Assembly: GCF_009014635.1 (NCBI RefSeq)
Contig: NZ_BKCF01000001.1
Span: forward strand, 310,001 to 374,000
DNA from: Patiriisocius marinistellae
Lineage (GTDB): Bacteria; Bacteroidota; Bacteroidia; Flavobacteriales; Flavobacteriaceae
Direction: 5' to 3'
Length of the DNA: 64,000 nt
The position numbers and the translations under genes are program-made. The notes below the pieces were generated by a model, which was not told where the DNA came from, did no database searches, and saw only the letters and a program-made list of their open reading frames with translations. This document shows positions 1-64,000 of this stretch, one piece after another; position 1 is the stretch's first letter, and the number at the start of each line of letters is the position of its first letter.

Positions 1-89
1 AGACCGTGTATTTGTATATAGAATGTCCCATAATTTATAAATAAAGAGAGCCTAATTTGTTTTTAACAATCTTATATACAATAGTTTAA

Positions 90-126
90 AACAAAAAAAG
101 GCGCTAACAAAATATGTGTTAACGCC
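90..126 (-). terminator. Intrinsic terminator of the TraB-like gene
   Basis: The stem pairs GGCG (100-103) with CGCC (123-126) and TAACA (105-109) with TGTTA (117-121), with one mismatch. It is followed on the minus strand by a run of seven T. It sits about 20 nt after the stop of the TraB-like gene. Confidence 0.75.
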
Positions 127-147
127 CTATAAACAATTTGTTTGACT

Positions 148-1014
148 TTACTCAATAACTGGTGTCACTGTAAATCCTTCTTTTTTAAGTAATGAAATTA
201 CACCCTGCTCTCCACCTAAATGTCCTGCGCCTACACCATAAAATGTGCTTGCCTTTTTAGAATTTTCAACAATTAATGGAATCCAGTTTTGATTTCTATT
301 ATCTAGCATTCTATGTAATTGTTCTGGGTCATCACCATAAAATTCATCCATATAATCGTAAAGACCTTCAATATTTTCAGCCTTATAAAGTTCAATCATT
401 TTATTAAACATATCTTTCATAGCATCTTCTTCCTTAAGCAATTTTACAACCTCATCCATTTGTTCATCATACGGTTGTATATCAAAAACTGCAATTTGAG
501 AAGCTACCGTTTCTAATCCGTTAATTTCCTTTTGTTGCTCTTTAGCTAGACTTATTAATGTTGCTTCATAGCTTGCAACATCTTTGCCCATATAACCCAT
601 CATAACCATTGTTGAAACCATCAAAGGCTTAAAAGTGGCTAGATTATCAAGACCTACACCCATGTTACTTAGTAAGTAGGTATCAATCAATGAATATTCG
701 CTTTCATCCATAAAGTTTTTAAGGTTTCCACCATCTGGCAAGATTGATAATTGCATCATTTCTTGTTGTAATGAAGGGTCATCCATATCTAATTCTAGAA
801 AAATGTTTTCACTTTCAGTAAATGCATTTTTGACTTTGTCCTTTAAAGCAAAATCTTCTTTAGGTAACATATGGAATGTTCCAAAAACATAACTTGTTTT
901 AATCCCATTTCCTTCTACTTTCCATAATAGACTATGCTCGTTTTCTTGAGCTGTTGTTGTTGAAATAGCAAATATAAATGCCACTAATGCTAATATATTT
1001 TTTAAATTTTTCAT
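148..1014 (-). CDS. TraB/GumN family protein, exported
   Basis: This 288-aa protein begins with a cleavable-looking signal peptide (charged start, hydrophobic core, cut near TTTAQ at about residue 22), so it is probably exported. The mature part opens with LLWKVEGNG and a VFGTFHML segment, and the C-terminus has GVGAGHLGG. The two GxxH/GxGH-type motifs at either end are the signature of the TraB/GumN/PrgY family, which is distantly related to metal-dependent proteases. The length is normal for bacterial members. The substrate is unknown. The gene appears monocistronic, with its own terminator just downstream. Family assignment is strong; biochemical role is inference only. Confidence 0.85.
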   Translation of the reverse strand: MKNLKNILALVAFIFAISTTTAQENEHSLLWKVEGNGIKTSYVFGTFHMLPKEDFALKDKVKNAFTESENIFLELDMDDPSLQQEMMQLSILPDGGNLKNFMDESEYSLIDTYLLSNMGVGLDNLATFKPLMVSTMVMMGYMGKDVASYEATLISLAKEQQKEINGLETVASQIAVFDIQPYDEQMDEVVKLLKEEDAMKDMFNKMIELYKAENIEGLYDYMDEFYGDDPEQLHRMLDNRNQNWIPLIVENSKKASTFYGVGAGHLGGEQGVISLLKKEGFTVTPVIE

Positions 1015-1112
1015 GATATAAAGGTTTAATTGTTCTTAAATAATTTAATTAATAAATGAATGTAATTGTAACGTCAATAATAAATTTTACGAGTGTTATC
1101 ATAAGTGTTAGT

Positions 1113-1217
1113 TTAAAAGATTAGTTTAATTGATAAGTAGATAATCACACCGCAAACGATGCCTACTCCAAATTTTATTAATTGAATTCTAGTTGATGTG
1201 TTATTAGTTGTTTTCAT
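1113..1217 (-). CDS. 34-aa single-pass membrane peptide
   Basis: This small ORF was translated by hand: start MKTTNNTSTR, end SIKLIF, stop at 1113-1115. It has a polar Thr/Asn-rich N-terminus and one hydrophobic stretch (about residues 14-33), so it should be a single-pass membrane peptide. Its ATG lies inside the last codons of the preceding small membrane gene (14-nt overlap), as in translationally coupled genes. I recognise no family. The overlap and the clean membrane segment are the only support, so it may be a chance ORF. Confidence 0.4.
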   Translation of the reverse strand: MKTTNNTSTRIQLIKFGVGIVCGVIIYLSIKLIF

Positions 1218-1413
1218 TTTTCCTGTTTTTTGTGTTATAAATTTGATTTGCTATAATAAAGTATAGTCCAGTTACAAGGAAAGTAAACCATACTTTCGCT
1301 TCTAGGGTAGCTCCAGATTCCATTAGATAATCAAGCCCTATTTCGCTACCTAAAAATGTGACAGCTATTGCAACTACTCCTATGTAGGTTGATTGTGGTA
1401 TGTTTTTATCCAT
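1204..1413 (-). CDS. Small two-helix membrane protein, unknown
   Basis: The protein is 69 aa if started at MDKNIPQST. This start leaves a 7-nt gap to the upstream stop at 1421, whereas the longer reading frame would overlap that gene. Two hydrophobic segments (about residues 9-28 and 38-57) suggest a membrane hairpin, followed by a charged, Asn-rich tail. No family is recognised. It is the middle gene of three small co-directional genes (1855 down to 1113), so it probably shares their transcript. Confidence 0.55.
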   Translation of the reverse strand: MDKNIPQSTYIGVVAIAVTFLGSEIGLDYLMESGATLEAKVWFTFLVTGLYFIIANQIYNTKNRKNENN

Positions 1414-1420
1414 CGTTTTT

Positions 1421-1855
1421 TTAATATAAAATAGACCCATTTTTAAATTTCACAGTTTCTGTTTTTGTTTCTGAAATGAAGTGTAATGTCAACACATCAA
1501 TCTCATTATAACTCTCTACTTCGTTTTTGAGAATGTTGTTAAGTCTTGAAGCTTCATCAACAACCGAAACTTCTTTATTATAATTCATTAAGTTATATTG
1601 AGCTGTTTGCCCATTGATACCATCTTTTTTACTTACGTGAATGCCATAAGATGAAAATTCAAAGTCAACATCACAATTACAATTTTTGGTTAAGATCTTT
1701 TCAATAGCACCTGTATTTCCTGTGTGTGCTTTTATACCATGATACATTCCATATCCAAATGGAATTCCTATAAAAAAAGCTAGTGCAATTCCTGCAATTG
1801 TTAATACTTTTTTAGTAGTTGATGTTTTTTTTGAGTTTGTATTTGTGTCCTTCAT
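1421..1855 (-). CDS. Hypothetical membrane-anchored protein
   Basis: The ATG at 1855 gives a 144-aa protein with a typical beginning MKDTNTNSKK. The longer frame (to 1978) runs through the terminator hairpin at 1946-1975 and is unlikely. After a Lys/Thr/Ser-rich N-terminus there is one transmembrane segment (about residues 18-37). A soluble domain of about 100 residues follows, containing an NCNCD motif. I do not recognise the family. It is the first gene of a mini-operon with the 69-aa and 34-aa membrane proteins. Confidence 0.6.
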   Translation of the reverse strand: MKDTNTNSKKTSTTKKVLTIAGIALAFFIGIPFGYGMYHGIKAHTGNTGAIEKILTKNCNCDVDFEFSSYGIHVSKKDGINGQTAQYNLMNYNKEVSVVDEASRLNNILKNEVESYNEIDVLTLHFISETKTETVKFKNGSILY

Positions 1856-1929
1856 AATATGGTTTTTTAATATCCCGTTTATTTCGGGAGTTGTGATTAT
1901 TTGATGGAACAAACATCTGGCATAAAAAA

Positions 1930-1975
1930 CCTTTAAAAAACAGAAGCCTCCCCATTTTAGCAAAATTGGGGAGGC
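1930..1975 (-). terminator. Second terminator after the TPR-AraC gene
   Basis: GCCTCCCCA (from 1946) pairs with TGGGGAGGC (to 1975), extended by TTTT/AAAA after a one-base bulge. On the minus strand it is followed by TTCTGTTTTTT. It lies about 80 nt beyond the hairpin at 2053-2076, so the regulator gene has two successive terminators, or a short transcript lies between them. Confidence 0.7.
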
Positions 1976-2052
1976 CACAAAAACTCTTTAAGCGTTGCAA
2001 ATAAAGAGATGTATCGTTAATAATGAAATTTTAAAATAACAAAAAACTACCA

Positions 2053-2076
2053 ACCCTAAATTCGTAAATTTAGGGT
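2053..2076 (-). terminator. Intrinsic terminator of the TPR-AraC gene
   Basis: There is a perfect 10-bp stem, ACCCTAAATT (2053-2062) with AATTTAGGGT (2067-2076), and a 4-nt loop. A T-rich run follows on the minus strand after a few bases. It is 25-48 nt past the stop at 2101. Confidence 0.7.
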
Positions 2077-2100
2077 GCAAGGTGTGAAAAAGAGCCTTTT

Positions 2101-3807
2101 TTAGGCTACGTTTTTAATATTCTTAATGTAGAAAGAAGGATTTAATCCTGTATCTTTTTTGAAGTATTTTGTGAACGAGTCGGCACTTTTATAACCTATC
2201 TCTTCGGCAATAGATTGAATAGAATACGCTCTAAAAAAAACATCATTCTTTAAACGAACGATTGCATAATTAATTCGTAAATCATTTATGTAGGTATTGA
2301 AGTTTTTGCCAAAATGTGCATTAATAACCTTTGATAAATAGGATGTATTTGTGCCTATTTTTTTAGCCATGTTGTGAGAATTACATTCCTGACTCAAAAA
2401 ATATTCTTTTTCCTCCAGTTTTGCTAATCCGTCAAGAATAAGTTGTTGTGTTTCCACTGGAATATCTAACGTATTTTTTTCTTCTAGCACTTCATCTTTT
2501 GTGTCAATAATATCCTTTGGCGCTTCGGCCGCATTTATTTTAGCTAATAAAGCTTCAAATTTTACCTCGTTTGCTTTTTTAGTTTTATAAAATTTCAGCA
2601 GTAAAAATAATAGTGCTAAAATAACAATAGAACCTCCAAGTAATAAATAATTAAGGTTGCTCTTACTATCTTCTTTTTCTATTCTTAGTTGTTCTATTTC
2701 GGCTTCAAATGCAGCAAGTTCTTGTTTTCTAAATTCTGTATCAATTGTGTCTTGCACTTTTGCAAATTCACTCATTGTATTTCCATACTTTTCAAAGTAA
2801 AAACTTGCTTTATCTAAGTTGTTTGTTTCTTTATAAGCTATAGCGAGAGATTTGTATAAATCATCCATATACGCCTCTTCTTTATCCGAAATTTCATAAG
2901 CTTCTAAAGCTTGCTCAAACGATGTAATAGCCTTCTCGTATTTTTTTTGCTTGTAATACAACGCACCGTAAGCCTTACCTAACAACAAACTATCAAAACG
3001 TGTGTGAGGTTTACAATAGTTTTTTGAATAATCTAGACTTTTTGCTGCAGCATCAAAATTATTTAATAATATTTCTGTCTCTCCAAGCATCATATACAAT
3101 GGTTTTACCATGCAAGAGTCTTTTTGTTTCTCTAAGTAATTTTTTAAAATGTCATTAATATAAAAGTTTGCAGAATCTGCTACTTTGTTTTTTAAAAAAG
3201 CATCAGACAAACCTAACTTTGCCATTAAAAACCTTTGTCTAACCACACTATCATTCTCTGTATTGACTTCAATTTCATTTAATTGCTTGAGCTCGTTTTG
3301 ATAATAAGCAATAACATCACTTTTATCTGAACCTATAGATTTTATATTATTAATAAAAAATTGCGCCTGTTTTTTAACATCTTCATTCCCTTTCTCATAA
3401 GCTATTGCTTTTGTTTTTTCAAAATAAACAAGTGCCTCCTTAACAGCTCCTTCTCTCATTACAACAATCCCTGCGAGCATATATGTATCCATATAGTATT
3501 GCTCTAGCATATTTCTTTCTGAAAATGCAATCAATTTTCTTGCAGCAACTGCTGCTTTGGGAAAATCTTCTGCAATGTTATAAATAATAACTTTAGATTG
3601 TAAAGCTCCCCATTGGTGTTTTAAATTAGCCTCTTTATTTGCTCTGTTTGAGTAGTAGCGGGTAACATTAAGCGCTACAGTTGTGTCCTTTACATTGGTT
3701 TGAATTATACCTATAATTTCTTTGAAAGATTTTTTGGCGAGCGTATCATTTTGCGCAGTCACTTGAAACAAACAGAAAAAAAAGAATAATTTAAGTAGGT
3801 ATTTCAT
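2101..3807 (-). CDS. TPR-transmembrane-AraC family regulator
   Basis: The 568-aa protein has a signal peptide (about 1-18), TPR-like helical repeats (about 50-360), one transmembrane helix at about 386-405, a coiled linker, and a C-terminal AraC/XylS helix-turn-helix domain (about 460-565, with YSIQSIAEEIGYKSADSFTKYFKK). The likely topology is TPRs outside the cytoplasm and the DNA-binding domain inside, so DNA binding would occur at the membrane. It lacks the kinase and receiver domains of hybrid two-component regulators. Such TPR-AraC proteins are common in Flavobacteriia; target genes cannot be read from the sequence. It is monocistronic with a -7 element at 3847-3854. Confidence 0.85.
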   Translation of the reverse strand: MKYLLKLFFFFCLFQVTAQNDTLAKKSFKEIIGIIQTNVKDTTVALNVTRYYSNRANKEANLKHQWGALQSKVIIYNIAEDFPKAAVAARKLIAFSERNMLEQYYMDTYMLAGIVVMREGAVKEALVYFEKTKAIAYEKGNEDVKKQAQFFINNIKSIGSDKSDVIAYYQNELKQLNEIEVNTENDSVVRQRFLMAKLGLSDAFLKNKVADSANFYINDILKNYLEKQKDSCMVKPLYMMLGETEILLNNFDAAAKSLDYSKNYCKPHTRFDSLLLGKAYGALYYKQKKYEKAITSFEQALEAYEISDKEEAYMDDLYKSLAIAYKETNNLDKASFYFEKYGNTMSEFAKVQDTIDTEFRKQELAAFEAEIEQLRIEKEDSKSNLNYLLLGGSIVILALLFLLLKFYKTKKANEVKFEALLAKINAAEAPKDIIDTKDEVLEEKNTLDIPVETQQLILDGLAKLEEKEYFLSQECNSHNMAKKIGTNTSYLSKVINAHFGKNFNTYINDLRINYAIVRLKNDVFFRAYSIQSIAEEIGYKSADSFTKYFKKDTGLNPSFYIKNIKNVA

Positions 3808-3846
3808 GAGTTAGCACTATAAGTATTGAAGAAATAAAACGAAACC

Positions 3847-3854
3847 CAAATATA
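3847..3854 (-). promoter_or_regulatory. -7 promoter element TATATTTG
   Basis: The minus strand reads TATATTTG, matching the Bacteroidota TAnnTTTG element. It is about 40 nt before the ATG of the TPR-AraC gene. No clear -33 TTG is seen. Confidence 0.5.
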
Positions 3855-3857
3855 GCA

Positions 3858-4394
3858 TTAACTCGCTTTTTTAGATTGTTTCTTGGCTCTTTTTGCTTTG
3901 TAAAATTGTTTTTCTGCAATGTAGATTGTTTTATCTACTGTGCAATAAACAATGGATTTTTCTTTATTAGTTAATGAGGTGCTCTTTGTAATATCAAACT
4001 CTTTTTCAAAAGCAATTCTTTTCCTTATTTCTGAAATTTCTGCTTCATTAAAAATAAAGTCGGCATAAACATTTTCTTTTGCTGGACGCTTAAAATGTAT
4101 TACAGCGCTTTTATCCCAAACTACATATTCTTTGCCTAAAATATTAACCAATTGAATCATAGGTATTGGGTCCACTGCCGAAAATAAACTACCACCATAA
4201 ATAGAATTCATATAATTCCTGTTCTTCCAGCTTACAGGAAGCTTAACAGTTACTTTCATAATATCTTTTGAAACATGAGTAATTCTTGCAGTGCTCCTCC
4301 TGTACATGGGAGAAAAGTTAAAACCGTATTTAAACAGTGTGTGTGGCTTAAAGAATTTTAAACCAACAGCTTCTAGTTTTTGATATAATGACAT
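3858..4394 (-). CDS. DUF4442 domain protein (hotdog-fold)
   Basis: The 178-aa cytoplasmic protein matches the DUF4442 family, related to acyl-CoA thioesterases of the hotdog fold. Supporting segments are SPMYRRSTARI, the NYMNSIYGGSLFSAVDP region (the hotdog helix) and a central VVWDKSAVIHFKRPA strand region. The C-terminus is a Lys/Ala-rich tail. The substrate is unknown; an acyl-thioester role is inference from the fold. It has its own -7 element (4423-4430). Confidence 0.75.
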   Translation of the reverse strand: MSLYQKLEAVGLKFFKPHTLFKYGFNFSPMYRRSTARITHVSKDIMKVTVKLPVSWKNRNYMNSIYGGSLFSAVDPIPMIQLVNILGKEYVVWDKSAVIHFKRPAKENVYADFIFNEAEISEIRKRIAFEKEFDITKSTSLTNKEKSIVYCTVDKTIYIAEKQFYKAKRAKKQSKKAS

Positions 4395-4422
4395 GTAATG
4401 TTTCTAAAAATTTCTGCTTTGG

Positions 4423-4430
4423 CAAATATA
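4423..4430 (-). promoter_or_regulatory. -7 promoter element TATATTTG
   Basis: The minus strand reads TATATTTG, about 29 nt upstream of the DUF4442 gene ATG and just before the stop of the radical SAM gene. Confidence 0.5.
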
Positions 4431-4432
4431 AT

Positions 4433-5506
4433 TTAAAACAAACGCATCTGTGGATTTTTAAGTTGGAGGTAATACGAATTGTCTAACGGCTGTAATATGT
4501 TGCCCGTAATATATTTCCGCTTTGCGAGCGCCATTGTGTTTTTAATTTGCTCAGCAATCGTGCCTACTCCACGCATGCGCCTTCCGTATTGACTGTCATT
4601 TAATTTGCCTCCGTGGCACTCTGCAATTTGATTGAGAAGCCTCTCCGCCTTATCTGGGATTGTTTTTCGTGCCCAATCTTCAAAAATCTGAGCAATCTGT
4701 CCATTAAGTCGTACAACGGTATATGCGACGTCCTGCGCACCAAGTGCTGCAACTGTTTTTACGAGAGGTAAAATTTCATGACTATTAAGCGACGGAATAA
4801 TAGGCGCCATCATTACTCGCACTGGAATATTATTTTCTGAAAGTATTTGCACGGTCTTTAACCGTTGTTTGATGCTCGCAGTTCTTGGTTCCAATAATCT
4901 GCGTGTTTCTTCAAGAAGTGATGTGATTGAAATATTTACTTGAATACAATTGTATTTTGCCAGCTCTTTCAAAATATCCAAATCTCTAAGCACTAAACTA
5001 TTTTTTGTAATAATGCCAGTGGGATGTTTCCATTTTAGCATCACTTCGAGGCATTTTCTTGTAATTTCTAGTTTTCGTTCTAGTGGTTGATAGCAATCTG
5101 TATTCCCTGAAAAGACAATGGGATGCCCTTCCCAGTTTTTTGAAGTTATTTTCTTTTCGAGTAGTTGCGGTGCATTTAACTTATATAAAATTGTACTTTC
5201 AAAATCTAAACCTGCTCCATAACCCCAATATTCATGGCTATTGCGAGCGTAACAATACACACAACCGTGCTCACAGCCTTGATAGGGATTTGCCGAAAAC
5301 CCCATACCCACATCTGGGCTTTCTACTTTATTTACAAATGTTTTAGGGTGAACTTCAATGTATTTTGTTTGATTTGTATTTGCCTCTTCACCTTCTATTT
5401 CGCAATAATTGAGAAAATCATCCCGTTGCTCGTGGCTCAGCTCAAAAAACCTATTATGAACTTTTTGTTGGGCTCCGCGACCTTTTATATGAGAAGGATT
5501 TTTCAT
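4433..5506 (-). CDS. PA0069/Rv2578c-type radical SAM protein
   Basis: The 357-aa protein contains the CxxxCxxC cluster motif CEHGCVYC, which binds the radical-SAM [4Fe-4S] cluster. It is preceded by GMGFSANPYQG and followed by the NTDCYQPLERK segment typical of the PA0069 family (SplB-related in the core). Its reaction is not established. A basic N-terminus (KGRGAQQKVHNRF) and the C-terminal region with YGRRMRGVG are also family features. Length is normal. It is transcribed alone from a -7 element at 5528-5535. Confidence 0.88.
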   Translation of the reverse strand: MKNPSHIKGRGAQQKVHNRFFELSHEQRDDFLNYCEIEGEEANTNQTKYIEVHPKTFVNKVESPDVGMGFSANPYQGCEHGCVYCYARNSHEYWGYGAGLDFESTILYKLNAPQLLEKKITSKNWEGHPIVFSGNTDCYQPLERKLEITRKCLEVMLKWKHPTGIITKNSLVLRDLDILKELAKYNCIQVNISITSLLEETRRLLEPRTASIKQRLKTVQILSENNIPVRVMMAPIIPSLNSHEILPLVKTVAALGAQDVAYTVVRLNGQIAQIFEDWARKTIPDKAERLLNQIAECHGGKLNDSQYGRRMRGVGTIAEQIKNTMALAKRKYITGNILQPLDNSYYLQLKNPQMRLF

Positions 5507-5527
5507 TTATAATACGTTCGATTATTA

Positions 5528-5535
5528 CAAATATA
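5528..5535 (-). promoter_or_regulatory. -7 promoter element TATATTTG
   Basis: The minus strand reads TATATTTG, 22 nt before the ATG of the radical SAM gene, giving a predicted leader of about 15-18 nt. Confidence 0.5.
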
Positions 5536-5593
5536 ATCCTTATTAGGATTTATTCCCTTTATATTTGGAATTATTCCATATGTCTTAAATAAG

Positions 5594-5638
5594 AAAAGTC
5601 AAAAATTCTTAGAAATTTCCTAAAAACATTTGACTTTT
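5594..5638 (-). terminator. Probable terminator of the crotonase gene
   Basis: AAAAGTCAAA (5594-5603) pairs with TTTGACTTTT (5629-5638), and the interior contains a second small pairing (TTAG/CTAA). It lies 19 nt past the stop of the enoyl-CoA hydratase gene. The following T tract on the minus strand is interrupted, so strength is uncertain. Confidence 0.5.
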
Positions 5639-5656
5639 ATAATGTATTGAATAATA

Positions 5657-6439
5657 TTACTTCCCAGTAAAAACTGGTTTTCTTTTATTTAAAAATGCTT
5701 GAGTTCCTTCTTGAAAATCAGCTGTTCCAAAACAATTTCCAAATTCCATTACCTCAGCATCAAATCCATTTTCGCCATCCTCAAACCCTGCATTAATAGC
5801 TCTAATAGCAGCCGCGATTGCCATAGGAGAATTACGCATAATCTTTGCTGCAATCCCTCCAGTAAATTCTAATAAATTTTCCTGCGCCACCACGTGATTT
5901 ACTAATCCATATTGCAATGCTTGATTTGCATCTATCATTCCTGCTGTCATTATTAACTCCATGGCACGACCTTTTCCCACTAATTGCGGCAGCCGTTGTG
6001 TACCTCCGTAACCAGGAATTACTCCTAATGATACTTCTGGCAATCCCATTTTTGCATTATCGCTAGCCACTCTAAAGTGTGCTGCCATGGCTAATTCGAG
6101 ACCACCACCTAGTGCAAAACCATTTACAGCTGCAATCACTGGGGTGTCTAAATTTGCTACAAAATCAAATAATTTTGCTTGACCTTCAGCAGCAAGTTTT
6201 CCACCTTCTGAAACTGAAAAATCTGCAAATTCACTAATATCTGCTCCTGCAACAAATGCTTTCTCGCCACTCCCTGTTACGATAATAACTTTTGTTACTT
6301 TATCCTCATCTGCCTTTTTAAATGCAGTATGTAGCTCTTGAATAGTTTCAGAATTTAAAGCGTTTAATTTTGAAGGTCTATTAATCGTTATCGTCGTAAC
6401 TCCTTCGTTTGTTGCTGAAAGTACATTATTATAGCTCAT
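5657..6439 (-). CDS. Enoyl-CoA hydratase/isomerase (crotonase)
   Basis: The 260-aa protein is a full-length crotonase. AGADISEF forms part of the first oxyanion-hole region. NGFALGGGLELAMAAHFRVAS carries the second oxyanion glycines, and GLPEVSLGVIPGYGGTQRL contains the catalytic Glu region. These fit a 2-enoyl-CoA hydratase of fatty-acid or amino-acid catabolism, acting in the cytoplasm on short-chain enoyl-CoA. Isomerase activity cannot be excluded. The CoA-transferase pair at 40.8-42.2 kb belongs to related metabolism but is not linked. A copy of the dispersed CTTCGGAAAT word lies upstream (6475-6484). Confidence 0.9.
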   Translation of the reverse strand: MSYNNVLSATNEGVTTITINRPSKLNALNSETIQELHTAFKKADEDKVTKVIIVTGSGEKAFVAGADISEFADFSVSEGGKLAAEGQAKLFDFVANLDTPVIAAVNGFALGGGLELAMAAHFRVASDNAKMGLPEVSLGVIPGYGGTQRLPQLVGKGRAMELIMTAGMIDANQALQYGLVNHVVAQENLLEFTGGIAAKIMRNSPMAIAAAIRAINAGFEDGENGFDAEVMEFGNCFGTADFQEGTQAFLNKRKPVFTGK

Positions 6440-6541
6440 AGTTTTTCTTTTTAATATTTGAATTTCTCGAAAGGCTTCGGAAATTTTAAAGATTCAAAAA
6501 TTAAATCTCTATTTAAATGAACTGCAAAATTACTAAAAACG

Positions 6542-8002
6542 CTAGGATTGCTTAGGAAAACGAACCGTAAATGTGGTTTTCTGTCCTATTTCAGAAGTAA
6601 AACTAATGGTCCCTTTAAATGATTCTACAATATTTTTTACCATAGCTAGACCCAATCCCATTCCGCTAGACTTTGTAGTAAATTTAGGCTCAAAAATAAG
6701 TTTTTTATTCTCTTCGCTTACGCCCACACCATTATCAGTAACCGTCAAAACTACATCTTTGTTTTCTTCAAAAACATTAACATCAACTCTAGGATTTTTT
6801 GGATTAATTGAGTCAATTGCTTGTGTACTATTCTTTACAAGATTGTTAACAACCCTAATAAGTTGTGAACGATCAAAACGCGCTGTGATTTCATCTTTAG
6901 CAGCATTAAAATAAATATAATCCTCATTAAAAATATCCAGAGCAAGCTTTGTAATCTTAACAACATCAAGAGTTTCTTCTTTTTGGGCTGGCATTTGGGC
7001 ATAATTTGAAAAAGCAGATGCAATGTTACTCATCGTGTCAATTTGCTGAATAATTGTATCTGTATATTCACTTAGTTTTTCGTTTATATTGGGATCATTT
7101 GGGTCAAATTTCCGCTGAAAGCTTTGTACTGTTAATCGCATAGGCGTCAACGGATTTTTAATCTCGTGCGCTACTTGTTTTGCCATCTCCCGCCAAGCAG
7201 CTTCACGCTCGCTTGTGGCTAGTTGAGCGGCGCTACTCTCTAGCTCGTCAATCATCCCATTATAAGCGTTGACAAGTGTAGAAATTTCTTCGGGGGTGTT
7301 TGATACTGTAATTTTTTTGTTGCGTTTATCAAGGCGAGTTTCGGTAATTTTTTCACTCACTTCGTTGAGAGAACGTGTAATATAATTTGAAAGGAAATAG
7401 GCAAGTGCTATGGCAATACCTATCATTAAAAGATAAGTAATTGCTAAACGTGTGAGACTTTCTTTAAGTTCTTTTTTTATAAAACCATCATCCTCAATAT
7501 AAGGTAAATTAAGAATTGCTAAGGGTTTAAAATACTTGTCTGTTATATAAGAATACGACGTTTGGTACTGCTGTCCATCCTTATGAAATTCCTCAACAAA
7601 ATGCTTGTTTGATGATACATCGAGTGCATTTAAAACGTAAGCAGGCAAACATTTTCCTATTGAGTCCTTTACAAAAGAGGCTTTTGATTTGATGAGTAAA
7701 GAGCCTTCTAAATCATACAAATACAACTCTAAATTATGAATTTGTTTTATCTCGTAAATTTTCTCCTTAAAGATAAGCGGGATATATTCTGTTTCTCTGG
7801 CGTAAGTAGTTTCCTCAAGAACATAATCAATATTTTGCTTAATATTTTGTTCTTTGCGTTCTAACCTATCTCTATGGTAATCCTCTGCCTCTTCCCTATA
7901 TTGATATACCGTAACAACCGCAATCAAAATAGAGGCAATTACCACAAGCACTAGCATGGATAAAAATATTCGGTTTCGTAAAGAGGAGGTGTAGAATTTC
8001 AA
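6542..8002 (-). CDS. Sensor histidine kinase, NtrY-like
   Basis: The 486-aa protein has TM1 at about 12-32, an extracytoplasmic sensor region to about 183, TM2 at about 184-207, then HAMP (about 208-258). The kinase core follows: H-box AHEIKNPLTPMR (His near 280), N-box NLVKNSTQAI, G1 DNGVGVS and G2 SSGMGLGLAMVKNIV. The REMAKQVAHEIKNPLTPM form is typical of NtrY-like kinases. No response regulator gene is adjacent, so it is an orphan in this window. The start codon appears to be TTG (MKFYTSS). The signal sensed is unknown. Confidence 0.88.
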   Translation of the reverse strand: MKFYTSSLRNRIFLSMLVLVVIASILIAVVTVYQYREEAEDYHRDRLERKEQNIKQNIDYVLEETTYARETEYIPLIFKEKIYEIKQIHNLELYLYDLEGSLLIKSKASFVKDSIGKCLPAYVLNALDVSSNKHFVEEFHKDGQQYQTSYSYITDKYFKPLAILNLPYIEDDGFIKKELKESLTRLAITYLLMIGIAIALAYFLSNYITRSLNEVSEKITETRLDKRNKKITVSNTPEEISTLVNAYNGMIDELESSAAQLATSEREAAWREMAKQVAHEIKNPLTPMRLTVQSFQRKFDPNDPNINEKLSEYTDTIIQQIDTMSNIASAFSNYAQMPAQKEETLDVVKITKLALDIFNEDYIYFNAAKDEITARFDRSQLIRVVNNLVKNSTQAIDSINPKNPRVDVNVFEENKDVVLTVTDNGVGVSEENKKLIFEPKFTTKSSGMGLGLAMVKNIVESFKGTISFTSEIGQKTTFTVRFPKQS

Positions 8003-8113
8003 ATTATTTTATGATTACTTCGGAAATATTAATTGTTGAAAGATAATAATTTAATTTGCAGTCTTAGCTAGTATTGAAATCACAAGAATTGAACCAACTT
8101 AGTTATTCTAAAA

Positions 8114-8650
8114 TTAATTACGCTCCCTTATTCTTTTATACACCTTAACACCAAGCATTAATAAAATACCAAAAACAATAATACCAACCGTACCATAAAT
8201 CCAATTAAAAGCATTTTTTAAAATAACTAAAAATACTACCGAAAATAGAATCAATGTAGCACCCTCATTGAATAATCGCATCCAGTTTGATGAGTATTTA
8301 TACACATCATTTTCATGCGCCTTTAAAATTAAATGACATTTAATATGATATACAATTAGCGCTACTACAAAACCTAATTTTACTTGCATCCAAGCATCTG
8401 TAAGCCAAAAAGGGCGAAGCGCTAATAACCAAACCGCAAATCCAATAGCTAAAATCATCGAAGGCCACGTAATAATATACCACAGCCTTTTTGTCATAAT
8501 CTTATATTGCTCTCCAAGTATTTCTCGAGTGGGAGATTCTTTTTTAGTAGCTTCAATTTGATATACAAATAGTCTTACAATATAAAACAACCCAGCAAAC
8601 CAAGTGATGACAAAAATTAAATGTAGTGATTTTATATAGTTATATTCCAA
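8114..8650 (-). CDS. hemJ: Protoporphyrinogen IX oxidase HemJ
   Basis: This 178-aa integral membrane protein has about four to five helices and begins with YIKSLHLIFVITWFAGLFYI, the conserved N-terminal helix of HemJ/CopD-type proteins with its invariant His. HemJ oxidises protoporphyrinogen IX to protoporphyrin IX, the penultimate step of heme synthesis. No hemG or hemY is visible here, and all other late heme genes are within 20 kb, which supports HemJ over a generic CopD protein. The start is TTG, 20 nt from a good promoter (TTG 8697-8699, 19-nt spacer, TATCTTTG 8670-8677). Confidence 0.8.
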   Translation of the reverse strand: MEYNYIKSLHLIFVITWFAGLFYIVRLFVYQIEATKKESPTREILGEQYKIMTKRLWYIITWPSMILAIGFAVWLLALRPFWLTDAWMQVKLGFVVALIVYHIKCHLILKAHENDVYKYSSNWMRLFNEGATLILFSVVFLVILKNAFNWIYGTVGIIVFGILLMLGVKVYKRIRERN

Positions 8651-8669
8651 TTCTCAAATTTTATAAATG

Positions 8670-8699
8670 CAAAGATAGCTCAAAATAAAAACCCCTCAA
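8670..8699 (-). promoter_or_regulatory. hemJ promoter (-33 TTG / -7 TATCTTTG)
   Basis: On the minus strand TTG (8699-8697), a 19-nt spacer and TATCTTTG (8677-8670) match the Bacteroidota consensus. The -33 box lies inside the terminator stem of the upstream VPS10-like gene. Confidence 0.65.
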
Positions 8700-8719
8700 G
8701 TTTTAAAACATGAGAGGTT
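8690..8719 (-). terminator. Terminator of the VPS10-like gene
   Basis: AACC and CTCA pair with TGAG and GGTT around a single mismatch, with an AT-rich loop. On the minus strand the stem ends GGGGTTTTTATTTT. It lies 23-52 nt after the stop at 8742 and overlaps the hemJ promoter. Confidence 0.7.
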
Positions 8720-8741
8720 TCAATAAAATGAATTTAGAATA

Positions 8742-11700
8742 TTATTTTTCCTCAATAAAAAGATATTCTAATTTACGAGCATTAAACTCATTGTTAAACG
8801 CTTTTATTTCTTCAGAAATAAGCTTTTCAAATTTTACTAATTCTACATTAATTAATCCTGTTAATTCATTTTTTACTGCCACATCTTGCGTTGTTGGCGG
8901 AAAATCATCCATCCCAACTAAACTCGTTAAATGTGCTAATTTATTAGTCAACTTGATAGGAAAATTCAATGGATCTTGACCACTCTTATTTTGAGTTTGA
9001 TACAATGCCTTCTCGATTTCTGAAAACTGACTGCTTAATGTATCTGCTTTTTCAACTAGGTCTTTTAATTTCTCATTATCCCCATATTGAGTTTTAAAGG
9101 ATTTTAACTGGTCATTAATATTTCTTATTTTTTTAATAGACTTGTGTGCCTTATCAACAGTCGCATTTACATCAGTAATAAAATCAAACTGCCGTTGCAT
9201 CCCTGCCACATCAGTCTCTGCATTTTTATCTGGAATAATGTTGAAATTTTGAGTTAAAGCTTGCGCTCCTTCAACCTCTAAAGCTATTTTATACTGTCCT
9301 GGCACTGCTTGAGGCGCCTCAGTACTTGCCCACCATAGAATCATACCTTTCAATCTTTCTGCGCCTTTACCACGCATATTCCACGTGTGATAATTAGCGC
9401 CTTCTTTAACCTCTAGTTTTTCAATATCGCTCTCTTTTGGAGGCTTTGTACTAAATGCCTGTATAGTATCTCCGCGCATATTTAAATAAGAGAGTTTCAC
9501 CTTTTTTTCTGAAATATCTTTCAAATTAAAATATGTAATTACACCACTAGGATGATTAGTTCCATCAGTTAAAGAACCTGCTCTTGAGCCTCCACCCATT
9601 CTATAGGTATCTTTTGGTTTAAACAAATAATTATCCTTTCCTTTAGCACTTTGAAGTTGATGTATAACACTCATATCATCTAAAATCCAAAGGCTTCTCC
9701 CCTGTGTTGCAACAATTAAATTACCATCTTTCACTGCCAGATCTGTAATTGGAACAATAGGTAAATTTAATTGAAAGGGGTTCCAGTTATTTCCATCATC
9801 AAAAGATATGTACACTCCCGTCTCAGTACCTGCATATAATAATCCTCTTTGTTTTGGATCTTCTCTAACTACTCTTGTAAAATGTTCAGGAGCAATTCCA
9901 TTTGTAATTTTTTTCCAACTTTTACCATAGTCTGTTGTTTTATACAAATAAGGTGCAAAATCCCCTGTCTTATATTTTGTTCCAGCTACATAGCAAGTTC
10001 CCGCATCAAATACTGATGGTTCAACACTATTTATCATCATCCATTCTGGCATTCCTTTTGGCGTAACATTACTCCAATTATTCCCGCCATCTTGCGATAC
10101 ATGTATTAATCCATCATCACTTCCTGTCCACAAAACCCCTTCTTTCAACGGACTTTCTGCAGCGGCAAAAATGGTACAGTAATATTCTACACTCGTATTG
10201 TCTTGCGTAATAGGACCTCCAGATGATTTTTGCTTCTCAGCTACATCTCTTGTTAGATCTGGACTTAACAACTCCCAACTCTCTCCTTCATTTGTTGAAG
10301 CGTGCAAATGGTTTGAAACCGTATATATTTTTTTAGGGTTGTGTGGAGAAAAGAAAATAGGAAAATTCCACTGAAATCTATATTTCATATCCTCAGCACC
10401 ATGACCCATTGGGTTATCTGGCCAAACACTAACACTTCTTACCGTGTTTTTTTCATGATTATAACGTGTTAAAAACCCGTCATAACTTCCTCCATAAACA
10501 ATTTCATTATTTAGCGGGTCCACTGCAATGTGAGCGCTTTCTCCACCAGCAGTACTTTCCCAGTCACCTTCACCTATACTGCGACCTTCATTTCTATGTG
10601 ATATTCTAATAGTTGAATTATCCTGTTGTGCTGCATAAATACGATATGGAGAAGCATTATCCGTAGTTACCCTATAAAACTGTGCTGTAGGTTGATTATG
10701 ATATGTACTCCAAGTTTCTCCTCCATCATAGCTCACTTGTGCTCCTCCATCATCACCTATAATCATACGCTCTGGATTTTCTGGAGCTATCCATAAATCA
10801 TGATGGTCACCGTGTGGTGCATTGTAAGTCTCATAACTTTTTCCGCCATCGGTACTTTTATGGTAACGCACATTTAAAACATACATTATATCTTCATCTT
10901 TTGGGTCAGCATAGATACGTGTATAATACCAGGCGCGTTGTCTCAATTTACGCTCGTCATTAATCTTAGTCCACGTTTCGCCACCATCATCACTACGATA
11001 AACTCCTCCCTCATCCTTGTTTTCAACAATTGCCCAAACACGTTCGCTGTTTGCTGGAGAAACCGTAACACCTATAATGCCTAATGTTCCTTTTGCAAAG
11101 CCTTTGTGCGTTGAAATCTCTTTCCAAGTTTCACCACTATCTACACTTTTCCATAATGCAGAACCATCGCCACCACTGCTTAAACTATATGGTGTACGAC
11201 GTATATTCCAAGTAGATGCATATAAAATTCTTGGATTATTAGGATCCATAATTAAATCAACCGCACCTGCATTTTCATTTGCGAATAATGTGCGACGCCA
11301 AGATTTTCCTCCATCTGTACTTTTATAAACACCTCTTTCTTGAGTAGGCTTATAAATATTACCCATTACAGCAGCATACACAGTATTATAGTCTGTAGGG
11401 TGTACTTGAATTCTAGGTACATGACGACTGTCTTTTAAACCCGCTTGTGTCCATGTTTTACCAGCATTTTCAGATTTCCACATACCGTAGCCAGAGGAAA
11501 CATTACCTCTCACAGTTTTCTCTCCACCTCCCACATATAATACATTGGGGTCGCTCTTTGCTACTTCAATAGCGCCTATAGACCCACCAAAAAAACCATC
11601 TGAAATATTTTTCCAACTACGGCCGCCGTCTTTGGTTTCCCAAATACCACCACCTGTGGCACCAAAATAAAACAAATTAGGTTTTCCTGGAACACCCGTT

Positions 11701-11855
11701 ACAGCAGCACTTCGACCACCTCTAAAAGGTCCAATAAGGCGATACTCCAAGGCGTTGTAAAGAGATTCATCATAATTTTGAGCATGTGTGTCGTTGGTTA
11801 CATTTCCGAAGAAAAACGTAAGCAAGACCACAAATAATGTAGTATACTTTTTCAT
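8742..11855 (-). CDS. Exported VPS10/BNR-repeat (sortilin-like) protein
   Basis: The ATG at 11855 gives 1037 aa; the TTG four codons upstream is less likely. A signal peptide is followed by a long beta-propeller-type region. It has repeated Asp-box motifs (S-x-D-x-G-x-x-W), for example STDGGKSWRR, SVDSGETWKE, SDDGGETWTK, SYDGGETWST, SQDGGNNWSN and TTDYGKSWKK. This is the pattern of the VPS10/sortilin-like and sialidase-type glycosidase families. The last 250 residues are alpha-helical, with coiled regions. Such proteins are usually annotated as glycosyl hydrolase or WD40-like, but no catalytic residues are evident. Asp boxes are structural, so enzymatic function is unproven. It has no C-terminal T9SS domain. 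Confidence 0.85.
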   Translation of the reverse strand: MKKYTTLFVVLLTFFFGNVTNDTHAQNYDESLYNALEYRLIGPFRGGRSAAVTGVPGKPNLFYFGATGGGIWETKDGGRSWKNISDGFFGGSIGAIEVAKSDPNVLYVGGGEKTVRGNVSSGYGMWKSENAGKTWTQAGLKDSRHVPRIQVHPTDYNTVYAAVMGNIYKPTQERGVYKSTDGGKSWRRTLFANENAGAVDLIMDPNNPRILYASTWNIRRTPYSLSSGGDGSALWKSVDSGETWKEISTHKGFAKGTLGIIGVTVSPANSERVWAIVENKDEGGVYRSDDGGETWTKINDERKLRQRAWYYTRIYADPKDEDIMYVLNVRYHKSTDGGKSYETYNAPHGDHHDLWIAPENPERMIIGDDGGAQVSYDGGETWSTYHNQPTAQFYRVTTDNASPYRIYAAQQDNSTIRISHRNEGRSIGEGDWESTAGGESAHIAVDPLNNEIVYGGSYDGFLTRYNHEKNTVRSVSVWPDNPMGHGAEDMKYRFQWNFPIFFSPHNPKKIYTVSNHLHASTNEGESWELLSPDLTRDVAEKQKSSGGPITQDNTSVEYYCTIFAAAESPLKEGVLWTGSDDGLIHVSQDGGNNWSNVTPKGMPEWMMINSVEPSVFDAGTCYVAGTKYKTGDFAPYLYKTTDYGKSWKKITNGIAPEHFTRVVREDPKQRGLLYAGTETGVYISFDDGNNWNPFQLNLPIVPITDLAVKDGNLIVATQGRSLWILDDMSVIHQLQSAKGKDNYLFKPKDTYRMGGGSRAGSLTDGTNHPSGVITYFNLKDISEKKVKLSYLNMRGDTIQAFSTKPPKESDIEKLEVKEGANYHTWNMRGKGAERLKGMILWWASTEAPQAVPGQYKIALEVEGAQALTQNFNIIPDKNAETDVAGMQRQFDFITDVNATVDKAHKSIKKIRNINDQLKSFKTQYGDNEKLKDLVEKADTLSSQFSEIEKALYQTQNKSGQDPLNFPIKLTNKLAHLTSLVGMDDFPPTTQDVAVKNELTGLINVELVKFEKLISEEIKAFNNEFNARKLEYLFIEEK

Positions 11856-11896
11856 AAAAAATAGCAATTGGTTATGAAGTGAAGTTACATAAATTG

Positions 11897-12580
11897 CTAT
11901 TGTTTCACAATCCTTTTAACAGTCGTTGCGCCACCTTGCTCGATAACAAGGAAGTAGACACCGGTATTGACTTCGGAAATAGTAAGTTGATTAGAAAAAT
12001 TGCTGAAAGATTTTACTAAAGTACCGTTCATAGCATATAAATACGCATTCTCAATGGGTGCAGAAAGATTGCCAATGTTTAAAATTTGAGAAGTAGGGTT
12101 TGGAAAGATTGTAATATTTTGAAGGTTGCTTTCTGGCATATTTAAAGTAGTTTCATTTTTAAAATGATATGTAAGAAAAAAATCAAGATTAATAAATAAA
12201 TCTGAATTTGTATTTCCCTCATATATATAGCATGTAAGGTCATTCTCATATTCATATATTAATTCTAGATTGTAACCAGAATTGCCTCCTAAAACACAAG
12301 CTTTTTCATAGTTAAGGTTTTTAAGTCCAAATTCTTCCTCACCGTTTGTAGAGATGAATTCAAAATTACCCATCAACTCCCAACAATTATCTGTAGCATT
12401 GAATGAAAAATCTTCATGAATGCTCATTTGAGCAACATCATTTCCATAATAATAATTTGTGTCTCCAAATTCTGCCGTGATTGAATATAAGTACCATGTT
12501 TGAAATAGCTCAGCGTTTTGAGCACTTATAATTTGCGAAGTACTCATACAAATTATTAAAAATAGTAGTGTTTTTTTCAT
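11897..12580 (-). CDS. Small T9SS-secreted protein, unknown
   Basis: The 227-aa protein has a signal peptide (cut near ISAQN), a central beta-rich domain starting ELFQTWYLYSI, and a C-terminal T9SS type A sorting domain (IFPNPTSQILNI to TVKRIVKQ, about residues 153-227). It should cross the outer membrane through the type IX system. The QTWYL opening and Cys-containing beta domain resemble the two tandem paralogs at 48.3-50.0 kb, suggesting one dispersed family with a lipocalin-like size. Function is unknown. A copy of CTTCGGAAAT lies inside the sorting domain (11971-11980). Confidence 0.8.
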   Translation of the reverse strand: MKKTLLFLIICMSTSQIISAQNAELFQTWYLYSITAEFGDTNYYYGNDVAQMSIHEDFSFNATDNCWELMGNFEFISTNGEEEFGLKNLNYEKACVLGGNSGYNLELIYEYENDLTCYIYEGNTNSDLFINLDFFLTYHFKNETTLNMPESNLQNITIFPNPTSQILNIGNLSAPIENAYLYAMNGTLVKSFSNFSNQLTISEVNTGVYFLVIEQGGATTVKRIVKQ

Positions 12581-12613
12581 AGCGTAAATTTTCTTACCTA
12601 AATATACTGAAAA

Positions 12614-13990
12614 TCAACTACTAATCAAATCCTTTTTTACCGCCCTATTTAAGTAATACCCCGTAACAATGGTAGAAAGCACATCTGCAATGGGGAAGGA
12701 AATCCAAACACCAAATACACCATAATAGTTAGGAAGAATTAATATCAACGGAATTAAAAAGAAACCTTGTTTTGTCAAACTTAATAACAAAGCAGGTATT
12801 ACTTTACCAATGGCTTGAAAATAGGAACCTCCTATTAATTGAATTACAATTACCGGCGTTGCTGCAAAAACCCAACGTAGTGCGTTAGGAGTTCGTTTTA
12901 ACAATTCTGCACTATCTGCTAATGATCCTGCATCTTGTCCAGCTTTATCACTTATAAAGATTGAAACAAATGGTTCGGCAAAAATCATAATGAGTATAAA
13001 AATACCTAGCGCCAATATCCCTGAATAGATTATTGAAGTATTTATAGCTTCTCTAACTCGCTGAAATTTATCTGCCCCAAAATTATACCCAGCAATAGGC
13101 ATAAACCCCTGGTTGACTCCAATAACTGGAAATAAAGCAAACATTAAAACCCTGCTTATAATACCATAACTTGCAACATCAATAGCGTCCCCCACATTGA
13201 TTAAAACATTATTTAACAAAATGGTTAAAACCGCAATAACTCCTTGTCTTGCAAGAGTTACAAAACTGAGACCGCTGATTTCTGATACGATTTTTTTCTT
13301 AAGTTTAAAGCTTTCGGCTTTTAATCGCAGTTCACTTTTAAAAAGGAAAAACCACAATATAAACGCAAAACAAATAGCATAACTAATAAATGTAGCCCAA
13401 GCTGCACCTTCCATTCCATAATCAAGTACATTTATTAATAAATAATCCATGGCTATGTTGCCAATTGCTGGCAACATCATGGCATACATGGCAAACTTTG
13501 GTTTTCCTTCTGCTCTTATCACATTATTTCCCATCATGCACATTGCGAGCATGACAATACCATACATAACAATGCGATAATAGGTAAGTGCTAATTCTTT
13601 AAAACTTTCGGCAGCACCAAAAAATTCAATAAGAGTATCTTGAAAAATGAGTCCGACACTAGCTAATAATCCCGAAGCAAGAAGTGTTAAGGTTACCTGA
13701 TTTCCGAAGACCTGTAACGCTTTTTTATCGTTGCCAGCACCTAATGCTCTTGATAAAACAGAACTTCCACCTATTCCTACCGCAAGCCCAATGGCGGCGA
13801 TAAAAAATGTAACTGGTAATACAACAGTGATTGCCGAAATAGCTAAAGGACCAATCCACCTTCCAACAAAAATTGTATCGACAATCATGTTGAGGGACAT
13901 TACTAAAATTCCTATAGATGCAGGAACAGCCTGTTTTATCAACAAGCTGCTAATAGAGTCTATCCCTAAGGTGGATGATTTTTTATTCAA
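12614..13990 (-). CDS. MATE family efflux transporter
   Basis: This 458-aa polytopic membrane protein has about 12 helices and MATE features: SIGILVMSLNMIVDTIFVGRW near the N-terminus and the repeat-like GVNQGFMPIAGYNFGA at mid-protein. Members export drugs or cations using Na+ or H+ gradients; the substrate here is unknown. The start appears to be TTG (MNKKSSTLG), 30 nt after the hemH stop, so it is probably co-transcribed with hemH. That raises the possibility, by context only, of a role in tetrapyrrole or metal efflux. Confidence 0.88.
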   Translation of the reverse strand: MNKKSSTLGIDSISSLLIKQAVPASIGILVMSLNMIVDTIFVGRWIGPLAISAITVVLPVTFFIAAIGLAVGIGGSSVLSRALGAGNDKKALQVFGNQVTLTLLASGLLASVGLIFQDTLIEFFGAAESFKELALTYYRIVMYGIVMLAMCMMGNNVIRAEGKPKFAMYAMMLPAIGNIAMDYLLINVLDYGMEGAAWATFISYAICFAFILWFFLFKSELRLKAESFKLKKKIVSEISGLSFVTLARQGVIAVLTILLNNVLINVGDAIDVASYGIISRVLMFALFPVIGVNQGFMPIAGYNFGADKFQRVREAINTSIIYSGILALGIFILIMIFAEPFVSIFISDKAGQDAGSLADSAELLKRTPNALRWVFAATPVIVIQLIGGSYFQAIGKVIPALLLSLTKQGFFLIPLILILPNYYGVFGVWISFPIADVLSTIVTGYYLNRAVKKDLISS

Positions 13991-14019
13991 TGTATTTTTA
14001 TTCTTTCTTGATATGGCTT

Positions 14020-15063
14020 TTAAGCTATCGCAGTATCAATATTTACAACTTGCCATTCCTCAATCCAATTAGCAATTAATTGTGCAAATTCATCTCTATC
14101 ATTTAGACATGGGATTGTCGTAAACTCTTTTCCGCCAACCTCGTGGAAAATTTCTTCTCCTTCCATTGCAATTTCTTCAAGAGTTTCTAAACAATCGCTA
14201 ACAAATGCTGGTGTAGCAATCGCCATTTTTTTTACCCCTGCTTTTCCCATACGCTCTATAGTCCTGTCTGTATAGGGTTGTAGCCATGGGTCAAACCCTA
14301 ATCGTGACTGAAATGACGTTGAATATGTTCCATTTTTTAATCCTAAATACTTCGCAACATTCACCGTTGTTATTTCACATTGATGACGATAACAAAATTC
14401 ATGTTGTTCACTGCCTTTTTTAAAGCAACACTTGCCGTTCATTTTACAATTTCCGTTAGTGATATCACTTTTGCGTATATGACGCTCGGGAACTCCATGA
14501 TAACTAAATAATAAATGGTCATAATCAAGACCCTTTAGTTTCTCGCCTATACTTTCGGCTAGTACTTTTATGTAGTCTTTACGATGATAAAATGCTGGTG
14601 TACGTGTTATTTTTAACTGCGGAAAGTGTGCTGCAACAAGTTCGTCCACTTTTACATCAATGGTCTCGGTGGTTGCCATTGCAAATTGTGGATACAGCGG
14701 CAGTGTTTTTACCTCTGTAACTCCTTTGTCAACTAGTTCCTGCAATCCCTTTTTTAATGTCATACTTCCATAACGCATTGCAAGTGCTACGGGTATGTTT
14801 GATTTTTCCTGAACTTTTTTCTGTAGCCTTTCGCTCAACACAATTAATGGCGAACCTTCATCCCACCATATCTTAGCATACGCCTTTGCAGATTGCTTAG
14901 GGCGTGTATTTAAAATAATACCTTTAACTAATAATGTCCTAGCCCATAATGGAACATCGATCACACGCTCATCCATTAAAAACTCTCCCAGATATTTTTT
15001 AACATCCTTAGGGTCTGTACTATCTGGCGAACCTAGATTTACTAAAAGAACTCCTTTACTCAT
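14020..15063 (-). CDS. hemH: Ferrochelatase
   Basis: The 347-aa ferrochelatase inserts Fe2+ into protoporphyrin IX, the last step of protoheme synthesis. It starts SKGVLLVNLGSPDS, has the metal-inserting histidine in LLFSYHGVPERH (His189), and the C-terminal CLETLEEIAMEG segment. A Cys-rich loop (Cys206, 212, 213, 224, 229) follows the catalytic His. Similar cysteines occur in flavobacterial homologues and might bind an Fe-S cluster, which is inference. It is divergent from the hemA operon, separated by an AraC-type gene and an inverted-repeat cassette. Confidence 0.96.
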   Translation of the reverse strand: MSKGVLLVNLGSPDSTDPKDVKKYLGEFLMDERVIDVPLWARTLLVKGIILNTRPKQSAKAYAKIWWDEGSPLIVLSERLQKKVQEKSNIPVALAMRYGSMTLKKGLQELVDKGVTEVKTLPLYPQFAMATTETIDVKVDELVAAHFPQLKITRTPAFYHRKDYIKVLAESIGEKLKGLDYDHLLFSYHGVPERHIRKSDITNGNCKMNGKCCFKKGSEQHEFCYRHQCEITTVNVAKYLGLKNGTYSTSFQSRLGFDPWLQPYTDRTIERMGKAGVKKMAIATPAFVSDCLETLEEIAMEGEEIFHEVGGKEFTTIPCLNDRDEFAQLIANWIEEWQVVNIDTAIA

Positions 15064-15079
15064 TGTTTTAATTAAGTCT

Positions 15080-15138
15080 TCTCGAGCGCAGTCGAGAAAT
15101 TATAATGTGTCTAATAAAAAGTTATCGACTGCGCTCGA
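15080..15138. repeat. Inverted pair of TCGACTGCGCTCGA repeats
   Basis: TCGAGCGCAGTCGA (within 15080-15097) and its exact reverse complement (15125-15138) are separated by about 29 AT-rich bases, in the spacer between the AraC gene and hemH. In RNA this would form a 14-bp stem. The same architecture recurs at 19243-19305, and a single copy lies at 41462-41476. Confidence 0.8.
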
Positions 15139-15243
15139 ACCGACACATGAAGCGTTATATAATTACAAAAATAATGCTTAAAAATGATTTCTTAAATACG
15201 GGGTAATAGATTAACCTAATATTAGGATAACAACTTGTTTAGT

Positions 15244-16152
15244 TTATTTAGACAACCCCATCACAAATTTCTTTGGCGTTGTACCAAATTTTTTCTTGAA
15301 CGCCGCAATAAAATGACTGCTCGTGCTATACCCAACTTTTAAACCTACTTCATTTACATTATGTGAGCCAGAAACCAATAATTGCCGCGCTACTTCCATT
15401 TTATAATCAAACAGAAATGTAAAAACTGGGTCACCATAAATTTGCTTAAAGCCTTCTTTTAATTTATTTAATGAAAGTTGTATCTCGTCAGCAAGTTCTT
15501 GTAATGTAGGTGGCTCAGCCATTCTTGCAATTATAATTTGCTTCGCTTTTTTTATTTTTGCTACGTTATCTTCATCAACTAAAAAGGGACATTGCTCTAC
15601 GTCCACATTCTCAGCACGATTAAAATATAAACTTAATAACTCGTAAGCTTTTCCTTTAAAATAAAGTGGTTTAATTGATGAATGTAAGTTGAAATTAATA
15701 AGCTGATTCAACACAATTGACATCGATGGCGAAATGCGAGCGTCTTTATAGTATTTACGATCCTTATTTTCATCACTTAAAAAAGTAATATAATTAGCCT
15801 CTGTTGAAAAAAGGGAGTGAAATTTTTTAATGGGAAGTAATACCGAAATCACCCAAGAATGTGCCGCTACAGATACTTCTATAGGCAATTCCCGTTGTGG
15901 GTTATACAGCAATAATGACGTATCCTCTTGGATAGGCAATCGATAAGAGCCATTATTAAAACTAAAAGAACCTGCACCTTTGGCGCAAAAATGAAACTGT
16001 ATATAATCATCACTCACTTCTCTTGTAAATAATTGATTATCATCGGTTTCATTTTGAAATTTTAATATAAAAAAACCATCTTCAATAACTGTTTCTTTAT
16101 AAATACCTTGAGCGATACTTTCTTCGGAAATGTGGTGTTTTTTTGAATCCAT
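15244..16152 (-). CDS. AraC family regulator next to hemA
   Basis: The 302-aa regulator (start MDSKKHHISEE) is chosen because a -7 element (16196-16203) predicts transcription start near 16190, which excludes the longer frame. The N-terminal half is a cupin-like sensor region (FHFCAKGAGSFSFNNGSYRL). The C-terminal about 90 residues carry two helix-turn-helix motifs (LQELADEIQLSLNKLKEGFK; NEVGLKVGYSTSSHFIAAFKKKFG). It lies between hemH and hemA and diverges from hemA with a 200-nt spacer, so it is a plausible regulator of heme synthesis. The effector is unknown. Confidence 0.85.
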   Translation of the reverse strand: MDSKKHHISEESIAQGIYKETVIEDGFFILKFQNETDDNQLFTREVSDDYIQFHFCAKGAGSFSFNNGSYRLPIQEDTSLLLYNPQRELPIEVSVAAHSWVISVLLPIKKFHSLFSTEANYITFLSDENKDRKYYKDARISPSMSIVLNQLINFNLHSSIKPLYFKGKAYELLSLYFNRAENVDVEQCPFLVDEDNVAKIKKAKQIIIARMAEPPTLQELADEIQLSLNKLKEGFKQIYGDPVFTFLFDYKMEVARQLLVSGSHNVNEVGLKVGYSTSSHFIAAFKKKFGTTPKKFVMGLSK

Positions 16153-16195
16153 TTTATTTAGAATTGTTATAAATAAGAATTTTAGCAAACATATT

Positions 16196-16203
16196 CAAAG
16201 ATA
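16196..16203 (-). promoter_or_regulatory. -7 promoter element TATCTTTG (AraC gene)
   Basis: The minus strand reads TATCTTTG, 44 nt before the ATG at 16152. It decides the start of the AraC-type gene. Confidence 0.5.
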
Positions 16204-16307
16204 CATATTTATTGACTTTACAGCATATTACATAAATATTTTACAATTTAAAACGTTAACCGACACTAATCATACCGCTGGCGTTATTTTTTGCGCTTTA
16301 TTGATAG

Positions 16308-16315
16308 TAGTTTTG
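16308..16315 (+). promoter_or_regulatory. -7 promoter element TAGTTTTG (hemA operon)
   Basis: TAGTTTTG matches TAnnTTTG. Transcription is predicted to start near 16320, leaving only about 8 nt before the ATG at 16328 but about 38 nt before the ATG at 16358. This favours the latter as hemA start. Confidence 0.5.
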
Positions 16316-16357
16316 CGTTGTTACTAGATGAGCTTCTCCACTTTGCGAGAAATTGAT

Positions 16358-17644
16358 ATGAAAAACAACGCTATTAGCATTTCAAAAATTACAAATACTT
16401 CGGCAGCGAAAGCACATTTTTTTGCCATTGGCTTAAATTATAAAAAAGCTGATGCCGAAATTCGTGGACATTTTAGTATTTCAGAAAATACTCAAAAAGC
16501 GATATTATCCTCTGCTGCATCAAATAACATTCAATCACTTTCATTAATTTCTACTTGCAACCGTACAGAGTTATATGGGTTTGCTGAAAATGCATCACAA
16601 CTCATTAAGCTATTATGTGAACATACACATGGTACCGTTGAGGAGTTTGAAAAAGTAGCCTACATTTATCAAGGAAAGGATGCTGTAAGCCATTTGTTCA
16701 AGGTAGGGACTGGGCTCGACAGTCAAATACTTGGTGACTTTGAAATTATTAGCCAGCTACGCAATGGACTTCGTCGTTCTAAAAAAGCTGGATTGCTCAA
16801 CGCATATATGGAACGCCTTGGAAATGCGGTTATTCAAGCAAGCAAACGTATTAAGAACGAAACAGAGATTTCAACGGGAGCAACATCTGTTAGTTTTGCC
16901 GCTGTGCAATATATAATGGCACGCGTGCCTTATGTAAATGAAAAAAACATCTTACTTTTTGGGATTGGTAAAATTGGAAGAAATACGTGTGAAAATTTAA
17001 TAAAACACACAAAAAACGAACACATTACTTTAATAAACAGAACTAAAGTAAAAGCCGAAGAAATTGCTGGAAAGTTTAATCTCGTTGTAAAAGACTACGC
17101 AAATATTCAAAGTGAAATTGCAACTACTGATGTACTTATCGTTGCAACAGGAGCTCAACAACCTACCATTACAAAAGAGCTGTTATATCTTAAAAAACCA
17201 TTACTAATTCTAGATTTATCAATACCAAAAAACGTGTCAGAGTGTGTTAAAGATAATGAACATGTAACCCTTATTCATCTAGATGAACTTTCAAAAGTAA
17301 CAGATGCAACACTTGAGCACAGACAATCCCAAATTCCTTTAGCTAAAAATATTATAAGCGAAGTGGCTACAGAGTTTAATCTTTGGGCAAAAAACCGAAG
17401 CTTTGCTCCTACAATTAAAGCATTAAAAAGTAAGCTTTCTGAAATTAAAATTGGTGAAATTGATAACCAGCGACGCAAAATTTCAGGCTTTAATGAAGAC
17501 CAAGCCGAAATTATTAGCAATCGTATTATCCAAAAAATCACCACCCAATTTGCTAATCACTTAAAAGGTGCAAATGGTAATACACAGGAAAGCATCGACC
17601 TTATTAATAAGGTATTTCAATTAAACGATGAAGTTAATGGATAA
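16358..17644 (+). CDS. hemA: Glutamyl-tRNA reductase
   Basis: Started at MKNNAISISK the protein has 428 aa. It reduces glutamyl-tRNA(Glu) to glutamate-1-semialdehyde, the first committed step of C5-route heme synthesis. The catalytic cysteine is Cys67 in STCNRTELYGF. The NADPH-binding domain follows (LLFGIGKIGRNTCENL), then the C-terminal helical dimerisation domain. An in-frame ATG 30 nt upstream exists but lies almost on the predicted transcription start. It heads the hem operon and overlaps hemC. hemL, the next enzyme, is not in this window. Confidence 0.95.
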   Translation: MKNNAISISKITNTSAAKAHFFAIGLNYKKADAEIRGHFSISENTQKAILSSAASNNIQSLSLISTCNRTELYGFAENASQLIKLLCEHTHGTVEEFEKVAYIYQGKDAVSHLFKVGTGLDSQILGDFEIISQLRNGLRRSKKAGLLNAYMERLGNAVIQASKRIKNETEISTGATSVSFAAVQYIMARVPYVNEKNILLFGIGKIGRNTCENLIKHTKNEHITLINRTKVKAEEIAGKFNLVVKDYANIQSEIATTDVLIVATGAQQPTITKELLYLKKPLLILDLSIPKNVSECVKDNEHVTLIHLDELSKVTDATLEHRQSQIPLAKNIISEVATEFNLWAKNRSFAPTIKALKSKLSEIKIGEIDNQRRKISGFNEDQAEIISNRIIQKITTQFANHLKGANGNTQESIDLINKVFQLNDEVNG

Positions 17645-18563
17645 AATAATTCGTATTGGCACTCGCGATAGCGAATTAGCGCTATGGCAAGCAAACACCG
17701 TTAAATCTCAATTAGAAAACCTAGGTTACAAAACCGAACTTGTTGCAGTTAAATCAACAGGAGATTTAATATTAGACAAACCACTATACGAGTTGGGAAT
17801 TACAGGAATTTTCACAAAAACACTAGACATTGCTATGTTAAATGGAACGGTGGATATTGCTGTCCATAGCATGAAAGATGTTCCCACGGCATTACCTAAA
17901 GGCATTGTTCAAACCGCTGTTTTACCTAGAGCCACTTCTGAGGATATACTTGTTAAAAAAGAAAAAATTGATTACTCACAACCATGCATAGTTGCAACAG
18001 GAAGTTTACGAAGAAAAGCGCAATGGCTACATCGTTACCCACATCATTCTGTCGTAGACTTACGAGGCAATGTGAATACAAGATTACAAAAACTAACAGA
18101 TAACAATTGGGAAGGTGCCGTTTTTGCAAAAGCGGGCTTAAAACGCATTAATGTATTGCCAGAAAACCATGAAACACTGGACTGGATGATTCCTGCACCA
18201 GCACAAGGTGCAATGGTAATCGTTGCATTAGAAAACGATGCTTTTAATAAAGAAGCAACCTCAAAACTTAATGATAGCACTTCGGAAATTTGCACAACCA
18301 TTGAAAGATTGTTTTTAAAAACACTTGAAGGTGGCTGTACAGCGCCCATAGGAGCATTGGCCGAAATTATAGATGATAGTATACAATTTAAAGGTTGTTT
18401 ATTCTCCCTTGATGGCACTCAAAAATTAGAGATTGCCCGTTCAATAAAAGTGGACAATTATTTAAATACAACTCAAGAAAACCTAGGAATTTCAGTAGCA
18501 AAAGAGCTTTTAGAAAATGGCGGGAAAGAATTGATGTTAAAAATAAAGAATGCTTTGAAATAA
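17637..18563 (+). CDS. hemC: Hydroxymethylbilane synthase
   Basis: Started at MDKIIRIGTRDS the enzyme is 308 aa and overlaps hemA by 8 nt; an ATG three codons earlier is also possible. It polymerises four porphobilinogens into hydroxymethylbilane. The dipyrromethane cofactor is attached to Cys234 in LEGGCTAPIGA. Other family motifs are VHSMKDVPT, ATGSLRRKAQ and DLRGNVNTRL. Tight overlap implies translational coupling with hemA. It contains one CTTCGGAAAT copy (18280-18289), translated as part of STSEI. Confidence 0.95.
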   Translation: MDKIIRIGTRDSELALWQANTVKSQLENLGYKTELVAVKSTGDLILDKPLYELGITGIFTKTLDIAMLNGTVDIAVHSMKDVPTALPKGIVQTAVLPRATSEDILVKKEKIDYSQPCIVATGSLRRKAQWLHRYPHHSVVDLRGNVNTRLQKLTDNNWEGAVFAKAGLKRINVLPENHETLDWMIPAPAQGAMVIVALENDAFNKEATSKLNDSTSEICTTIERLFLKTLEGGCTAPIGALAEIIDDSIQFKGCLFSLDGTQKLEIARSIKVDNYLNTTQENLGISVAKELLENGGKELMLKIKNALK

Positions 18564-18564
18564 A

Positions 18565-19233
18565 ATGAAATCAATTTTATCCACAAAAAAACTAAAACTC
18601 AATCAAAGAGATTTACTCTTAGGTGCCGGCTTTAGTATTGTGGATTATAACGCTATTAATATTGAGACTTTAGATTTTGATACACCTAGCATTATTGAAA
18701 ATGCTATTTTCACGAGTCAAAATGGAGTAAAATCGTTTTTTGAAAACTGTTCAATCAAAAACAAAAAAACTAAAATTAAAAATGTGTTTTGTATAGGCGA
18801 AAAGACAAAGTCACTTTTACAAAAAAACGGTTTTAATGTAACTAAAGTAGGCGAATATGGAGCTGATTTGGGTAAATTTATAGTTGAAAACCACGAAAAC
18901 GAATCATTTTATTATTTCTGTGGAGCGCAACGAAGAGATGAATTACCAAATATTCTAAAAAATTATGGAATTGAAATTTCCGAAGTAAAAACATATAAAA
19001 CAGTCCTGTTCCCGAAAAAATTTGAGCAAAATTGGGACGGTATATTATTTTTTAGTCCAAGCGGTGTTCAAAGTTATATTGCAGAAAACATCATCATTTT
19101 TAAAGAAACAAGCGCAATTTGCATAGGTAATACAACGGCGACCGAAGCAGCTAAACATTTTAAAAATGTTGTTATTGCAAATAATACATCTGTTGAAAGT
19201 GTGATTGCAAAAGCAGTTAAAACTTTATTATAA
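18565..19233 (+). CDS. hemD: Uroporphyrinogen-III synthase
   Basis: The 222-aa protein starts 1 nt after the hemC stop. It cyclises hydroxymethylbilane with inversion of ring D. HemD proteins are poorly conserved. Here the family is supported by IFTSQNGVKSFF, FYYFCGAQRRDELPN, ILFFSPSGVQSYI and AICIGNTTATEA, plus position. Length is normal. It contains one reverse-orientation CTTCGGAAAT copy (18976-18985). An inverted-repeat cassette separates it from hemE. Confidence 0.9.
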   Translation: MKSILSTKKLKLNQRDLLLGAGFSIVDYNAINIETLDFDTPSIIENAIFTSQNGVKSFFENCSIKNKKTKIKNVFCIGEKTKSLLQKNGFNVTKVGEYGADLGKFIVENHENESFYYFCGAQRRDELPNILKNYGIEISEVKTYKTVLFPKKFEQNWDGILFFSPSGVQSYIAENIIIFKETSAICIGNTTATEAAKHFKNVVIANNTSVESVIAKAVKTLL

Positions 19234-19242
19234 ACAGGTCTC

Positions 19243-19305
19243 CTCGAGTGCAGTCGAGAGGTTATTTAACTAAAGTGAATAAATACAATTCTCGACTGCG
19301 CTCGA
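19243..19305. repeat. Second inverted pair of CTCGACTGCGCTCGA-type repeats
   Basis: CTCGAGTGCAGTCGAG (19243-19258) faces CTCGACTGCGCTCGA (19291-19305), complementary but for one base and separated by about 32 AT-rich bases. It fills the hemD-hemE spacer of an otherwise tightly packed operon and would form a stable stem in the mRNA. Confidence 0.8.
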
Positions 19306-19329
19306 ATAAATTAACAGTAATTAAAACGA

Positions 19330-20367
19330 ATGAATACAATAAAAAACGACCTATTTCTTAGAGCTTTAAAAGGAGAAACAGTAGACCGTCCACCCGTGTG
19401 GATGATGAGGCAAGCGGGGCGTTACCTTCCCGAATTTATGGAGATTAAAGCTAAATATGATTTCTTTACACGTTGTCAAACGCCAGAGTTAGCTAGCGAA
19501 ATTACTGTACAACCCATTCGTCGTTATGGCATGGATGCGGCGATTTTATTTTGTGATATTCTTGTAATTCCACAAGCGATGAATATTCATGTAGAAATGA
19601 AACCAGGAATAGGACCTTGGTTACCTAACCCTATTCGGTCACAAAAAGATTTAGACAGCGTGATTGTTCCAGATATTCATGATACACTAGGTTATGTGAT
19701 GGACGCAATTAAAATGACAAAAGAAAAACTGAATGATGACATTCCATTAATTGGGTTTGCTGGAAGTCCGTGGACTATTTTATGCTATTGCGTGCAAGGG
19801 CAAGGTTCAAAAAACTTTGACAAAGCAAAGGAGTTTTGCTTTACACAACCCGTTGCTGCACATACTTTACTTCAAAGAATTACAGATACTACCATCGCTT
19901 ATTTAAAAGAAAAAGTAAAAGCTGGAGTAAATGCCTTACAAGTTTTTGATAGTTGGGGAGGTATGTTATCTCCTGTGGATTATCAAGAATTTTCATGGCA
20001 ATATATTCAGCAAATTATTGATGCTTTAAAAGATGAAGCTCCTGTGATTGCTTTTGGTAAAGGATGTTGGTTTGCACTAGATGAAATGTCAAAAAGTGGT
20101 GCTGCTGCTTTAGGTGTTGACTGGACATGCTCACCTCAAGATGCTCGTAAGTTGACCGGCGGAAATATTACATTACAAGGTAATTTTGACCCAACAAGGC
20201 TTTTTAGTCCTCCAGCCAAAATAAAAGAAATGGTACACCAAATGATTAATGAATTTGGGAAAGATAAATACATTGTAAATTTGGGTCATGGTATTTTACC
20301 AAATATTCCTATTGAAAATGCAGGTGCTTTTATTGAAGCAGTAAAAGAATATAAAGTAGAATCTTGA
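19330..20367 (+). CDS. hemE: Uroporphyrinogen decarboxylase
   Basis: The 345-aa enzyme decarboxylates the four acetate chains of uroporphyrinogen III to coproporphyrinogen III. The N-terminal signature [17 protein letters not shown] is intact, as are [26 protein letters not shown] and the C-terminal [12 protein letters not shown]. Length is normal. Its stop overlaps the next gene's TTG start, so the operon continues into genes of unknown function. Confidence 0.96.
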
Positions 20368-20852
20368 ATATCTGGAAACGAGTTACACAATTAAGTATTG
20401 GACAACTTTTTAAGTTATCCCTCCTTTTTTTGTCACATCCATTTTTGATTTTGCCTACATTGAGAGCAACTAAAAAAACAATGCAATTATGTGATGAGCG
20501 TTTTGACAAATCACACCATAAAAGTAATCAAGCCAACGCTTTTAGACATGCTTTGTGGAATATTTTAATTTGCAAAAACGCCTTAAAAGTTACTAAAAAC
20601 AAGCAAAAAAGTGTTTTTTGGGCTCAAAAAGTGGGTGATCTTTATGAAAAGGTTACTCAAAATGAAAAAATGGATAAAGCCATGGATTTGCATAACAATT
20701 CCGTGGGAAGAATTCTGTTTTTAAATCTTTTAGAAAAAAATGAAGAAGAAATCCTTTCCTTTTTAGCCTTCAAAACTCAAAGTTCTCAAAAAGCGAATAC
20801 TATTGCAGACATGGCAAAATACCGAAATGAACTTGTGTACATTGAAGATTGA
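20364..20852 (+). CDS. Hypothetical protein in hem operon (DUF6973-like)
   Basis: The 162-aa protein starts at a TTG that overlaps the hemE stop by 4 nt, the usual coupling geometry. The N-terminus has one hydrophobic segment (about 10-30). The core has [16 protein letters not shown] and [10 protein letters not shown], conserved His and Asn motifs resembling the DUF6973 family (assignment by recollection, moderate). The H..W and DLHNN motifs could be metal- or substrate-binding. Conserved linkage to heme genes would point to an accessory role; that is inference. Confidence 0.65.
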
Positions 20853-20863
20853 TTTAATATAAG

Positions 20864-21643
20864 ATGGTAAAAAATATTGCAAAAGGCATAAAAGCCTACT
20901 TAGGCACTTTCAAACTTATTAGTCAATTAGGGCTTTGGAAGTATTTTGGCGTACCTATTTTAATTTCGTTTATAACCGCACTACTTATTGGTTTTTCTGC
21001 TTGGGGTTTAAGTGATAATATAGGCGGGTTTATTGCAAAAATTTGGTTTTGGGATTGGGGGAAAGAAACTTTTACAACCATTAGTGAATTTCTTGGTGGA
21101 GCTATTGTTATTGCTATTGGCTTAATATTATACAAACATATTATCATGGCTTTTAGCGCTCCATTTATGAGTCCCGTTTCAGAAAAAATTGAGCATCACC
21201 TCTTAGGACAAAAACATACACATAGAGAAACAACAAACACGGCTCAATTAATTAGAGGAATTCGTATAAATGTGCGAAATCTTGTACTTGAATTAATATT
21301 AACAGTGCCATTATTACTGCTTAGCTTTATACCAATATTAAATCTAGTTACAACTGTTTTAGTTTTCATAATTCAAGCATATTATGCTGGATTTGGGAAT
21401 ATGGACTATACCCTTGAACGCCATTTTAAATATAGAGAAAGCATCAATTTTGTAAAGTCAAATCGAGGTGTAGCTATTGGAAACGGAATTATATTTATGG
21501 CAATGTTATTTATCCCAGTCATAGGTATATTAATAGTATTACCGCTCTCAGTAACTGCATCTACAACAGAGACTGTAAGATTGATTCATGAATCTGGAAA
21601 GCTAGAAAGTAAAAATTTAACTTCGGAAATATTAAGCCATTGA
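20864..21643 (+). CDS. EI24 domain-containing membrane protein
   Basis: The 259-aa membrane protein has about four hydrophobic stretches and the EI24/CysZ pattern. Features are ISQLGLWKYFGVPILISFI near the start, a central APFMSPVSEKIE loop, the LLLSFIPILNLVTTVL helix pair and a long cytoplasmic MDYTLERHFKYRESINFV segment. CysZ members import sulfate, but other EI24 proteins are uncharacterised and no cys genes are nearby. Its place between hemE and hemF may mean a role in precursor or cofactor transport, as speculation. The 3' end contains CTTCGGAAAT (21621-21630). Confidence 0.8.
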   Translation: MVKNIAKGIKAYLGTFKLISQLGLWKYFGVPILISFITALLIGFSAWGLSDNIGGFIAKIWFWDWGKETFTTISEFLGGAIVIAIGLILYKHIIMAFSAPFMSPVSEKIEHHLLGQKHTHRETTNTAQLIRGIRINVRNLVLELILTVPLLLLSFIPILNLVTTVLVFIIQAYYAGFGNMDYTLERHFKYRESINFVKSNRGVAIGNGIIFMAMLFIPVIGILIVLPLSVTASTTETVRLIHESGKLESKNLTSEILSH

Positions 21644-21647
21644 TGCG

Positions 21648-22280
21648 ATGAATATCATTGAAAAATATGACAAGCAATTTCTATACGCTGGGGTTTTAAT
21701 AAACCTCATAATTGCTGTACGTTTTTTTCAATTATGGTATTCACCTCAAGAAGATCAAGTGTCACAAATTATAACCATGGCTACACTTGTGGGCTTTGAA
21801 TTTATCATGGTACATAGTGGTGTTTTTATGGCCGTTTTCCCAAAAAAAATTTCATTATTTATATTCTTTCCTATATACGGTCTATTTGCTTGGGCTTTTG
21901 CTTCAATGATTGATGACTGGCACATTGTTGTAATAACATATTTAGTTGCAGTTTTTAACCGAATGCGCTTTGCTTTTGCAGATGTTCCACAGAAAATTAA
22001 ATCAAGAAATATTCTAACTTCTGTAATTGCAGTTATGGTGTATTTTTTTTTAATGATGATAATTGCTTTTAATGCTGAAAAAATCCCACATTTAGGATTA
22101 TCCCCATCTTTCCTATCACAATCAAACTATTTTGAAAATATTGACACCGGAGGAATTTTATTAGACATTCCACAATCTGCCTTATGCTTTGGAGTTTTAT
22201 ATTATTGCATCCTTGCCATTATTGAATTTAAGCTCTTAAATTACGAGGGCAATAATGTCCTAGAAATTAAAAAATCATGA
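21648..22280 (+). CDS. Polytopic membrane protein, unknown
   Basis: The 210-aa protein has about five hydrophobic segments (near residues 10-28, 40-65, 68-85, 90-105 and 120-140) and a further C-terminal one. It starts 4 nt after the EI24 gene and ends overlapping the hemF ATG (ATGA), so it is clearly part of the hem operon. No family is recognised and no catalytic motif is visible. Confidence 0.65.
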   Translation: MNIIEKYDKQFLYAGVLINLIIAVRFFQLWYSPQEDQVSQIITMATLVGFEFIMVHSGVFMAVFPKKISLFIFFPIYGLFAWAFASMIDDWHIVVITYLVAVFNRMRFAFADVPQKIKSRNILTSVIAVMVYFFLMMIIAFNAEKIPHLGLSPSFLSQSNYFENIDTGGILLDIPQSALCFGVLYYCILAIIEFKLLNYEGNNVLEIKKS

Positions 22281-23182
22281 AAGAAAAATTTGTAAAATAT
22301 ATACGTTCACTTCAAAAAACAATAACTTCAAAAATTGAAGAAATTGATGGGAAGGCAACATTTCAAGAAGATATATGGATGCGACCAGAAGGTGGTGGTG
22401 GACGTACGCGTGTAATTGAAAACGGTGCCGTTTTTGAAAAAGGAGGCGTAAATATCAGTGAAGTTCACGGAAAACTACCAGAGACTATGCAGCAATATTT
22501 TGGTGTAAAAGACGCAGATTTTTTTGCTTGCGGACTAAGTTTAGTATTACACCCTAATAATCCCATGGTTCCTACAGTGCACGCAAATTGGCGCTATTTT
22601 GAAATGTATGATACAGATGGTAATATTGTTGACCAATGGTTTGGAGGTGGTCAAGATTTAACTCCGTATTATCTATTTGAAGAAGACGCTCGTCATTTTC
22701 ATCAAACATGTAAAACTGCTTGCGATAAACACAATGTTGATTTTTATCCCAAATACAAAAAACGTTGTGATGAGTACTTTTATAATAATCATCGTAATGA
22801 AGGAAGAGGAATAGGTGGGTTATTCTTTGATTATTGCAAAGCTACTGAAGAAATGGAGATGCAAGACTGGTATAATTTTGTAACCGAAGTAGGAAATAGC
22901 TTTCTTGATGCCTATGCACCAATTGCCGAAAAAAGGAAAAATTTATCCTTTACTAAAGAACAAAAAGACTGGCAAGAAATAAGACGCGGCCGTTATGTTG
23001 AGTTTAATCTCGTACATGATAAAGGAACCCTCTTTGGACTGAAAACAAATGGAAGAATTGAAAGCATTTTAATGAGTTTACCTCCTAAAGTACAATGGGT
23101 TTACAATCATGAACCAGACACTGACAGCCAAGAAGAAAACTTAATTAAAGTACTACAGAACCCTAAAGACTGGATACAGTAA
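22277..23182 (+). CDS. hemF: Oxygen-dependent coproporphyrinogen III oxidase
   Basis: The 301-aa enzyme oxidatively decarboxylates coproporphyrinogen III to protoporphyrinogen IX using O2. Signatures are VHANWRYFEMYD, WFGGGQDLTPYY, RGIGGLFFDY and RRGRYVEFNLVHDKGT. Because this form needs oxygen, the organism makes heme this way under aerobic conditions. The product feeds HemJ (8.1 kb) and HemH (14.0 kb). The gene ends the operon and converges on the helicase gene with a 37-nt gap. Confidence 0.96.
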   Translation: MKEKFVKYIRSLQKTITSKIEEIDGKATFQEDIWMRPEGGGGRTRVIENGAVFEKGGVNISEVHGKLPETMQQYFGVKDADFFACGLSLVLHPNNPMVPTVHANWRYFEMYDTDGNIVDQWFGGGQDLTPYYLFEEDARHFHQTCKTACDKHNVDFYPKYKKRCDEYFYNNHRNEGRGIGGLFFDYCKATEEMEMQDWYNFVTEVGNSFLDAYAPIAEKRKNLSFTKEQKDWQEIRRGRYVEFNLVHDKGTLFGLKTNGRIESILMSLPPKVQWVYNHEPDTDSQEENLIKVLQNPKDWIQ

Positions 23183-23219
23183 TACAGTTTATTTTTTTTA
23201 AATTATATAATTTATTAAA

Positions 23220-25871
23220 CTACCTCCACAGCATCGCTTTTTTAGATTTTATTTTATCTCCAGGTTGATAAGATTGAAAACGCGCTTTTAACAATGTTTT
23301 TCTTCCTTTTGTATTTCTTGTATAAAGTAAATTTGCTTTACTATACGTTTTTTTCCAATTGTTAAAAAACAAAGATGCCTTATCTTTATGTTCACTAAAG
23401 ACACCTGGAACCGTATAGTAATTCGAAAATCCTAGTTGCTTTCTAAACCAAATTGATTGTGAAATTAAATACCTTGGAGATACTACCGGATTAATTATTT
23501 CTTGAAGATAATCAATAAACTGAATGCTTTCTTTAGCAGTAGCTCCCATCAAATAACAAGAGATTACACCATTACTATGTTGATCAATTTGGACGCTAAT
23601 TTCAGAAGCCGGTGTTTCAATAATCTGTTCATCAATAAGAGTGTTTTTTAGAATTTCAGTAATTTTAATAAGCTGCTTATCTCGCCTACCATATTTTAAA
23701 TATAAATGTACAGCCTTAATCATTTTTGGAAAAAACAACATAAATATTGCAGCCAATATTGCGTATATAAAATATAATACTCCTCTTGAAAATAAGACAT
23801 TTATATTTTTCAATAATAATTCAGGAAGGGTAATTGTTACTACTGTAATTAACTCAATGATAGTGTATTTAAGTGCATCATTAAAATAAACTATTTTCTG
23901 TTTTTGATATGGTACTTCATCTTGAAAATCTAGCTTCAACTCTCTAACGAGTTGATACCCTCCCCCTATAGCTAAATCCCACCTTGTTTTTGTTTCATCA
24001 CGTTTTAGTGCAACAGACTCCATTCTATTATTTAGTGACTTAATATCGTCTAGATGGTTTAAAATATCCAATCGTTCTGCACCATTTTCTATATAAAAGT
24101 CTCCTGTAAGTGAAACACCACAAAAAGCTTCAAAGCGGCGTTTTAAAATCTTCAAATCAGCACCACCATCACTTACTGTTGGGTCTAAACAAACAAGATG
24201 CCAGATATTAGCAGATTTTTGAGGGTTTTGAGGATTTACTCTAATTGCGCGACCTCTCATTTGATTAGACATTACAAACGAGCCCACAAAAGATGCTAAT
24301 ATTAAAGTATTAATTGCAGGAGCATCCCATCCTTCTCCTAATAAGGATTTTGTTCCAATTAATACTTTGATGTTTCCATTTTCAAATAAAGAAGTAATAA
24401 CTGCAACAATTGTTTTTTTTCCTTGAATGGTGGGCGTTATTAAAACAAAGCCACCACCTACATATTTGTACTTAAAAAAATCTGGCTTTATTTTAGTTTT
24501 TAAAGTTGCAATGAGTGATTGATGTACTACAATCAATGACCCTGTAAGCACTCCTAAATATCTATCTTCTATAGTGAAAATATTGTCTTCTTCAATTTTT
24601 CGCCTAATGAATTGGAAAATAGGTAGTACACCTAATGTGTTAATTTCAGAAGTAGGTTTATCATTTTCAAAATTTAAAAACTCCTTTCGTATGTAATCTG
24701 AAAGAATTACCATTCGTAAATCATCTTTCAAACTATTAGATTCAATTTTTAAAATATCAACAATACTAGAAAGCTTCGTAGAACTTTGAGATAATGATTT
24801 GTATAATTTGCTTTCTCCTATAAGGTTGATTTTATTTTTTTGTAAGCCACCTATTTTTCTAAGCTGCTTTTCTATACTTAATAATATTTCCTCATCGTCA
24901 AGATAGCGTTCTCTATTATCAAATATAAGTGGTTGCAATAACGCTGTAACCCACTCATAACTAAATGAAGGGAATTCAATTTTTTTTGAATCAATTCCTA
25001 AAACATTTATTTTTTCTTCTGAAATTTGAACACCAACATCATTTAAAAAAATAAGTATGGCTGAGTAGAATGATGTATTTGAATATATAGCTTCTTCAAA
25101 TTTTTCTGTATCATTATAATAGGGGTGGCTTTTTATAAATGTAATAAAAGCCTGATTTTTAGAAAGGCTATTAATGAAATCCATTAATTGCCCACGATAC
25201 TTAAGTATGGCCTCTATTTCTTTTTGTTTAGGTTTTGAAAAATGAACAAAATCTTGATGGGGGCATAAGTTTTTCTCACGAACTAATTCTGGCACACCTA
25301 TTTCCATATCAATAGGGCCGCAAAGATCAAAATACTTTTTTATTTCTTTAGATTCACTATCGTAAGGAGGCGTTGCAGTTAATGAAATAACAGTACAATT
25401 GGGTAAATTCTTTATACAGTATAATGGCTTCCACCATTCATTTTTTAAATGATGTGCTTCATCTAGTAAAATAGTTTCAATACCAGCTTCTTGAAAAAAC
25501 AGTAATAATTTATCTTTATCATTATTACAATCAATTCTAAAAAAAGAATGTAATGATTGATATGTTGTAAAAGTTAGTATTGATGTGTTTTTTATATCAA
25601 AGGATGAAAGATCGCTTTTAGGGTGTTCTAAAAAACACTCTTCCATTCTTTCTTTCCATTGATTTCTAATTGTTAATGTAGGTGATAACACCAAAGCCTT
25701 TTTATTAACACGCCCTAGCATTTCTAACCCCAATACGGTTTTCCCTGAACCTGGAGGAGCAACTATATGTAAATGATCATCTTCAATATGTGAGACAAAA
25801 TCTTTTAAAAATCTTTCTTGATAATTTCGCCATGAGTACTTGAAATTAAAAGATTTTGATAGCGTGTTCAA
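23220..25871 (-). CDS. SF2 DEAH helicase with C-terminal membrane hairpin
   Basis: The 883-aa protein starts at TTG; no usable ATG is near. The SF2 motifs are complete: Walker A GSGKT (41-45), DEAH (137-140), TAT (165-167), GEGWD (512-516) and QMRGRAIR (537-544). An unusually long insertion of about 300 residues lies between the two RecA-like halves. Two hydrophobic helices follow at about 668-688 and 697-716, then about 165 residues with a basic end. The helices would tether the helicase to the inner membrane with both ends cytoplasmic. It interrupts hemF and hemB on the opposite strand and has no partner genes. It could be a DNA/RNA remodeller or a defence protein; function unknown. Confidence 0.75.
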   Translation of the reverse strand: MNTLSKSFNFKYSWRNYQERFLKDFVSHIEDDHLHIVAPPGSGKTVLGLEMLGRVNKKALVLSPTLTIRNQWKERMEECFLEHPKSDLSSFDIKNTSILTFTTYQSLHSFFRIDCNNDKDKLLLFFQEAGIETILLDEAHHLKNEWWKPLYCIKNLPNCTVISLTATPPYDSESKEIKKYFDLCGPIDMEIGVPELVREKNLCPHQDFVHFSKPKQKEIEAILKYRGQLMDFINSLSKNQAFITFIKSHPYYNDTEKFEEAIYSNTSFYSAILIFLNDVGVQISEEKINVLGIDSKKIEFPSFSYEWVTALLQPLIFDNRERYLDDEEILLSIEKQLRKIGGLQKNKINLIGESKLYKSLSQSSTKLSSIVDILKIESNSLKDDLRMVILSDYIRKEFLNFENDKPTSEINTLGVLPIFQFIRRKIEEDNIFTIEDRYLGVLTGSLIVVHQSLIATLKTKIKPDFFKYKYVGGGFVLITPTIQGKKTIVAVITSLFENGNIKVLIGTKSLLGEGWDAPAINTLILASFVGSFVMSNQMRGRAIRVNPQNPQKSANIWHLVCLDPTVSDGGADLKILKRRFEAFCGVSLTGDFYIENGAERLDILNHLDDIKSLNNRMESVALKRDETKTRWDLAIGGGYQLVRELKLDFQDEVPYQKQKIVYFNDALKYTIIELITVVTITLPELLLKNINVLFSRGVLYFIYAILAAIFMLFFPKMIKAVHLYLKYGRRDKQLIKITEILKNTLIDEQIIETPASEISVQIDQHSNGVISCYLMGATAKESIQFIDYLQEIINPVVSPRYLISQSIWFRKQLGFSNYYTVPGVFSEHKDKASLFFNNWKKTYSKANLLYTRNTKGRKTLLKARFQSYQPGDKIKSKKAMLWR

Positions 25872-25876
25872 GATAA

Positions 25877-25905
25877 TTGAGGCTCGATTAATATTGGTAA
25901 ATTTG
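25877..25905 (+). promoter_or_regulatory. hemB promoter (-33 TTG / -7 TAAATTTG)
   Basis: TTG (25877-25879), an 18-nt spacer and TAAATTTG (25898-25905) match the Bacteroidota consensus. The predicted leader to the hemB ATG at 25929 is about 17-20 nt. The -33 box nearly touches the divergent helicase start. Confidence 0.65.
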
Positions 25906-25928
25906 TTGAGCTAAAAATACTCATTTAT

Positions 25929-26918
25929 ATGTACCCATTAAGAAGAAACAGAAGATTAAGAACAACTGAGGCTATGAGAAGTCTTGTAAGAGAAACTATC
26001 ATTTCTCCAAACGATTTTATCGTGCCACTTTTTATAGTGGAAGGAAAAGGCGTTAAGGAAGAAATAGCTTCAATGCCCAATTATTATCGTTATAGTTTAG
26101 ACCTCTTAACTACCGAAATTAAAAAACTGTGGTCACTGGGTTTAAAAAGTGTTTTACTCTTTGTAAAAGTTCCTGAAAGCCTTAAAGATAATAAAGGAAC
26201 AGAAGCATTAAACACAGATGGGTTAATGCAACGTGCAATAAAAACTGTGAAAAATGCTTGTCCAGAGATGGTTGTCATGACAGATGTAGCGATGGATCCA
26301 TATTCAAGCTTTGGTCATGATGGAGTAGTTGCTAATGGAATGATAGTAAATGATGCTACTAATAATATTTTAAGCCAAATGGCTCTAAGCCACGCGCAAG
26401 CAGGAGCAGATATTGTTGCACCAAGCGACATGATGGATGGCCGTATTTTTCAAATGCGTACTTTACTTGAAGAAAACGCATTTTATAACACAGGTATTAT
26501 GAGTTATAGTGCAAAATATGCATCTGCATTTTATGGGCCTTTTAGAGATGCGCTTGATAGTGCTCCAGTTGATGCGCAAGATGTGCCAAAGGATAAAAAA
26601 ACGTACCAAATGGATTCTGCAAACCGGGAAGAAGCTATCAAAGAAACATTGATGGATATCGAAGAAGGAGCAGATATTGTCATGGTAAAACCTGGACTTT
26701 GTTATCTAGACATTGTTCGTGATATTCGTAATGTTGTGGACGTACCTGTTGCGGTATACCAAGTAAGCGGTGAATACGCTATGTTAAAAGCCGCAGCAGA
26801 AAAAGGGTGGTTAAATCATGATGAGGTAATGATGGAACAAATTTTGAGTATAAAACGTGCAGGAGCGACCATGATTGCAAGCTATTTTGCAAAAGATGTT
26901 GTCAAACTAATTTCTTAA
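25929..26918 (+). CDS. hemB: Porphobilinogen synthase (ALA dehydratase)
   Basis: The 329-aa enzyme condenses two 5-aminolevulinate molecules to porphobilinogen. The two active-site lysines are Lys196 (SYSAKYASAFYGPFRDA) and Lys254 (MVKPGLCYLD). The segment MTDVAMDPYSSFGHDG (117-132) lacks the three zinc-binding cysteines of zinc-type enzymes, so it should be a magnesium-type or metal-independent variant. It is transcribed from its own promoter rather than with the main hem operon, and the thioredoxin-like gene starts 5 nt after it. Confidence 0.96.
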   Translation: MYPLRRNRRLRTTEAMRSLVRETIISPNDFIVPLFIVEGKGVKEEIASMPNYYRYSLDLLTTEIKKLWSLGLKSVLLFVKVPESLKDNKGTEALNTDGLMQRAIKTVKNACPEMVVMTDVAMDPYSSFGHDGVVANGMIVNDATNNILSQMALSHAQAGADIVAPSDMMDGRIFQMRTLLEENAFYNTGIMSYSAKYASAFYGPFRDALDSAPVDAQDVPKDKKTYQMDSANREEAIKETLMDIEEGADIVMVKPGLCYLDIVRDIRNVVDVPVAVYQVSGEYAMLKAAAEKGWLNHDEVMMEQILSIKRAGATMIASYFAKDVVKLIS

Positions 26919-26922
26919 AAAT

Positions 26923-27615
26923 ATGAAAACCCTATTACTTACTATAATTTATACAATTTGTGTAATGACTGCCGCATTTCCGCAGGAGGAAAACGCCATA
27001 CAAATAACAGATAAAACTATAATAAAGGATATTGATGGAACACAAATTTCTATCGATGATTTTGTGATTTTGATGGATAGTAAAGAATACAGTATTGAGC
27101 CTAAAAAAGATGCAAATGGAGCTGCATATATTCAAATTGTACAACTCACAAAAAATCAACTTAACAACAATGCTAAAGTTGCTAGCCGCATAGAAGAATT
27201 TACCGGGGGAACACTGCCACCGTTTTATTTATTTGATAGCAATGAAAATGTAATAAGTACTGAAAACACGAAGGGCAAAGTTGTTGTTTTCAATTTCTGG
27301 TTTACCTCTTGCCCTCCTTGTATTCAAGAACTTCCAGAACTCAATGAGGTCTATGAAAAATACAAGAATAACAAAGAGATTGTATTTGCTGCGATTACTT
27401 TTGAGAGAGCGCCTAAAATTGAAAAGTTTTTAAAAAATTATGATTTAAAATACCCCATTGTGCCACAACAAGGTGGTTTTAGTCAAAAAGTATCTCGCGG
27501 GTCTTATCCCACAAACGTAATTGTTAAAAAAGATGGTACTGTACAGGAATATATTTCGGGAGGAATAAAGGGTATTGGGAAACAAATAGAAGCGGCGATT
27601 GAGGCAGCGCTTTAA
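26923..27615 (+). CDS. TlpA-like thiol-disulfide protein, exported
   Basis: The 230-aa protein has an N-terminal signal peptide, a small N-terminal domain (about 25-90) and a thioredoxin-like domain with the redox motif CPPC (Cys130 and Cys133 in FWFTSCPPCIQELPE). The cis-Pro region is SRGSYPTNVIV. This fits periplasmic TlpA/ResA proteins that reduce disulfides, for example in cytochrome c maturation. Its position directly behind hemB (5 nt) is consistent with a heme/cytochrome link, but that is inference. Confidence 0.88.
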   Translation: MKTLLLTIIYTICVMTAAFPQEENAIQITDKTIIKDIDGTQISIDDFVILMDSKEYSIEPKKDANGAAYIQIVQLTKNQLNNNAKVASRIEEFTGGTLPPFYLFDSNENVISTENTKGKVVVFNFWFTSCPPCIQELPELNEVYEKYKNNKEIVFAAITFERAPKIEKFLKNYDLKYPIVPQQGGFSQKVSRGSYPTNVIVKKDGTVQEYISGGIKGIGKQIEAAIEAAL

Positions 27616-27636
27616 ATTTTTTATAACTTCGGAAAT

Positions 27637-28149
27637 ATGAAACAACTACTATTTGTGCTATTGATTAGTATTTCGGGACACATGGTAGCACAGCAAAAAA
27701 CTGTAAAAGGTGCATGGCTCGAAAAATGGGAGAATAGCAAAGATTATCTCATCGCTATTGCCGAAGCAATGCCCCAAGAAAATTATGACTACAGGCCTAC
27801 AGATCGTCAAATGACTTTCAAAGAACAGCTTATTCACATAACAGGAAATATGGACTGGCTAAGTAACTCCTATTTTACTGAAACAGGTTTTGAAAGAATA
27901 AAAAGTGAACTCCCAAAAACAAAAGCCGAAACTATCATAGTAATCAATAAGGCTTTTAACAATGCTAAGTTAATCATAGAAAATACCCCAGATAATACTT
28001 TAACCGAAACGGTAAATTTTTTTTCGGGCCCTAAAAGCAAGATTCAAATTCTCAACTTATTACAAGATCACGTCACACACCATAGAGGACAATTACTCGT
28101 ATATCTTAATTTAAAAAACGTGGAACCACCAGCTTTTGTAGGGTGGTAA
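27637..28149 (+). CDS. Exported DinB family protein
   Basis: The 170-aa protein is a DinB four-helix-bundle type metal protein: TFKEQLIHITGNMDWL supplies one His, and LLQDHVTHHRGQLLVYL supplies the His pair typical of the family's metal site. An N-terminal signal peptide (LLISISGHMVAQQ) suggests export, which differs from cytoplasmic thiol-transferase members such as bacillithiol transferases. A CTTCGGAAAT copy abuts its ATG (27627-27636). The substrate is unknown. Confidence 0.82.
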   Translation: MKQLLFVLLISISGHMVAQQKTVKGAWLEKWENSKDYLIAIAEAMPQENYDYRPTDRQMTFKEQLIHITGNMDWLSNSYFTETGFERIKSELPKTKAETIIVINKAFNNAKLIIENTPDNTLTETVNFFSGPKSKIQILNLLQDHVTHHRGQLLVYLNLKNVEPPAFVGW

Positions 28150-28237
28150 TTATTTAAAAAGTAAATTATTCCCTTTTTAATTTTTCTTTAATACTAGATT
28201 TTGTGCATTTCTAGTAACTTGCCTAAAAATTTTAAGC

Positions 28238-29320
28238 ATGACGCTACTTATCCTTTACGCAGTTCTTTCTATTTTCTTTTCTTTTTTGTGTTCCATTTTA
28301 GAGGCCGCATTATTAAGTTTTACGCCCACATTTATTAAAATGAAAACTGCGGAGGGCAAAGGATATGCAAAAACATTAGCACATTTAAAGAAAAACATAG
28401 ATGCTCCTCTTATTGCTATTTTAACGATTAATACTGTTGCACATACCGTGGGAGCAATACTTGTAGGTGTACAAGCAGAAAGCTTGCCTTATAAGGTAGA
28501 TGTAATGGGTGTTAATATTGTAGGGATTGTTTCGGCAATTATGACAATTTTAATTTTAATAGTTTCTGAAATCATTCCTAAAACCATAGGAGCTACATAC
28601 TGGAAAAGTTTAGGGCCTTTTACTGCAACAGCCCTTAAACTCATAATATTTCCACTAAAATATACAGGAATCTTATGGTTGCTAAACTTGACAACAAAGT
28701 TAATAGGAAAATCTGCACACGTAAGCACCATGAGTCGTGAGGAGTTTATTGCCATTACCGACGCTGCTGAGCAGGAAGGTGTTTTTGAAGAAAATGAAAG
28801 TGCTGTAATTAGAAATTTACTAGTCTTTAAATCTATTTTGGCTAAAGATATTATGACACCATTTCCAGTAGTTGAGACAGCAAGTGAAGCACTTTCATTA
28901 GAAGATTTTCATGAAACTCATAAAAATTTACGCTTCTCTAGAATTCCCGTTTATAAAGATAAAAGTCATAATATTTCGGGTTTTGTTTTAAAAGATCAAA
29001 TATTAGAAGAAATAATTGAGGAGCGAGGAAACAAAACACTTGGTGACATTAAACGTGAGATTACAGTTGTTGCAGATGACAAGCCTATTCCAGAAATGTT
29101 TGATACTTTTATTCAACAACGTATGCATATAGCACTCGTTGTAGATGATTTTGGCAATACAATTGGCGTTGTTACAATGGAAGATATTATTGAAACCCTG
29201 TTAGGCTTAGAGATTATGGATGAGAGTGATGCCATAGAAGATATGCAAGCTCAAGCTAGAAAAAATTGGGAAAGACGAGCTAAACGTATGGGTATTCATC
29301 TACAAAAAGAAGAAGAATAG
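28238..29320 (+). CDS. CNNM/DUF21-CBS hemolysin-like membrane protein
   Basis: The 360-aa protein has an N-terminal DUF21 membrane domain (three to four helices, LCSILEAALLSFTPTFIK at the start and IVSEIIPKTIGATYW), then a CBS pair (about residues 200-335; DIMTPFPVV, RFSRIPVYKDKSHNISGFV, GVVTMEDIIETLLG). Such proteins are linked to Mg2+/Co2+ transport. It lacks the C-terminal CorC/HlyC transporter-associated domain of longer relatives and ends in a basic tail. It converges tail to tail with the hybrid kinase gene with a 1-nt gap. Confidence 0.88.
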   Translation: MTLLILYAVLSIFFSFLCSILEAALLSFTPTFIKMKTAEGKGYAKTLAHLKKNIDAPLIAILTINTVAHTVGAILVGVQAESLPYKVDVMGVNIVGIVSAIMTILILIVSEIIPKTIGATYWKSLGPFTATALKLIIFPLKYTGILWLLNLTTKLIGKSAHVSTMSREEFIAITDAAEQEGVFEENESAVIRNLLVFKSILAKDIMTPFPVVETASEALSLEDFHETHKNLRFSRIPVYKDKSHNISGFVLKDQILEEIIEERGNKTLGDIKREITVVADDKPIPEMFDTFIQQRMHIALVVDDFGNTIGVVTMEDIIETLLGLEIMDESDAIEDMQAQARKNWERRAKRMGIHLQKEEE

Positions 29321-29321
29321 T

Positions 29322-31538
29322 TTAAATATCTTGAGCGCTTGTGCTTAAGTGTTTCAAAATTGTTGTTAAAAATTGTGATACATCGTAGGGTTTAAGGATT
29401 ATATCATTCATACCAGAATCCATAATCTTTTTTCTCATTTCATCAACCTCAACAGCCGTAAGAGCTATTATAGGAATTTGTTTGTTAAAAACTCTTATTG
29501 CCGTTGTTGCCTCAACACCATCTACATTAGGCATATGAACATCCATTAAAACGAGGTTGAAATGATTGTTCTTAACCTTATCAATAGCTTGCGCTCCGTC
29601 ATCTGCCAAAGTGCATTTAAAATGGCGTGATTCTAATATTTTCTGAGTTACCTTTTGATTAATTTTATTGTCATCAACAATTAAAATCCGAACGTTTTCA
29701 AATGTATTAAGAGGCACATTTTCTTCTTCAAATTCAGCTTCAACTTCATTAAGATTTGCTGGTTTATAATCAATAGTAAAAGTAAATTTTGAACCCTTCC
29801 CCTCTTCACTTTCTAAATGTATGTCACTATTATGTAATGCTAATAATTTTTTTACAATTGGTAAGCCAAGCCCAGTTCCTTGATAATTATAATTTTTATT
29901 TTCAACTTGAGTAAACTCTTCAAAAATAGTTTCTTGTTTTTCTTTTGGAATTCCTATTCCATCATCAATTATAGAAAAAATAATGCTATAGGTTCCATCT
30001 TTTTTTATCTGCTTCACCCCTATTTTAATGTCAATGGTACCACTTTCATTAAATTTTACCGCATTGCCTACGATGTTCATTAAAATTTGAGACAAACGCA
30101 CTGAGTCTCCTATTAGTTTATCTGGTACATTTCCGTCAATGTTAAGGTGTAAAACATTTTTATTCTGTTCTAACCTATAGGCAAACGAAGAGGTTATATT
30201 TTTCAGTAAAACATTTAAACTAAAATTAGTCTTTTCTAATTTAATTCCATTTGCATCTGCTTTATTCAGCATGAGAACATCATTAATTAATGCTAATAAA
30301 TAATCTGCCGAAAATTTTAATGACTTTAAATCATCTTTATGTTCTCCCAGCTTTTCATCTTCTAACAAAATAGATGACAAACCTATAACTCCATACAATG
30401 GGGTCCGCAACTCATGACTAATTGTTGAAAAAAATTGTGTCTTAGATTTTGATAATCGCTCTGCTTCATCTTTAGCAAATTGAAGCTCTTTGTTTTTAGT
30501 GTTTAAGCTTTTTAAATAGTTTTTTCTATTACGAAATAACAAAACAATAATTAATAATCCCGCCAATAAAACACTACTAATTATAATATACACCGTTGTC
30601 TCATTTCTTACCTTAAAATCAAGGTCGTCAGTATATATTTCTTTTTCTTTTGCAGTTTCTATATTGTTTTGATATTTTTCAATCTCAAATTTTGCACTTA
30701 TCTCACGAACTTTCTGTTCATTAGCTATCTTTTGTAATGCTACATTAAAATCTTTTTCTTTTTTTAAACTAGCAATAGCTGCCACCATATTATCATCAGC
30801 TTCAAAAGCCTTTGAAAGATATCTTTGTGCAATAATTGCCTCATCAAGTAACGATGCATTTTCTGAAATTTGAGCTTGTTTTAAAAGTTCTTCAATAGCC
30901 TTACTATAGTCCCCTTTTTGATAATGATACCTACCCCAAAGCGTATTCAAATTAATGGTATTGAGTATGTCTGTTGAGTCTTTTTCGACTATTTTTTCAG
31001 CTTTCGTCAAATACTCAAAAGCTTCATCGGGGTCATTAAGCTCAATTTTTGTCCAAGCAAGGTTAATGTAATTTTTAAGTAATTCTTTTTCTTCACGAAG
31101 ACCGCGTATATTAAGTTCAAGGCTTTTCTCAAAATTTTCAATTGCCATATTAAGATCACCACCTGTATCCATAAACATATGACCTATATTACTATAGACT
31201 TCGGCAATAAATGTATCCTGTTCCGTTTTTTTTGCAAACTCAAGAGCTTGCATATAATTTTCAAGACTATTTACAGTATCTCTTAAAGTTAAATACGTTG
31301 AGCCTAACCCAGAGTAGCCGTAAGACGTGTAATAGTTGTCATTTTGCTTCTTTGCAATATGTATTAAGTATTTACTTGAAGCTATAGCATTTGTAAAATC
31401 ATTTGCATATAGAAAATCAAATGATTGCCTTTGAAGAGTTTCAAGGCTATCTTTTGATATTTCTTGATTTTGAGATACACTAAAAAAAGAAGTTAGTGCA
31501 ATAACAATAGTCAAAAAAAGCCTTTGTTTTTGATACAT
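29322..31538 (-). CDS. TPR hybrid histidine kinase/response regulator
   Basis: The 738-aa protein has a signal peptide, about six TPR-like repeats (to about 290), one transmembrane helix (about 313-334) and a coiled linker. The HisKA domain follows with phosphoacceptor His in FFSTISHELRTPLYG (about 365-379), then HATPase (DDGIGIPKEK; QGTGLGLPIVKKLL). The C-terminal receiver (from about 616, ILIVDDN, phosphoacceptor Asp in VLMDVHMP) has no output domain. The signal is probably sensed by TPRs in the periplasm and passed to an unlinked regulator. A -7 element TAAGTTTG lies at 31559-31566 on the minus strand. Confidence 0.9.
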   Translation of the reverse strand: MYQKQRLFLTIVIALTSFFSVSQNQEISKDSLETLQRQSFDFLYANDFTNAIASSKYLIHIAKKQNDNYYTSYGYSGLGSTYLTLRDTVNSLENYMQALEFAKKTEQDTFIAEVYSNIGHMFMDTGGDLNMAIENFEKSLELNIRGLREEKELLKNYINLAWTKIELNDPDEAFEYLTKAEKIVEKDSTDILNTINLNTLWGRYHYQKGDYSKAIEELLKQAQISENASLLDEAIIAQRYLSKAFEADDNMVAAIASLKKEKDFNVALQKIANEQKVREISAKFEIEKYQNNIETAKEKEIYTDDLDFKVRNETTVYIIISSVLLAGLLIIVLLFRNRKNYLKSLNTKNKELQFAKDEAERLSKSKTQFFSTISHELRTPLYGVIGLSSILLEDEKLGEHKDDLKSLKFSADYLLALINDVLMLNKADANGIKLEKTNFSLNVLLKNITSSFAYRLEQNKNVLHLNIDGNVPDKLIGDSVRLSQILMNIVGNAVKFNESGTIDIKIGVKQIKKDGTYSIIFSIIDDGIGIPKEKQETIFEEFTQVENKNYNYQGTGLGLPIVKKLLALHNSDIHLESEEGKGSKFTFTIDYKPANLNEVEAEFEEENVPLNTFENVRILIVDDNKINQKVTQKILESRHFKCTLADDGAQAIDKVKNNHFNLVLMDVHMPNVDGVEATTAIRVFNKQIPIIALTAVEVDEMRKKIMDSGMNDIILKPYDVSQFLTTILKHLSTSAQDI

Positions 31539-31558
31539 TTGTGAGGATATTTATGTAA

Positions 31559-31566
31559 CAAACTTA
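31559..31566 (-). promoter_or_regulatory. -7 promoter element TAAGTTTG
   Basis: The minus strand reads TAAGTTTG, 21 nt before the hybrid kinase ATG. No -33 TTG is evident. Confidence 0.4.
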
Positions 31567-31634
31567 TGAAAATATACCTTAGGAAAAAATATAATAGGTT
31601 TCCTAAGGGTGTTAATCTAAACTTAATTTTAGAT

Positions 31635-31642
31635 TATATTTG
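31635..31642 (+). promoter_or_regulatory. -7 promoter element TATATTTG before ogt
   Basis: TATATTTG ends 2 nt before the first of two adjacent ATG codons (31644, 31647). If functional, transcription would start at about 31646-31649, giving a nearly leaderless ogt mRNA. Confidence 0.4.
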
Positions 31643-31643
31643 T

Positions 31644-32138
31644 ATGATGAACACCCTACTCTTACAAACCCCATTAGGTATTTTATCCATTGCTGGAGAT
31701 GACCAAGGTTTACAAAAAGTATTGTTTTTAGAAGAAAAAAATGGTGCTACTACTTCGGAAATATTAACAATGGAAATTCCCCTTGTCTTAAAGAAAACAG
31801 CGCAACAGCTAAAAGAATATTTTAACGGTTCCCGAAATAGTTTTGATATTCTCTTAAATCCTCAAGGGACTACATTTCAGAAAAAAGTATGGGAAGAGTT
31901 ATCAAATATTCCTTATGGAAAAACATGCTCATATCAAAAAATGGCTAATAACCTTGGAGACCCAAAAGTGATTAGAGCAGCTGCCTCTGCAAATGGCAAA
32001 AATCCTATTTCTATTATAATTCCTTGCCACAGAGTAATAGGCAGTGATGGGTCATTAACTGGATACGCAGGAGGGCTTCATAGAAAAAAATGGTTGCTAG
32101 AACACGAAAGTCCTGTAACACAAGGTGCTTTATTTTAA
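31644..32138 (+). CDS. ogt: Methylated-DNA-protein-cysteine methyltransferase
   Basis: Started at MMNTLLLQTP (or the second Met) the protein has about 164 aa, the normal Ogt size; the longer frame adds a non-conserved basic stretch. It transfers methyl from O6-methylguanine in DNA to its own cysteine, Cys128 in IIPCHRVIG. Other family motifs are VWEELSNIPYGKT and the C-terminal GYAGGLHRKKWLLEHE. It carries CTTCGGAAAT (31753-31762) in the poorly conserved N-terminal domain. Confidence 0.93.
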   Translation: MMNTLLLQTPLGILSIAGDDQGLQKVLFLEEKNGATTSEILTMEIPLVLKKTAQQLKEYFNGSRNSFDILLNPQGTTFQKKVWEELSNIPYGKTCSYQKMANNLGDPKVIRAAASANGKNPISIIIPCHRVIGSDGSLTGYAGGLHRKKWLLEHESPVTQGALF

Positions 32139-32190
32139 AATTTGTAACAAGTATTACCATTACAAAACCAATATCTAAAGTCTACTAAAA

Positions 32191-33327
32191 ATGAAGAAAA
32201 AATTGAGTTATCTCATTGGCACACTAATACTTTTGATCGCACTGGCCTATATTACAGATTACGACTATATTTTAAAAGGAGTGCGAGTGGTGTACCTTAC
32301 AGGACACACATCAGCATATATTGACGACGCAAAACATTTTGAAAACGATACTATTTCTGCATCGTCGCAACCACAAATGTGGAAAACACATCATAATTAT
32401 AATACAGCATCACCTACTCCAGCGCTTACTAAAATCAATAATGATCTTGGAACTATAGCTTTTGTTATTATCAAAAACGATAGCATTTGGTATGAAAATT
32501 ATGCAGACGGGTATTCTGCAACTTCACAAACAAACTCCTTTTCCATGGCAAAAAGTATTACAACGGCACTTTTAGGAAAAGCAATAAAAGATGGTTTTAT
32601 TTCATCGCTAAACCAGCCAGTGCGTGATTTTTACCCATCTTTTGAAAATCAAAAAATGACCGTAGGCGATTTATCCTCCATGTCCTCTGGGCTTAATTGG
32701 GAAGAATCTTACACAAGCCCTTTTAGCGTGACGGCCCGCTCCTATTATGATGATAATCTAGCCAAAACTATCCTTGGATTAAAAGTGACTGAAACTCCTG
32801 GACAATCATTTAAATATTTAAGTGGAAATACCCAACTTTTAGGAATGGTTATTCAAAAGGCTACTGGAAAACCTATTGCGCAATACTTGCAAGAAAGTTT
32901 TTACGAGCCTATGGGTTTTGAACAGGCAGCAACATGGCAAGTTGATGATGCTGAAAATAGATTAGCAAAAACCTACTGCTGCATTGCTAGTAACGCCAGG
33001 GATTTTGCACGATTTGGAAAACTTTTTAAAGACTTCGGAAATTTTAATGGGGAACAACTTCTTGATTCATCATTTGTAGCAAAAGCCATTAAAGCGCGTT
33101 TCGCTGATAGTCCAGAATATGGTTATGGCTTTTGGTTAAGTAATCACATGGACAAAGACATCTTTGTAATGCGAGGAATTTTAGGACAGTATGTAATAAC
33201 AATTCCAGAAGACAACCTCATCATTGTGAGACTAGGGCATCAAAGAGGTACTCGTTCTGACAGACCCTTTAGTGATGATTTTTATGTATATGTGGAAGAG
33301 GTTTATAAAATGCTGGAAGCAAATTAG
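32191..33327 (+). CDS. Beta-lactamase-family serine hydrolase
   Basis: The 378-aa protein has an N-terminal signal anchor (about 4-22) and a class-C beta-lactamase-like domain. The SxxK motif is S118-M-A-K121 in NSFSMAKSITTALLG, and a YxSGN-type second motif is in FKYLSGNTQLLG. A C-terminal GHQRG segment may be the third motif. Such proteins are mostly esterases or peptidases rather than drug-resistance enzymes. It acts in the periplasm or at the membrane. It contains one CTTCGGAAAT copy (33033-33042), translated in DFGNF. Confidence 0.88.
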   Translation: MKKKLSYLIGTLILLIALAYITDYDYILKGVRVVYLTGHTSAYIDDAKHFENDTISASSQPQMWKTHHNYNTASPTPALTKINNDLGTIAFVIIKNDSIWYENYADGYSATSQTNSFSMAKSITTALLGKAIKDGFISSLNQPVRDFYPSFENQKMTVGDLSSMSSGLNWEESYTSPFSVTARSYYDDNLAKTILGLKVTETPGQSFKYLSGNTQLLGMVIQKATGKPIAQYLQESFYEPMGFEQAATWQVDDAENRLAKTYCCIASNARDFARFGKLFKDFGNFNGEQLLDSSFVAKAIKARFADSPEYGYGFWLSNHMDKDIFVMRGILGQYVITIPEDNLIIVRLGHQRGTRSDRPFSDDFYVYVEEVYKMLEAN

Positions 33328-33429
33328 ACCTAAAATTAGAAATGATTAATTATAGTGTAATTTTCAAACTAATGATATCTCATTAATTTTATGTAGTTTT
33401 AAAAAGACTCCCCGTCATACAAACTATCT

Positions 33430-34143
33430 ATGCTTAAGCGAATAAACCTTGAACATATCCTTTTCTTGGATATTGAAACAGTACCTCAATTTGAACATTT
33501 TGACAACCTTGATGAAACCACAAAACAACTATGGGAGTTGAAAACAAAATACCAACGAAAAGATGATTTTACCCCTGAGGAGTTTTACGATCGTGCAGGA
33601 ATCTGGGCAGAATTTGGAAAAATTGTGTGCATTTCAGTAGGTTACTTTAAGATAACGGGAGAAACTCGAAATTTTAGAACTACTTCATTTTATGGTGATG
33701 AACATCAAATTCTTTCTGACTTTAAAACACTGCTTTCCACACATTTTAACAAATCGCAACATGTACTATGCGCTCACAACGGTAAAGAATTTGACTTTCC
33801 GTATATCGCTAGACGCATGATTATTCATGGAATTGACTTACCGTTTAAGCTTAATTTATTTGGCAAAAAACCTTGGGAAGTACCACATCTAGATACGTTA
33901 GAGTTATGGAAATTTGGCGATTATAAGACCTTTACTTCACTTAAATTGATGGCACACGTACTCGGCATCCCTTCGCCTAAAGATGATATTGATGGAAGCG
34001 AAGTGCGAAACACATATTATGTTGATAAAGACATTGATCGCATTGTTATATATTGTGAAAAAGACACAGTTACAGTGGCGCAAATAGTTTTAAAGCTTAG
34101 AAATGAAACATTGCTATCAAGTACTGAAATTCTTTCTGTGTAA
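33430..34143 (+). CDS. PolB-like 3'-5' exonuclease
   Basis: The 237-aa protein has the three DEDD exonuclease motifs: Exo I FLDIETVPQ, Exo II AHNGKEFDFPYI and Exo III IVIYCEKDTVTVAQ. This is the ribonuclease-H-like 3'-5' exonuclease domain of B-family polymerases without the polymerase. The usual annotation is predicted 3'-5' exonuclease. It would act on single-stranded nucleic acid in repair or RNA turnover. It is monocistronic and followed by an inverted CTTCGGAAAT pair and a bidirectional terminator. Confidence 0.88.
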   Translation: MLKRINLEHILFLDIETVPQFEHFDNLDETTKQLWELKTKYQRKDDFTPEEFYDRAGIWAEFGKIVCISVGYFKITGETRNFRTTSFYGDEHQILSDFKTLLSTHFNKSQHVLCAHNGKEFDFPYIARRMIIHGIDLPFKLNLFGKKPWEVPHLDTLELWKFGDYKTFTSLKLMAHVLGIPSPKDDIDGSEVRNTYYVDKDIDRIVIYCEKDTVTVAQIVLKLRNETLLSSTEILSV

Positions 34144-34151
34144 TTTTTATG

Positions 34152-34224
34152 CTTCGGAAATTTGACAGGCCTTAAAAAAATTAATATTTCAGAATAGAAA
34201 ATAATCAACATTACATTTCCGAAG
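34152..34224. repeat. Inverted pair of CTTCGGAAAT words
   Basis: CTTCGGAAAT (34152-34161) and its reverse complement (34215-34224) are 53 nt apart in the short spacer between convergent genes, right after the exonuclease stop. They could pair in the transcript as a terminator stem. Confidence 0.7.
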
Positions 34225-34242
34225 AAAAAAGTTTAAAAAAAA

Positions 34243-34270
34243 AGCCCGATTCGTAATGAACCGGGCTTTT
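34243..34270. terminator. Bidirectional terminator
   Basis: AAGCCCG pairs with CGGGCTT, and TTC pairs with GAA inside. An A-run precedes and TTTT follows, so it can stop transcription from both convergent genes (exonuclease on plus, peptidase on minus). Confidence 0.8.
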
Positions 34271-34285
34271 AACTTAAACTAAAAC

Positions 34286-37200
34286 TTACTCTTTAACAAA
34301 GCGCTCAATAAATTGGTTACGCTCAGTATTTACTTGAAGTACATATACTCCACTACTCAAGTTAGTAACATTAATAGTGTTTGTAAAGTCACCTTTTAAT
34401 ACTACTTGTCCTTGAATATTATAGACCACAAAGTCAATTGCAGTTGTTCCTTGAAGCGCAATATTTAACTCAGAACCTGATACTGGATTAGGATAAATTT
34501 TGAAAGCCCCAGATACTGGTGGACCATCTATTGCATTGTTACCTGTTGCTTGTGTGCTATTTGAATTTTGTGTTCCACAAGCTCCTATGTTAGTCCAGCT
34601 AGATGCTGCACGCTCATATAAAAAGCCGTTGTATGTTACACGGTCTCCTACGCTATAACTTGTGCTACTATTATAAGCTGGTACTCCTGCACATTGATCA
34701 ACTGAACTTGCAATACGTACATTATCAATAGCAATATCTGCCTGCCATGTCGCACCAGTTAATCTATTGAAACGTAATTGAATTGTACCACCAGCATAGG
34801 CTGCAAGACTTACAGTTTCCTCTAACCAAGTATTTCCTTGATTGCCTGTTTTGTTCCATAATGTCGTCCAGGTTGCACCATTATCGCTACTTGCTTGTAA
34901 AGCAATACTCCCCATATCTGACGCTCCATACATATGGTAGTTGAATGTAAAAAATGCTTGAGATACTGTGCCTAAATCTATACAAGGAGAATTTAAAATC
35001 GCTCGTTTATTAGGGTATCCTGTACCATTTCCAGATGCTTCTACATACATATAAAATGATCCGGCAGCTCCACCTGAAGGACCTGTTCCAGATGAAGGTG
35101 TTCCAGCAGAATCACGTGTCCAGTCTATATCATCTGCACTACTTTGAGTCCAAGCTCCTAAGCCGTTTTCAAAACTCTCCGTGTATGGGAAAGATGAAAT
35201 TCCGTTAGTACAACCTCCTGATGAACCTCCAGCTGTTGTAACATTAACAGTATTACTATATCCTGAAACATTACCCGCAGCATCCTTTGCACGAACTCTA
35301 AATTGATACGCAGTTGCAGCAGTCAATCCAGTAATATTGGCAGATGTCCCTGTAACTGTTCCTAAATTAGAGGTTCCTTGATAAACATCATATCCTGTAA
35401 CACCCGTATTATCTGTTGAAGCATTCCAGCTTAATGTTACTGAAGTTTCGGCAACATTAGATGCTGATAAACTTGTAGGTACGCTTGGTGCTTGTGTATC
35501 TGCAGTAGCGTTACTAATTACAACCGTGTAATCTTCTACTTCACCATATGTAAATGCTTGACAAGATGTAGGGATCGCATTATATTGCATTGAAACACGC
35601 ATACGAGTAGCTCCATTTGTAGCACTTGCTGGCACTGTAAATGTACCGCTATTAGGAGTATCTTTTGATGGGGCTTTAGACCAAACTTGTTCTCCGCTGT
35701 CTGTAAAATCTCCATCTGCATTATAGTCAATCCAAACTGAATACGCTTCATCATAAACAGTTCCTGTCCACGTAGGCGTTACAGTAATAGTTTGTGCTTC
35801 TCCTTTAGCAAGTGTTGTAGAAAGGTTTGTAAAATCTGAATAAAACTGAGCTCCAGAAGCATTGTTTATTGTGTTTAATTGAACACGACTTATATACTCA
35901 TCATTTGTATTTGTACTTGCAGAATCACAATAATTTGTACCTCCACCACCACCTGCAGTAGTTGTTACAGACACTGTATTACTAAAACCAGAAACATTCC
36001 CTGCGGCATCCTTTGCACGAACTCTAAACTGGTATGCAGTATTTGCAGTTAATCCTGTTACATTAGAAGAAGTTCCTGCAACCGTTCCAAGAACAGTGTT
36101 TCCTTGATAAATATCATATCCTACAACTCCTATGTTATCTGTAGAAGCATTCCAGTTTAATGTTAATGAAGTACTCGCAACATTTGAAGCTACTAAAGAT
36201 GTAGGGTTTGAAGGTGCTTGATTATCTGCAACAGCATTACCAAGTCCTGTAATTACTAGGCTAAAATTTTGACTTCCACTACTTAATGAACCTTTATGAG
36301 TTACTGTTATTGTATAAGTCCCTGAAGCGTTAGCTACATCAACACGCTCATAATTATCTTTTGTATTATCACCTTTTCCATTAGTAGTAACTCCAGTTAA
36401 TCTCCATGGGCTAAAAGTAGTTCCTCCTTTAGTAACTCTAACGTCTAAGTCATTAACTAAGGCTGGAGTTCCTGAATTTGTACCATTATTTACAGAACCT
36501 GCTATATCTGTCCAAGAGATAGATGCTAATAAATCATTTACACCATCAGAATCAACTGTTACTGAATATGTTTGTCCAGAGTTTAGTGTTATTTCTTCAA
36601 TTTTTGAATCGCTTCCGTTCGTTGAAATTACTTGTGCTGCTCTTTTAGCATTCATTAATCCCCAACCATAAACTGCATCAGGACCATTAGGTCCGGCATC
36701 ATCTGCTGTGTGTAATGCTATTCCTTTTAACGTTGCAGAACGCATGAAGTTTCCGTTAACATTATTATAATGTTGTTGTAATAAGAGTAATGAACCTGCA
36801 ACATTAGGTGAAGCCATTGATGTTCCTGTAATGCTAGCATATGCTGTATTACTACTCTCGTAAGTTGAATAAACTGAGGTTCCATTTCCTGTAATATCTG
36901 GTTTAATACGGTAATCATCTGTTGGTCCCTCACTACTTGAGCTATTAATTGAAACGCTTATTAAATCTCCATTATTAGCAATATTAGCATCTTGCGCATT
37001 TGCAACAACCATGTTATTTTTTGAAGTAGAATGCCCAGTCAATTTATCATAAGATGAGTTTCCAGCTAAAGGATTACCATTATATGAGTTTTGGTTTCCA
37101 TCATTACCCGCAGCTACAACCATTAAATAATAAGGTGCATTATACATGACGTTGTCCCAGTCTCTTGAATCTTGTATGTAAGCACCAAAGTATTGGTCTG

Positions 37201-37888
37201 GTACAAGGTCACCTCTAAAGCCATAACTATGGTTTGAAACTAACATTCCATTAGCCGCTTCAGCGGTTGCTTCTGCTACATCGTTATTCCACATAGCGCC
37301 ACGAACTTTAGAGCGAGGAGCCATTCCTTTTGCTGCGGCTGTAACTCCAGATGCTGTAATTGTTCCAGTAACGTGTGCTGCATGAAAGTTAAGCTGCGTT
37401 CCTCCTTCTGAAGCTGCATCAATGATAGTAACTCTATTACTTCCACCAGCACCATCATATTCTTGGTGTGAAACTCTGGCGTGACCACCATCCCATACAT
37501 TTGCAGTCATGTTCTGACCGTCTAAGTTTAAGCCTAAACTTCCACCTATATTAAGATGATTAGTTCTTGTTGATCTTGCAGCTGCTACATTATAAGTACG
37601 GTAATATATAGGACTTCCATCTTCGGCTATCCTTTGAAGTTCTGCTACTCCGCCATCCTCTAATGTAAGTTTAATAGGTAAATTTCTTTGCTGTGCAATA
37701 CTAATTGCTTGTTGCTTTTCTGCTGCTCTTATTTGTGTATACGAATCACTAAGACTTGTGAGTTCTTGCACATTTGAATTTGCCATGATTTGCTGGCGTT
37801 CAGCCTGGGTCTGTGCCGTAACGCAAACTCCAGTTAATAGTAAGGATGCAGCCACCGCCACAGACCTTAGGGTAATTAGATTTGTCAT
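34286..37888 (-). CDS. Modular subtilisin-like protease, T9SS-secreted
   Basis: Started at MTNLITLRSV (37888) the protein has 1200 aa. It has a signal peptide, an S8 catalytic domain with Asp133 (VWDGG), His172 (AAHVTG), Asn262 (AAGND) and Ser357 (TGTSMASPN), and a following beta-sandwich. Then come a fibronectin-III domain, a GEVED domain (YGEVEDYTVVI), a second FN3 very similar to the first, a MAM-like region (SFENGLGAW) and a short chitin-binding-type module (SYSVGDRVTYNGFLYE). A T9SS type A sorting domain (IYPNPVSG to RFVKE) ends the protein. It is a secreted or surface protease, probably attacking protein associated with polysaccharide. It is monocistronic with a strong terminator. Confidence 0.92.
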   Translation of the reverse strand: MTNLITLRSVAVAASLLLTGVCVTAQTQAERQQIMANSNVQELTSLSDSYTQIRAAEKQQAISIAQQRNLPIKLTLEDGGVAELQRIAEDGSPIYYRTYNVAAARSTRTNHLNIGGSLGLNLDGQNMTANVWDGGHARVSHQEYDGAGGSNRVTIIDAASEGGTQLNFHAAHVTGTITASGVTAAAKGMAPRSKVRGAMWNNDVAEATAEAANGMLVSNHSYGFRGDLVPDQYFGAYIQDSRDWDNVMYNAPYYLMVVAAGNDGNQNSYNGNPLAGNSSYDKLTGHSTSKNNMVVANAQDANIANNGDLISVSINSSSSEGPTDDYRIKPDITGNGTSVYSTYESSNTAYASITGTSMASPNVAGSLLLLQQHYNNVNGNFMRSATLKGIALHTADDAGPNGPDAVYGWGLMNAKRAAQVISTNGSDSKIEEITLNSGQTYSVTVDSDGVNDLLASISWTDIAGSVNNGTNSGTPALVNDLDVRVTKGGTTFSPWRLTGVTTNGKGDNTKDNYERVDVANASGTYTITVTHKGSLSSGSQNFSLVITGLGNAVADNQAPSNPTSLVASNVASTSLTLNWNASTDNIGVVGYDIYQGNTVLGTVAGTSSNVTGLTANTAYQFRVRAKDAAGNVSGFSNTVSVTTTAGGGGGTNYCDSASTNTNDEYISRVQLNTINNASGAQFYSDFTNLSTTLAKGEAQTITVTPTWTGTVYDEAYSVWIDYNADGDFTDSGEQVWSKAPSKDTPNSGTFTVPASATNGATRMRVSMQYNAIPTSCQAFTYGEVEDYTVVISNATADTQAPSVPTSLSASNVAETSVTLSWNASTDNTGVTGYDVYQGTSNLGTVTGTSANITGLTAATAYQFRVRAKDAAGNVSGYSNTVNVTTAGGSSGGCTNGISSFPYTESFENGLGAWTQSSADDIDWTRDSAGTPSSGTGPSGGAAGSFYMYVEASGNGTGYPNKRAILNSPCIDLGTVSQAFFTFNYHMYGASDMGSIALQASSDNGATWTTLWNKTGNQGNTWLEETVSLAAYAGGTIQLRFNRLTGATWQADIAIDNVRIASSVDQCAGVPAYNSSTSYSVGDRVTYNGFLYERAASSWTNIGACGTQNSNSTQATGNNAIDGPPVSGAFKIYPNPVSGSELNIALQGTTAIDFVVYNIQGQVVLKGDFTNTINVTNLSSGVYVLQVNTERNQFIERFVKE

Positions 37889-38447
37889 TTTGTTATGAAT
37901 TAAAGTTAATAAAATTGTACTAAGTGCATGGTTTGTTAGCGCCAAAAAATATGGCACACAATGCTAAGCTAAAGTGCATTAAACACTAAAACTTATATGT
38001 AATTATAATTTAAATTGGTACTTGAGAGTACAAATGATAATCGCTTGAAAATTTGCGATGTAAGAAAGCTTTTTGAAAAAACTTTGCGAGGGCGGGGATA
38101 ACATATTTAATTACTTTATTAAGTAATAGTAGCTCTGGTGGCTGCTTCACATTTCTCTTTTCGTCTATTTTATTTTGTGCGTTCACAGGTACATTTTTTA
38201 CTATGAACACTTTTAATGACGAAAAGAAAAAATCTGACAACATAGTAGATTTTTTCATAATTATTTATGATTTTAATTAGTAATAACTGATATTTTTATC
38301 AATACTCTACGAAAAAACAAAATAAAATTTAAAAATCCAATTTATTCCTCTTAAAATATTTAAGAAAAAATTAACAATTATAACCCTATTAACCTAATAG
38401 GCTGTTTTTGCTAGGATAAACTCTTTTTCTTAAAATAATTAAAAATG
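37889..38447. other. AT-rich intergenic region
   Basis: This spacer between the divergent protease and ABC genes holds one weak minus-strand ORF (38010-38258) and the plus-strand promoter at its right end. I see no RNA gene or strong hairpin. Confidence 0.5.
38010..38258 (-). CDS. Doubtful 82-aa ORF
   Basis: The ORF begins MKKSTMLSD and encodes a basic, Lys/Phe-rich peptide with no signal, family motif or clear promoter. The start is ordinary for the organism but nothing else supports coding. It lies upstream of the protease gene in the same direction. Confidence 0.2.
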   Translation of the reverse strand: MKKSTMLSDFFFSSLKVFIVKNVPVNAQNKIDEKRNVKQPPELLLLNKVIKYVIPALAKFFQKAFLHRKFSSDYHLYSQVPI

Positions 38448-38455
38448 TACCTTTG
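38448..38455 (+). promoter_or_regulatory. -7 promoter element TACCTTTG (ABC gene)
   Basis: TACCTTTG lies 18 nt before the ATG at 38474. The alternative TTG start at 38453 falls inside this element and is therefore unlikely. Confidence 0.5.
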
Positions 38456-38473
38456 GGTAAAAGTGAGTTAATT

Positions 38474-40147
38474 ATGTTGCTAAATGTTGAAAACCTCTCC
38501 ATTTCTTTCGGAAGAAAAAAAAAATTGGTTGAAGTGATTCATGATATTTCTTTTTCAGTCGCTGAAAATGAAATTGTTGGAATCGTTGGAGAATCTGGTT
38601 CTGGAAAATCTGTAACTTCAATGGCAATTATGGGATTGCTTCCGAAGAAAAACACAACTATAAAAGGTACTATAGCATTTAATGAAACAGCATTACTAAA
38701 TTTAAAAGACACTACATTTCAGAAATTAAGAGGAAACGAAATTTCCATGATTTTTCAAGAGCCCATGAGCGCTCTCAATCCATCTTTAACTTGCGGCTTT
38801 CAGGTTGCAGAGATTTTAAAAATTCACACAAAACTATCTTCTCAAGAAATAAGAAAAGAAGTTATTTCTCTCTTTGAAAAAGTAAAATTACCTAGACCAA
38901 ATATATTATATAATAGTTATCCTCATCAAATAAGTGGTGGCCAGATGCAGCGTGTAATGATAGCAATGGCAATTGCCTGTAAGCCTAAATTACTCATTGC
39001 AGATGAACCCACAACGGCACTTGATGTAACTGTACAGAAAGAAATTTTACAATTATTAAAAGAGCTTCAAAAAGAAACTGAAATGAGTATCCTTTTCATA
39101 TCGCATGACTTAGGATTAGTTTCTGAAATTTGTGACAAAATACTAGTGATGTACGAAGGAAAGATTGTTGAGCAGGGAACAAAAAAAGAGATTTTTCAAT
39201 CACCAAAAGATAATTACACCAAAGCACTACTTGCCTCTAGACCCACTTTAAGTTTGCGCTTAAAGAGCCTGCCTACAATTGCTTCTATAGAAAACAATCT
39301 GTTTACTCCTGTAGAAATAACACCATTAGATCGTGCAAAAAAACACCAAAAGCTATATACAAAAGCCCCTTTATTAACTGTAAATAATGTAAAAAAAACA
39401 TATTATTCTAATGCAGGGCTTTTTTCAAAAAAAAGAGAAATAGAAGCAGTAAAAGGGGTGTCGTTTAATGTTTATGAAGGGGAAACTATAGGTCTTGTAG
39501 GCGAATCTGGCTGCGGAAAATCAACACTTGGAAAAGTAATTTTACAATTAGAAAAGGTTACTGCTGGAAATATAAAATATAAAGGAAGAGAACTTACGAC
39601 CTTAAAAACATCAGAAATTAGAGAACTTCGAAAAGATATCCAACTCATCTTTCAAGATCCTTATTCTTCTCTTAACCCTCGAAAAATAATAGGCGAAGCA
39701 TTGACTGAGCCAATGCAAGTACACAATATAGGGTTTAACAAAAAGGTAAGAAAAGAAAAAGCATTGCTACTATTAGATCGTGTAGGTCTTGATGCCGTTT
39801 TTTACCATCGTTATCCCCACGAGCTTTCTGGTGGTCAACGGCAGCGTGTGGGGATTGCACGAACAATTGCAATGGAACCTAAGCTTGTTATTTGTGATGA
39901 GAGTGTTTCTGCTTTGGACATTTCGGTACAAGCGCAGGTTTTAAATTTATTAAATGAATTAAAGGATGACTTTGGCTTCACTTATATATTTATTTCACAT
40001 GATCTTGCTGTTGTAAAATATATGGCGGATCAATTATTAGTAATGAATGCTGGAGAAATTGAAGAAATGGGAGATGCTGACGAAGTGTATGCTAACCCTA
40101 TTAAAGCGTACACTAAAAAATTGATTGAAGCAATTCCTGGTACGTAA
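38474..40147 (+). CDS. Fused oligopeptide-type ABC transporter ATPase
   Basis: The 557-aa protein contains two complete ABC ATPase domains, equivalent to DppD and DppF in one chain. The first has GESGSGKS and ISGGQMQRV with LLIADEPTTALD; the second has GESGCGKS and LSGGQRQRV with VICDESVSALD. Each is followed by the OppC-type C-terminal motif seen in peptide importers. It would energise uptake or export of peptides or nickel. No permease or binding-protein gene is adjacent, so it pairs with unlinked components. In Flavobacteriia a fused ATPase of this type is common. Confidence 0.9.
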   Translation: MLLNVENLSISFGRKKKLVEVIHDISFSVAENEIVGIVGESGSGKSVTSMAIMGLLPKKNTTIKGTIAFNETALLNLKDTTFQKLRGNEISMIFQEPMSALNPSLTCGFQVAEILKIHTKLSSQEIRKEVISLFEKVKLPRPNILYNSYPHQISGGQMQRVMIAMAIACKPKLLIADEPTTALDVTVQKEILQLLKELQKETEMSILFISHDLGLVSEICDKILVMYEGKIVEQGTKKEIFQSPKDNYTKALLASRPTLSLRLKSLPTIASIENNLFTPVEITPLDRAKKHQKLYTKAPLLTVNNVKKTYYSNAGLFSKKREIEAVKGVSFNVYEGETIGLVGESGCGKSTLGKVILQLEKVTAGNIKYKGRELTTLKTSEIRELRKDIQLIFQDPYSSLNPRKIIGEALTEPMQVHNIGFNKKVRKEKALLLLDRVGLDAVFYHRYPHELSGGQRQRVGIARTIAMEPKLVICDESVSALDISVQAQVLNLLNELKDDFGFTYIFISHDLAVVKYMADQLLVMNAGEIEEMGDADEVYANPIKAYTKKLIEAIPGT

Positions 40148-40769
40148 TTGCAATCAAAAACCTCAATTATCAATAACGCTTTCGCGGAAATTTGATTCAC
40201 TTTAAATTTTTACATGTTTCATTAAAAATTTGATTTTCTTATAAATTTTTAATGAAATTTATTCCAAAAAAAAGAAAAAAAATAAGCCCGTTCTAACCTC
40301 ACAAAGAACGGGCTTGGACCTTTATCTGTATCGTAGCAGATTCGGGGTAAATAACATTAAAACTTTATGCCAATAAAAAAACTTTTTTTGCAACGTAAAA
40401 CACATTTTTTATTAACGAAGATGTGCTTTTAATTTTTTTAAAAATCATTTGCATAGTAGGTAATTTCATTTTGTTTGGGAATTCAAATATGCAAACTAAA
40501 ATCAATTTAAACCGATAAATAACGTATATTTTCGACAAAAAGCATAAAAATTTAACATTTGAACATCGTTTTCATAGACGAAAGAGGTATTTCGTCTTGA
40601 AAAAAGATCAAAGAAGATTTGTTTTCAGAAGTGTATTAAAACAATAGTGCTCAAAGCTAGTGTTTATGGAGTTCTAACTAAATTCTAAAATTAGACTTAG
40701 TAAAAAAATTGGCGCTTGTGTATTTAGGAAAATTTTAAGTATTAAAAAGGGTTTTTTATACTTTAAGTT
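40148..40769. other. Long intergenic region with possible minus-strand small RNA
   Basis: These 622 bases contain no credible ORF. A variant of the dispersed word (GCTTTCGCGGAAATTTGA) lies near 40178-40195. The strong hairpin at 40284-40315 terminates on the minus strand but is 455 nt away from the nearest minus-strand gene end (40770), so an independent transcript may end there. Confidence 0.4.
40284..40315 (-). terminator. Strong minus-strand terminator, orphan
   Basis: A perfect 11-bp stem AAGCCCGTTCT / AGAACGGGCTT with a 10-nt loop is followed on the minus strand by A and eight T. Upstream on that strand a smaller hairpin (ATCTG/CAGAT) precedes it, as in small RNAs. Confidence 0.75.
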
Positions 40770-41426
40770 TTAGAATGTCATTTCAGGAATATCTCCATCA
40801 ATTATCAAATTGCCTTCAGTTGCCGCGTCAATTTCTTCCACACTAACGCCTGGAGCTCTTTCTAACAATCTAAATTTACCATCTTCAATCTCAAGTACTG
40901 CAAGATTTGTTACTACTTTCTTTACACAATTTACTCCCGTTAATGGCAAACTACATTGCTTTAATATTTTTGATTCTCCAGCTCTATTTGTATGCATCAT
41001 TGCCACAATAATATTTTCTGCACTTGCAACTAGATCCATTGCACCACCCATTCCTTTAACCATTTTCCCAGGAATTTTCCAATTTGCAATGTCTCCATTT
41101 TGCGCTACTTCCATAGCTCCTAAAATGGTTAAATCAACGTGTTGTCCTCGTATCATTGAAAAACTCTTTGCGCTATCAAAAAACGAAGCGCCTTTCATTG
41201 CAGTAATTGTTTGTTTTCCTGCATTGATTAAATCTGCATCCTCTTCTCCTTCAAATGGGAACGGGCCCATACCTAAAATTCCATTTTCACTTTGAAATTC
41301 TACTTCTATATCATCACGTACAAAGTTTGCTACTAGTGTTGGAATACCTATCCCTAGGTTTACATAATATCCATCTTTAACTTCTTTAGCAATACGCTGT
41401 GCTATTTGTTCTTTTGATAATGCCAT
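40770..41426 (-). CDS. scoB: 3-oxoacid CoA-transferase subunit B
   Basis: The 218-aa beta subunit of succinyl-CoA:3-ketoacid CoA-transferase moves CoA from succinyl-CoA to acetoacetate. The catalytic Glu is in FQSENGILGMGP, with GIGIPTLVANFV before it and the GAMEVAQNGDIANWKIPGK segment after it. It is paired with the alpha subunit just upstream, 62 nt away. The pair allows use of ketone bodies and leucine-derived acetoacetate. Confidence 0.93.
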   Translation of the reverse strand: MALSKEQIAQRIAKEVKDGYYVNLGIGIPTLVANFVRDDIEVEFQSENGILGMGPFPFEGEEDADLINAGKQTITAMKGASFFDSAKSFSMIRGQHVDLTILGAMEVAQNGDIANWKIPGKMVKGMGGAMDLVASAENIIVAMMHTNRAGESKILKQCSLPLTGVNCVKKVVTNLAVLEIEDGKFRLLERAPGVSVEEIDAATEGNLIIDGDIPEMTF

Positions 41427-41461
41427 AATTTAATTTGAAATGTTAACGGTCAAATTTAGGT

Positions 41462-41476
41462 CTCGACTGCACTCGA
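41462..41476 (+). repeat. Single copy of CTCGACTGCACTCGA repeat
   Basis: It lies in the scoA-scoB spacer and matches the arms of the inverted cassettes at 15.1 and 19.2 kb with one base change. No partner arm is seen nearby. Confidence 0.7.
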
Positions 41477-41488
41477 CCAGACAGGAGT

Positions 41489-42187
41489 CTATTTTTTTCT
41501 TACTGTTCTCTGCTCAATTCTCTTTTCATATTTTTCTCCTTGAAAAATACGCTGAACAAAAATTCCTGGGATATGGATTTGATTAGGGTCTAACTCACCA
41601 GCGGGCACAAGTTCCTCTACCTCAGCTACTGTAATTGTTGCTGCTCCACACATATTTGGGTTGAAATTGCGGGCTGTTCCTTTAAAAATTAAATTACCTG
41701 CTGTATCACCTTTCCATGCTTTTACAAATGCAAAGTCTGCATTAAAAGCATGTTCTAACAAATGCATTTTACCATTGAACTCCCTAGACTCTTTGCCTTC
41801 TCCAACTTCGGTCCCATAGCCTGCTGGAGTATAGAAAGCAGGAACTCCACTTTGAGCCGCAAGACAGCGTTGTGCTAATGTTCCCTGCGGAATTAATTCC
41901 ACATCAAGCTCTCCGCTTAACATTTGGCGTTCAAACTCTGCATTCTCTCCTACGTATGAAGATATCATTTTCTTTATTTGGTGCTTCTGAAGCAATAACC
42001 CAAGGCCAAAATCATCCACCCCAGCATTATTAGAAATACATGTTACTTGCTTTACATTGAGTTTAACGAGTTGGGCAATCGCATTTTCTGGAATACCACT
42101 TAAACCAAATCCCCCTAACATAAACGTCATTCCGTCTTTCACCCCTTTACAAGCGGTAGTTACATCTTTCACAGTTTTATTAATCAT
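41489..42187 (-). CDS. scoA: 3-oxoacid CoA-transferase subunit A
   Basis: The 232-aa alpha subunit shows [19 protein letters not shown] near the N-terminus, the family's CoA-binding glycine-rich motif, and [14 protein letters not shown]. Together with ScoB it forms succinyl-CoA:acetoacetate CoA-transferase in the cytoplasm. The lengths and order (A then B) are the standard arrangement. Confidence 0.93.
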
Positions 42188-42272
42188 CGTGTACTTTGTT
42201 TGCTATAAAAATAGTGAAAAGTGAGGAGCTAAGTGTTTTTTGGAAGGTGAAATTTACTTTGCTTAGTTGGTT

Positions 42273-42289
42273 CTTCGACAGGCTCAGAG
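42273..42289 (+). repeat. CTTCGACAGGCTCAGAG dispersed repeat
   Basis: A single copy sits in the spacer between scoA and the PBP gene. The word CTTCGACAGGCTCAG is one I know to recur in spacers of many bacterial genomes including Flavobacteriia. Only one copy was noticed in this window. Confidence 0.45.
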
Positions 42290-42440
42290 AGATAAACAAC
42301 ATAAGCTAATAAAAGCTATTGTAAGCTTTTGCTTTTAGAAAAGTGTTTTATTTAAATCTAAAACGTCCTAATTGGTTTTTTGAAAGCAATATTTTCATTA
42401 AAAACAATCACTTCAACCCCAATACATTTCCGAAGTGATA

Positions 42441-42477
42441 ACAAAAAAAATGCTTCGAAATTTCTTCCGAAGCATTT
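42441..42477 (-). terminator. Terminator of the PBP1A gene
   Basis: AATGCTTCG (42449-42457) pairs with CGAAGCATT (42468-42476), followed on the minus strand by eight or more T. It is 10-45 nt past the stop. Its arms resemble the CTTCGGAAAT word, and a perfect copy lies at 42426-42435. Confidence 0.8.
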
Positions 42478-42486
42478 AAAATCATT

Positions 42487-44787
42487 TTAAAAATCAAACT
42501 CATCTGGGACTTCTTCTTCGTCTTTATCCATGTTCTCTTCTTTCCATTTAGCGCAGTCGATTTCAATGGTGAGTTTATCTGGTTTTTTAAAGCTACCGTT
42601 CGAAATACCTAGGCTCTCATTTGCATAAACATCTTTCATATACATCCCCCAAACAGGTAGCGCCATAGTAGCTCCTTGCCCATAAGCAGTACTTTTAAAA
42701 TGTACTGAGCGATCTTCTCCACCTACCCAAACTCCGGTTACTAAATTGGGGACCATTCCCATAAACCACCCGTCACTATTGTTTTGTGTGGTTCCTGTTT
42801 TACCAGCAATAACGTTTGTAAATTTATAAGGATATCCCGTAACAGCATCTTTATATGCTCCGTAAGCTCTTCCGCTATGTCGCAGTCTTGAACCTGAACC
42901 TGATTGTGTTACTCCTTCCATTAATTTAACAGTTACATAAGCAGTTTCACTACTAATAACGTCCTTAGTTTCGGGTACGTGCTGATATAAAATTGTTCCA
43001 TTTTTGTCTTCAATTCTAGTGATTAAAGTTGGTTTTACATAGACTCCTTCGTTTGCAAAAGTACTATAGGCTCCTACCATTTCGTATAAAGATAAATCTG
43101 CGGCACCTAATGCAATTGATGGTACTGGCACAATATCTTTAGTTTCTATTCCCATTTTTCCAGCTAATTCAATTACAGGCTCAGCACCCACTCTATCAAT
43201 TAATCTCGCTGTAATTGTATTTACTGAATTTGCAAGCGCGTTAGTTAATGATAACATTCCGCCGTAATCACCACTTGCGTTTTTAGGACACCAGTCTTTT
43301 GTATTTCCTCGTTTTCCTGCTGGAATACAATATGGTGTATTTGGCAAGGTGTCGCAAGGCGACATGTGCATCTGGTCGATTGCAGTGGCGTATACAAAAG
43401 GCTTGAAGGTTGAGCCTATTTGACGTTTACCTGTTGTCACCATATCATACTTAAAGTGCTTATAATTTATACCTCCCACATACGCTCTTACTTCTCCTGT
43501 TTGAGGTTCCATTGACATCATTGAAGCTTGTAGAAAGTTTTTATAATATCTAATTGAATCTCTAGGAGTCATAATCGTATCTATATCACCTCCCCAAGCA
43601 AATATGCTCATCTTCTCCTTTTTGTCAAAACTTGCTAAAATTTCTTTTTCGGTTTTACCTTCTTCACTCATAATTCTCCAACGCTCACTTCGACGCATTG
43701 AATTATTAATTATTTTTTCAATTTCTTCACTAGTTACGTCTCTAAAAGGCTTGGTTTTATTCTTCTTATTTTGACTATCAAACTCTTTTTGAATATTTGC
43801 CATATGCTTATCCATAGCATTCTCTGCATAAGTTTGCATGCGAGAATCTATGGTCGTATAAACTCTTAAACCATCACGATAGATATTAAAGTTTGTTCCA
43901 TCTGTCTTAGGGTTATTTTCTGTCCAGTCTGCCATAAAAGCACGTGCATATTCTCTAAAATATGTTGCGATTCCTTCAACGTGCCCTTGCGGTGTATATT
44001 TAAACTCTAATGGTAGTGCCTTCAAACTATCTTTTACTTGCTCGCTTATGTAATCATACTTTGCCATTTGACTTAATACAACATTACGTCGGTTTTTTAC
44101 ACCCTCAGGATTACGTAGCGGGTTATATAAGGATGAGTTTTTAAACATACCCACGAGCATTGCGCTCTCGCTTGTTGTCAACTCTCTTGGCGGTTTGTCA
44201 AAATAAATATTACTAGCAGACTCAATACCAATTGCTTGGTTTAAAAAGTCATACTCGTTGAAATACATTGTTAATATTTCATTTTTTGTATAGCGACGTT
44301 CTAAACGTGTTGCAATAATCCATTCTTTAACCTTTTGAATACCACGTTGAAATTTACTTTTTGATACATTATCAGTAAATAACTGTTTGGCTAATTGCTG
44401 GCTAATTGTACTGGCCCCACCTTTACTTCCTAAAAATACTGCAGCACGAACTGTACCCCTAATATCTATGCCGCTATGGTCATAAAAACGAATATCTTCT
44501 GTTGCTAGTAATGCATTTATAAGGTGGTCTGGTAATTCTTCGAATGGAACAGGAGTTCTATTTTCTTTATAAAATTTACCTATAACCTTACCATCGACTG
44601 CAATAATTTCGGTTGCTAAATTTTTTTCTGGATTTTCTAAACTTGTCTCATCTGGAAGGCTTCCAAAAACACCAAAAGATGCTAATAAAAACAATAAAAT
44701 TATCCCTAAAATTCCAGCGCCTAGTAGCATCCAGAAAATCTTTAACGGTGTCCACTTTTTCTTAGGCTGTTTTTTTGCTGTTGCCAT
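42487..44787 (-). CDS. Penicillin-binding protein 1A
   Basis: The 766-aa bifunctional class A PBP builds and cross-links peptidoglycan outside the inner membrane. A cytoplasmic Lys-rich start precedes one transmembrane helix (about 17-40). The GT51 glycosyltransferase has catalytic Glu97 in ATEDIRFYDHSG. The transpeptidase has Ser459-x-x-Lys462 (GSTFKPF), SVN (521-523) and KTGT (663-666). A 100-residue Lys/Glu-rich linker (about 330-410) separates them. The acidic C-terminus is non-conserved. It lies next to gldH and ricT. Confidence 0.93.
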   Translation of the reverse strand: MATAKKQPKKKWTPLKIFWMLLGAGILGIILLFLLASFGVFGSLPDETSLENPEKNLATEIIAVDGKVIGKFYKENRTPVPFEELPDHLINALLATEDIRFYDHSGIDIRGTVRAAVFLGSKGGASTISQQLAKQLFTDNVSKSKFQRGIQKVKEWIIATRLERRYTKNEILTMYFNEYDFLNQAIGIESASNIYFDKPPRELTTSESAMLVGMFKNSSLYNPLRNPEGVKNRRNVVLSQMAKYDYISEQVKDSLKALPLEFKYTPQGHVEGIATYFREYARAFMADWTENNPKTDGTNFNIYRDGLRVYTTIDSRMQTYAENAMDKHMANIQKEFDSQNKKNKTKPFRDVTSEEIEKIINNSMRRSERWRIMSEEGKTEKEILASFDKKEKMSIFAWGGDIDTIMTPRDSIRYYKNFLQASMMSMEPQTGEVRAYVGGINYKHFKYDMVTTGKRQIGSTFKPFVYATAIDQMHMSPCDTLPNTPYCIPAGKRGNTKDWCPKNASGDYGGMLSLTNALANSVNTITARLIDRVGAEPVIELAGKMGIETKDIVPVPSIALGAADLSLYEMVGAYSTFANEGVYVKPTLITRIEDKNGTILYQHVPETKDVISSETAYVTVKLMEGVTQSGSGSRLRHSGRAYGAYKDAVTGYPYKFTNVIAGKTGTTQNNSDGWFMGMVPNLVTGVWVGGEDRSVHFKSTAYGQGATMALPVWGMYMKDVYANESLGISNGSFKKPDKLTIEIDCAKWKEENMDKDEEEVPDEFDF

Positions 44788-44830
44788 TGTAATGTTTAAA
44801 ATTGAAGCGTTTCAAAATTTCTTAATATTA

Positions 44831-44966
44831 CTTCGGAAATTTGAAATTGTTTTAGTTTTATTTATCTCTGACAAAAAACGTATTGTTTTTTGATATTCTT
44901 ACTGCCCTTTTAGTATTCGTTATGTTTTGGCAATTATTCGTTTATGATTACATAAAATTTCCGAAG
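44831..44966. repeat. Inverted pair of CTTCGGAAAT words
   Basis: CTTCGGAAAT (44831-44840) and its reverse complement (44957-44966) bracket about 117 nt of the gldH-PBP spacer. Confidence 0.65.
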
Positions 44967-44977
44967 CCTTTAAAAAA

Positions 44978-45466
44978 CTATTTATTTTTAGCGACTTCCA
45001 CACTATAACCCACATCACTTATTCCTTGTAAATTTTTAACGCCTTGTACATTACCATTATTGCGGACTGCATGTGTTATGCCTAGTGAGTAATTTCCGTT
45101 TTCACGAAAGCTAAAATTTTCTTTGTAATATAATTTACTTTCCTTAATACTGCCTATTCCTTCTCCTAACCAAGAACCATCTGGGGCAGCCATTTTATAT
45201 TCTAACGTATCTACCGCCGTTTTTCCGTTGGGGTACTGCATTGAAACGATTAAAAATAAATTATTAAATGGGTACTCGTTTGTGTTACGCACATTTACAA
45301 AAACATCATATTGTTTAATACTATCCAATACTGGTATTTCAAAATCAATTTTCTCGTCCACATCCCATGAGTTTCCAGATAATGTATGCGTATCTCCAGC
45401 AACTGTCGCGTTGTCACAGGCAATAAAAAAGCAGGTTATTATGAATACATAGAATATTTTACCCAT
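44978..45466 (-). CDS. gldH: Gliding motility lipoprotein GldH
   Basis: Started at MGKIFYVFIIT (45466) the protein has 162 aa; the longer frame runs through ricT. A lipobox (FFIACD) gives a lipid-anchored N-terminus. The beta-rich body, with DVFVNVRNTNEYPFNNLFLI, LEYKMAAPDGSWLGEG and SFRENGNYSLGITHAVR, matches GldH, required for gliding in Flavobacterium. It overlaps the ricT stop by 8 nt, a conserved neighbour pair. Presence of GldH does not by itself prove motility. Confidence 0.92.
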   Translation of the reverse strand: MGKIFYVFIITCFFIACDNATVAGDTHTLSGNSWDVDEKIDFEIPVLDSIKQYDVFVNVRNTNEYPFNNLFLIVSMQYPNGKTAVDTLEYKMAAPDGSWLGEGIGSIKESKLYYKENFSFRENGNYSLGITHAVRNNGNVQGVKNLQGISDVGYSVEVAKNK

Positions 45467-46799
45467 CGCTTTTAGGCCCTGATTTTGGCGGGTTATTTTT
45501 ATTATTGTTTGTACGCCTTTTATTGTTGTTTCTTCTTGGTTTTGCAGAAGACCCTTCTTTTGAAGGCGCGGCACCTTTAGGTTTTGGTTTAGCACCAGTT
45601 TTAGCTCTTTGTTTTGAATTTCTATTCCCACCTTTGCTTTGAGAAGCTCCTGCAGTAGCTGTTTTTCTATTACGATTATTTCTGCGTTTTTTGTTTTTAG
45701 ACCTTTTTGGTTGATCAAAACGCGTTAAACTATCTTGGCCTACAACATTACTAAACAACTCTTTTTCATCAATCTTAGCATATGCTACAAACTCTTCTAA
45801 ACTTGCAACAGTATTCCCTTTTTTATTAATAGCGATAATTTCGTTTACTTTCTCAACAGAAAGCTCATGCCAATTCATCCCTTCTCTTTCATAAGCAAAC
45901 CAGAGCAAGCCCTTAAAAATATCTGTCTTTTGACAAACAGCATTTCCTTTTTCTGTTTTAAGTTTTACATCGCTACGCGGAAATTCTTGAAGGGCATCAA
46001 GATAGGTGTCTAATTCATAATTGAGACAGCATTTTAATTTTCCACATTGTCCTGCGAGCTTTTGTGGATTTAAAGATAATTGCTGATAACGAGCTGCTGA
46101 TGTGTTTACAGACCTAAAATCTGTCAACCATGTTGAGCAACATAACTCACGCCCACAACTTCCTATTCCGCCCAAGCGAGCAGCTTCTTGACGAAAACCT
46201 ATTTGTTTCATCTCAATACGTGAGTTGAAGGTACGTGCAAATTCTTTTATTAATTCTCTAAAATCTACGCGCTCTTCAGCGGTGTAATAGAAAATAACTT
46301 TTGATGCATCCCCTTGGAATTCCACATCACTTATCTTCATACGAAGACCTAAACGAATAGCGATTTCTCTAGAGCGTTTTTGAACGTCAGCTTCACGGTC
46401 ACGCACTCTTTGCCATATATCGATATCCTTTTGTGTGGCTTTTCTATAAATTTTAGGAAGTTTTTCTGCGTTAGGGTTTTCCTTTTTCTTTTTCATTTGT
46501 ACGCGTACCAACTCACCTGTGAGGGTAACTTGGCCTATGTCGTGTCCAGATTCTGCTTCTGTAGCAACAACATCGCCAATACTTAATGTAAGATTTTCGC
46601 TATTTTGATAAAAGTGTTTTCGTCCATTTTTAAAACGAACCTCAACTCCCGTAAAGAGAATCATATCTGCCGGAAGTGACATATTTGAAAGCCAATCAAA
46701 CACCGTTAATTTATTGCAACCATCAGTACCGCAAGTTCCGTTATTCTTGCAGCCTTTAGGTTGTCCATCGGTGCCCGTGGCACAGCTAGTACAGCCCAT
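45459..46799 (-). CDS. ricT: RicT/PSP1-domain protein
   Basis: The 446-aa protein has an N-terminal cysteine cluster (Cys3, 6, 17, 23, 28) and a PSP1 domain (about 100-260; FNSRIEMKQIGFRQEAARLGGIG, GRELCCSTWLTDF, GQCGKLKCCLNYE). A very basic C-terminal tail rich in Lys, Asn and Gly follows, possibly RNA-binding. In Bacillus RicT (YaaT) is part of an Fe-S protein complex that affects mRNA processing; the role in Bacteroidota is untested. It precedes gldH with overlapping ends. Confidence 0.88.
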   Translation of the reverse strand: MGCTSCATGTDGQPKGCKNNGTCGTDGCNKLTVFDWLSNMSLPADMILFTGVEVRFKNGRKHFYQNSENLTLSIGDVVATEAESGHDIGQVTLTGELVRVQMKKKKENPNAEKLPKIYRKATQKDIDIWQRVRDREADVQKRSREIAIRLGLRMKISDVEFQGDASKVIFYYTAEERVDFRELIKEFARTFNSRIEMKQIGFRQEAARLGGIGSCGRELCCSTWLTDFRSVNTSAARYQQLSLNPQKLAGQCGKLKCCLNYELDTYLDALQEFPRSDVKLKTEKGNAVCQKTDIFKGLLWFAYEREGMNWHELSVEKVNEIIAINKKGNTVASLEEFVAYAKIDEKELFSNVVGQDSLTRFDQPKRSKNKKRRNNRNRKTATAGASQSKGGNRNSKQRAKTGAKPKPKGAAPSKEGSSAKPRRNNNKRRTNNNKNNPPKSGPKSDG

Positions 46800-47120
46800 A
46801 TTTTATGTATATATAAAGGAGATTGTTTGTGTTTGCGGTAGTAATTCAAACAACTTTATTCATCAACGCCACCGCTTTCAATCCACAGTTATTGTGGAAC
46901 GTTTTATTTGCCCTTGTATTGCCAAGGACTATTACAATCTCTCGAAAAATTAAACAATAATTTAATAGGTAAAGATATTAAAATTTCCTCCCTAAATCCC
47001 TACTAGAGCAGGGACTTTTTAATGGATGATAAAACATATCTTAAAAATTTGAAAACCTAATCTTCGTTTAAAGAACTTTGATCTTTAAAAGTTTTAGTGC
47101 AAAGCCTTAAATAGAACTCT
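46800..47120. other. Intergenic region upstream of ricT
   Basis: These 321 bases hold no convincing gene. A short TCCCT/AGGGA hairpin (46997-47014) with a short T run on the plus strand is the only structure seen. An apparent plus-strand ORF here is a shadow of ricT. Confidence 0.5.
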
Positions 47121-48152
47121 TTATTTTTTAAACTTAAGTTTCTCACTTCTTCCCTTTTTGAAAATTTTGTTGCTATTGTGAGTTCCTGCACGCAATGCTT
47201 TTTGCTCCTCATCTGGTAGTTTTGTTACTTCTTGACATTCTGTTGAACAACAATTATCCATTTGTTTTGCACAATCATCGCATTGAATAAAGAGTAAATG
47301 ACACGCTTCGTTTTCACAATTTACGTGATTGTCGCATGGGTTACCACATTGATGGCAGTTTGCAATAACATCATCAGTAATACGCTCTCCTCTACGATGG
47401 TCGAACACAAAGTTTTTACCTATAAATTTATTTTCTAAGCCTTTTTCGTTCACTTCTCGTGTATATTCAATGATACCACCTTCTAACTGAAAAACATTTT
47501 TAAATCCTTTGTGTTTGTAATAGGCACTTGCTTTTTCGCAACGAATTCCTCCCGTGCAGTACATCACTAGTTTTTTATCTTCCTTATGGTCTTTAAGCTG
47601 CTCCTCTATTATATCTAATGAGTCTCTAAAGGTGTCTACATCTGGTGTTACAGCATTTTTAAAATGGCCAATTTCACTTTCGTAGTGGTTTCGCATGTCT
47701 ACTAATACCGTATTTGGATCTTCGATGAGCTCGTTAAAAGTTTCGGCGGCTACGTGGACGCCTTTATTTCGCACATCAAATGTTTCATCATTTAGACCGT
47801 CTGCGACTATTTTATTGCGGACTTTAACCTTTAGTTTTAAAAAAGATTTTAGGTCATGCTCAACGGCTATATTCAGTCTAACGTTTTCTAAAAAATAAAT
47901 TCCGTCAAGAAATTCTTTAAAATTTCCGAAGTTATGAGCAGGTACAGAAAGCTGCGCGTTTATGCCTTCGTTAGCTACGTAGATGCGCCCAAGGACGTTG
48001 AGCTCGTCCCATTTTATAAAAAGGTGATTTCTAAAAAGTTCTGGGTTGCCTATTTTAGCGTATTGATAGAAAGAGAGCGTCAACCGGTCTTCTCCGGCTT
48101 GTTCGAGCAACGTTGCTCGCTCTTTCGCGCTTAAGGTATTGTACAGTTGCAT
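47121..48152 (-). CDS. trhO: tRNA uridine(34) hydroxylase TrhO (rhodanese)
   Basis: Started at MQLYNTLSAK (48152) the protein has 343 aa. A -7 element (48189-48196) makes the longer frame impossible for that transcript. TrhO hydroxylates U34 of tRNAs to 5-hydroxyuridine. The rhodanese-like active cysteine is Cys199 in VMYCTGGIRCEKA, and the YceA N-terminal domain (IYVANEGINAQLS) is complete. The C-terminus adds a Cys-rich, likely zinc-binding region (CHQCGNPC ... CDDC ... CCSTEC). It contains CTTCGGAAAT reversed (47922-47931), read as NFGNF. Confidence 0.92.
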   Translation of the reverse strand: MQLYNTLSAKERATLLEQAGEDRLTLSFYQYAKIGNPELFRNHLFIKWDELNVLGRIYVANEGINAQLSVPAHNFGNFKEFLDGIYFLENVRLNIAVEHDLKSFLKLKVKVRNKIVADGLNDETFDVRNKGVHVAAETFNELIEDPNTVLVDMRNHYESEIGHFKNAVTPDVDTFRDSLDIIEEQLKDHKEDKKLVMYCTGGIRCEKASAYYKHKGFKNVFQLEGGIIEYTREVNEKGLENKFIGKNFVFDHRRGERITDDVIANCHQCGNPCDNHVNCENEACHLLFIQCDDCAKQMDNCCSTECQEVTKLPDEEQKALRAGTHNSNKIFKKGRSEKLKFKK

Positions 48153-48188
48153 GCTATACGTTTTTAAGGTTGAAAAAATAGTGAGGTG

Positions 48189-48196
48189 CAAAGGTA
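48189..48196 (-). promoter_or_regulatory. -7 promoter element TACCTTTG (trhO)
   Basis: The minus strand reads TACCTTTG, 37 nt before the ATG at 48152. It fixes the start choice. Confidence 0.5.
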
Positions 48197-48258
48197 AAAA
48201 TAATACTGAGAATTAAAATGTGCGTGTGGAGTTCTTTAGAAATATTAAGAATTTGCTA

Positions 48259-48315
48259 TTTAGTTGATTTTTAAAGATTTTTAAAGAAAGTTTACTAAAT
48301 TTAGTATCAACTAAA
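48259..48315. promoter_or_regulatory. Palindrome and inverted repeat upstream of T9SS gene
   Basis: A 14-bp perfect palindrome TACTAAATTTAGTA (48293-48306) and a 10-bp inverted repeat TTTAGTTGAT (48259-48268) / ATCAACTAAA (48306-48315) lie just before the ATG at 48327. They may form a regulator site or a leader hairpin. Confidence 0.4.
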
Positions 48316-48326
48316 AATATCACGCT

Positions 48327-49040
48327 ATGAAAAAAATTATATTTTTACTTATTTGCATAATTAGTTTTAATGCTTATGCACAAGATTCACGGCTTATTGA
48401 TACAGACACCTGGTACATTGAAAAAATCACCCTTGAAGGTGAAGATTACCTATCACCACTTTATGGTCTACCACTAAATGGCATTAGTAGTTTTACTGAA
48501 AACCCCAATGAATTTTTATTTAGCTATTGTGATGGCTTCTCCACAACTATTACATATAGTAGTGACACTGCGTTTGAATTACCAGTAGAAGACCCGATAA
48601 TTTTATTAGGTATGTGCACAGTGCAAGCTGAAGTAACTTTTGATTCACGGTTTCAAACTATATATTATGACAATGGAAATTATAATGGACCATTTACCTA
48701 TGAAATCAACGAAATGGGAAGTGAAAAGGAACTAATTGTCACAAATTCTGCAGGAGATAAGGCTTATTATAACACTATAGCACTTTCCATAGATGAAAAT
48801 AGCTTTGCAAACGTTACGATATACCCTAATCCCGCAAAAGATATTTTAACCATTTCCACTACAAATATTGAAAACAGCACTGTGACTATTTATAATATTC
48901 TTGGTAAGGAGGTTATGAATGCTGCGATTGATACGGCTTCTCAACAATTAAATATTGAGCATTTAAATGCAGGTATTTATTTGATGAATGTTGTTGCAAT
49001 TAATGGAAAACAACAAACGCTTAAATTTATTAAAGAGTAA
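48327..49040 (+). CDS. Small T9SS-secreted protein, paralog 1
   Basis: The 237-aa protein has a signal peptide (cut after NAYAQ) and a beta-rich domain that begins DTWYIEKITLEG and contains two cysteines (CDGF, GMCTV). The T9SS type A sorting domain is VTIYPNPAKDILTIST ... TLKFIKE. It is paralogous to the next gene and, more weakly, to 11897-12580. The TWY opening and size recall lipocalin-like domains. Function is unknown. Secretion by T9SS is well supported. Confidence 0.82.
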   Translation: MKKIIFLLICIISFNAYAQDSRLIDTDTWYIEKITLEGEDYLSPLYGLPLNGISSFTENPNEFLFSYCDGFSTTITYSSDTAFELPVEDPIILLGMCTVQAEVTFDSRFQTIYYDNGNYNGPFTYEINEMGSEKELIVTNSAGDKAYYNTIALSIDENSFANVTIYPNPAKDILTISTTNIENSTVTIYNILGKEVMNAAIDTASQQLNIEHLNAGIYLMNVVAINGKQQTLKFIKE

Positions 49041-49062
49041 CTATTCTAAACACAAAATTATG

Positions 49063-49096
49063 AATGCGCTATTTTACTTAGATAGCGCATTTTTAT
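49063..49096 (+). terminator. Terminator of T9SS paralog 1
   Basis: AATGCGCTAT (49063-49072) pairs with ATAGCGCATT (49082-49091), followed by a T run. It is nearly identical in sequence to the terminator of the next paralog. Confidence 0.85.
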
Positions 49097-49283
49097 TTCC
49101 GTGATTTCAAGGGCTTCGGAAATTTTAAGGAATGGCTATCATTACTATTGTTTAAAATGCATAACTTAAATTTCCTTCCCAATTTATATTTCAAATAAGT
49201 AACGGTATTTATGCTGTTGTACTAGTTTGTGATAGCGAAATTGTTGCCTCAAAAAATTTGTCAAAAAATTAAATTTTAATAAC

Positions 49284-49979
49284 ATGAAAAATATTTTATT
49301 CGCACTAATTATGTTGCAAGGCATATTATTAAGTGCACAAGACCCACAATTGTTTAGTACAACTTGGTATTTGCGTAATATTGTCGTTAATAACACAGAT
49401 AATTTTCCACCTGTTATCGCAAGGTTAGAATTCTATGATTCAAATCCATATGGAATTTCGCTGGGAATATGCGAGGATTTTTACAGCAGCCAATTAACAT
49501 TCAATAACACGGAAGAAACATTTTCAATTTTTGGAGGCTGGTTATCTGGTGCAGGAGACTGCAACAACCAAACTTTTGAAACTTACCGTTTATTTTATTA
49601 TAACTTTTATGAAGGCAACGAATCTATGCCGTTTGAATATTTAATAACACAAACTGGAAATGAATTATCATTGATAATAACAGCTGGAAACGGTGACAAA
49701 GCATTCTATGGAAACACAATGCTCTCAACACAAGAGCAATCTAAATTACGCATCACCTTGTTTCCCAACCCCGCAAAAGACGTGCTAATGATTTCCACCA
49801 CAAACATTGAAAGTAGCACAGTGATTATTTATAACATGCTAGGGAAAGAAGTAATGACTGCTGTCATTGACACAAACTTGCATCAATTAAACGTTGCATC
49901 GCTCAGAGCAGGGATGTATTTAATACAAGTTACCGCAAGCGACGGCAAAAAACAAACATTTAAATTTATTAAAGAATAA
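49284..49979 (+). CDS. Small T9SS-secreted protein, paralog 2
   Basis: The 231-aa protein has a signal peptide (ILLSAQD), a TTWYLRNIVV opening, a beta domain with cysteines (GICEDFY, GAGDCNNQ), then a sorting domain (LFPNPAKDVLMIST ... TFKFIKE) very close to that of paralog 1. The AGNGDKAFYGNTMLS segment before it matches SAGDKAYYNTIALS there. It looks like a tandem duplicate with diverged N-terminal domain. Function is unknown. Confidence 0.82.
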   Translation: MKNILFALIMLQGILLSAQDPQLFSTTWYLRNIVVNNTDNFPPVIARLEFYDSNPYGISLGICEDFYSSQLTFNNTEETFSIFGGWLSGAGDCNNQTFETYRLFYYNFYEGNESMPFEYLITQTGNELSLIITAGNGDKAFYGNTMLSTQEQSKLRITLFPNPAKDVLMISTTNIESSTVIIYNMLGKEVMTAVIDTNLHQLNVASLRAGMYLIQVTASDGKKQTFKFIKE

Positions 49980-49995
49980 TAAAATAAATTTATAA

Positions 49996-50027
49996 AATGC
50001 GCTATCCATTAAGGTAGCGCATTTTTT
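49996..50027 (+). terminator. Terminator of T9SS paralog 2
   Basis: AATGCGCTA (49996-50004) pairs with TAGCGCATT (50015-50023), followed by TTTTT. The arms are the same as those of paralog 1's terminator. Confidence 0.85.
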
Positions 50028-50059
50028 ATTGATTGCAGTTTAAATTGTAATTTTATACA

Positions 50060-50584
50060 ATGCAAACATTCAAATACTATCTTTCATTTATTGCAATTAT
50101 TATTATTAATCTGCTCTTCTTACAATGCGGCACTGCACAAAAAGAGGTTATACAAATGACAACAAATCCACCATTTAAAATACTCGAAGCCACCCACCAA
50201 GATTGGGTTGCTGGCGTTCAAGGAGGTGGTGCTGGCACTACCGTGATGATTACATTTAGTGACATTGACAGGGACGTTGAAATCCTTAATTTTTACTTCG
50301 GAAATTTTAAGGCATTAGCAAATGTGCTCCCCAATAAAACGTTGGCGTATCAAGCCAATATTTTGAACAATATTAATGATGACCGTAGCATGAATATTGA
50401 CCCTAAAAAAGAAATTAATAAGCTACCACACCCCAAAAGCCAATTTAATGTAGCGCCAGGAAATGCAATTATTGAGTATCGATTTAATGGGAATGTAAAT
50501 TTTTACAAAGTGACGAAGATGATTGAAAAACCACTTTTGGCATATCCAAGCGCAAACCCTAATGAAAACAGAGGAGGGTTATAG
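50060..50584 (+). CDS. Hypothetical lipoprotein
   Basis: The 174-aa protein has a hydrophobic signal ending in LFLQCGTAQ, a lipobox-like Cys near residue 23. The mature part contains WVAGVQGGGAGTTVMITFSD and a C-terminal APGNAIIEYRF segment. It resembles uncharacterised flavobacterial lipoproteins; no function can be given. A CTTCGGAAAT copy (50296-50305) encodes part of YFGNF. It starts 33 nt after the previous terminator, so it is probably its own unit. Confidence 0.7.
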   Translation: MQTFKYYLSFIAIIIINLLFLQCGTAQKEVIQMTTNPPFKILEATHQDWVAGVQGGGAGTTVMITFSDIDRDVEILNFYFGNFKALANVLPNKTLAYQANILNNINDDRSMNIDPKKEINKLPHPKSQFNVAPGNAIIEYRFNGNVNFYKVTKMIEKPLLAYPSANPNENRGGL

Positions 50585-50667
50585 TATATTTGTCTTTCAT
50601 TATCCTTTAAAGTTTCCTGTTTCTATTTCCGTTTTTCTACATTTACGCCCTCTAAACAACACCCACT

Positions 50668-52128
50668 TTGTCGGTATTTAAAAAACTCTTTCAACAAACC
50701 TTTATATATGGCTTGGCTACAGTGCTGCCTCGCGCATTGGCGATTGTATTGGTGCCCTTATATACATCTGTACTTGCGCCATCGAGTTTTGGTATTTATG
50801 CAACATTGATGTCTTATATTATTTTAGGAAATGTTTTGCTTTCCTACGGAATGGAAACTGCTTTTTTCAGATTTATTAATAAAGATGCTTCAAATAAAAG
50901 AGTTGTTCAATCAACTGCGCTAACATCGCTTACCGTATCATCTATTTTGTTTTTTACTATTACTTTTTTATTGAAGGATTCGCTTGCTGTTTGGTTAGAT
51001 TTTAAACCTGAATACATTTTATATGCATTACTCATTTTATTACTGGATGCACTTGTAGTTTTACCTTTTGTATGGTTGCGTGCCAACGAAAAACCCATGC
51101 GTTATGCGGTAATAAAAATATTGAATGTGTGTATAAATTTGGGAGCCAACTTATTTTTCTTTTTAGTACTTCCAGAATTAGCTGCAAACAATACTGAAAG
51201 TTTTTGGTCAGGTATCTTTTCCGAAGAAAACAAAGTTGTTTACGTGTTTATTTCAAATGTAATTGCCAGTGGTTTTACGCTACTATTATTGTTGCCGTTA
51301 TACTTTAAAATTAAATTTGGGTTTAATAAAACCATCTGGAAACAAATGCTCAAATATGCATTTCCAGTATTAATTGCAGGAATTGCTTTTTCAATTAATG
51401 AAGCTTTTGATAAAATTTTGCTAAAATATTTATTACCTGAGAATATTGCCGAAAAAGAAGTGGGTGTGTATGCAGCTTGTTATAAACTAGGCGTGTTTAT
51501 GACCTTGTTTGCAACAGCTTTTAGACTGGGTATTGAGCCTTTTTTCTTTAATCATGCAGGGCATGAAAATGCAAAAACTACCTACGCTACAATAACCAAG
51601 TATTTTGCCATTTTTGGGAGTTTTATTCTATTGTTTGTAATTGTTTACATAGATTTTTTCAAAGAAATTCTTATTAGTGATAGTCAATACTGGGAAGCCT
51701 TATGGGTGGTACCATTTATATTGCTTGCTAATTTATGTCTTGGCATTTATCACAATTTATCTGTATGGTATAAAGTGACAGATAAAACTAAATATGGCGC
51801 TTATATATCTATAGCAGGGGCAATCATCACTCTCGTATTTAACTTTGCATTAATACCATTAATAAGCTACAAAGGCGCTGCAATTGCAACCCTTGCGGCG
51901 TATGGCTCAATGATGTTTTTGTCTTACTTCTACGGAAGAAAACACTATCGTGTACCCTATGATTTAAAAAAGATAGGTGGATATGTAATGCTTTCGGTGT
52001 TATTTTCTGGAGTAGTCTTTTATGGATTTGAGCGAAATATCTACCTTGGGACTGCGTTATTATTGGTATTTTTGTTTGTGGTAATTGTTTTTGAGAAAGA
52101 CGATTTCCGAAGTATTTTAAAGAAATAA
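50668..52128 (+). CDS. Polysaccharide flippase (MviN/MATE-like, Wzx type)
   Basis: The 486-aa integral membrane protein has 12-14 helices. It begins FKKLFQQTFIYGLATVLPRALAIVLVPLYT, the typical start of oligosaccharide flippases. Such proteins move undecaprenyl-linked sugar units across the inner membrane. The start seems to be TTG (MSVFKK). It heads a run of closely spaced genes up to 57496 that share an envelope theme. The reverse CTTCGGAAAT word (52103-52112) sits at its 3' end. Confidence 0.88.
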   Translation: MSVFKKLFQQTFIYGLATVLPRALAIVLVPLYTSVLAPSSFGIYATLMSYIILGNVLLSYGMETAFFRFINKDASNKRVVQSTALTSLTVSSILFFTITFLLKDSLAVWLDFKPEYILYALLILLLDALVVLPFVWLRANEKPMRYAVIKILNVCINLGANLFFFLVLPELAANNTESFWSGIFSEENKVVYVFISNVIASGFTLLLLLPLYFKIKFGFNKTIWKQMLKYAFPVLIAGIAFSINEAFDKILLKYLLPENIAEKEVGVYAACYKLGVFMTLFATAFRLGIEPFFFNHAGHENAKTTYATITKYFAIFGSFILLFVIVYIDFFKEILISDSQYWEALWVVPFILLANLCLGIYHNLSVWYKVTDKTKYGAYISIAGAIITLVFNFALIPLISYKGAAIATLAAYGSMMFLSYFYGRKHYRVPYDLKKIGGYVMLSVLFSGVVFYGFERNIYLGTALLLVFLFVVIVFEKDDFRSILKK

Positions 52129-52131
52129 AAT

Positions 52132-52509
52132 ATGAGCTTATTCAATAAAATTTTAGGCAATGCCAGCGAAGTATCTTCTGAAGATCTAACAACAAAATAT
52201 CAAACGTTGTTAATCGAAGGTGAGGAGGTAGAACTAGGCTTTAAGATGTTACGAGACGTATTTATGTTTACAAATAAACGGCTTATTTTAATCGATGTTC
52301 AAGGGCTTACAGGAAGTAAAGCAGAATATAAATCAATGCCATACAAGAATATCTCTCGGTTTTCGTTAGAAACCGCAGGTACTTTTGACTTGGATGCCGA
52401 ATTGAAAATTTGGATCTCTAGTGAAAACACACCTACTGTAAGTAAAAAATTTAATAAAAGTATTGATGTCTATGCCGTGCAACGGTATTTAGCTCAAAAA
52501 GTAATGTAA
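52132..52509 (+). CDS. Bacterial PH-domain protein
   Basis: This 125-aa cytoplasmic protein begins 3 nt after the flippase stop. It has the bacterial pleckstrin-homology pattern [33 protein letters not shown] followed by [17 protein letters not shown] and a C-terminal helix. The family (YokE/YvbH-like) has no known general function. Confidence 0.83.
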
Positions 52510-52514
52510 CAAAC

Positions 52515-52955
52515 ATGACCGTACCTATTAAAATTATAAATAAGTCAACCCATCCATTGCCTAGTTATGAAACTATAGCGAGCGCAGGTATGGACATACG
52601 TGCAAACGTGACCGAGTCCTCAACCCTAAAACCATTACAACGTGCCATTGTTAAAACGGGGCTTTTTATTGAATTGCCTGTAGGCTTCGAAGCGCAAGTA
52701 CGTCCTCGAAGTGGTCTTGCTGCAAAAAAAGGAATTACAGTTTTAAACAGCCCAGGAACTATTGATGCAGATTATCGTGGCGAGATTGGGGTTATTCTTG
52801 TAAATCTTTCAAATGAGGATTTTACAATTGAAAACGGCGAACGCATAGCACAATTAGTAATTGCAAAACACGAGCGTGCCGTATTTGAAGAAGTAGAAGT
52901 GCTTTCAGAAACAACTCGTGGTGAAGGGGGTTTTGGTAGTACAGGAGTAAAGTAA
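52515..52955 (+). CDS. dut: dUTP diphosphatase
   Basis: The 146-aa homotrimeric dUTPase hydrolyses dUTP to dUMP and PPi, limiting uracil in DNA. All five motifs are visible: [43 protein letters not shown] and the C-terminal [10 protein letters not shown]. It is normal in length and starts 5 nt after the PH-domain gene. Confidence 0.97.
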
Positions 52956-53011
52956 ATATTTATAAAACAACGATTGCTTTCCGTCTTCGCGGAAATGAAA
53001 AAAATATTAAA

Positions 53012-54028
53012 ATGAAAATAATAGTTCCAATGGCAGGCCGCGGAAGCCGTCTTCGCCCACATAGTTTAACAGTACCAAAACCATTAATTCCTGTTGCGGG
53101 AAAGCCTATAGTACATAGATTAGTCGCAGATATTGCTGGTGTTTTAAATCAAGATATTGAAGAAATCGCTTTTATTCTAGGTGATCCAGCGTTTTTTGGG
53201 GATGACGTTGTTGAGAGTTTAAAGGAACTTGCAGAAGGTCTTGGAGCTAAAGCTAGTATTTACCGCCAGTTAGACCCTAAAGGAACTGGCCACGCAATAA
53301 TGTGTGCTGAGCCTTCTTTGAGTGGACCTGCGGTCATTGCGTATGCAGACACATTGATTCGTGCTGATTTTGATTTAGATAAAGAAGCAGATGCTGTAAT
53401 CTGGACCAAGAAAGTTAAAAACCCAGAGGCGTATGGTGTAGTAAACTTAAACGATAATGAAGAAATTGTTGAGCTTGTTGAAAAGCCAGAAACATTTGTA
53501 AGCGATCAAGCTGTGATTGGTATTTATTATTTTAAAGATGTTGCTGTACTTAAAAATGAATTGCAATATGTTTTAGACAATAACATTATAAATGGTGGAG
53601 AATATCAAATAAATGATGGTATTAAACGCATGATGGCTGATGGAAAGATATTTAAAACTGGAACAGTTAGTGAGTGGATGGACTGCGGTAATAAAGAAGT
53701 AACCGTAGAAACAAATAAAAGAATGTTAGGCTTTTTGCACGAAGCAAAAGAATCACTAATTTCAGAAAAAGTAATTAATGAAAATAGCGAAATTATCTCA
53801 CCATGTTTCATTGCAGAAGGCGTTGTTTTAAAAAATAGTGTTGTGGGTCCTCATGCATCCATTGGTAAGGGTACGGTTATTGAAGATAGTACCGTAAAAA
53901 ACAGTATTATCCAGACAAATACAACTATTAAAAACGCTGTTCTGGATAATGCAATGATTGGAAATCATGCTCATTTTGACGGTAAATTTACTAACGTAAG
54001 CATTGGTGATTATTCACAATTAAAATAA
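53012..54028 (+). CDS. Sugar-phosphate nucleotidyltransferase
   Basis: The 338-aa enzyme has the nucleotidyltransferase signature MAGRGSRLRPHSLTVPKPLIPVAG at its start and a left-handed beta-helix C-terminal part (SVVGPHASIGKGTVIEDSTVKNS). It would make an NDP-sugar (UDP-, dTDP- or GDP-) for surface polysaccharides; which one cannot be told. It is close to the flippase, which supports envelope-sugar synthesis. Confidence 0.9.
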   Translation: MKIIVPMAGRGSRLRPHSLTVPKPLIPVAGKPIVHRLVADIAGVLNQDIEEIAFILGDPAFFGDDVVESLKELAEGLGAKASIYRQLDPKGTGHAIMCAEPSLSGPAVIAYADTLIRADFDLDKEADAVIWTKKVKNPEAYGVVNLNDNEEIVELVEKPETFVSDQAVIGIYYFKDVAVLKNELQYVLDNNIINGGEYQINDGIKRMMADGKIFKTGTVSEWMDCGNKEVTVETNKRMLGFLHEAKESLISEKVINENSEIISPCFIAEGVVLKNSVVGPHASIGKGTVIEDSTVKNSIIQTNTTIKNAVLDNAMIGNHAHFDGKFTNVSIGDYSQLK

Positions 54029-54100
54029 TAGTGCTCAAAGAAACCTTTTGACAAGTAATTTTTTAAAATAGGTTTCCATCACATTTTACTAAATAACTAC

Positions 54101-55471
54101 ATGGTGAAACTAAAATATATATGTATCGCTCTTTTCTTCGGAAATTTCATATTTCCGCAGTCGGCGTTTGCACAAGAAGAAGAGGAACCAACGGACGATT
54201 TAGGAAATGTTACGGATGCATTTCAAGAAAACTTTTACGAGGCTTTAAAGCAAAAGTCAATTGAAAATTATGAGCTCGCAATTATATCTTTAGAAAAAGC
54301 AAAAGCCGCTTCAAAAGGAAATAAAAATGGTGATGCAATTATATATTTTGAGTTAGCAAAAAATCAAACCAAACTTAAATACTACGACACTGCCGAGGAA
54401 AATTATAATAAAGTTATTGAAACAAATCCAGATAAATTAGAGGTACTTGAAGCTCTTTATGACCTTTATTATTTAAAAAGAGATTATGATAAGGCAATTC
54501 CATTAGTAAAACGGTTAAGTGCTATAGATGAGGATTACAAAGAAGATCTTGCAAATTTATATAGCAGAACAAAGCAGTATGATAAATCTATAACTATTCT
54601 TGACGAGCTAGACGCCTCTTGGGGAGAGAGCACTTATAGAGACGCACTACGCAATCAAATTTATAGGATTACAGGAAACAGTCAAGGAGCAATTGATAAC
54701 CTAGAAACTAAAGTAGATAAGAACCCTAAGAACGAAAAAGATTATCTAAATCTAATTTATTTATATAGTGAAGAGGGTAATACAGACAAAGCATTTGAAA
54801 CTGCTAAAGAACTCCAAAAAAACAACCCTAAGAGTGAGTTAGTACATCTTGCGCTTTATAAATTTTATCTTGATAAAGGTATTACAGATGAAGCATTAAA
54901 ATCAATGAAAGTTGTTTTCAAATCTGAGGAAATAGATAAAGAAAGCCAATATAAAGTATTAGGTGATTTTTTAAGTTTTGTTAATGAAAATCCAGAATAT
55001 GAAAAACAACTTGATGAAACTGTCTCTCTTTTCTCAGCACAAAATAATGGACAAGTTTATGAAAAACTGGGAGATTATTATTTGACTAAAGGGAATAAAG
55101 AAGCCGCATTAAAATTCTTTGAAAAAGGAATTATACTCGACGCAGATAATTTTAGTTTACTAAAAAATACTTTATTATTACAAATAGATGTTGCAAATTT
55201 TGAAGCAGCAAAAAAGTTGAGCAAAGAAGGCTTAGAGGTTTTTCCAGCACAACCTTTAGTGTATTTGTTACACGGCGTTTCCCTAAATAGTTTAAACGAT
55301 TTTGATGGTGCACTCGAAACACTAGAAACAGGAATTGATTACTTATTTGACAATCCAAAAATGGAAAAAGACTACTATGAGCAGTTGAGCATAGGATATA
55401 CGGGTAAAGGAAATACTAAAAAAGCAACCGACTTTGCCAATAAGGCGGCGGCGATACAAATTTCAAATTAA
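54101..55471 (+). CDS. Exported TPR protein
   Basis: The 456-aa protein has a signal peptide (IFPQSAFAQEEEE) and about ten TPR-like repeats (A-x-x-x-Y-K/D patterns from about residue 45 to 440). It is a periplasmic or outer-membrane-associated scaffold. It precedes a DUF4292 lipoprotein and an EnvC-like protein in one operon, so it probably belongs to the same envelope system. A CTTCGGAAAT copy lies in the signal-peptide codons (54136-54145). Confidence 0.85.
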   Translation: MVKLKYICIALFFGNFIFPQSAFAQEEEEPTDDLGNVTDAFQENFYEALKQKSIENYELAIISLEKAKAASKGNKNGDAIIYFELAKNQTKLKYYDTAEENYNKVIETNPDKLEVLEALYDLYYLKRDYDKAIPLVKRLSAIDEDYKEDLANLYSRTKQYDKSITILDELDASWGESTYRDALRNQIYRITGNSQGAIDNLETKVDKNPKNEKDYLNLIYLYSEEGNTDKAFETAKELQKNNPKSELVHLALYKFYLDKGITDEALKSMKVVFKSEEIDKESQYKVLGDFLSFVNENPEYEKQLDETVSLFSAQNNGQVYEKLGDYYLTKGNKEAALKFFEKGIILDADNFSLLKNTLLLQIDVANFEAAKKLSKEGLEVFPAQPLVYLLHGVSLNSLNDFDGALETLETGIDYLFDNPKMEKDYYEQLSIGYTGKGNTKKATDFANKAAAIQISN

Positions 55472-55475
55472 GAAA

Positions 55476-56255
55476 ATGAAAATACGAGCTATTTTAGTTA
55501 TAGGGCTGATGTTGTTTATTTCCGCTTGCGGAAGTACAAAAACTATTAAAGGCACAACCACTGCATCTGCAACAATGACAACTAAAAATCTAGTAAAGGC
55601 CCATAATGGAGCTACTCAAAATTTTAAGACACTCGCAGCAAGACTTCAAGTAAAATATGATGATGATAAACAATCGCAGAGTATCACTACGAGTGTGCGC
55701 ATGGAAAAGGATAAAGTAATATGGATTAAAGCATCTATTTTAGGGATCACATTAGCAAAAGTTTTAATAACTCCAGAAAAAGTAAGTTTTTATGAGTCTA
55801 TTGATCGCAGTTATTTTGAAGGTGATTTTGCGCTTTTAAGTGATTTATTAGGGACTGAAATAGATTTTAAACAAGCACAATCTATTCTTTTAGGTAATAG
55901 TATTGTACCTATTTCATCTCAAAAATATGAAACACAAGCTTCTAATAATAAATATCAAGTAACCCCAAAACAGCAAAATCCTCAAATGCTATTAACGCTC
56001 TTGTTCAACCCAGATAATTTTATGCTGTCTCAAGAAACTGTTTCGCAACCTCAAAAAGGACGTAATCTTTCGGTTACCTACGGAAATTATAATAAAATAG
56101 AAACAGATTATTATCCATCAACCATAAGTATTCTTGCAACAGAAAATACTAGTGTTACAAGCATTGATATGAAATATAAAAAGATTGATCTCAATGTTTC
56201 GGTAAGTTTTCCGTTTACTATTCCAGATGGGTACAAAAAAAGAACCTTAGATTAA
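55476..56255 (+). CDS. DUF4292 lipoprotein
   Basis: Started at MKIRAILVIG (55476) the protein has 259 aa with a lipobox FISACGST. The long frame would overlap the TPR gene. The body, with ASILGITLAKVLITPEKVSFYE and YFEGDFALLSDLLG, matches DUF4292, related in fold to LolA/LolB-like lipid-handling proteins. The C-terminal SFPFTIPDGYKKR is conserved. Position with an EnvC-like protein and a TPR scaffold suggests envelope maintenance. Confidence 0.88.
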   Translation: MKIRAILVIGLMLFISACGSTKTIKGTTTASATMTTKNLVKAHNGATQNFKTLAARLQVKYDDDKQSQSITTSVRMEKDKVIWIKASILGITLAKVLITPEKVSFYESIDRSYFEGDFALLSDLLGTEIDFKQAQSILLGNSIVPISSQKYETQASNNKYQVTPKQQNPQMLLTLLFNPDNFMLSQETVSQPQKGRNLSVTYGNYNKIETDYYPSTISILATENTSVTSIDMKYKKIDLNVSVSFPFTIPDGYKKRTLD

Positions 56256-56257
56256 AT

Positions 56258-57496
56258 ATGAAGTTACGCGTAATTTTTTTCGGTTTTCTTTTATTCGCAA
56301 GCCTTAGCCCTGTTTTTTCACAGTCCAAAAAACAACAACAACTAGAAGAGCGAAGACAGCTTATTTTAAATGAAATTAAGCAAATTAATTCTTTGTTATT
56401 TAAAACGCAGGGTCAAAAAAAGACCGTTTTAACCGAGGTTGAAGATTTAGATCAACGGATCAAGGCACAGGAAAATCTTATTAGAGTTACAAACCAACAA
56501 GCAAATTTACTCACGCGCGAAATAAACGAAAATACTACTCAAATTTCAAATTTAAGAGCTGAGTTAACGGAGCTTAAAGATGATTATGCTGCAATGGTGC
56601 GCAAATCGTACAAAAGTAAATCACAGCAAAGCCGAATTATGTTTTTGTTGTCTTCCCAAGATTTTTTACAAGCCTACAAGCGTGTACAGTATATGAAACA
56701 GTATGCTAATCATAGAAAAAAACAAGGGGAAAGTATTAAAGAAAAAACGATTTTACTTCAAGACTTAAATCAAGGGCTTATAGACCAACGTAAACAAAAA
56801 GACAAACTTATTGCAGAGAATAAAGTTGCAAAGGCTAACCTTAATAAGGAAAAGAAAAATCAAGAAGCGCTCATTGCAACATTAAAAAAAGATGAAACTG
56901 GGTTTGCTAGTCAAATACGCAGTAAGCAAAATGAAGCAGATAAGTTAAATAAAGAAATTAAAGCTATTATTAGAGCGGTTATAGCTGAAGCTAATAAAAA
57001 AGCAGCAGGAAGTAGTACCGTAAAGCCTAAAGCTTCTTTAAGTGGTGGATTTGCCCTTACTCCAGAGGCTGCAGCATTAGCAAAAAATTTTAGTAATAAT
57101 AAAGGTAAACTTATTTGGCCTGTTGAGAAGGGTGTTGTTTTAAATAGATATGGAACCCGTCAACATCCTCAATTTCCTAACGTAACTCAAATATTTCATG
57201 GGGTAGAAATTGCCACTAGTAAAGATGCAAAGGCAAGAGCTATTTTTGAAGGAGAAGTTGTCCAAATACAACAAGTAAAAAACGCGAACAAAGCTGTTTA
57301 TATTAAACATGGAGATTATATTACAATTTATAATAACTTAGCAAGCGTATCTGTAAAAAAAGGAGATAAAGTATCTGCCAAGGACAATTTAGGAACTATT
57401 TTTACACATCCTACAACAGGAAAAACCGTCATTAAATTCTTAGTGTATAAAAATAGCACCGAGATGAATCCAGCAGATTGGATTTATAGAATGTAA
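56258..57496 (+). CDS. EnvC-like murein hydrolase activator (degenerate M23)
   Basis: The 412-aa protein has a signal peptide, a long coiled coil (about 25-240) and a C-terminal LytM/M23 domain (from about 285, KLIWPVEKG). The canonical zinc ligands are altered: the usual H-x-G-x-D region reads FHGVEIAT, and the usual HxH (YAHL) is YNNL. It is probably catalytically inactive and, like EnvC, would activate an amidase for daughter-cell separation. It is the last gene of the operon and ends at a bidirectional terminator. Confidence 0.88.
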   Translation: MKLRVIFFGFLLFASLSPVFSQSKKQQQLEERRQLILNEIKQINSLLFKTQGQKKTVLTEVEDLDQRIKAQENLIRVTNQQANLLTREINENTTQISNLRAELTELKDDYAAMVRKSYKSKSQQSRIMFLLSSQDFLQAYKRVQYMKQYANHRKKQGESIKEKTILLQDLNQGLIDQRKQKDKLIAENKVAKANLNKEKKNQEALIATLKKDETGFASQIRSKQNEADKLNKEIKAIIRAVIAEANKKAAGSSTVKPKASLSGGFALTPEAAALAKNFSNNKGKLIWPVEKGVVLNRYGTRQHPQFPNVTQIFHGVEIATSKDAKARAIFEGEVVQIQQVKNANKAVYIKHGDYITIYNNLASVSVKKGDKVSAKDNLGTIFTHPTTGKTVIKFLVYKNSTEMNPADWIYRM

Positions 57497-57508
57497 TTTC
57501 AAGATATT

Positions 57509-57540
57509 AAAAAAGGGACTCAATATGAGTCCCTTTTTTA
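57509..57540. terminator. Bidirectional terminator
   Basis: AAAAAAGGGACTC pairs with GAGTCCCTTTTTT across a 5-nt loop. It serves the convergent EnvC-like and protease genes. Confidence 0.9.
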
Positions 57541-57556
57541 TATAATTAATTACCTC

Positions 57557-60500
57557 TTATTTTATTAATAGTTTTTTAGTTTCAGAAATTCCTTGAGACG
57601 TAATCGTTACAAAGTACATACCTGTGCTAAACCCTGCAATATCAATTGTCGCCGTTGTTTTTCCTCCCATTTGTACGTTTGAAATAGTTTGAACTGTTTG
57701 TCCTAAACTATTGACAATTAAAATGGAAGCATCAGAAGCAGTTTCAGAAGTCAAATCAACAAAAACTTTGTCAGAAGCTGGATTAGGATAAAGTGTAATT
57801 CCTGCAAGAGCATTATCATTAATTCCTAATGTTGAGGTCAAGTTGATATTGTCAATGAAAGTACTATTTCCGTAGCCATTAATATTAATAAATTTAAATT
57901 GAGCAACCTCACCTAAATATGGAGTTAAATCGATAGATTCATTTCTCCAATCTGAGGCATTTTCAGGTTGCCAATTTCCTGTTTCATATCCAGATAATGT
58001 TGATAAATCAAGATTTGTTTTATTGTAGATTGTTGTAAAAGTTCCACCACAATCTATTGAAACCTCTACACGCATGCTATCAAAAAGCGTCGCTGAATAT
58101 TGTGCTTTTGCTAAATCGAATGTCAATGTTGCTGTGGTTGCTGAAGTAAGATCAAAAATTTCAGTAGTTAAAACATCTTCTTCCCCTGGTGCATTATAGC
58201 TATAATTATCAACAAACGCAGCCGTTGTGTTATTACCGTCACTTCCTGTTATTCCACTTTCTTCAACCCAAGTTTCATCATTATCTACATTTGTGATTGA
58301 CCATCCAGCAGGTGGAACTCCATTTGTTTCAAAATTTTCTTCAAAATCTAGCGGTGTTGCTTCTGTAATTGCAAAGAAATCCAATGTAGCAACATCATTA
58401 CTTGCGTTTTGGTCACCAGTTAAATTAACTGTAATTGTTAACGTATAAGAACCTGCAGTGGTGATTGAAAGCGGTGTTGCAAAGTCAAAAATTACTTGGT
58501 CTCCAGAGTTAATTGTTGCTGTGAATGTTTCTGTGACTATAGCTTGACCACTTAATTGATAAGTCACATCAAAATTGCTTTGTGGATCAATACCAGTATT
58601 TCTAATTACTGCAGAAACAATAACATCACTTGAGCCTGAACATACCGTCGAAAAGTCACCAACATCGTTTCCAACTTCAATTACTCCAATATCATTTGGT
58701 AATGAACAGTTAAGTAATCCACCTCCATGTGAAATTGCTATTGTACGACGAGATGTCCAGTTTTCTGTATCATTTTTAGCTACAATCGCAGCCCAAATTG
58801 TTGCATTAGGATCTGCAATAGGTACTGTAATTGTTGTCGTCGTTGCATTCCCTGCTACTTCCATAAATTTATTTCCTAGAAGATATACATCGTATGACTC
58901 AGCATCTGCTAAGGCATCCCAGACAAATGTAGCCTCATCAGGGCATACTTGTGAAAATGCAAAACCTTCAACTTGATTTGTGATAGAAAAATTAGCATTA
59001 CTATCATCAGTAAATACACCACTTGTCACTCTTATTTGTGCTGCTCCTGTAATAGTTGTAGGAACACTCCATCCATAATTTGTAACGTTTGATCCCACTG
59101 TTGCAATGGCTGTCCAGCTTGTTCCTCCATCGGTTGAATATTCTAAATCAAAATCTGCAGTTGTATTTATCGCATCCCAGTGTATTGACTCGGTTTCACC
59201 AGCAACAAAACTTTCACTTCCGTCAGGATAAGTAACTGTAATGTTATCAGAGATAACTTCATAAACTACAAAATATTCTTGAGGGCCAACAGGAACATTA
59301 AATCCTGAAATATCTAACGTGTAATTACCAGCAGCAGGGTTATTAATTAAAACTTGCTCTACGTTATTTAAATGGTCTTCCCCGTTAGTCGCAGGGTTAT
59401 CAAGTGTAGTTGCATTAGGAGTTGGATCTAAAATCCAAGGAAGTAATGAATTACTTGCAGGGTCATTTACCACTAAATCAAGATCATTTACAAGTGCTGG
59501 GTTTGCTCCAGCTGAAGCTTGTACATCACTCCAATATAACATAAACCTAACTTGAGTAGTCCCTGCAGGAACAGCAATTGTATGATTGTTTGTAGTTCCC
59601 TGCGTAATATTATCACTTAAATATCTATTATCTTCAATAATTTTTGCTGCACGTAAACCATTTACGATTCCCCAACCAAATTTATAATCAGGGCCTATAT
59701 TTCCAGCTTCATTAGCCGTATTTAACAAAGCCGCTTTAATCAAAGCAGATTGCGGTAAATCACCTCCGTTTAAATCCCCGTAGGCTTCATAAAGTTGCGC
59801 AGAGATTCCAGCAATTCCTGGAGCTGCACCAGAAGTACCTCCAAAAGACATATATTGATTGTTCTCGTCAGTTGAATTTTGATTTTGACCATTTGCTGCG
59901 ATATCTGGTTTTATTCTTCCATCATGTGCAGGACCTCTACTGCTTGAGTTTACTAACTCTCCATCAAAAAATACATTTGCAGTAGCAATCACATTTTTAC
60001 CTTGTTTGTGTCCTCCAGTAATATTTCCCCATTGATTACCAGCTCCATAACCACAATTTTGATTATTTGAGTTACCCGCAGAAAACACATGCAATAAAGA
60101 AGGTATATCTTTTGTTTGTTCATCTACTCTACTTGTAATTGTAGTATATCCATCATTACAACCGTTACTATATGAAGAGTTTGTAATTTGTACACTACCA
60201 TCGTCAATACGTGAAGTTGTTGCATTATCTAAAAAGTTTGCTTGATAATTAGTAACAAATACATTTGAGCCTGCTGCCATTCCTCTCATCATAGGATTAA
60301 GATTTCCTGCACCTGCCATAATCCCACCTACGCCATCGCCATGAGTTTGGCCTGTCCCAGAAGCACTACTATTATCTATACGCCCTTGAAAATCTATATG
60401 AGGACCTACAATCCCATCATCACGTACCATAACTCCAATACCTTCGCCAGTATAATTTCTTCCTGCAGTGGTTTGTGTATCAAGATTACTAGATCTATGT

Positions 60501-61135
60501 AAACTCCTTCCTCTTGTGTCATCTTTTACGTCGGGAGCAACTATAAGCTCTACCCATTTTACAAATGGTAAATTTGAAAGTGTTTCTAAGCAATTATTAG
60601 GAATCGAAAGATCAAAAACATTATGCCCCTTATATTCTTGCTCAACAATAATCTGTTGCTTTGTTAACTCATCAATAACATAATTTGAGTCAGCATGCTT
60701 CTGAAATTCTAATGTAACAAAAATGTTATCTCCATTCAAAGCATAAGCTGGGTAAGGAGGCATTTTTAAAGCTGAAGACAACTTATACTCCCCGTCTATA
60801 GGAACAATTGCTCTAACTCCATTATCTTTTAAATATTGAATTGAAACGTTTTCTGGAAAATAAAAAACATACGCTTTATTAGGTAAATACTCTATAAGTT
60901 CAAACCCTCTGCTTTTAAAATCATTTTGGATCTCTTGAGTAGGAGTTTCAAAAAATTGAATCCAACCATAATATCCATCCATAAATTTTGAGGATTCTGG
61001 CATTTCACTCCATTGAAAAGAGTTAATGTTTTCTTCAACTACTACGACTTCATCTTGAAATTGAATAGTATAAGGAGATTGTGCTAATAAAGCCATGCTT
61101 AATAATAGCATTAAAAATGTAGTTGCTTTTTTCAT
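57557..61135 (-). CDS. Large subtilisin-like protease, T9SS-secreted
   Basis: The 1192-aa protein has a signal peptide, an N-terminal propeptide-like region (to about 200), and an S8 domain with Asp239 (VRDDG), His265 (THGDG), Asn355 (SAGNS) and Ser355-distal Ser435 (GGTSGAAPG). Next come beta-sandwich modules with SVTYPDGSESF-type repeats, a CARDB-like region and a choice-of-anchor/MAM-type module (NFETNGVPPAGWS). A T9SS type A sorting domain (LYPNPASDKVFVDL ... TKKLLIK) ends it. It is secreted or surface-bound. No neighbouring gene in the same direction is close, so it is monocistronic. Confidence 0.92.
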   Translation of the reverse strand: MKKATTFLMLLLSMALLAQSPYTIQFQDEVVVVEENINSFQWSEMPESSKFMDGYYGWIQFFETPTQEIQNDFKSRGFELIEYLPNKAYVFYFPENVSIQYLKDNGVRAIVPIDGEYKLSSALKMPPYPAYALNGDNIFVTLEFQKHADSNYVIDELTKQQIIVEQEYKGHNVFDLSIPNNCLETLSNLPFVKWVELIVAPDVKDDTRGRSLHRSSNLDTQTTAGRNYTGEGIGVMVRDDGIVGPHIDFQGRIDNSSASGTGQTHGDGVGGIMAGAGNLNPMMRGMAAGSNVFVTNYQANFLDNATTSRIDDGSVQITNSSYSNGCNDGYTTITSRVDEQTKDIPSLLHVFSAGNSNNQNCGYGAGNQWGNITGGHKQGKNVIATANVFFDGELVNSSSRGPAHDGRIKPDIAANGQNQNSTDENNQYMSFGGTSGAAPGIAGISAQLYEAYGDLNGGDLPQSALIKAALLNTANEAGNIGPDYKFGWGIVNGLRAAKIIEDNRYLSDNITQGTTNNHTIAVPAGTTQVRFMLYWSDVQASAGANPALVNDLDLVVNDPASNSLLPWILDPTPNATTLDNPATNGEDHLNNVEQVLINNPAAGNYTLDISGFNVPVGPQEYFVVYEVISDNITVTYPDGSESFVAGETESIHWDAINTTADFDLEYSTDGGTSWTAIATVGSNVTNYGWSVPTTITGAAQIRVTSGVFTDDSNANFSITNQVEGFAFSQVCPDEATFVWDALADAESYDVYLLGNKFMEVAGNATTTTITVPIADPNATIWAAIVAKNDTENWTSRRTIAISHGGGLLNCSLPNDIGVIEVGNDVGDFSTVCSGSSDVIVSAVIRNTGIDPQSNFDVTYQLSGQAIVTETFTATINSGDQVIFDFATPLSITTAGSYTLTITVNLTGDQNASNDVATLDFFAITEATPLDFEENFETNGVPPAGWSITNVDNDETWVEESGITGSDGNNTTAAFVDNYSYNAPGEEDVLTTEIFDLTSATTATLTFDLAKAQYSATLFDSMRVEVSIDCGGTFTTIYNKTNLDLSTLSGYETGNWQPENASDWRNESIDLTPYLGEVAQFKFININGYGNSTFIDNINLTSTLGINDNALAGITLYPNPASDKVFVDLTSETASDASILIVNSLGQTVQTISNVQMGGKTTATIDIAGFSTGMYFVTITSQGISETKKLLIK

Positions 61136-61282
61136 ATTTTCTGAAATTATAAATGCGCCGTTTTATTTAGCACATAATTATACTTACTCAAAAATAATGA
61201 ATAGAAGTGATTGCCAAAAAGCGTTTTGACCAAAAATATCTCAGAAAAAACTCACAAATAATAAGAATAACTCATTATTTAA

Positions 61283-61792
61283 CTAATCAAACAATGCCTT
61301 TAGTTCTGTTGCTGCTTCTGGTTTAATCTTACCAGCAAGTAATAAGCTTAATTGCTTACGACGTAAAGCTGCAGCAAAACGAGTTTTTTCTAACTCGCTT
61401 TCTGGGGTTAGCGGAGGTACTGGAACTGGGTTTCCCATTTCGTCAACTGCAACAAAAGTATATATGCCTTCATTAGCCTTACTACGAATACCACTTTCTC
61501 TATCTTCAATCCATACATCCATAAAAACCTCCATTGAGCTTTTAAAAGAACGAGAAACTTTTGCTTCAACTGTAACAACGCTTCCTAGTGGGATCATCTT
61601 ATTAAAAGCAACATGATTAACTGATGCTGTTACAACAATTCTACGACTATGTCTGCGTGCAGCAATACTAGCAGCACGGTCCATACGAGCTAATAATTCG
61701 CCACCAAACATATTACCTATTGGGTTAGTTTCACTAGGCAGAACAAGGTCTGTAATTGTTGTACAAGATTGCGAAGGTGTCTTTATTTCCAT
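61283..61792 (-). CDS. Acyl-CoA thioesterase (hotdog fold)
   Basis: Started at MEIKTPSQSC (61792) the protein has 169 aa; the -7 element at 61833-61840 lies downstream of the longer start. The hotdog signature is NPIGNMFGGELLARMDRAASIAARRH, followed by VEAKVSRSFKSSMEVFMDVW. It hydrolyses acyl-CoA to free acid and CoA, BFIT/YciA-type, in the cytoplasm. The chain-length preference is unknown. Confidence 0.9.
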   Translation of the reverse strand: MEIKTPSQSCTTITDLVLPSETNPIGNMFGGELLARMDRAASIAARRHSRRIVVTASVNHVAFNKMIPLGSVVTVEAKVSRSFKSSMEVFMDVWIEDRESGIRSKANEGIYTFVAVDEMGNPVPVPPLTPESELEKTRFAAALRRKQLSLLLAGKIKPEAATELKALFD

Positions 61793-61832
61793 TATAGATG
61801 CCCAGAAAATTGGGTCGAATTTAAATTTTGCG

Positions 61833-61840
61833 CAAAGGTA
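61833..61840 (-). promoter_or_regulatory. -7 promoter element TACCTTTG (thioesterase)
   Basis: The minus strand reads TACCTTTG, 41 nt before the ATG at 61792, giving a predicted leader of about 35 nt. Confidence 0.5.
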
Positions 61841-61943
61841 AGCAGTTAAGCCCAATTTAAGCTGTTATTAAAAACGAGAATTTGATTTTTTGAAAAACTT
61901 TAGGACAACTTTGAAAGTTAGAAATTAAAGAAAAAAGCAATAA

Positions 61944-62882
61944 TTAATTCTCTAATTCCTTTACTAACAACCAAGCATCTTTATTTTCAGTGCGTTTTAT
62001 ATTGCGCAGCGAAGTTAATGCCTCAAGACGATTTTCATAACTTGCATACACCACTTGATGTAAACCATATTTATTTTCCCCTATTAGTTTAGCAGTAAAT
62101 CCTTTTTCATGAAGTTGCGCAACCTTGGTAGTTGCGTTTTCTTCTACCCTAAAAGCACCAGCTACAATATGGTATTTTCCAGTTTGCTTAGGTACTGCAA
62201 CCTCAACCGTAGGTAAAGGATTTGAAATTATAAATGTAGCTTCTTGAATTTGCTTTTGAACAAGTGTTTCTGCTTTTTGCTTTTGTACAAAGTTATGGTC
62301 CTGGACACCGCTTTCATACAATTTCATACCGCCTAGACCTGCGACTGCAACAGCAATTAAACCTACAGCAGCATATTTAATATAAGGTGTGTTTCTTTTG
62401 CGAGGGGTAAATAATAAAGGTGTTTCGGTAGTTTCAGCTGCTGAAATATTAGTTTCAATAACACGACTAACTTCTGATGAAATAAACGTAGTTAAACCAA
62501 AAGAACCCGCATCAAAATTTTTGTTTCCCGAAGGGAAAAATTGAACTACTCGTTCTTTATTAAAAGAAAAGTCACCAATGTTATCTAGCGAAACAGTTTT
62601 GCCTTCACTTAAATTTAAAGAAAGTTTTCCTGTAAAATTTCTAATTTTTTGAAGTGCAACCTCATAACTAATTCCCTGAGCACTTGCAACATAGTTTGCT
62701 AAAAGACCATCATTAGTTTGTAACTGTCTGTTAAAAGAAATTGATTTTCCCGGAGGATAAAATGTATGTGTCTCAATATCAATTTGAGCAGACGCATAAT
62801 GCGTTAAAAATGCCCCAAAACCTGGGATTATCACGCACTCGTAGCGGTATAGTAAATCTTGTATGTAAGTTGATAATTGCAC
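61944..62882 (-). CDS. HU-CCDC81/SPOR domain protein
   Basis: The 312-aa protein begins at a GTG (MQLSTYIQDLLYRYECVIIPGFGAF, the Bacteroidetes HU-CCDC81 start). An HU-like DNA-binding-fold domain spans about 1-130. One transmembrane helix (about 172-188, AAVGLIAVAVAGLGGMKLY) follows, and a periplasmic SPOR domain (about 234-305; YHIVAGAFR, GLHQVVYASY) binds denuded peptidoglycan. It may link envelope and chromosome or division. A -7 element (62888-62895) sits so close that the mRNA is probably leaderless. Confidence 0.88.
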   Translation of the reverse strand: MQLSTYIQDLLYRYECVIIPGFGAFLTHYASAQIDIETHTFYPPGKSISFNRQLQTNDGLLANYVASAQGISYEVALQKIRNFTGKLSLNLSEGKTVSLDNIGDFSFNKERVVQFFPSGNKNFDAGSFGLTTFISSEVSRVIETNISAAETTETPLLFTPRKRNTPYIKYAAVGLIAVAVAGLGGMKLYESGVQDHNFVQKQKAETLVQKQIQEATFIISNPLPTVEVAVPKQTGKYHIVAGAFRVEENATTKVAQLHEKGFTAKLIGENKYGLHQVVYASYENRLEALTSLRNIKRTENKDAWLLVKELEN

Positions 62883-62887
62883 TAAAG

Positions 62888-62895
62888 CAAATATA
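62888..62895 (-). promoter_or_regulatory. -7 promoter element TATATTTG (HU-CCDC81/SPOR gene)
   Basis: The minus strand reads TATATTTG with its last G only 6 nt before the GTG start at 62882. Predicted transcription starts at or next to the start codon. Confidence 0.5.
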
Positions 62896-63084
62896 CTTTT
62901 TTTTGTTTTTTTATCGAATTCAAAGCACGCAACTTATTAACAACTCAAAAATACGTATCTTGAAAATCTCCCTAATTTATACTTTAAGTCTTCATTTTGA
63001 ATGGCTAATATTTCAGAAAAAATTATTTTAATTTCTGAAATATTAAGACTGGAATACTTTTTCAATAGCATAAACATTTAAAAT

Positions 63085-64000
63085 ATGCTTTCTAAAACCG
63101 AACTTTTATACACACTCGCATTACAACGCGTCCCAAATTTGGGTGACACTTCAGCAAAAAAACTATTACACAACATAGGCAGTGCCGAAGGAATTTTCAA
63201 AGAAAAAAAATCCAATTTGCTAAAAATTGATGGCATTGGTGAGTCTAAATTAAAGGACCTCGAAGAAAGTAGGTTATTAGACGAAGCCAAAAGTGAAATT
63301 CAATTTATAGAAGCAAATAATATTGAGTATAGTTATTTTAAAGATAAAGCATATCCTGAAAGATTAAAACATTGTCTTGATGGTCCTATATTATTTTTTC
63401 AAACTGGAAATTTAGATATTCAAAATAGAAAAATGCTTAGCATCGTAGGGACTCGTAAAGTAACAAGTTACGGGCAGGCTTTTTGTGAAAAATTAATTGA
63501 AGAGCTAGCAGCGATTAATCCTGTTATTGTTTCCGGGTTTGCATATGGTGTTGATATTACTGCACATAAAGCTGCTATGGATAATGGGCTGCAAACGATA
63601 GGATGTTTAGCTCATGGCTTAAACCAAATTTACCCTAAAGTTCATAAAAAGTATGTAGCTAAAGTAGAAGAAAACGGTGGATTTATTTCAGAATTTTGGA
63701 GCACAGATTCATTTGATCGAAATAATTTTTTAAAACGTAATCGTATTATAGCAGGTATGAGCGAAGCTACGATTGTCATTGAAAGTGCTGAAAAAGGAGG
63801 AAGCTTAGTCACAGCTGATATTGCAAATAGTTACAGCCGAGAAGTTTTTGCCGTTCCAGGTAGGGCTACAGATAATCAAAGTGTGGGTTGTAATAATCTT
63901 ATTAAAACAAACCAAGCGAGAGTAGTCACCTCTGCAGCAGATGTTATTTATATGCTAGGTTGGAAACTTGATGAAAATGCAAAAAAACCACTTCAAACAT
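63085..64000 (+). CDS. dprA: DNA-processing protein DprA (5' part)
   Basis: The gene starts at ATG 63085 (MLSKTELLYTLALQRVPNLG) and runs off the window end; 305 codons are visible. DprA loads RecA on incoming single-stranded DNA during natural transformation. Helix-hairpin-helix-like residues precede the Rossmann-fold core: LSIVGTRKVTSYG, VSGFAYGVDITAHKAA, LAHGLNQIYPKVHKK, RNRIIAGMSEATIVIES and GGSLVTADIA. The C-terminal winged-helix domain, if present, is beyond the window. dprA is widespread, so its presence alone does not prove competence. Confidence 0.93.
   Translation, partial: MLSKTELLYTLALQRVPNLGDTSAKKLLHNIGSAEGIFKEKKSNLLKIDGIGESKLKDLEESRLLDEAKSEIQFIEANNIEYSYFKDKAYPERLKHCLDGPILFFQTGNLDIQNRKMLSIVGTRKVTSYGQAFCEKLIEELAAINPVIVSGFAYGVDITAHKAAMDNGLQTIGCLAHGLNQIYPKVHKKYVAKVEENGGFISEFWSTDSFDRNNFLKRNRIIAGMSEATIVIESAEKGGSLVTADIANSYSREVFAVPGRATDNQSVGCNNLIKTNQARVVTSAADVIYMLGWKLDENAKKPLQT

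Follow-up and report, generated by a model that had tools for sequence, protein, structure and literature searches.

The 64-kb stretch of the Patiriisocius marinistellae genome analysed here (the window) carries the word CTTCGGAAAT on both strands, in and between genes, which raises the question of what this word is and how it came to be so common. All 22 copies listed in a preliminary description lie at the coordinates and on the strands that it gave (14 plus, 8 minus; Table 1), compared with a mean of 0.10 and a maximum of 1 in 100 dinucleotide-preserving shuffles of the window. The guessed GC content of 35% was close to the measured 34.1%, and the remark that copies fall in coding sequence in several frames also holds: according to a simple ORF caller, 13 of the 22 are located within genes (9 sense, 4 antisense) and the other 9 between genes. 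Our comparative analysis suggests that CTTCGGAAAT probably forms the core of a self-propagating, DNA-uptake-sequence-like motif of ~55 bp, which a pilus-independent machine would read, in a Flavobacteriaceae genome of the Ulvibacter/Aequorivita/Altibacter lineage.

Table 1. CTTCGGAAAT cores and dprA in the 64-kb window (positions are those of the window; coding and intergenic calls are from a simple ORF caller).
Feature	Position	Strand	Context
CTTCGGAAAT core	6475..6484	+	intergenic
CTTCGGAAAT core	8018..8027	+	intergenic
CTTCGGAAAT core	11802..11811	-	coding, sense; ORF 8742-11867 -
CTTCGGAAAT core	11971..11980	+	coding, antisense; ORF 11897-12580 -
CTTCGGAAAT core	13700..13709	-	coding, sense; MatE ORF 12614-13990 -
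CTTCGGAAAT core	16122..16131	+	coding, antisense; AraC-type ORF 15244-16188 -
CTTCGGAAAT core	18280..18289	+	coding, sense; porphobilinogen deaminase ORF 17628-18563 +
CTTCGGAAAT core	18976..18985	-	coding, antisense; HemD ORF 18565-19233 +
CTTCGGAAAT core	21621..21630	+	coding, sense; 3' end of ORF 20864-21643 +
CTTCGGAAAT core	27627..27636	+	intergenic; abuts ATG of ORF 27637-28149 +
CTTCGGAAAT core	31753..31762	+	coding, sense; O6-methylguanine methyltransferase ORF 31566-32138 +
CTTCGGAAAT core	33033..33042	+	coding, sense; Pfam Beta-lactamase family ORF 32191-33327 +
CTTCGGAAAT core	34152..34161	+	left half of facing pair, convergent genes either side
CTTCGGAAAT core	34215..34224	-	right half of facing pair with 34152; spacing 63
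CTTCGGAAAT core	42426..42435	-	intergenic
CTTCGGAAAT core	44831..44840	+	left half of facing pair, intergenic
CTTCGGAAAT core	44957..44966	-	right half of pair with 44831, spacing 126; intergenic
CTTCGGAAAT core	47922..47931	-	coding, sense; rhodanese ORF 47121-48191 -
CTTCGGAAAT core	49114..49123	+	intergenic
CTTCGGAAAT core	50296..50305	+	coding, sense; ORF 50060-50584 +
CTTCGGAAAT core	52103..52112	-	coding, antisense; polysaccharide biosynthesis ORF 50668-52128 +
CTTCGGAAAT core	54136..54145	+	coding, sense; TPR ORF 54101-55471 +
dprA (DNA processing protein A)	63085..64000, cut by window end	+	candidate downstream partner, outside motif

The whole-genome count proposed in the preliminary description was carried out and gave 833 copies in 3.34 Mb, or 0.25 per kb (428 forward and 405 reverse, p 0.45), as against 16 copies of the reversed word. 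The 864-kb contig sampled for the analyses below contains 239 copies, where a third-order Markov model expects 1.75; neither chance nor one gene family therefore accounts for them. Perfect copies in this contig are as numerous as singly mismatched ones (239 vs 236), and the resulting ratio of 1.01 is the highest among 88 abundant 10-mers (median 0.07). A bias in codons or amino acids, for example in Ser-Glu or Phe-Gly codon pairs, could be thought to generate the word, since 123 of the 143 coding copies occupy three of the six frames and read S-E, I-S-E or F-G. This is exceedingly improbable: synonymous-codon shuffling, which yields 2.8 copies against 141 observed, refutes it, and the density of the word peaks between genes.

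The word forms the core of a one-sided motif of ~55 bp, which consists of a T-tract, the core itself, nTnAA, and A-tracts near +23 and +42. At the 239 sites, T is preferred at -3 (64%) and +11 (77%), and A at +13 (65%), +22 (59%) and +42 (56%), with binomial p values from 2e-11 to 1e-40. The A-tracts are placed near +14, +23 and +42 in P. marinistellae and peak near +14, +24 and +42 in 96 pooled sites from three congeners (G005, G006 and G007), and variants of the core, e.g., CTTCTGAAAT, have the identical flank pattern. The earlier observation that NTTAA often comes next stands as a preference (in the window, T at +11 in 19 of 22 copies, T at +12 in 11, A at +13 in 17 and A at +14 in 13). Scattered mobile repeats (REP or MITE) and gene-family repeats would likewise have many copies with a strong consensus, but are highly improbable here: there is little flank signal outside about -9 to +45 (only position -16 passes the mark beyond this range), the copies reside in many unrelated genes and in several frames, and aligned orthologues usually have the position but neither the word nor an indel in it.

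Copies are about 7-fold denser between genes (96 in ~73.5 kb) than in coding sequence (143 in ~790 kb; p 3e-40). Of the 143 coding copies, 38 lie in the outermost tenth of the gene at either end (p 0.06); for the Pasteurellaceae USS, the available part of PMC2346458 describes a bias of intragenic copies to gene ends. The 35 neighbouring copies less than 200 bp apart are mostly opposite in orientation (32 of 35), with 26 facing, 6 pointing apart and 3 parallel, and the facing pairs favour spacings of ~24-27 and 63-76 bp and, more weakly, 111-130 bp. Copies are spaced no more regularly than random: their counts in 43 bins of 20 kb are Poisson (mean 5.49, variance 5.37).

The facing pairs are able to form hairpins, as are the USS pairs that form terminator hairpins in Pasteurellaceae and Neisseria according to the available part of PMC1852404. 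Some of the pairs lie between convergent genes (34152/34215 in the window), and convergent gaps are slightly denser in copies (15 in 9.3 kb) than co-directional (56 in 44.0 kb) or divergent ones (25 in 20.3 kb). It is nevertheless very unlikely that CTTCGGAAAT is a transcription element, whether terminator hairpin, promoter or regulator site, given the 143 of 239 copies within genes, on both strands, and the occurrence of pairs between divergent genes too, as judged with a rough ORF caller. Moreover, stems of more than 3 pairs around single cores were found at 6 sites, compared with ~6 with shuffled flanks; stems of 3 pairs or fewer are set by the core sequence itself and are uninformative. 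Intrinsic terminators were consequently rejected, most copies being single and coding and long stems being no commoner than with shuffled flanks, and this same equality disposed of a hairpin closed by a C-UUCG-G tetraloop.

Chi and KOPS sites are strand-polarised and do not typically have 55-bp flanks containing spaced A-tracts. The strand-bias check advised in the preliminary description showed that the orientation of CTTCGGAAAT is independent of the sign of GC skew (56:37 vs 81:62 in the two skew classes, Fisher p 0.69); replication-strand bias is absent, and a strand-polar motif of the Chi/KOPS type was rejected. Plus copies outnumber minus copies in the sampled contig (138 to 101, p 0.02), an unexplained excess that the whole genome does not share. 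A broader possibility is an intracellular self-recognition or repair signal, for example a Chi-like site or a tag that protects DNA from a nuclease, and a word that is dense, genome-wide and lineage-specific would suit it. In view of the indifference to replication direction and the 55 bp flank with its spaced A-tracts, we consider such a signal quite unlikely.

A site for a chromosome-organising or nucleoid-associated protein, in which the core is recognised, the phased A-tracts are bent and the facing pairs serve as dimer sites, would agree with the phased A-tracts and T-tract, with the favoured spacings of the facing pairs and with the even spread of copies across the genome. This reading is unlikely, since perfect copies equal singly mismatched ones, whereas the sites of regulatory proteins have a relaxed consensus (PMC1626085, in the portion available). 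The comparison with relatives also speaks against it, as the word is ~19 times sparser in small congeners and its coding sites turn over.

In this comparison, CTTCGGAAAT with the same flanks was found at 19 sites in G005 (7 intergenic copies in 16.8 kb and 12 coding in 141.8 kb), 54 in G006 (24 in 29.5 kb and 30 in 274.5 kb) and 23 in G007 (8 in 22.2 kb and 15 in 237.8 kb), so that in all three the intergenic copies are the denser ones. Conservation in relatives, another point raised at the outset, thus extends to the word and its flanks but not to the individual coding sites, which remain intact in 3 of 23 protein-guided aligned comparisons, a share little higher than the 5.9% of arbitrary 10-mers. 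By nucleotide alignment of the window with G005, G006 and G022, only 2 of the 22 sites could be aligned to any relative, both of them altered, because the genomes are too diverged. The abundance of CTTCGGAAAT is limited to a lineage: few copies occur across the class Bacteroidia, and the small congeners retain sparse, relic-like copies (7 in 480 kb vs 0.18 expected), whose flank scores are mostly motif-like. In the small congeners G002, G003, G004, G008 and G010 (80-120 kb each), the seven top-ranked words listed at each length included none of comparable strength that could represent another dialect. The top words of G010 resemble a repeat family. A related core, the 8-mer CTTCGGAA, is shared by the sister genera and reaches 2678 copies in U. 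antarcticus, compared with 245 of its reversed word; its flanks differ from those of CTTCGGAAAT. In U. antarcticus, A. lipolytica and Altibacter it shows no intergenic enrichment and no clear 3' A-tracts, and may therefore be another kind of element there.

The preliminary description had likened the layout to DNA uptake sequences or another chromosome-wide motif, and our analysis supports this, in that the computed layout matches most published USS hallmarks (as given in the available portions of PMC1626085 and PMC12616744). Like the Pasteurellaceae USS (Hin-type AAGTGCGGT and Apl-type ACAAGCGGT), as these sources describe it, the motif has a core of 9-10 bp with perfect copies at least as numerous as singly mismatched ones, two roughly helically spaced AT-rich segments on its 3' side, no bias in orientation, a preference for non-coding sequence and close oppositely oriented pairs; clade-specific dialects may be a further likeness. 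The core is, however, unrelated to those of the Pasteurellaceae and its host belongs to the Bacteroidota. USS and DUS are reported at ~1 copy per kb, four times its density, although this trait is quantitative and no ground for exclusion. Its spacing is Poisson whereas that of USS is more even than random, and it possesses an extra 5' T-tract and extends over ~55 bp, compared with up to 32 for USS. The DUS of Neisseriaceae, in the accounts available, resemble it in having a ~10 bp word present hundreds of times on the two strands, in the opposite pairs and perhaps in the within-family dialects, but lack flanking motifs and are bound by the type IV minor pilin ComP, both unlike the findings here.

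The known USS and DUS systems, as far as these accounts go, use type IV pili, whereas in P. marinistellae the type IV pilus ATPase family (PilB/T, PF00437) had no match at E 0.001 and PilC (PF00482) had none. The dprA gene noted earlier is indeed present in the window, where its ORF runs from 63085 to beyond 63999 (PF02481 at contig positions 373307-373927, E 1.4e-74; the DprA search covered the P. marinistellae genome, G000). ComEC is also present, and a DUF5689 ORF adjoins a 952-aa CarbopepD_reg_2 ORF. By Pfam and position, these form a Riemerella-type set of ComEC, DprA and DUF5689 beside a carboxypeptidase-regulatory-domain barrel. Transformation of Riemerella requires the counterpart of each of these four (PMC8459023, in the part available), and in the accounts available R. 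anatipestifer and R. columbina are likewise Flavobacteriaceae without detected pili. Against PDB sequences, the DUF5689 protein had no useful relative (best E 0.0026, a DUF4955 protein) and the barrel none at E 0.1. The small word-sparse congeners retain ComEC (6 of 6), the barrel (6 of 6) and DUF5689 (5 of 6), so that gene presence is not correlated with the abundance of CTTCGGAAAT.

According to the available part of PMC7965970, transformation of R. columbina is halved by an equal amount of its own DNA, while equal E. coli or R. anatipestifer DNA causes no significant change and tenfold foreign DNA lowers it; the k-mer table of that paper lists AT-rich words, and its authors do not decide whether these serve as DUS. 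Apart from this table, no report of an uptake sequence in Bacteroidota was found among the open-licence PMC papers listed, and no motif tied to the transformation machine was found in the portions of the Riemerella literature examined. Literature matches to CTTCGGAAAT itself, among those listed and judged by title and abstract, look like chance letters in other sequences.

If CTTCGGAAAT is the core of an uptake sequence, a surface DNA receptor would favour fragments that bear it, and the T- and A-tracts on either side, in which one A-tract follows the next at approximately one and then two helical turns, may aid bending or melting of the duplex on entry to the outer-membrane pore. In the absence of a match to a type IV pilus motor, the best candidates for this receptor and pore are the relatives of the Riemerella transformation proteins, namely the DUF5689 protein and the neighbouring barrel. 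Fragments with a better motif would return to the chromosome more often through ComEC, DprA and RecA. Point mutation, combined with this bias in what returns, would multiply the word (molecular drive), which would build up where selection permits, mainly in intergenic DNA and in codon frames that tolerate it, and decay to relics once the drive stops.

We are evenly divided on the wider proposal that this is a third, independently evolved uptake specificity: a ~55 bp Bacteroidota self-tag read by a barrel and its DUF5689 surface partner in place of a pilus, with CTTCGGAA dialects in Ulvibacter, Aequorivita and Altibacter and relics in the small congeners. If true, a third case of such a tag, in another phylum and in the absence of pili, would uncouple the principle of uptake tagging from the pilus, and the pilus-free Riemerella-type machine would gain a specific ligand. 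The molecular-drive account of tag evolution, with the decay in small congeners as part of it, would then become testable in a lineage independent of the known ones, and the motif may bear on the preference of R. columbina for its own DNA.

All 22 copies of the ten-letter word reported from the window proved real on a direct recount, and the 3.34-Mb genome of P. marinistellae (30 contigs, 99.95% complete) contains the word 833 times (428 copies forward, 405 reverse), compared with 16 occurrences of the same letters read backwards. The preliminary description had suggested a genome-wide count against a Markov model; in an 864-kb sample of the genome, composed of the window and 40 further stretches, the word is present in 239 copies versus 1.75 expected from a third-order model and ranks first among the 10-mers. 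The 30 singly mismatched words sum to 236 copies in the same sample, and the perfect-to-mismatched ratio is the highest among 88 abundant 10-mers (next 0.42, for overlapping words; median 0.07).

Alignment of the 239 sampled sites reveals a motif that is one-sided and, at about 55 bp, longer than the word itself; its elements are listed in the table together with the other located features. The A-rich blocks are separated first by about one helical turn and then by about two. Beyond this span the signal is weak, position -16 alone rising above the mark used. The same flanks occur at the 173 sites with neither a second core nor a single-mismatch core inside 120 bp, and the pattern is repeated in 96 sites from three congeners (G005, G006 and G007), with peaks near +14, +24 and +42. 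Flanks could be scored for 20 single-mismatch words of sufficient frequency: CTTCTGAAAT, CTTCGGAAAC and CTTCAGAAAT display clear motif flanks, some of the others partial flanks, and several none. A second over-represented word, TTCTGAAAT (181 copies versus 19 expected in the 864-kb sample, and 36 versus 6 in small, word-poor genomes of the genus), seems to be a degenerate version of the motif, since its sites carry part of the extended flank.

Elements of the extended motif (positions relative to the core; 239 sites of the P. marinistellae sample) and other located features
Feature	Location	Detail
T enrichment	-9 to -1	64% at -3
T	+11	77%
A	+13 and +14	65% at +13
A-tract	+21 to +26	59% at +22
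A-tract	+40 to +43	56% at +42
Longest word-free stretch in the sample	G000:C1:687351-710863 (P. marinistellae)	23.5 kb
Haem biosynthesis cluster	window 14020-26918	ferrochelatase, glutamyl-tRNA reductase, porphobilinogen deaminase, HemD, uroporphyrinogen decarboxylase, coproporphyrinogen oxidase, ALA dehydratase
Large subtilase, C-terminal sorting domain (Por_Secre_tail)	window 34286-37957	gene free of the word
Large subtilase, C-terminal sorting domain (Por_Secre_tail)	window 57557-61135	gene free of the word
DUF5689/CarbopepD_reg_2 locus	L199:7784-13277 (sampled stretch of P. marinistellae)	adjoining ORFs of 472 and 952 aa

According to a simple ORF caller, which assigns 8.5% of the sample to intergenic DNA, 96 of the 239 copies are intergenic, at about 1.3 per kb versus 0.18 per kb in genes (binomial p 3e-40), and the same preference is found in G005, G006 and G007. 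The 143 coding copies (78 sense, 65 antisense) fall largely into three of the six frames, which hold 123 of them. It had been stated earlier that protein motifs do not explain the word; synonymous-codon shuffling bears this out, predicting 2.8 coding copies versus 141, and thus rules out protein sequence as its source. Orientation is without bias by replication, with plus/minus counts of 56/37 at positive and 81/62 at negative GC skew (Fisher p 0.69; 3 of the 239 sites were dropped at bin edges), and the whole genome has no plus/minus excess (p 0.45). On the sampled contig, plus copies outnumber minus copies (138 versus 101, p 0.02) in both skew classes. The numbers of copies per 20-kb bin of the sample are Poisson-distributed. 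Among 35 neighbours less than 200 bp apart, 26 are facing, 3 run in parallel and 6 point away from each other; the spacing of facing pairs clusters at 24-27 and 63-76 bp, with a weaker cluster at 111-130 bp, and pairs are found between convergent, parallel and divergent genes, as called by the same simple procedure.

The preliminary description had likened this layout to that of DNA uptake sequences. One account (PMC1626085) gives seven hallmarks of the uptake signal sequences (USS) of Pasteurellaceae and the DNA uptake sequences (DUS) of Neisseriaceae: a density near one copy per kb, no bias in orientation, spacing more regular than random, close opposite pairs, a non-coding preference, unusually many perfect copies and, for Pasteurellaceae, a pair of helically spaced AT segments 3' of the core. 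P. marinistellae shows five of them: the lack of orientation bias, the close opposite pairs, the non-coding preference, the many perfect copies and, as in the Pasteurellaceae, the helically spaced 3' AT segments. The likeness does not extend to density, which falls short of about one per kb, or to spacing, which is Poisson. On this comparison, the word is quite probably an uptake-sequence-like motif, putative as to function.

Ten congeners were counted. Four are rich in the word: G005 has 474 copies, G006 has 605, G007 has 345 and G009, a partial genome, has 239. The other six are small (1.7-2.1 Mb, 77-90% complete) and contain 6-34 copies, compared with 9-18 of the reversed word. In 480 kb from five of the latter, 7 copies were found versus 0.18 expected, a number reached by 4 in 20,000 control words of like expectation, at a density about 19 times lower than in P. 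marinistellae. Their flank scores range from -7.3 to 4.9 (six of the seven at least -2.0; random mean -5.4), and the copies, with mostly motif-like flanks, are read as relics, which leaves the likelihood of the uptake-sequence reading unchanged. Within the family, at least 100 copies are present in 20 of 397 genomes, including P. marinistellae, from 12 genera by hand count; in a class-wide draw of 99 genomes, P. marinistellae alone exceeds 53 copies. In one contig of a small congener (G010:C1; stretches L078 and L119-L121), many 9-10-mers, e.g., CGGCCGATA, recur at 17-25 copies per 80 kb and suggest that this genome carries a long repeat family.

Turnover was assessed by reciprocal-best orthology: genes paired in this way with the sampled relatives gave 28 comparisons of P. 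marinistellae coding copies. Across the word, 23 could be aligned, with 3 intact, 3 bearing one mismatch and 17 bearing more; conversely, 3 of 17 aligned copies of the relatives are intact in P. marinistellae (2 more were unaligned). The baseline for arbitrary 10-mers in this comparison is 5.9% intact. On these small numbers, most sites are gained and lost by point mutation at fixed places, a mode of turnover that fits drive and disfavours the alternative, insertion of a mobile repeat.

Judged by the named relatives of one window protein, P. marinistellae lies near Ulvibacter, Aequorivita and Altibacter (Flavobacteriaceae). A shorter 8-mer, CTTCGGAA, counted in 16 named genomes, is abundant in, e.g., U. 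antarcticus (2678 copies versus 245 of the reversed word), U. litoralis (2099 versus 257), Altibacter HG106 (2187 versus 322) and three Aequorivita (914-1203), and scarce in Planktosalinus (53 versus 162), Dokdonia (13 versus 173) and the MAG of stretch L026 (32 versus 144). In all three sister species sampled it exceeds codon shuffles, and in U. antarcticus it has a 5' T-tract. This 8-mer is a probable dialect of the word and is graded no higher because, in these three species, it is not denser between genes and has no clear 3' A-tracts. The Dokdonia genome in which the 8-mer is depleted, a MAG sampled in stretch L034 (20,115 bases), contains there 8 copies each of GCTTTCGCGA and CTTTCGCGAA (0.01-0.02 expected); they are parts of one palindrome and possibly represent another lineage-specific repeat word.

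As to the machinery, P. marinistellae has ComEC, and DprA was found in the window, where dprA had been placed. A search of its genome for the type II/IV secretion ATPase family found nothing at E 0.001 (5 of 59 genomes were above the cut-off), and PilC/T2SSF was not matched either; by these searches the pilus feature of the known USS/DUS systems is missing. A transposon screen of Riemerella anatipestifer (PMC8459023) reports as essential for transformation ComEC, DprA, ComF and RecA, the DUF5689 protein RA0C_RS04920, its operon neighbour RA0C_RS04915 (predicted outer membrane, carboxypeptidase regulatory-like domain), a helix-hairpin-helix protein and a DUF1343 protein, with no pilus homologues detected. 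P. marinistellae resembles this organism in possessing ComEC, DprA, a DUF5689 ORF and a CarbopepD_reg_2 (barrel) ORF, the last two being likened to the Riemerella proteins on the basis of Pfam domains and gene neighbourhood. An Exo_endo_phos_3 (endonuclease/exonuclease-family) gene lies next to the pair on the opposite strand, and the whole is plausibly a surface DNA-handling locus. A PDB sequence search with the two proteins returned no useful relative. Of the control genomes, Bacillus subtilis also gives a match to the DUF5689 family (PF18942). The barrel is present in all six small congeners and DUF5689 in five (G002 lacks it), so that the machine does not track word abundance and its presence alone predicts nothing. 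The DUF5689/barrel pair is a putative receptor, an assignment weaker than that of the motif, which may work like a USS yet be read by a different machine.

According to a 2025 paper (PMC12616744), discrimination of this kind is known only from Neisseriaceae and Pasteurellaceae, and a search of part of the literature listed no Bacteroidota uptake sequence beyond an inconclusive k-mer table (PMC7965970). If confirmed, the motif would represent a third origin of uptake tags, in a new phylum.
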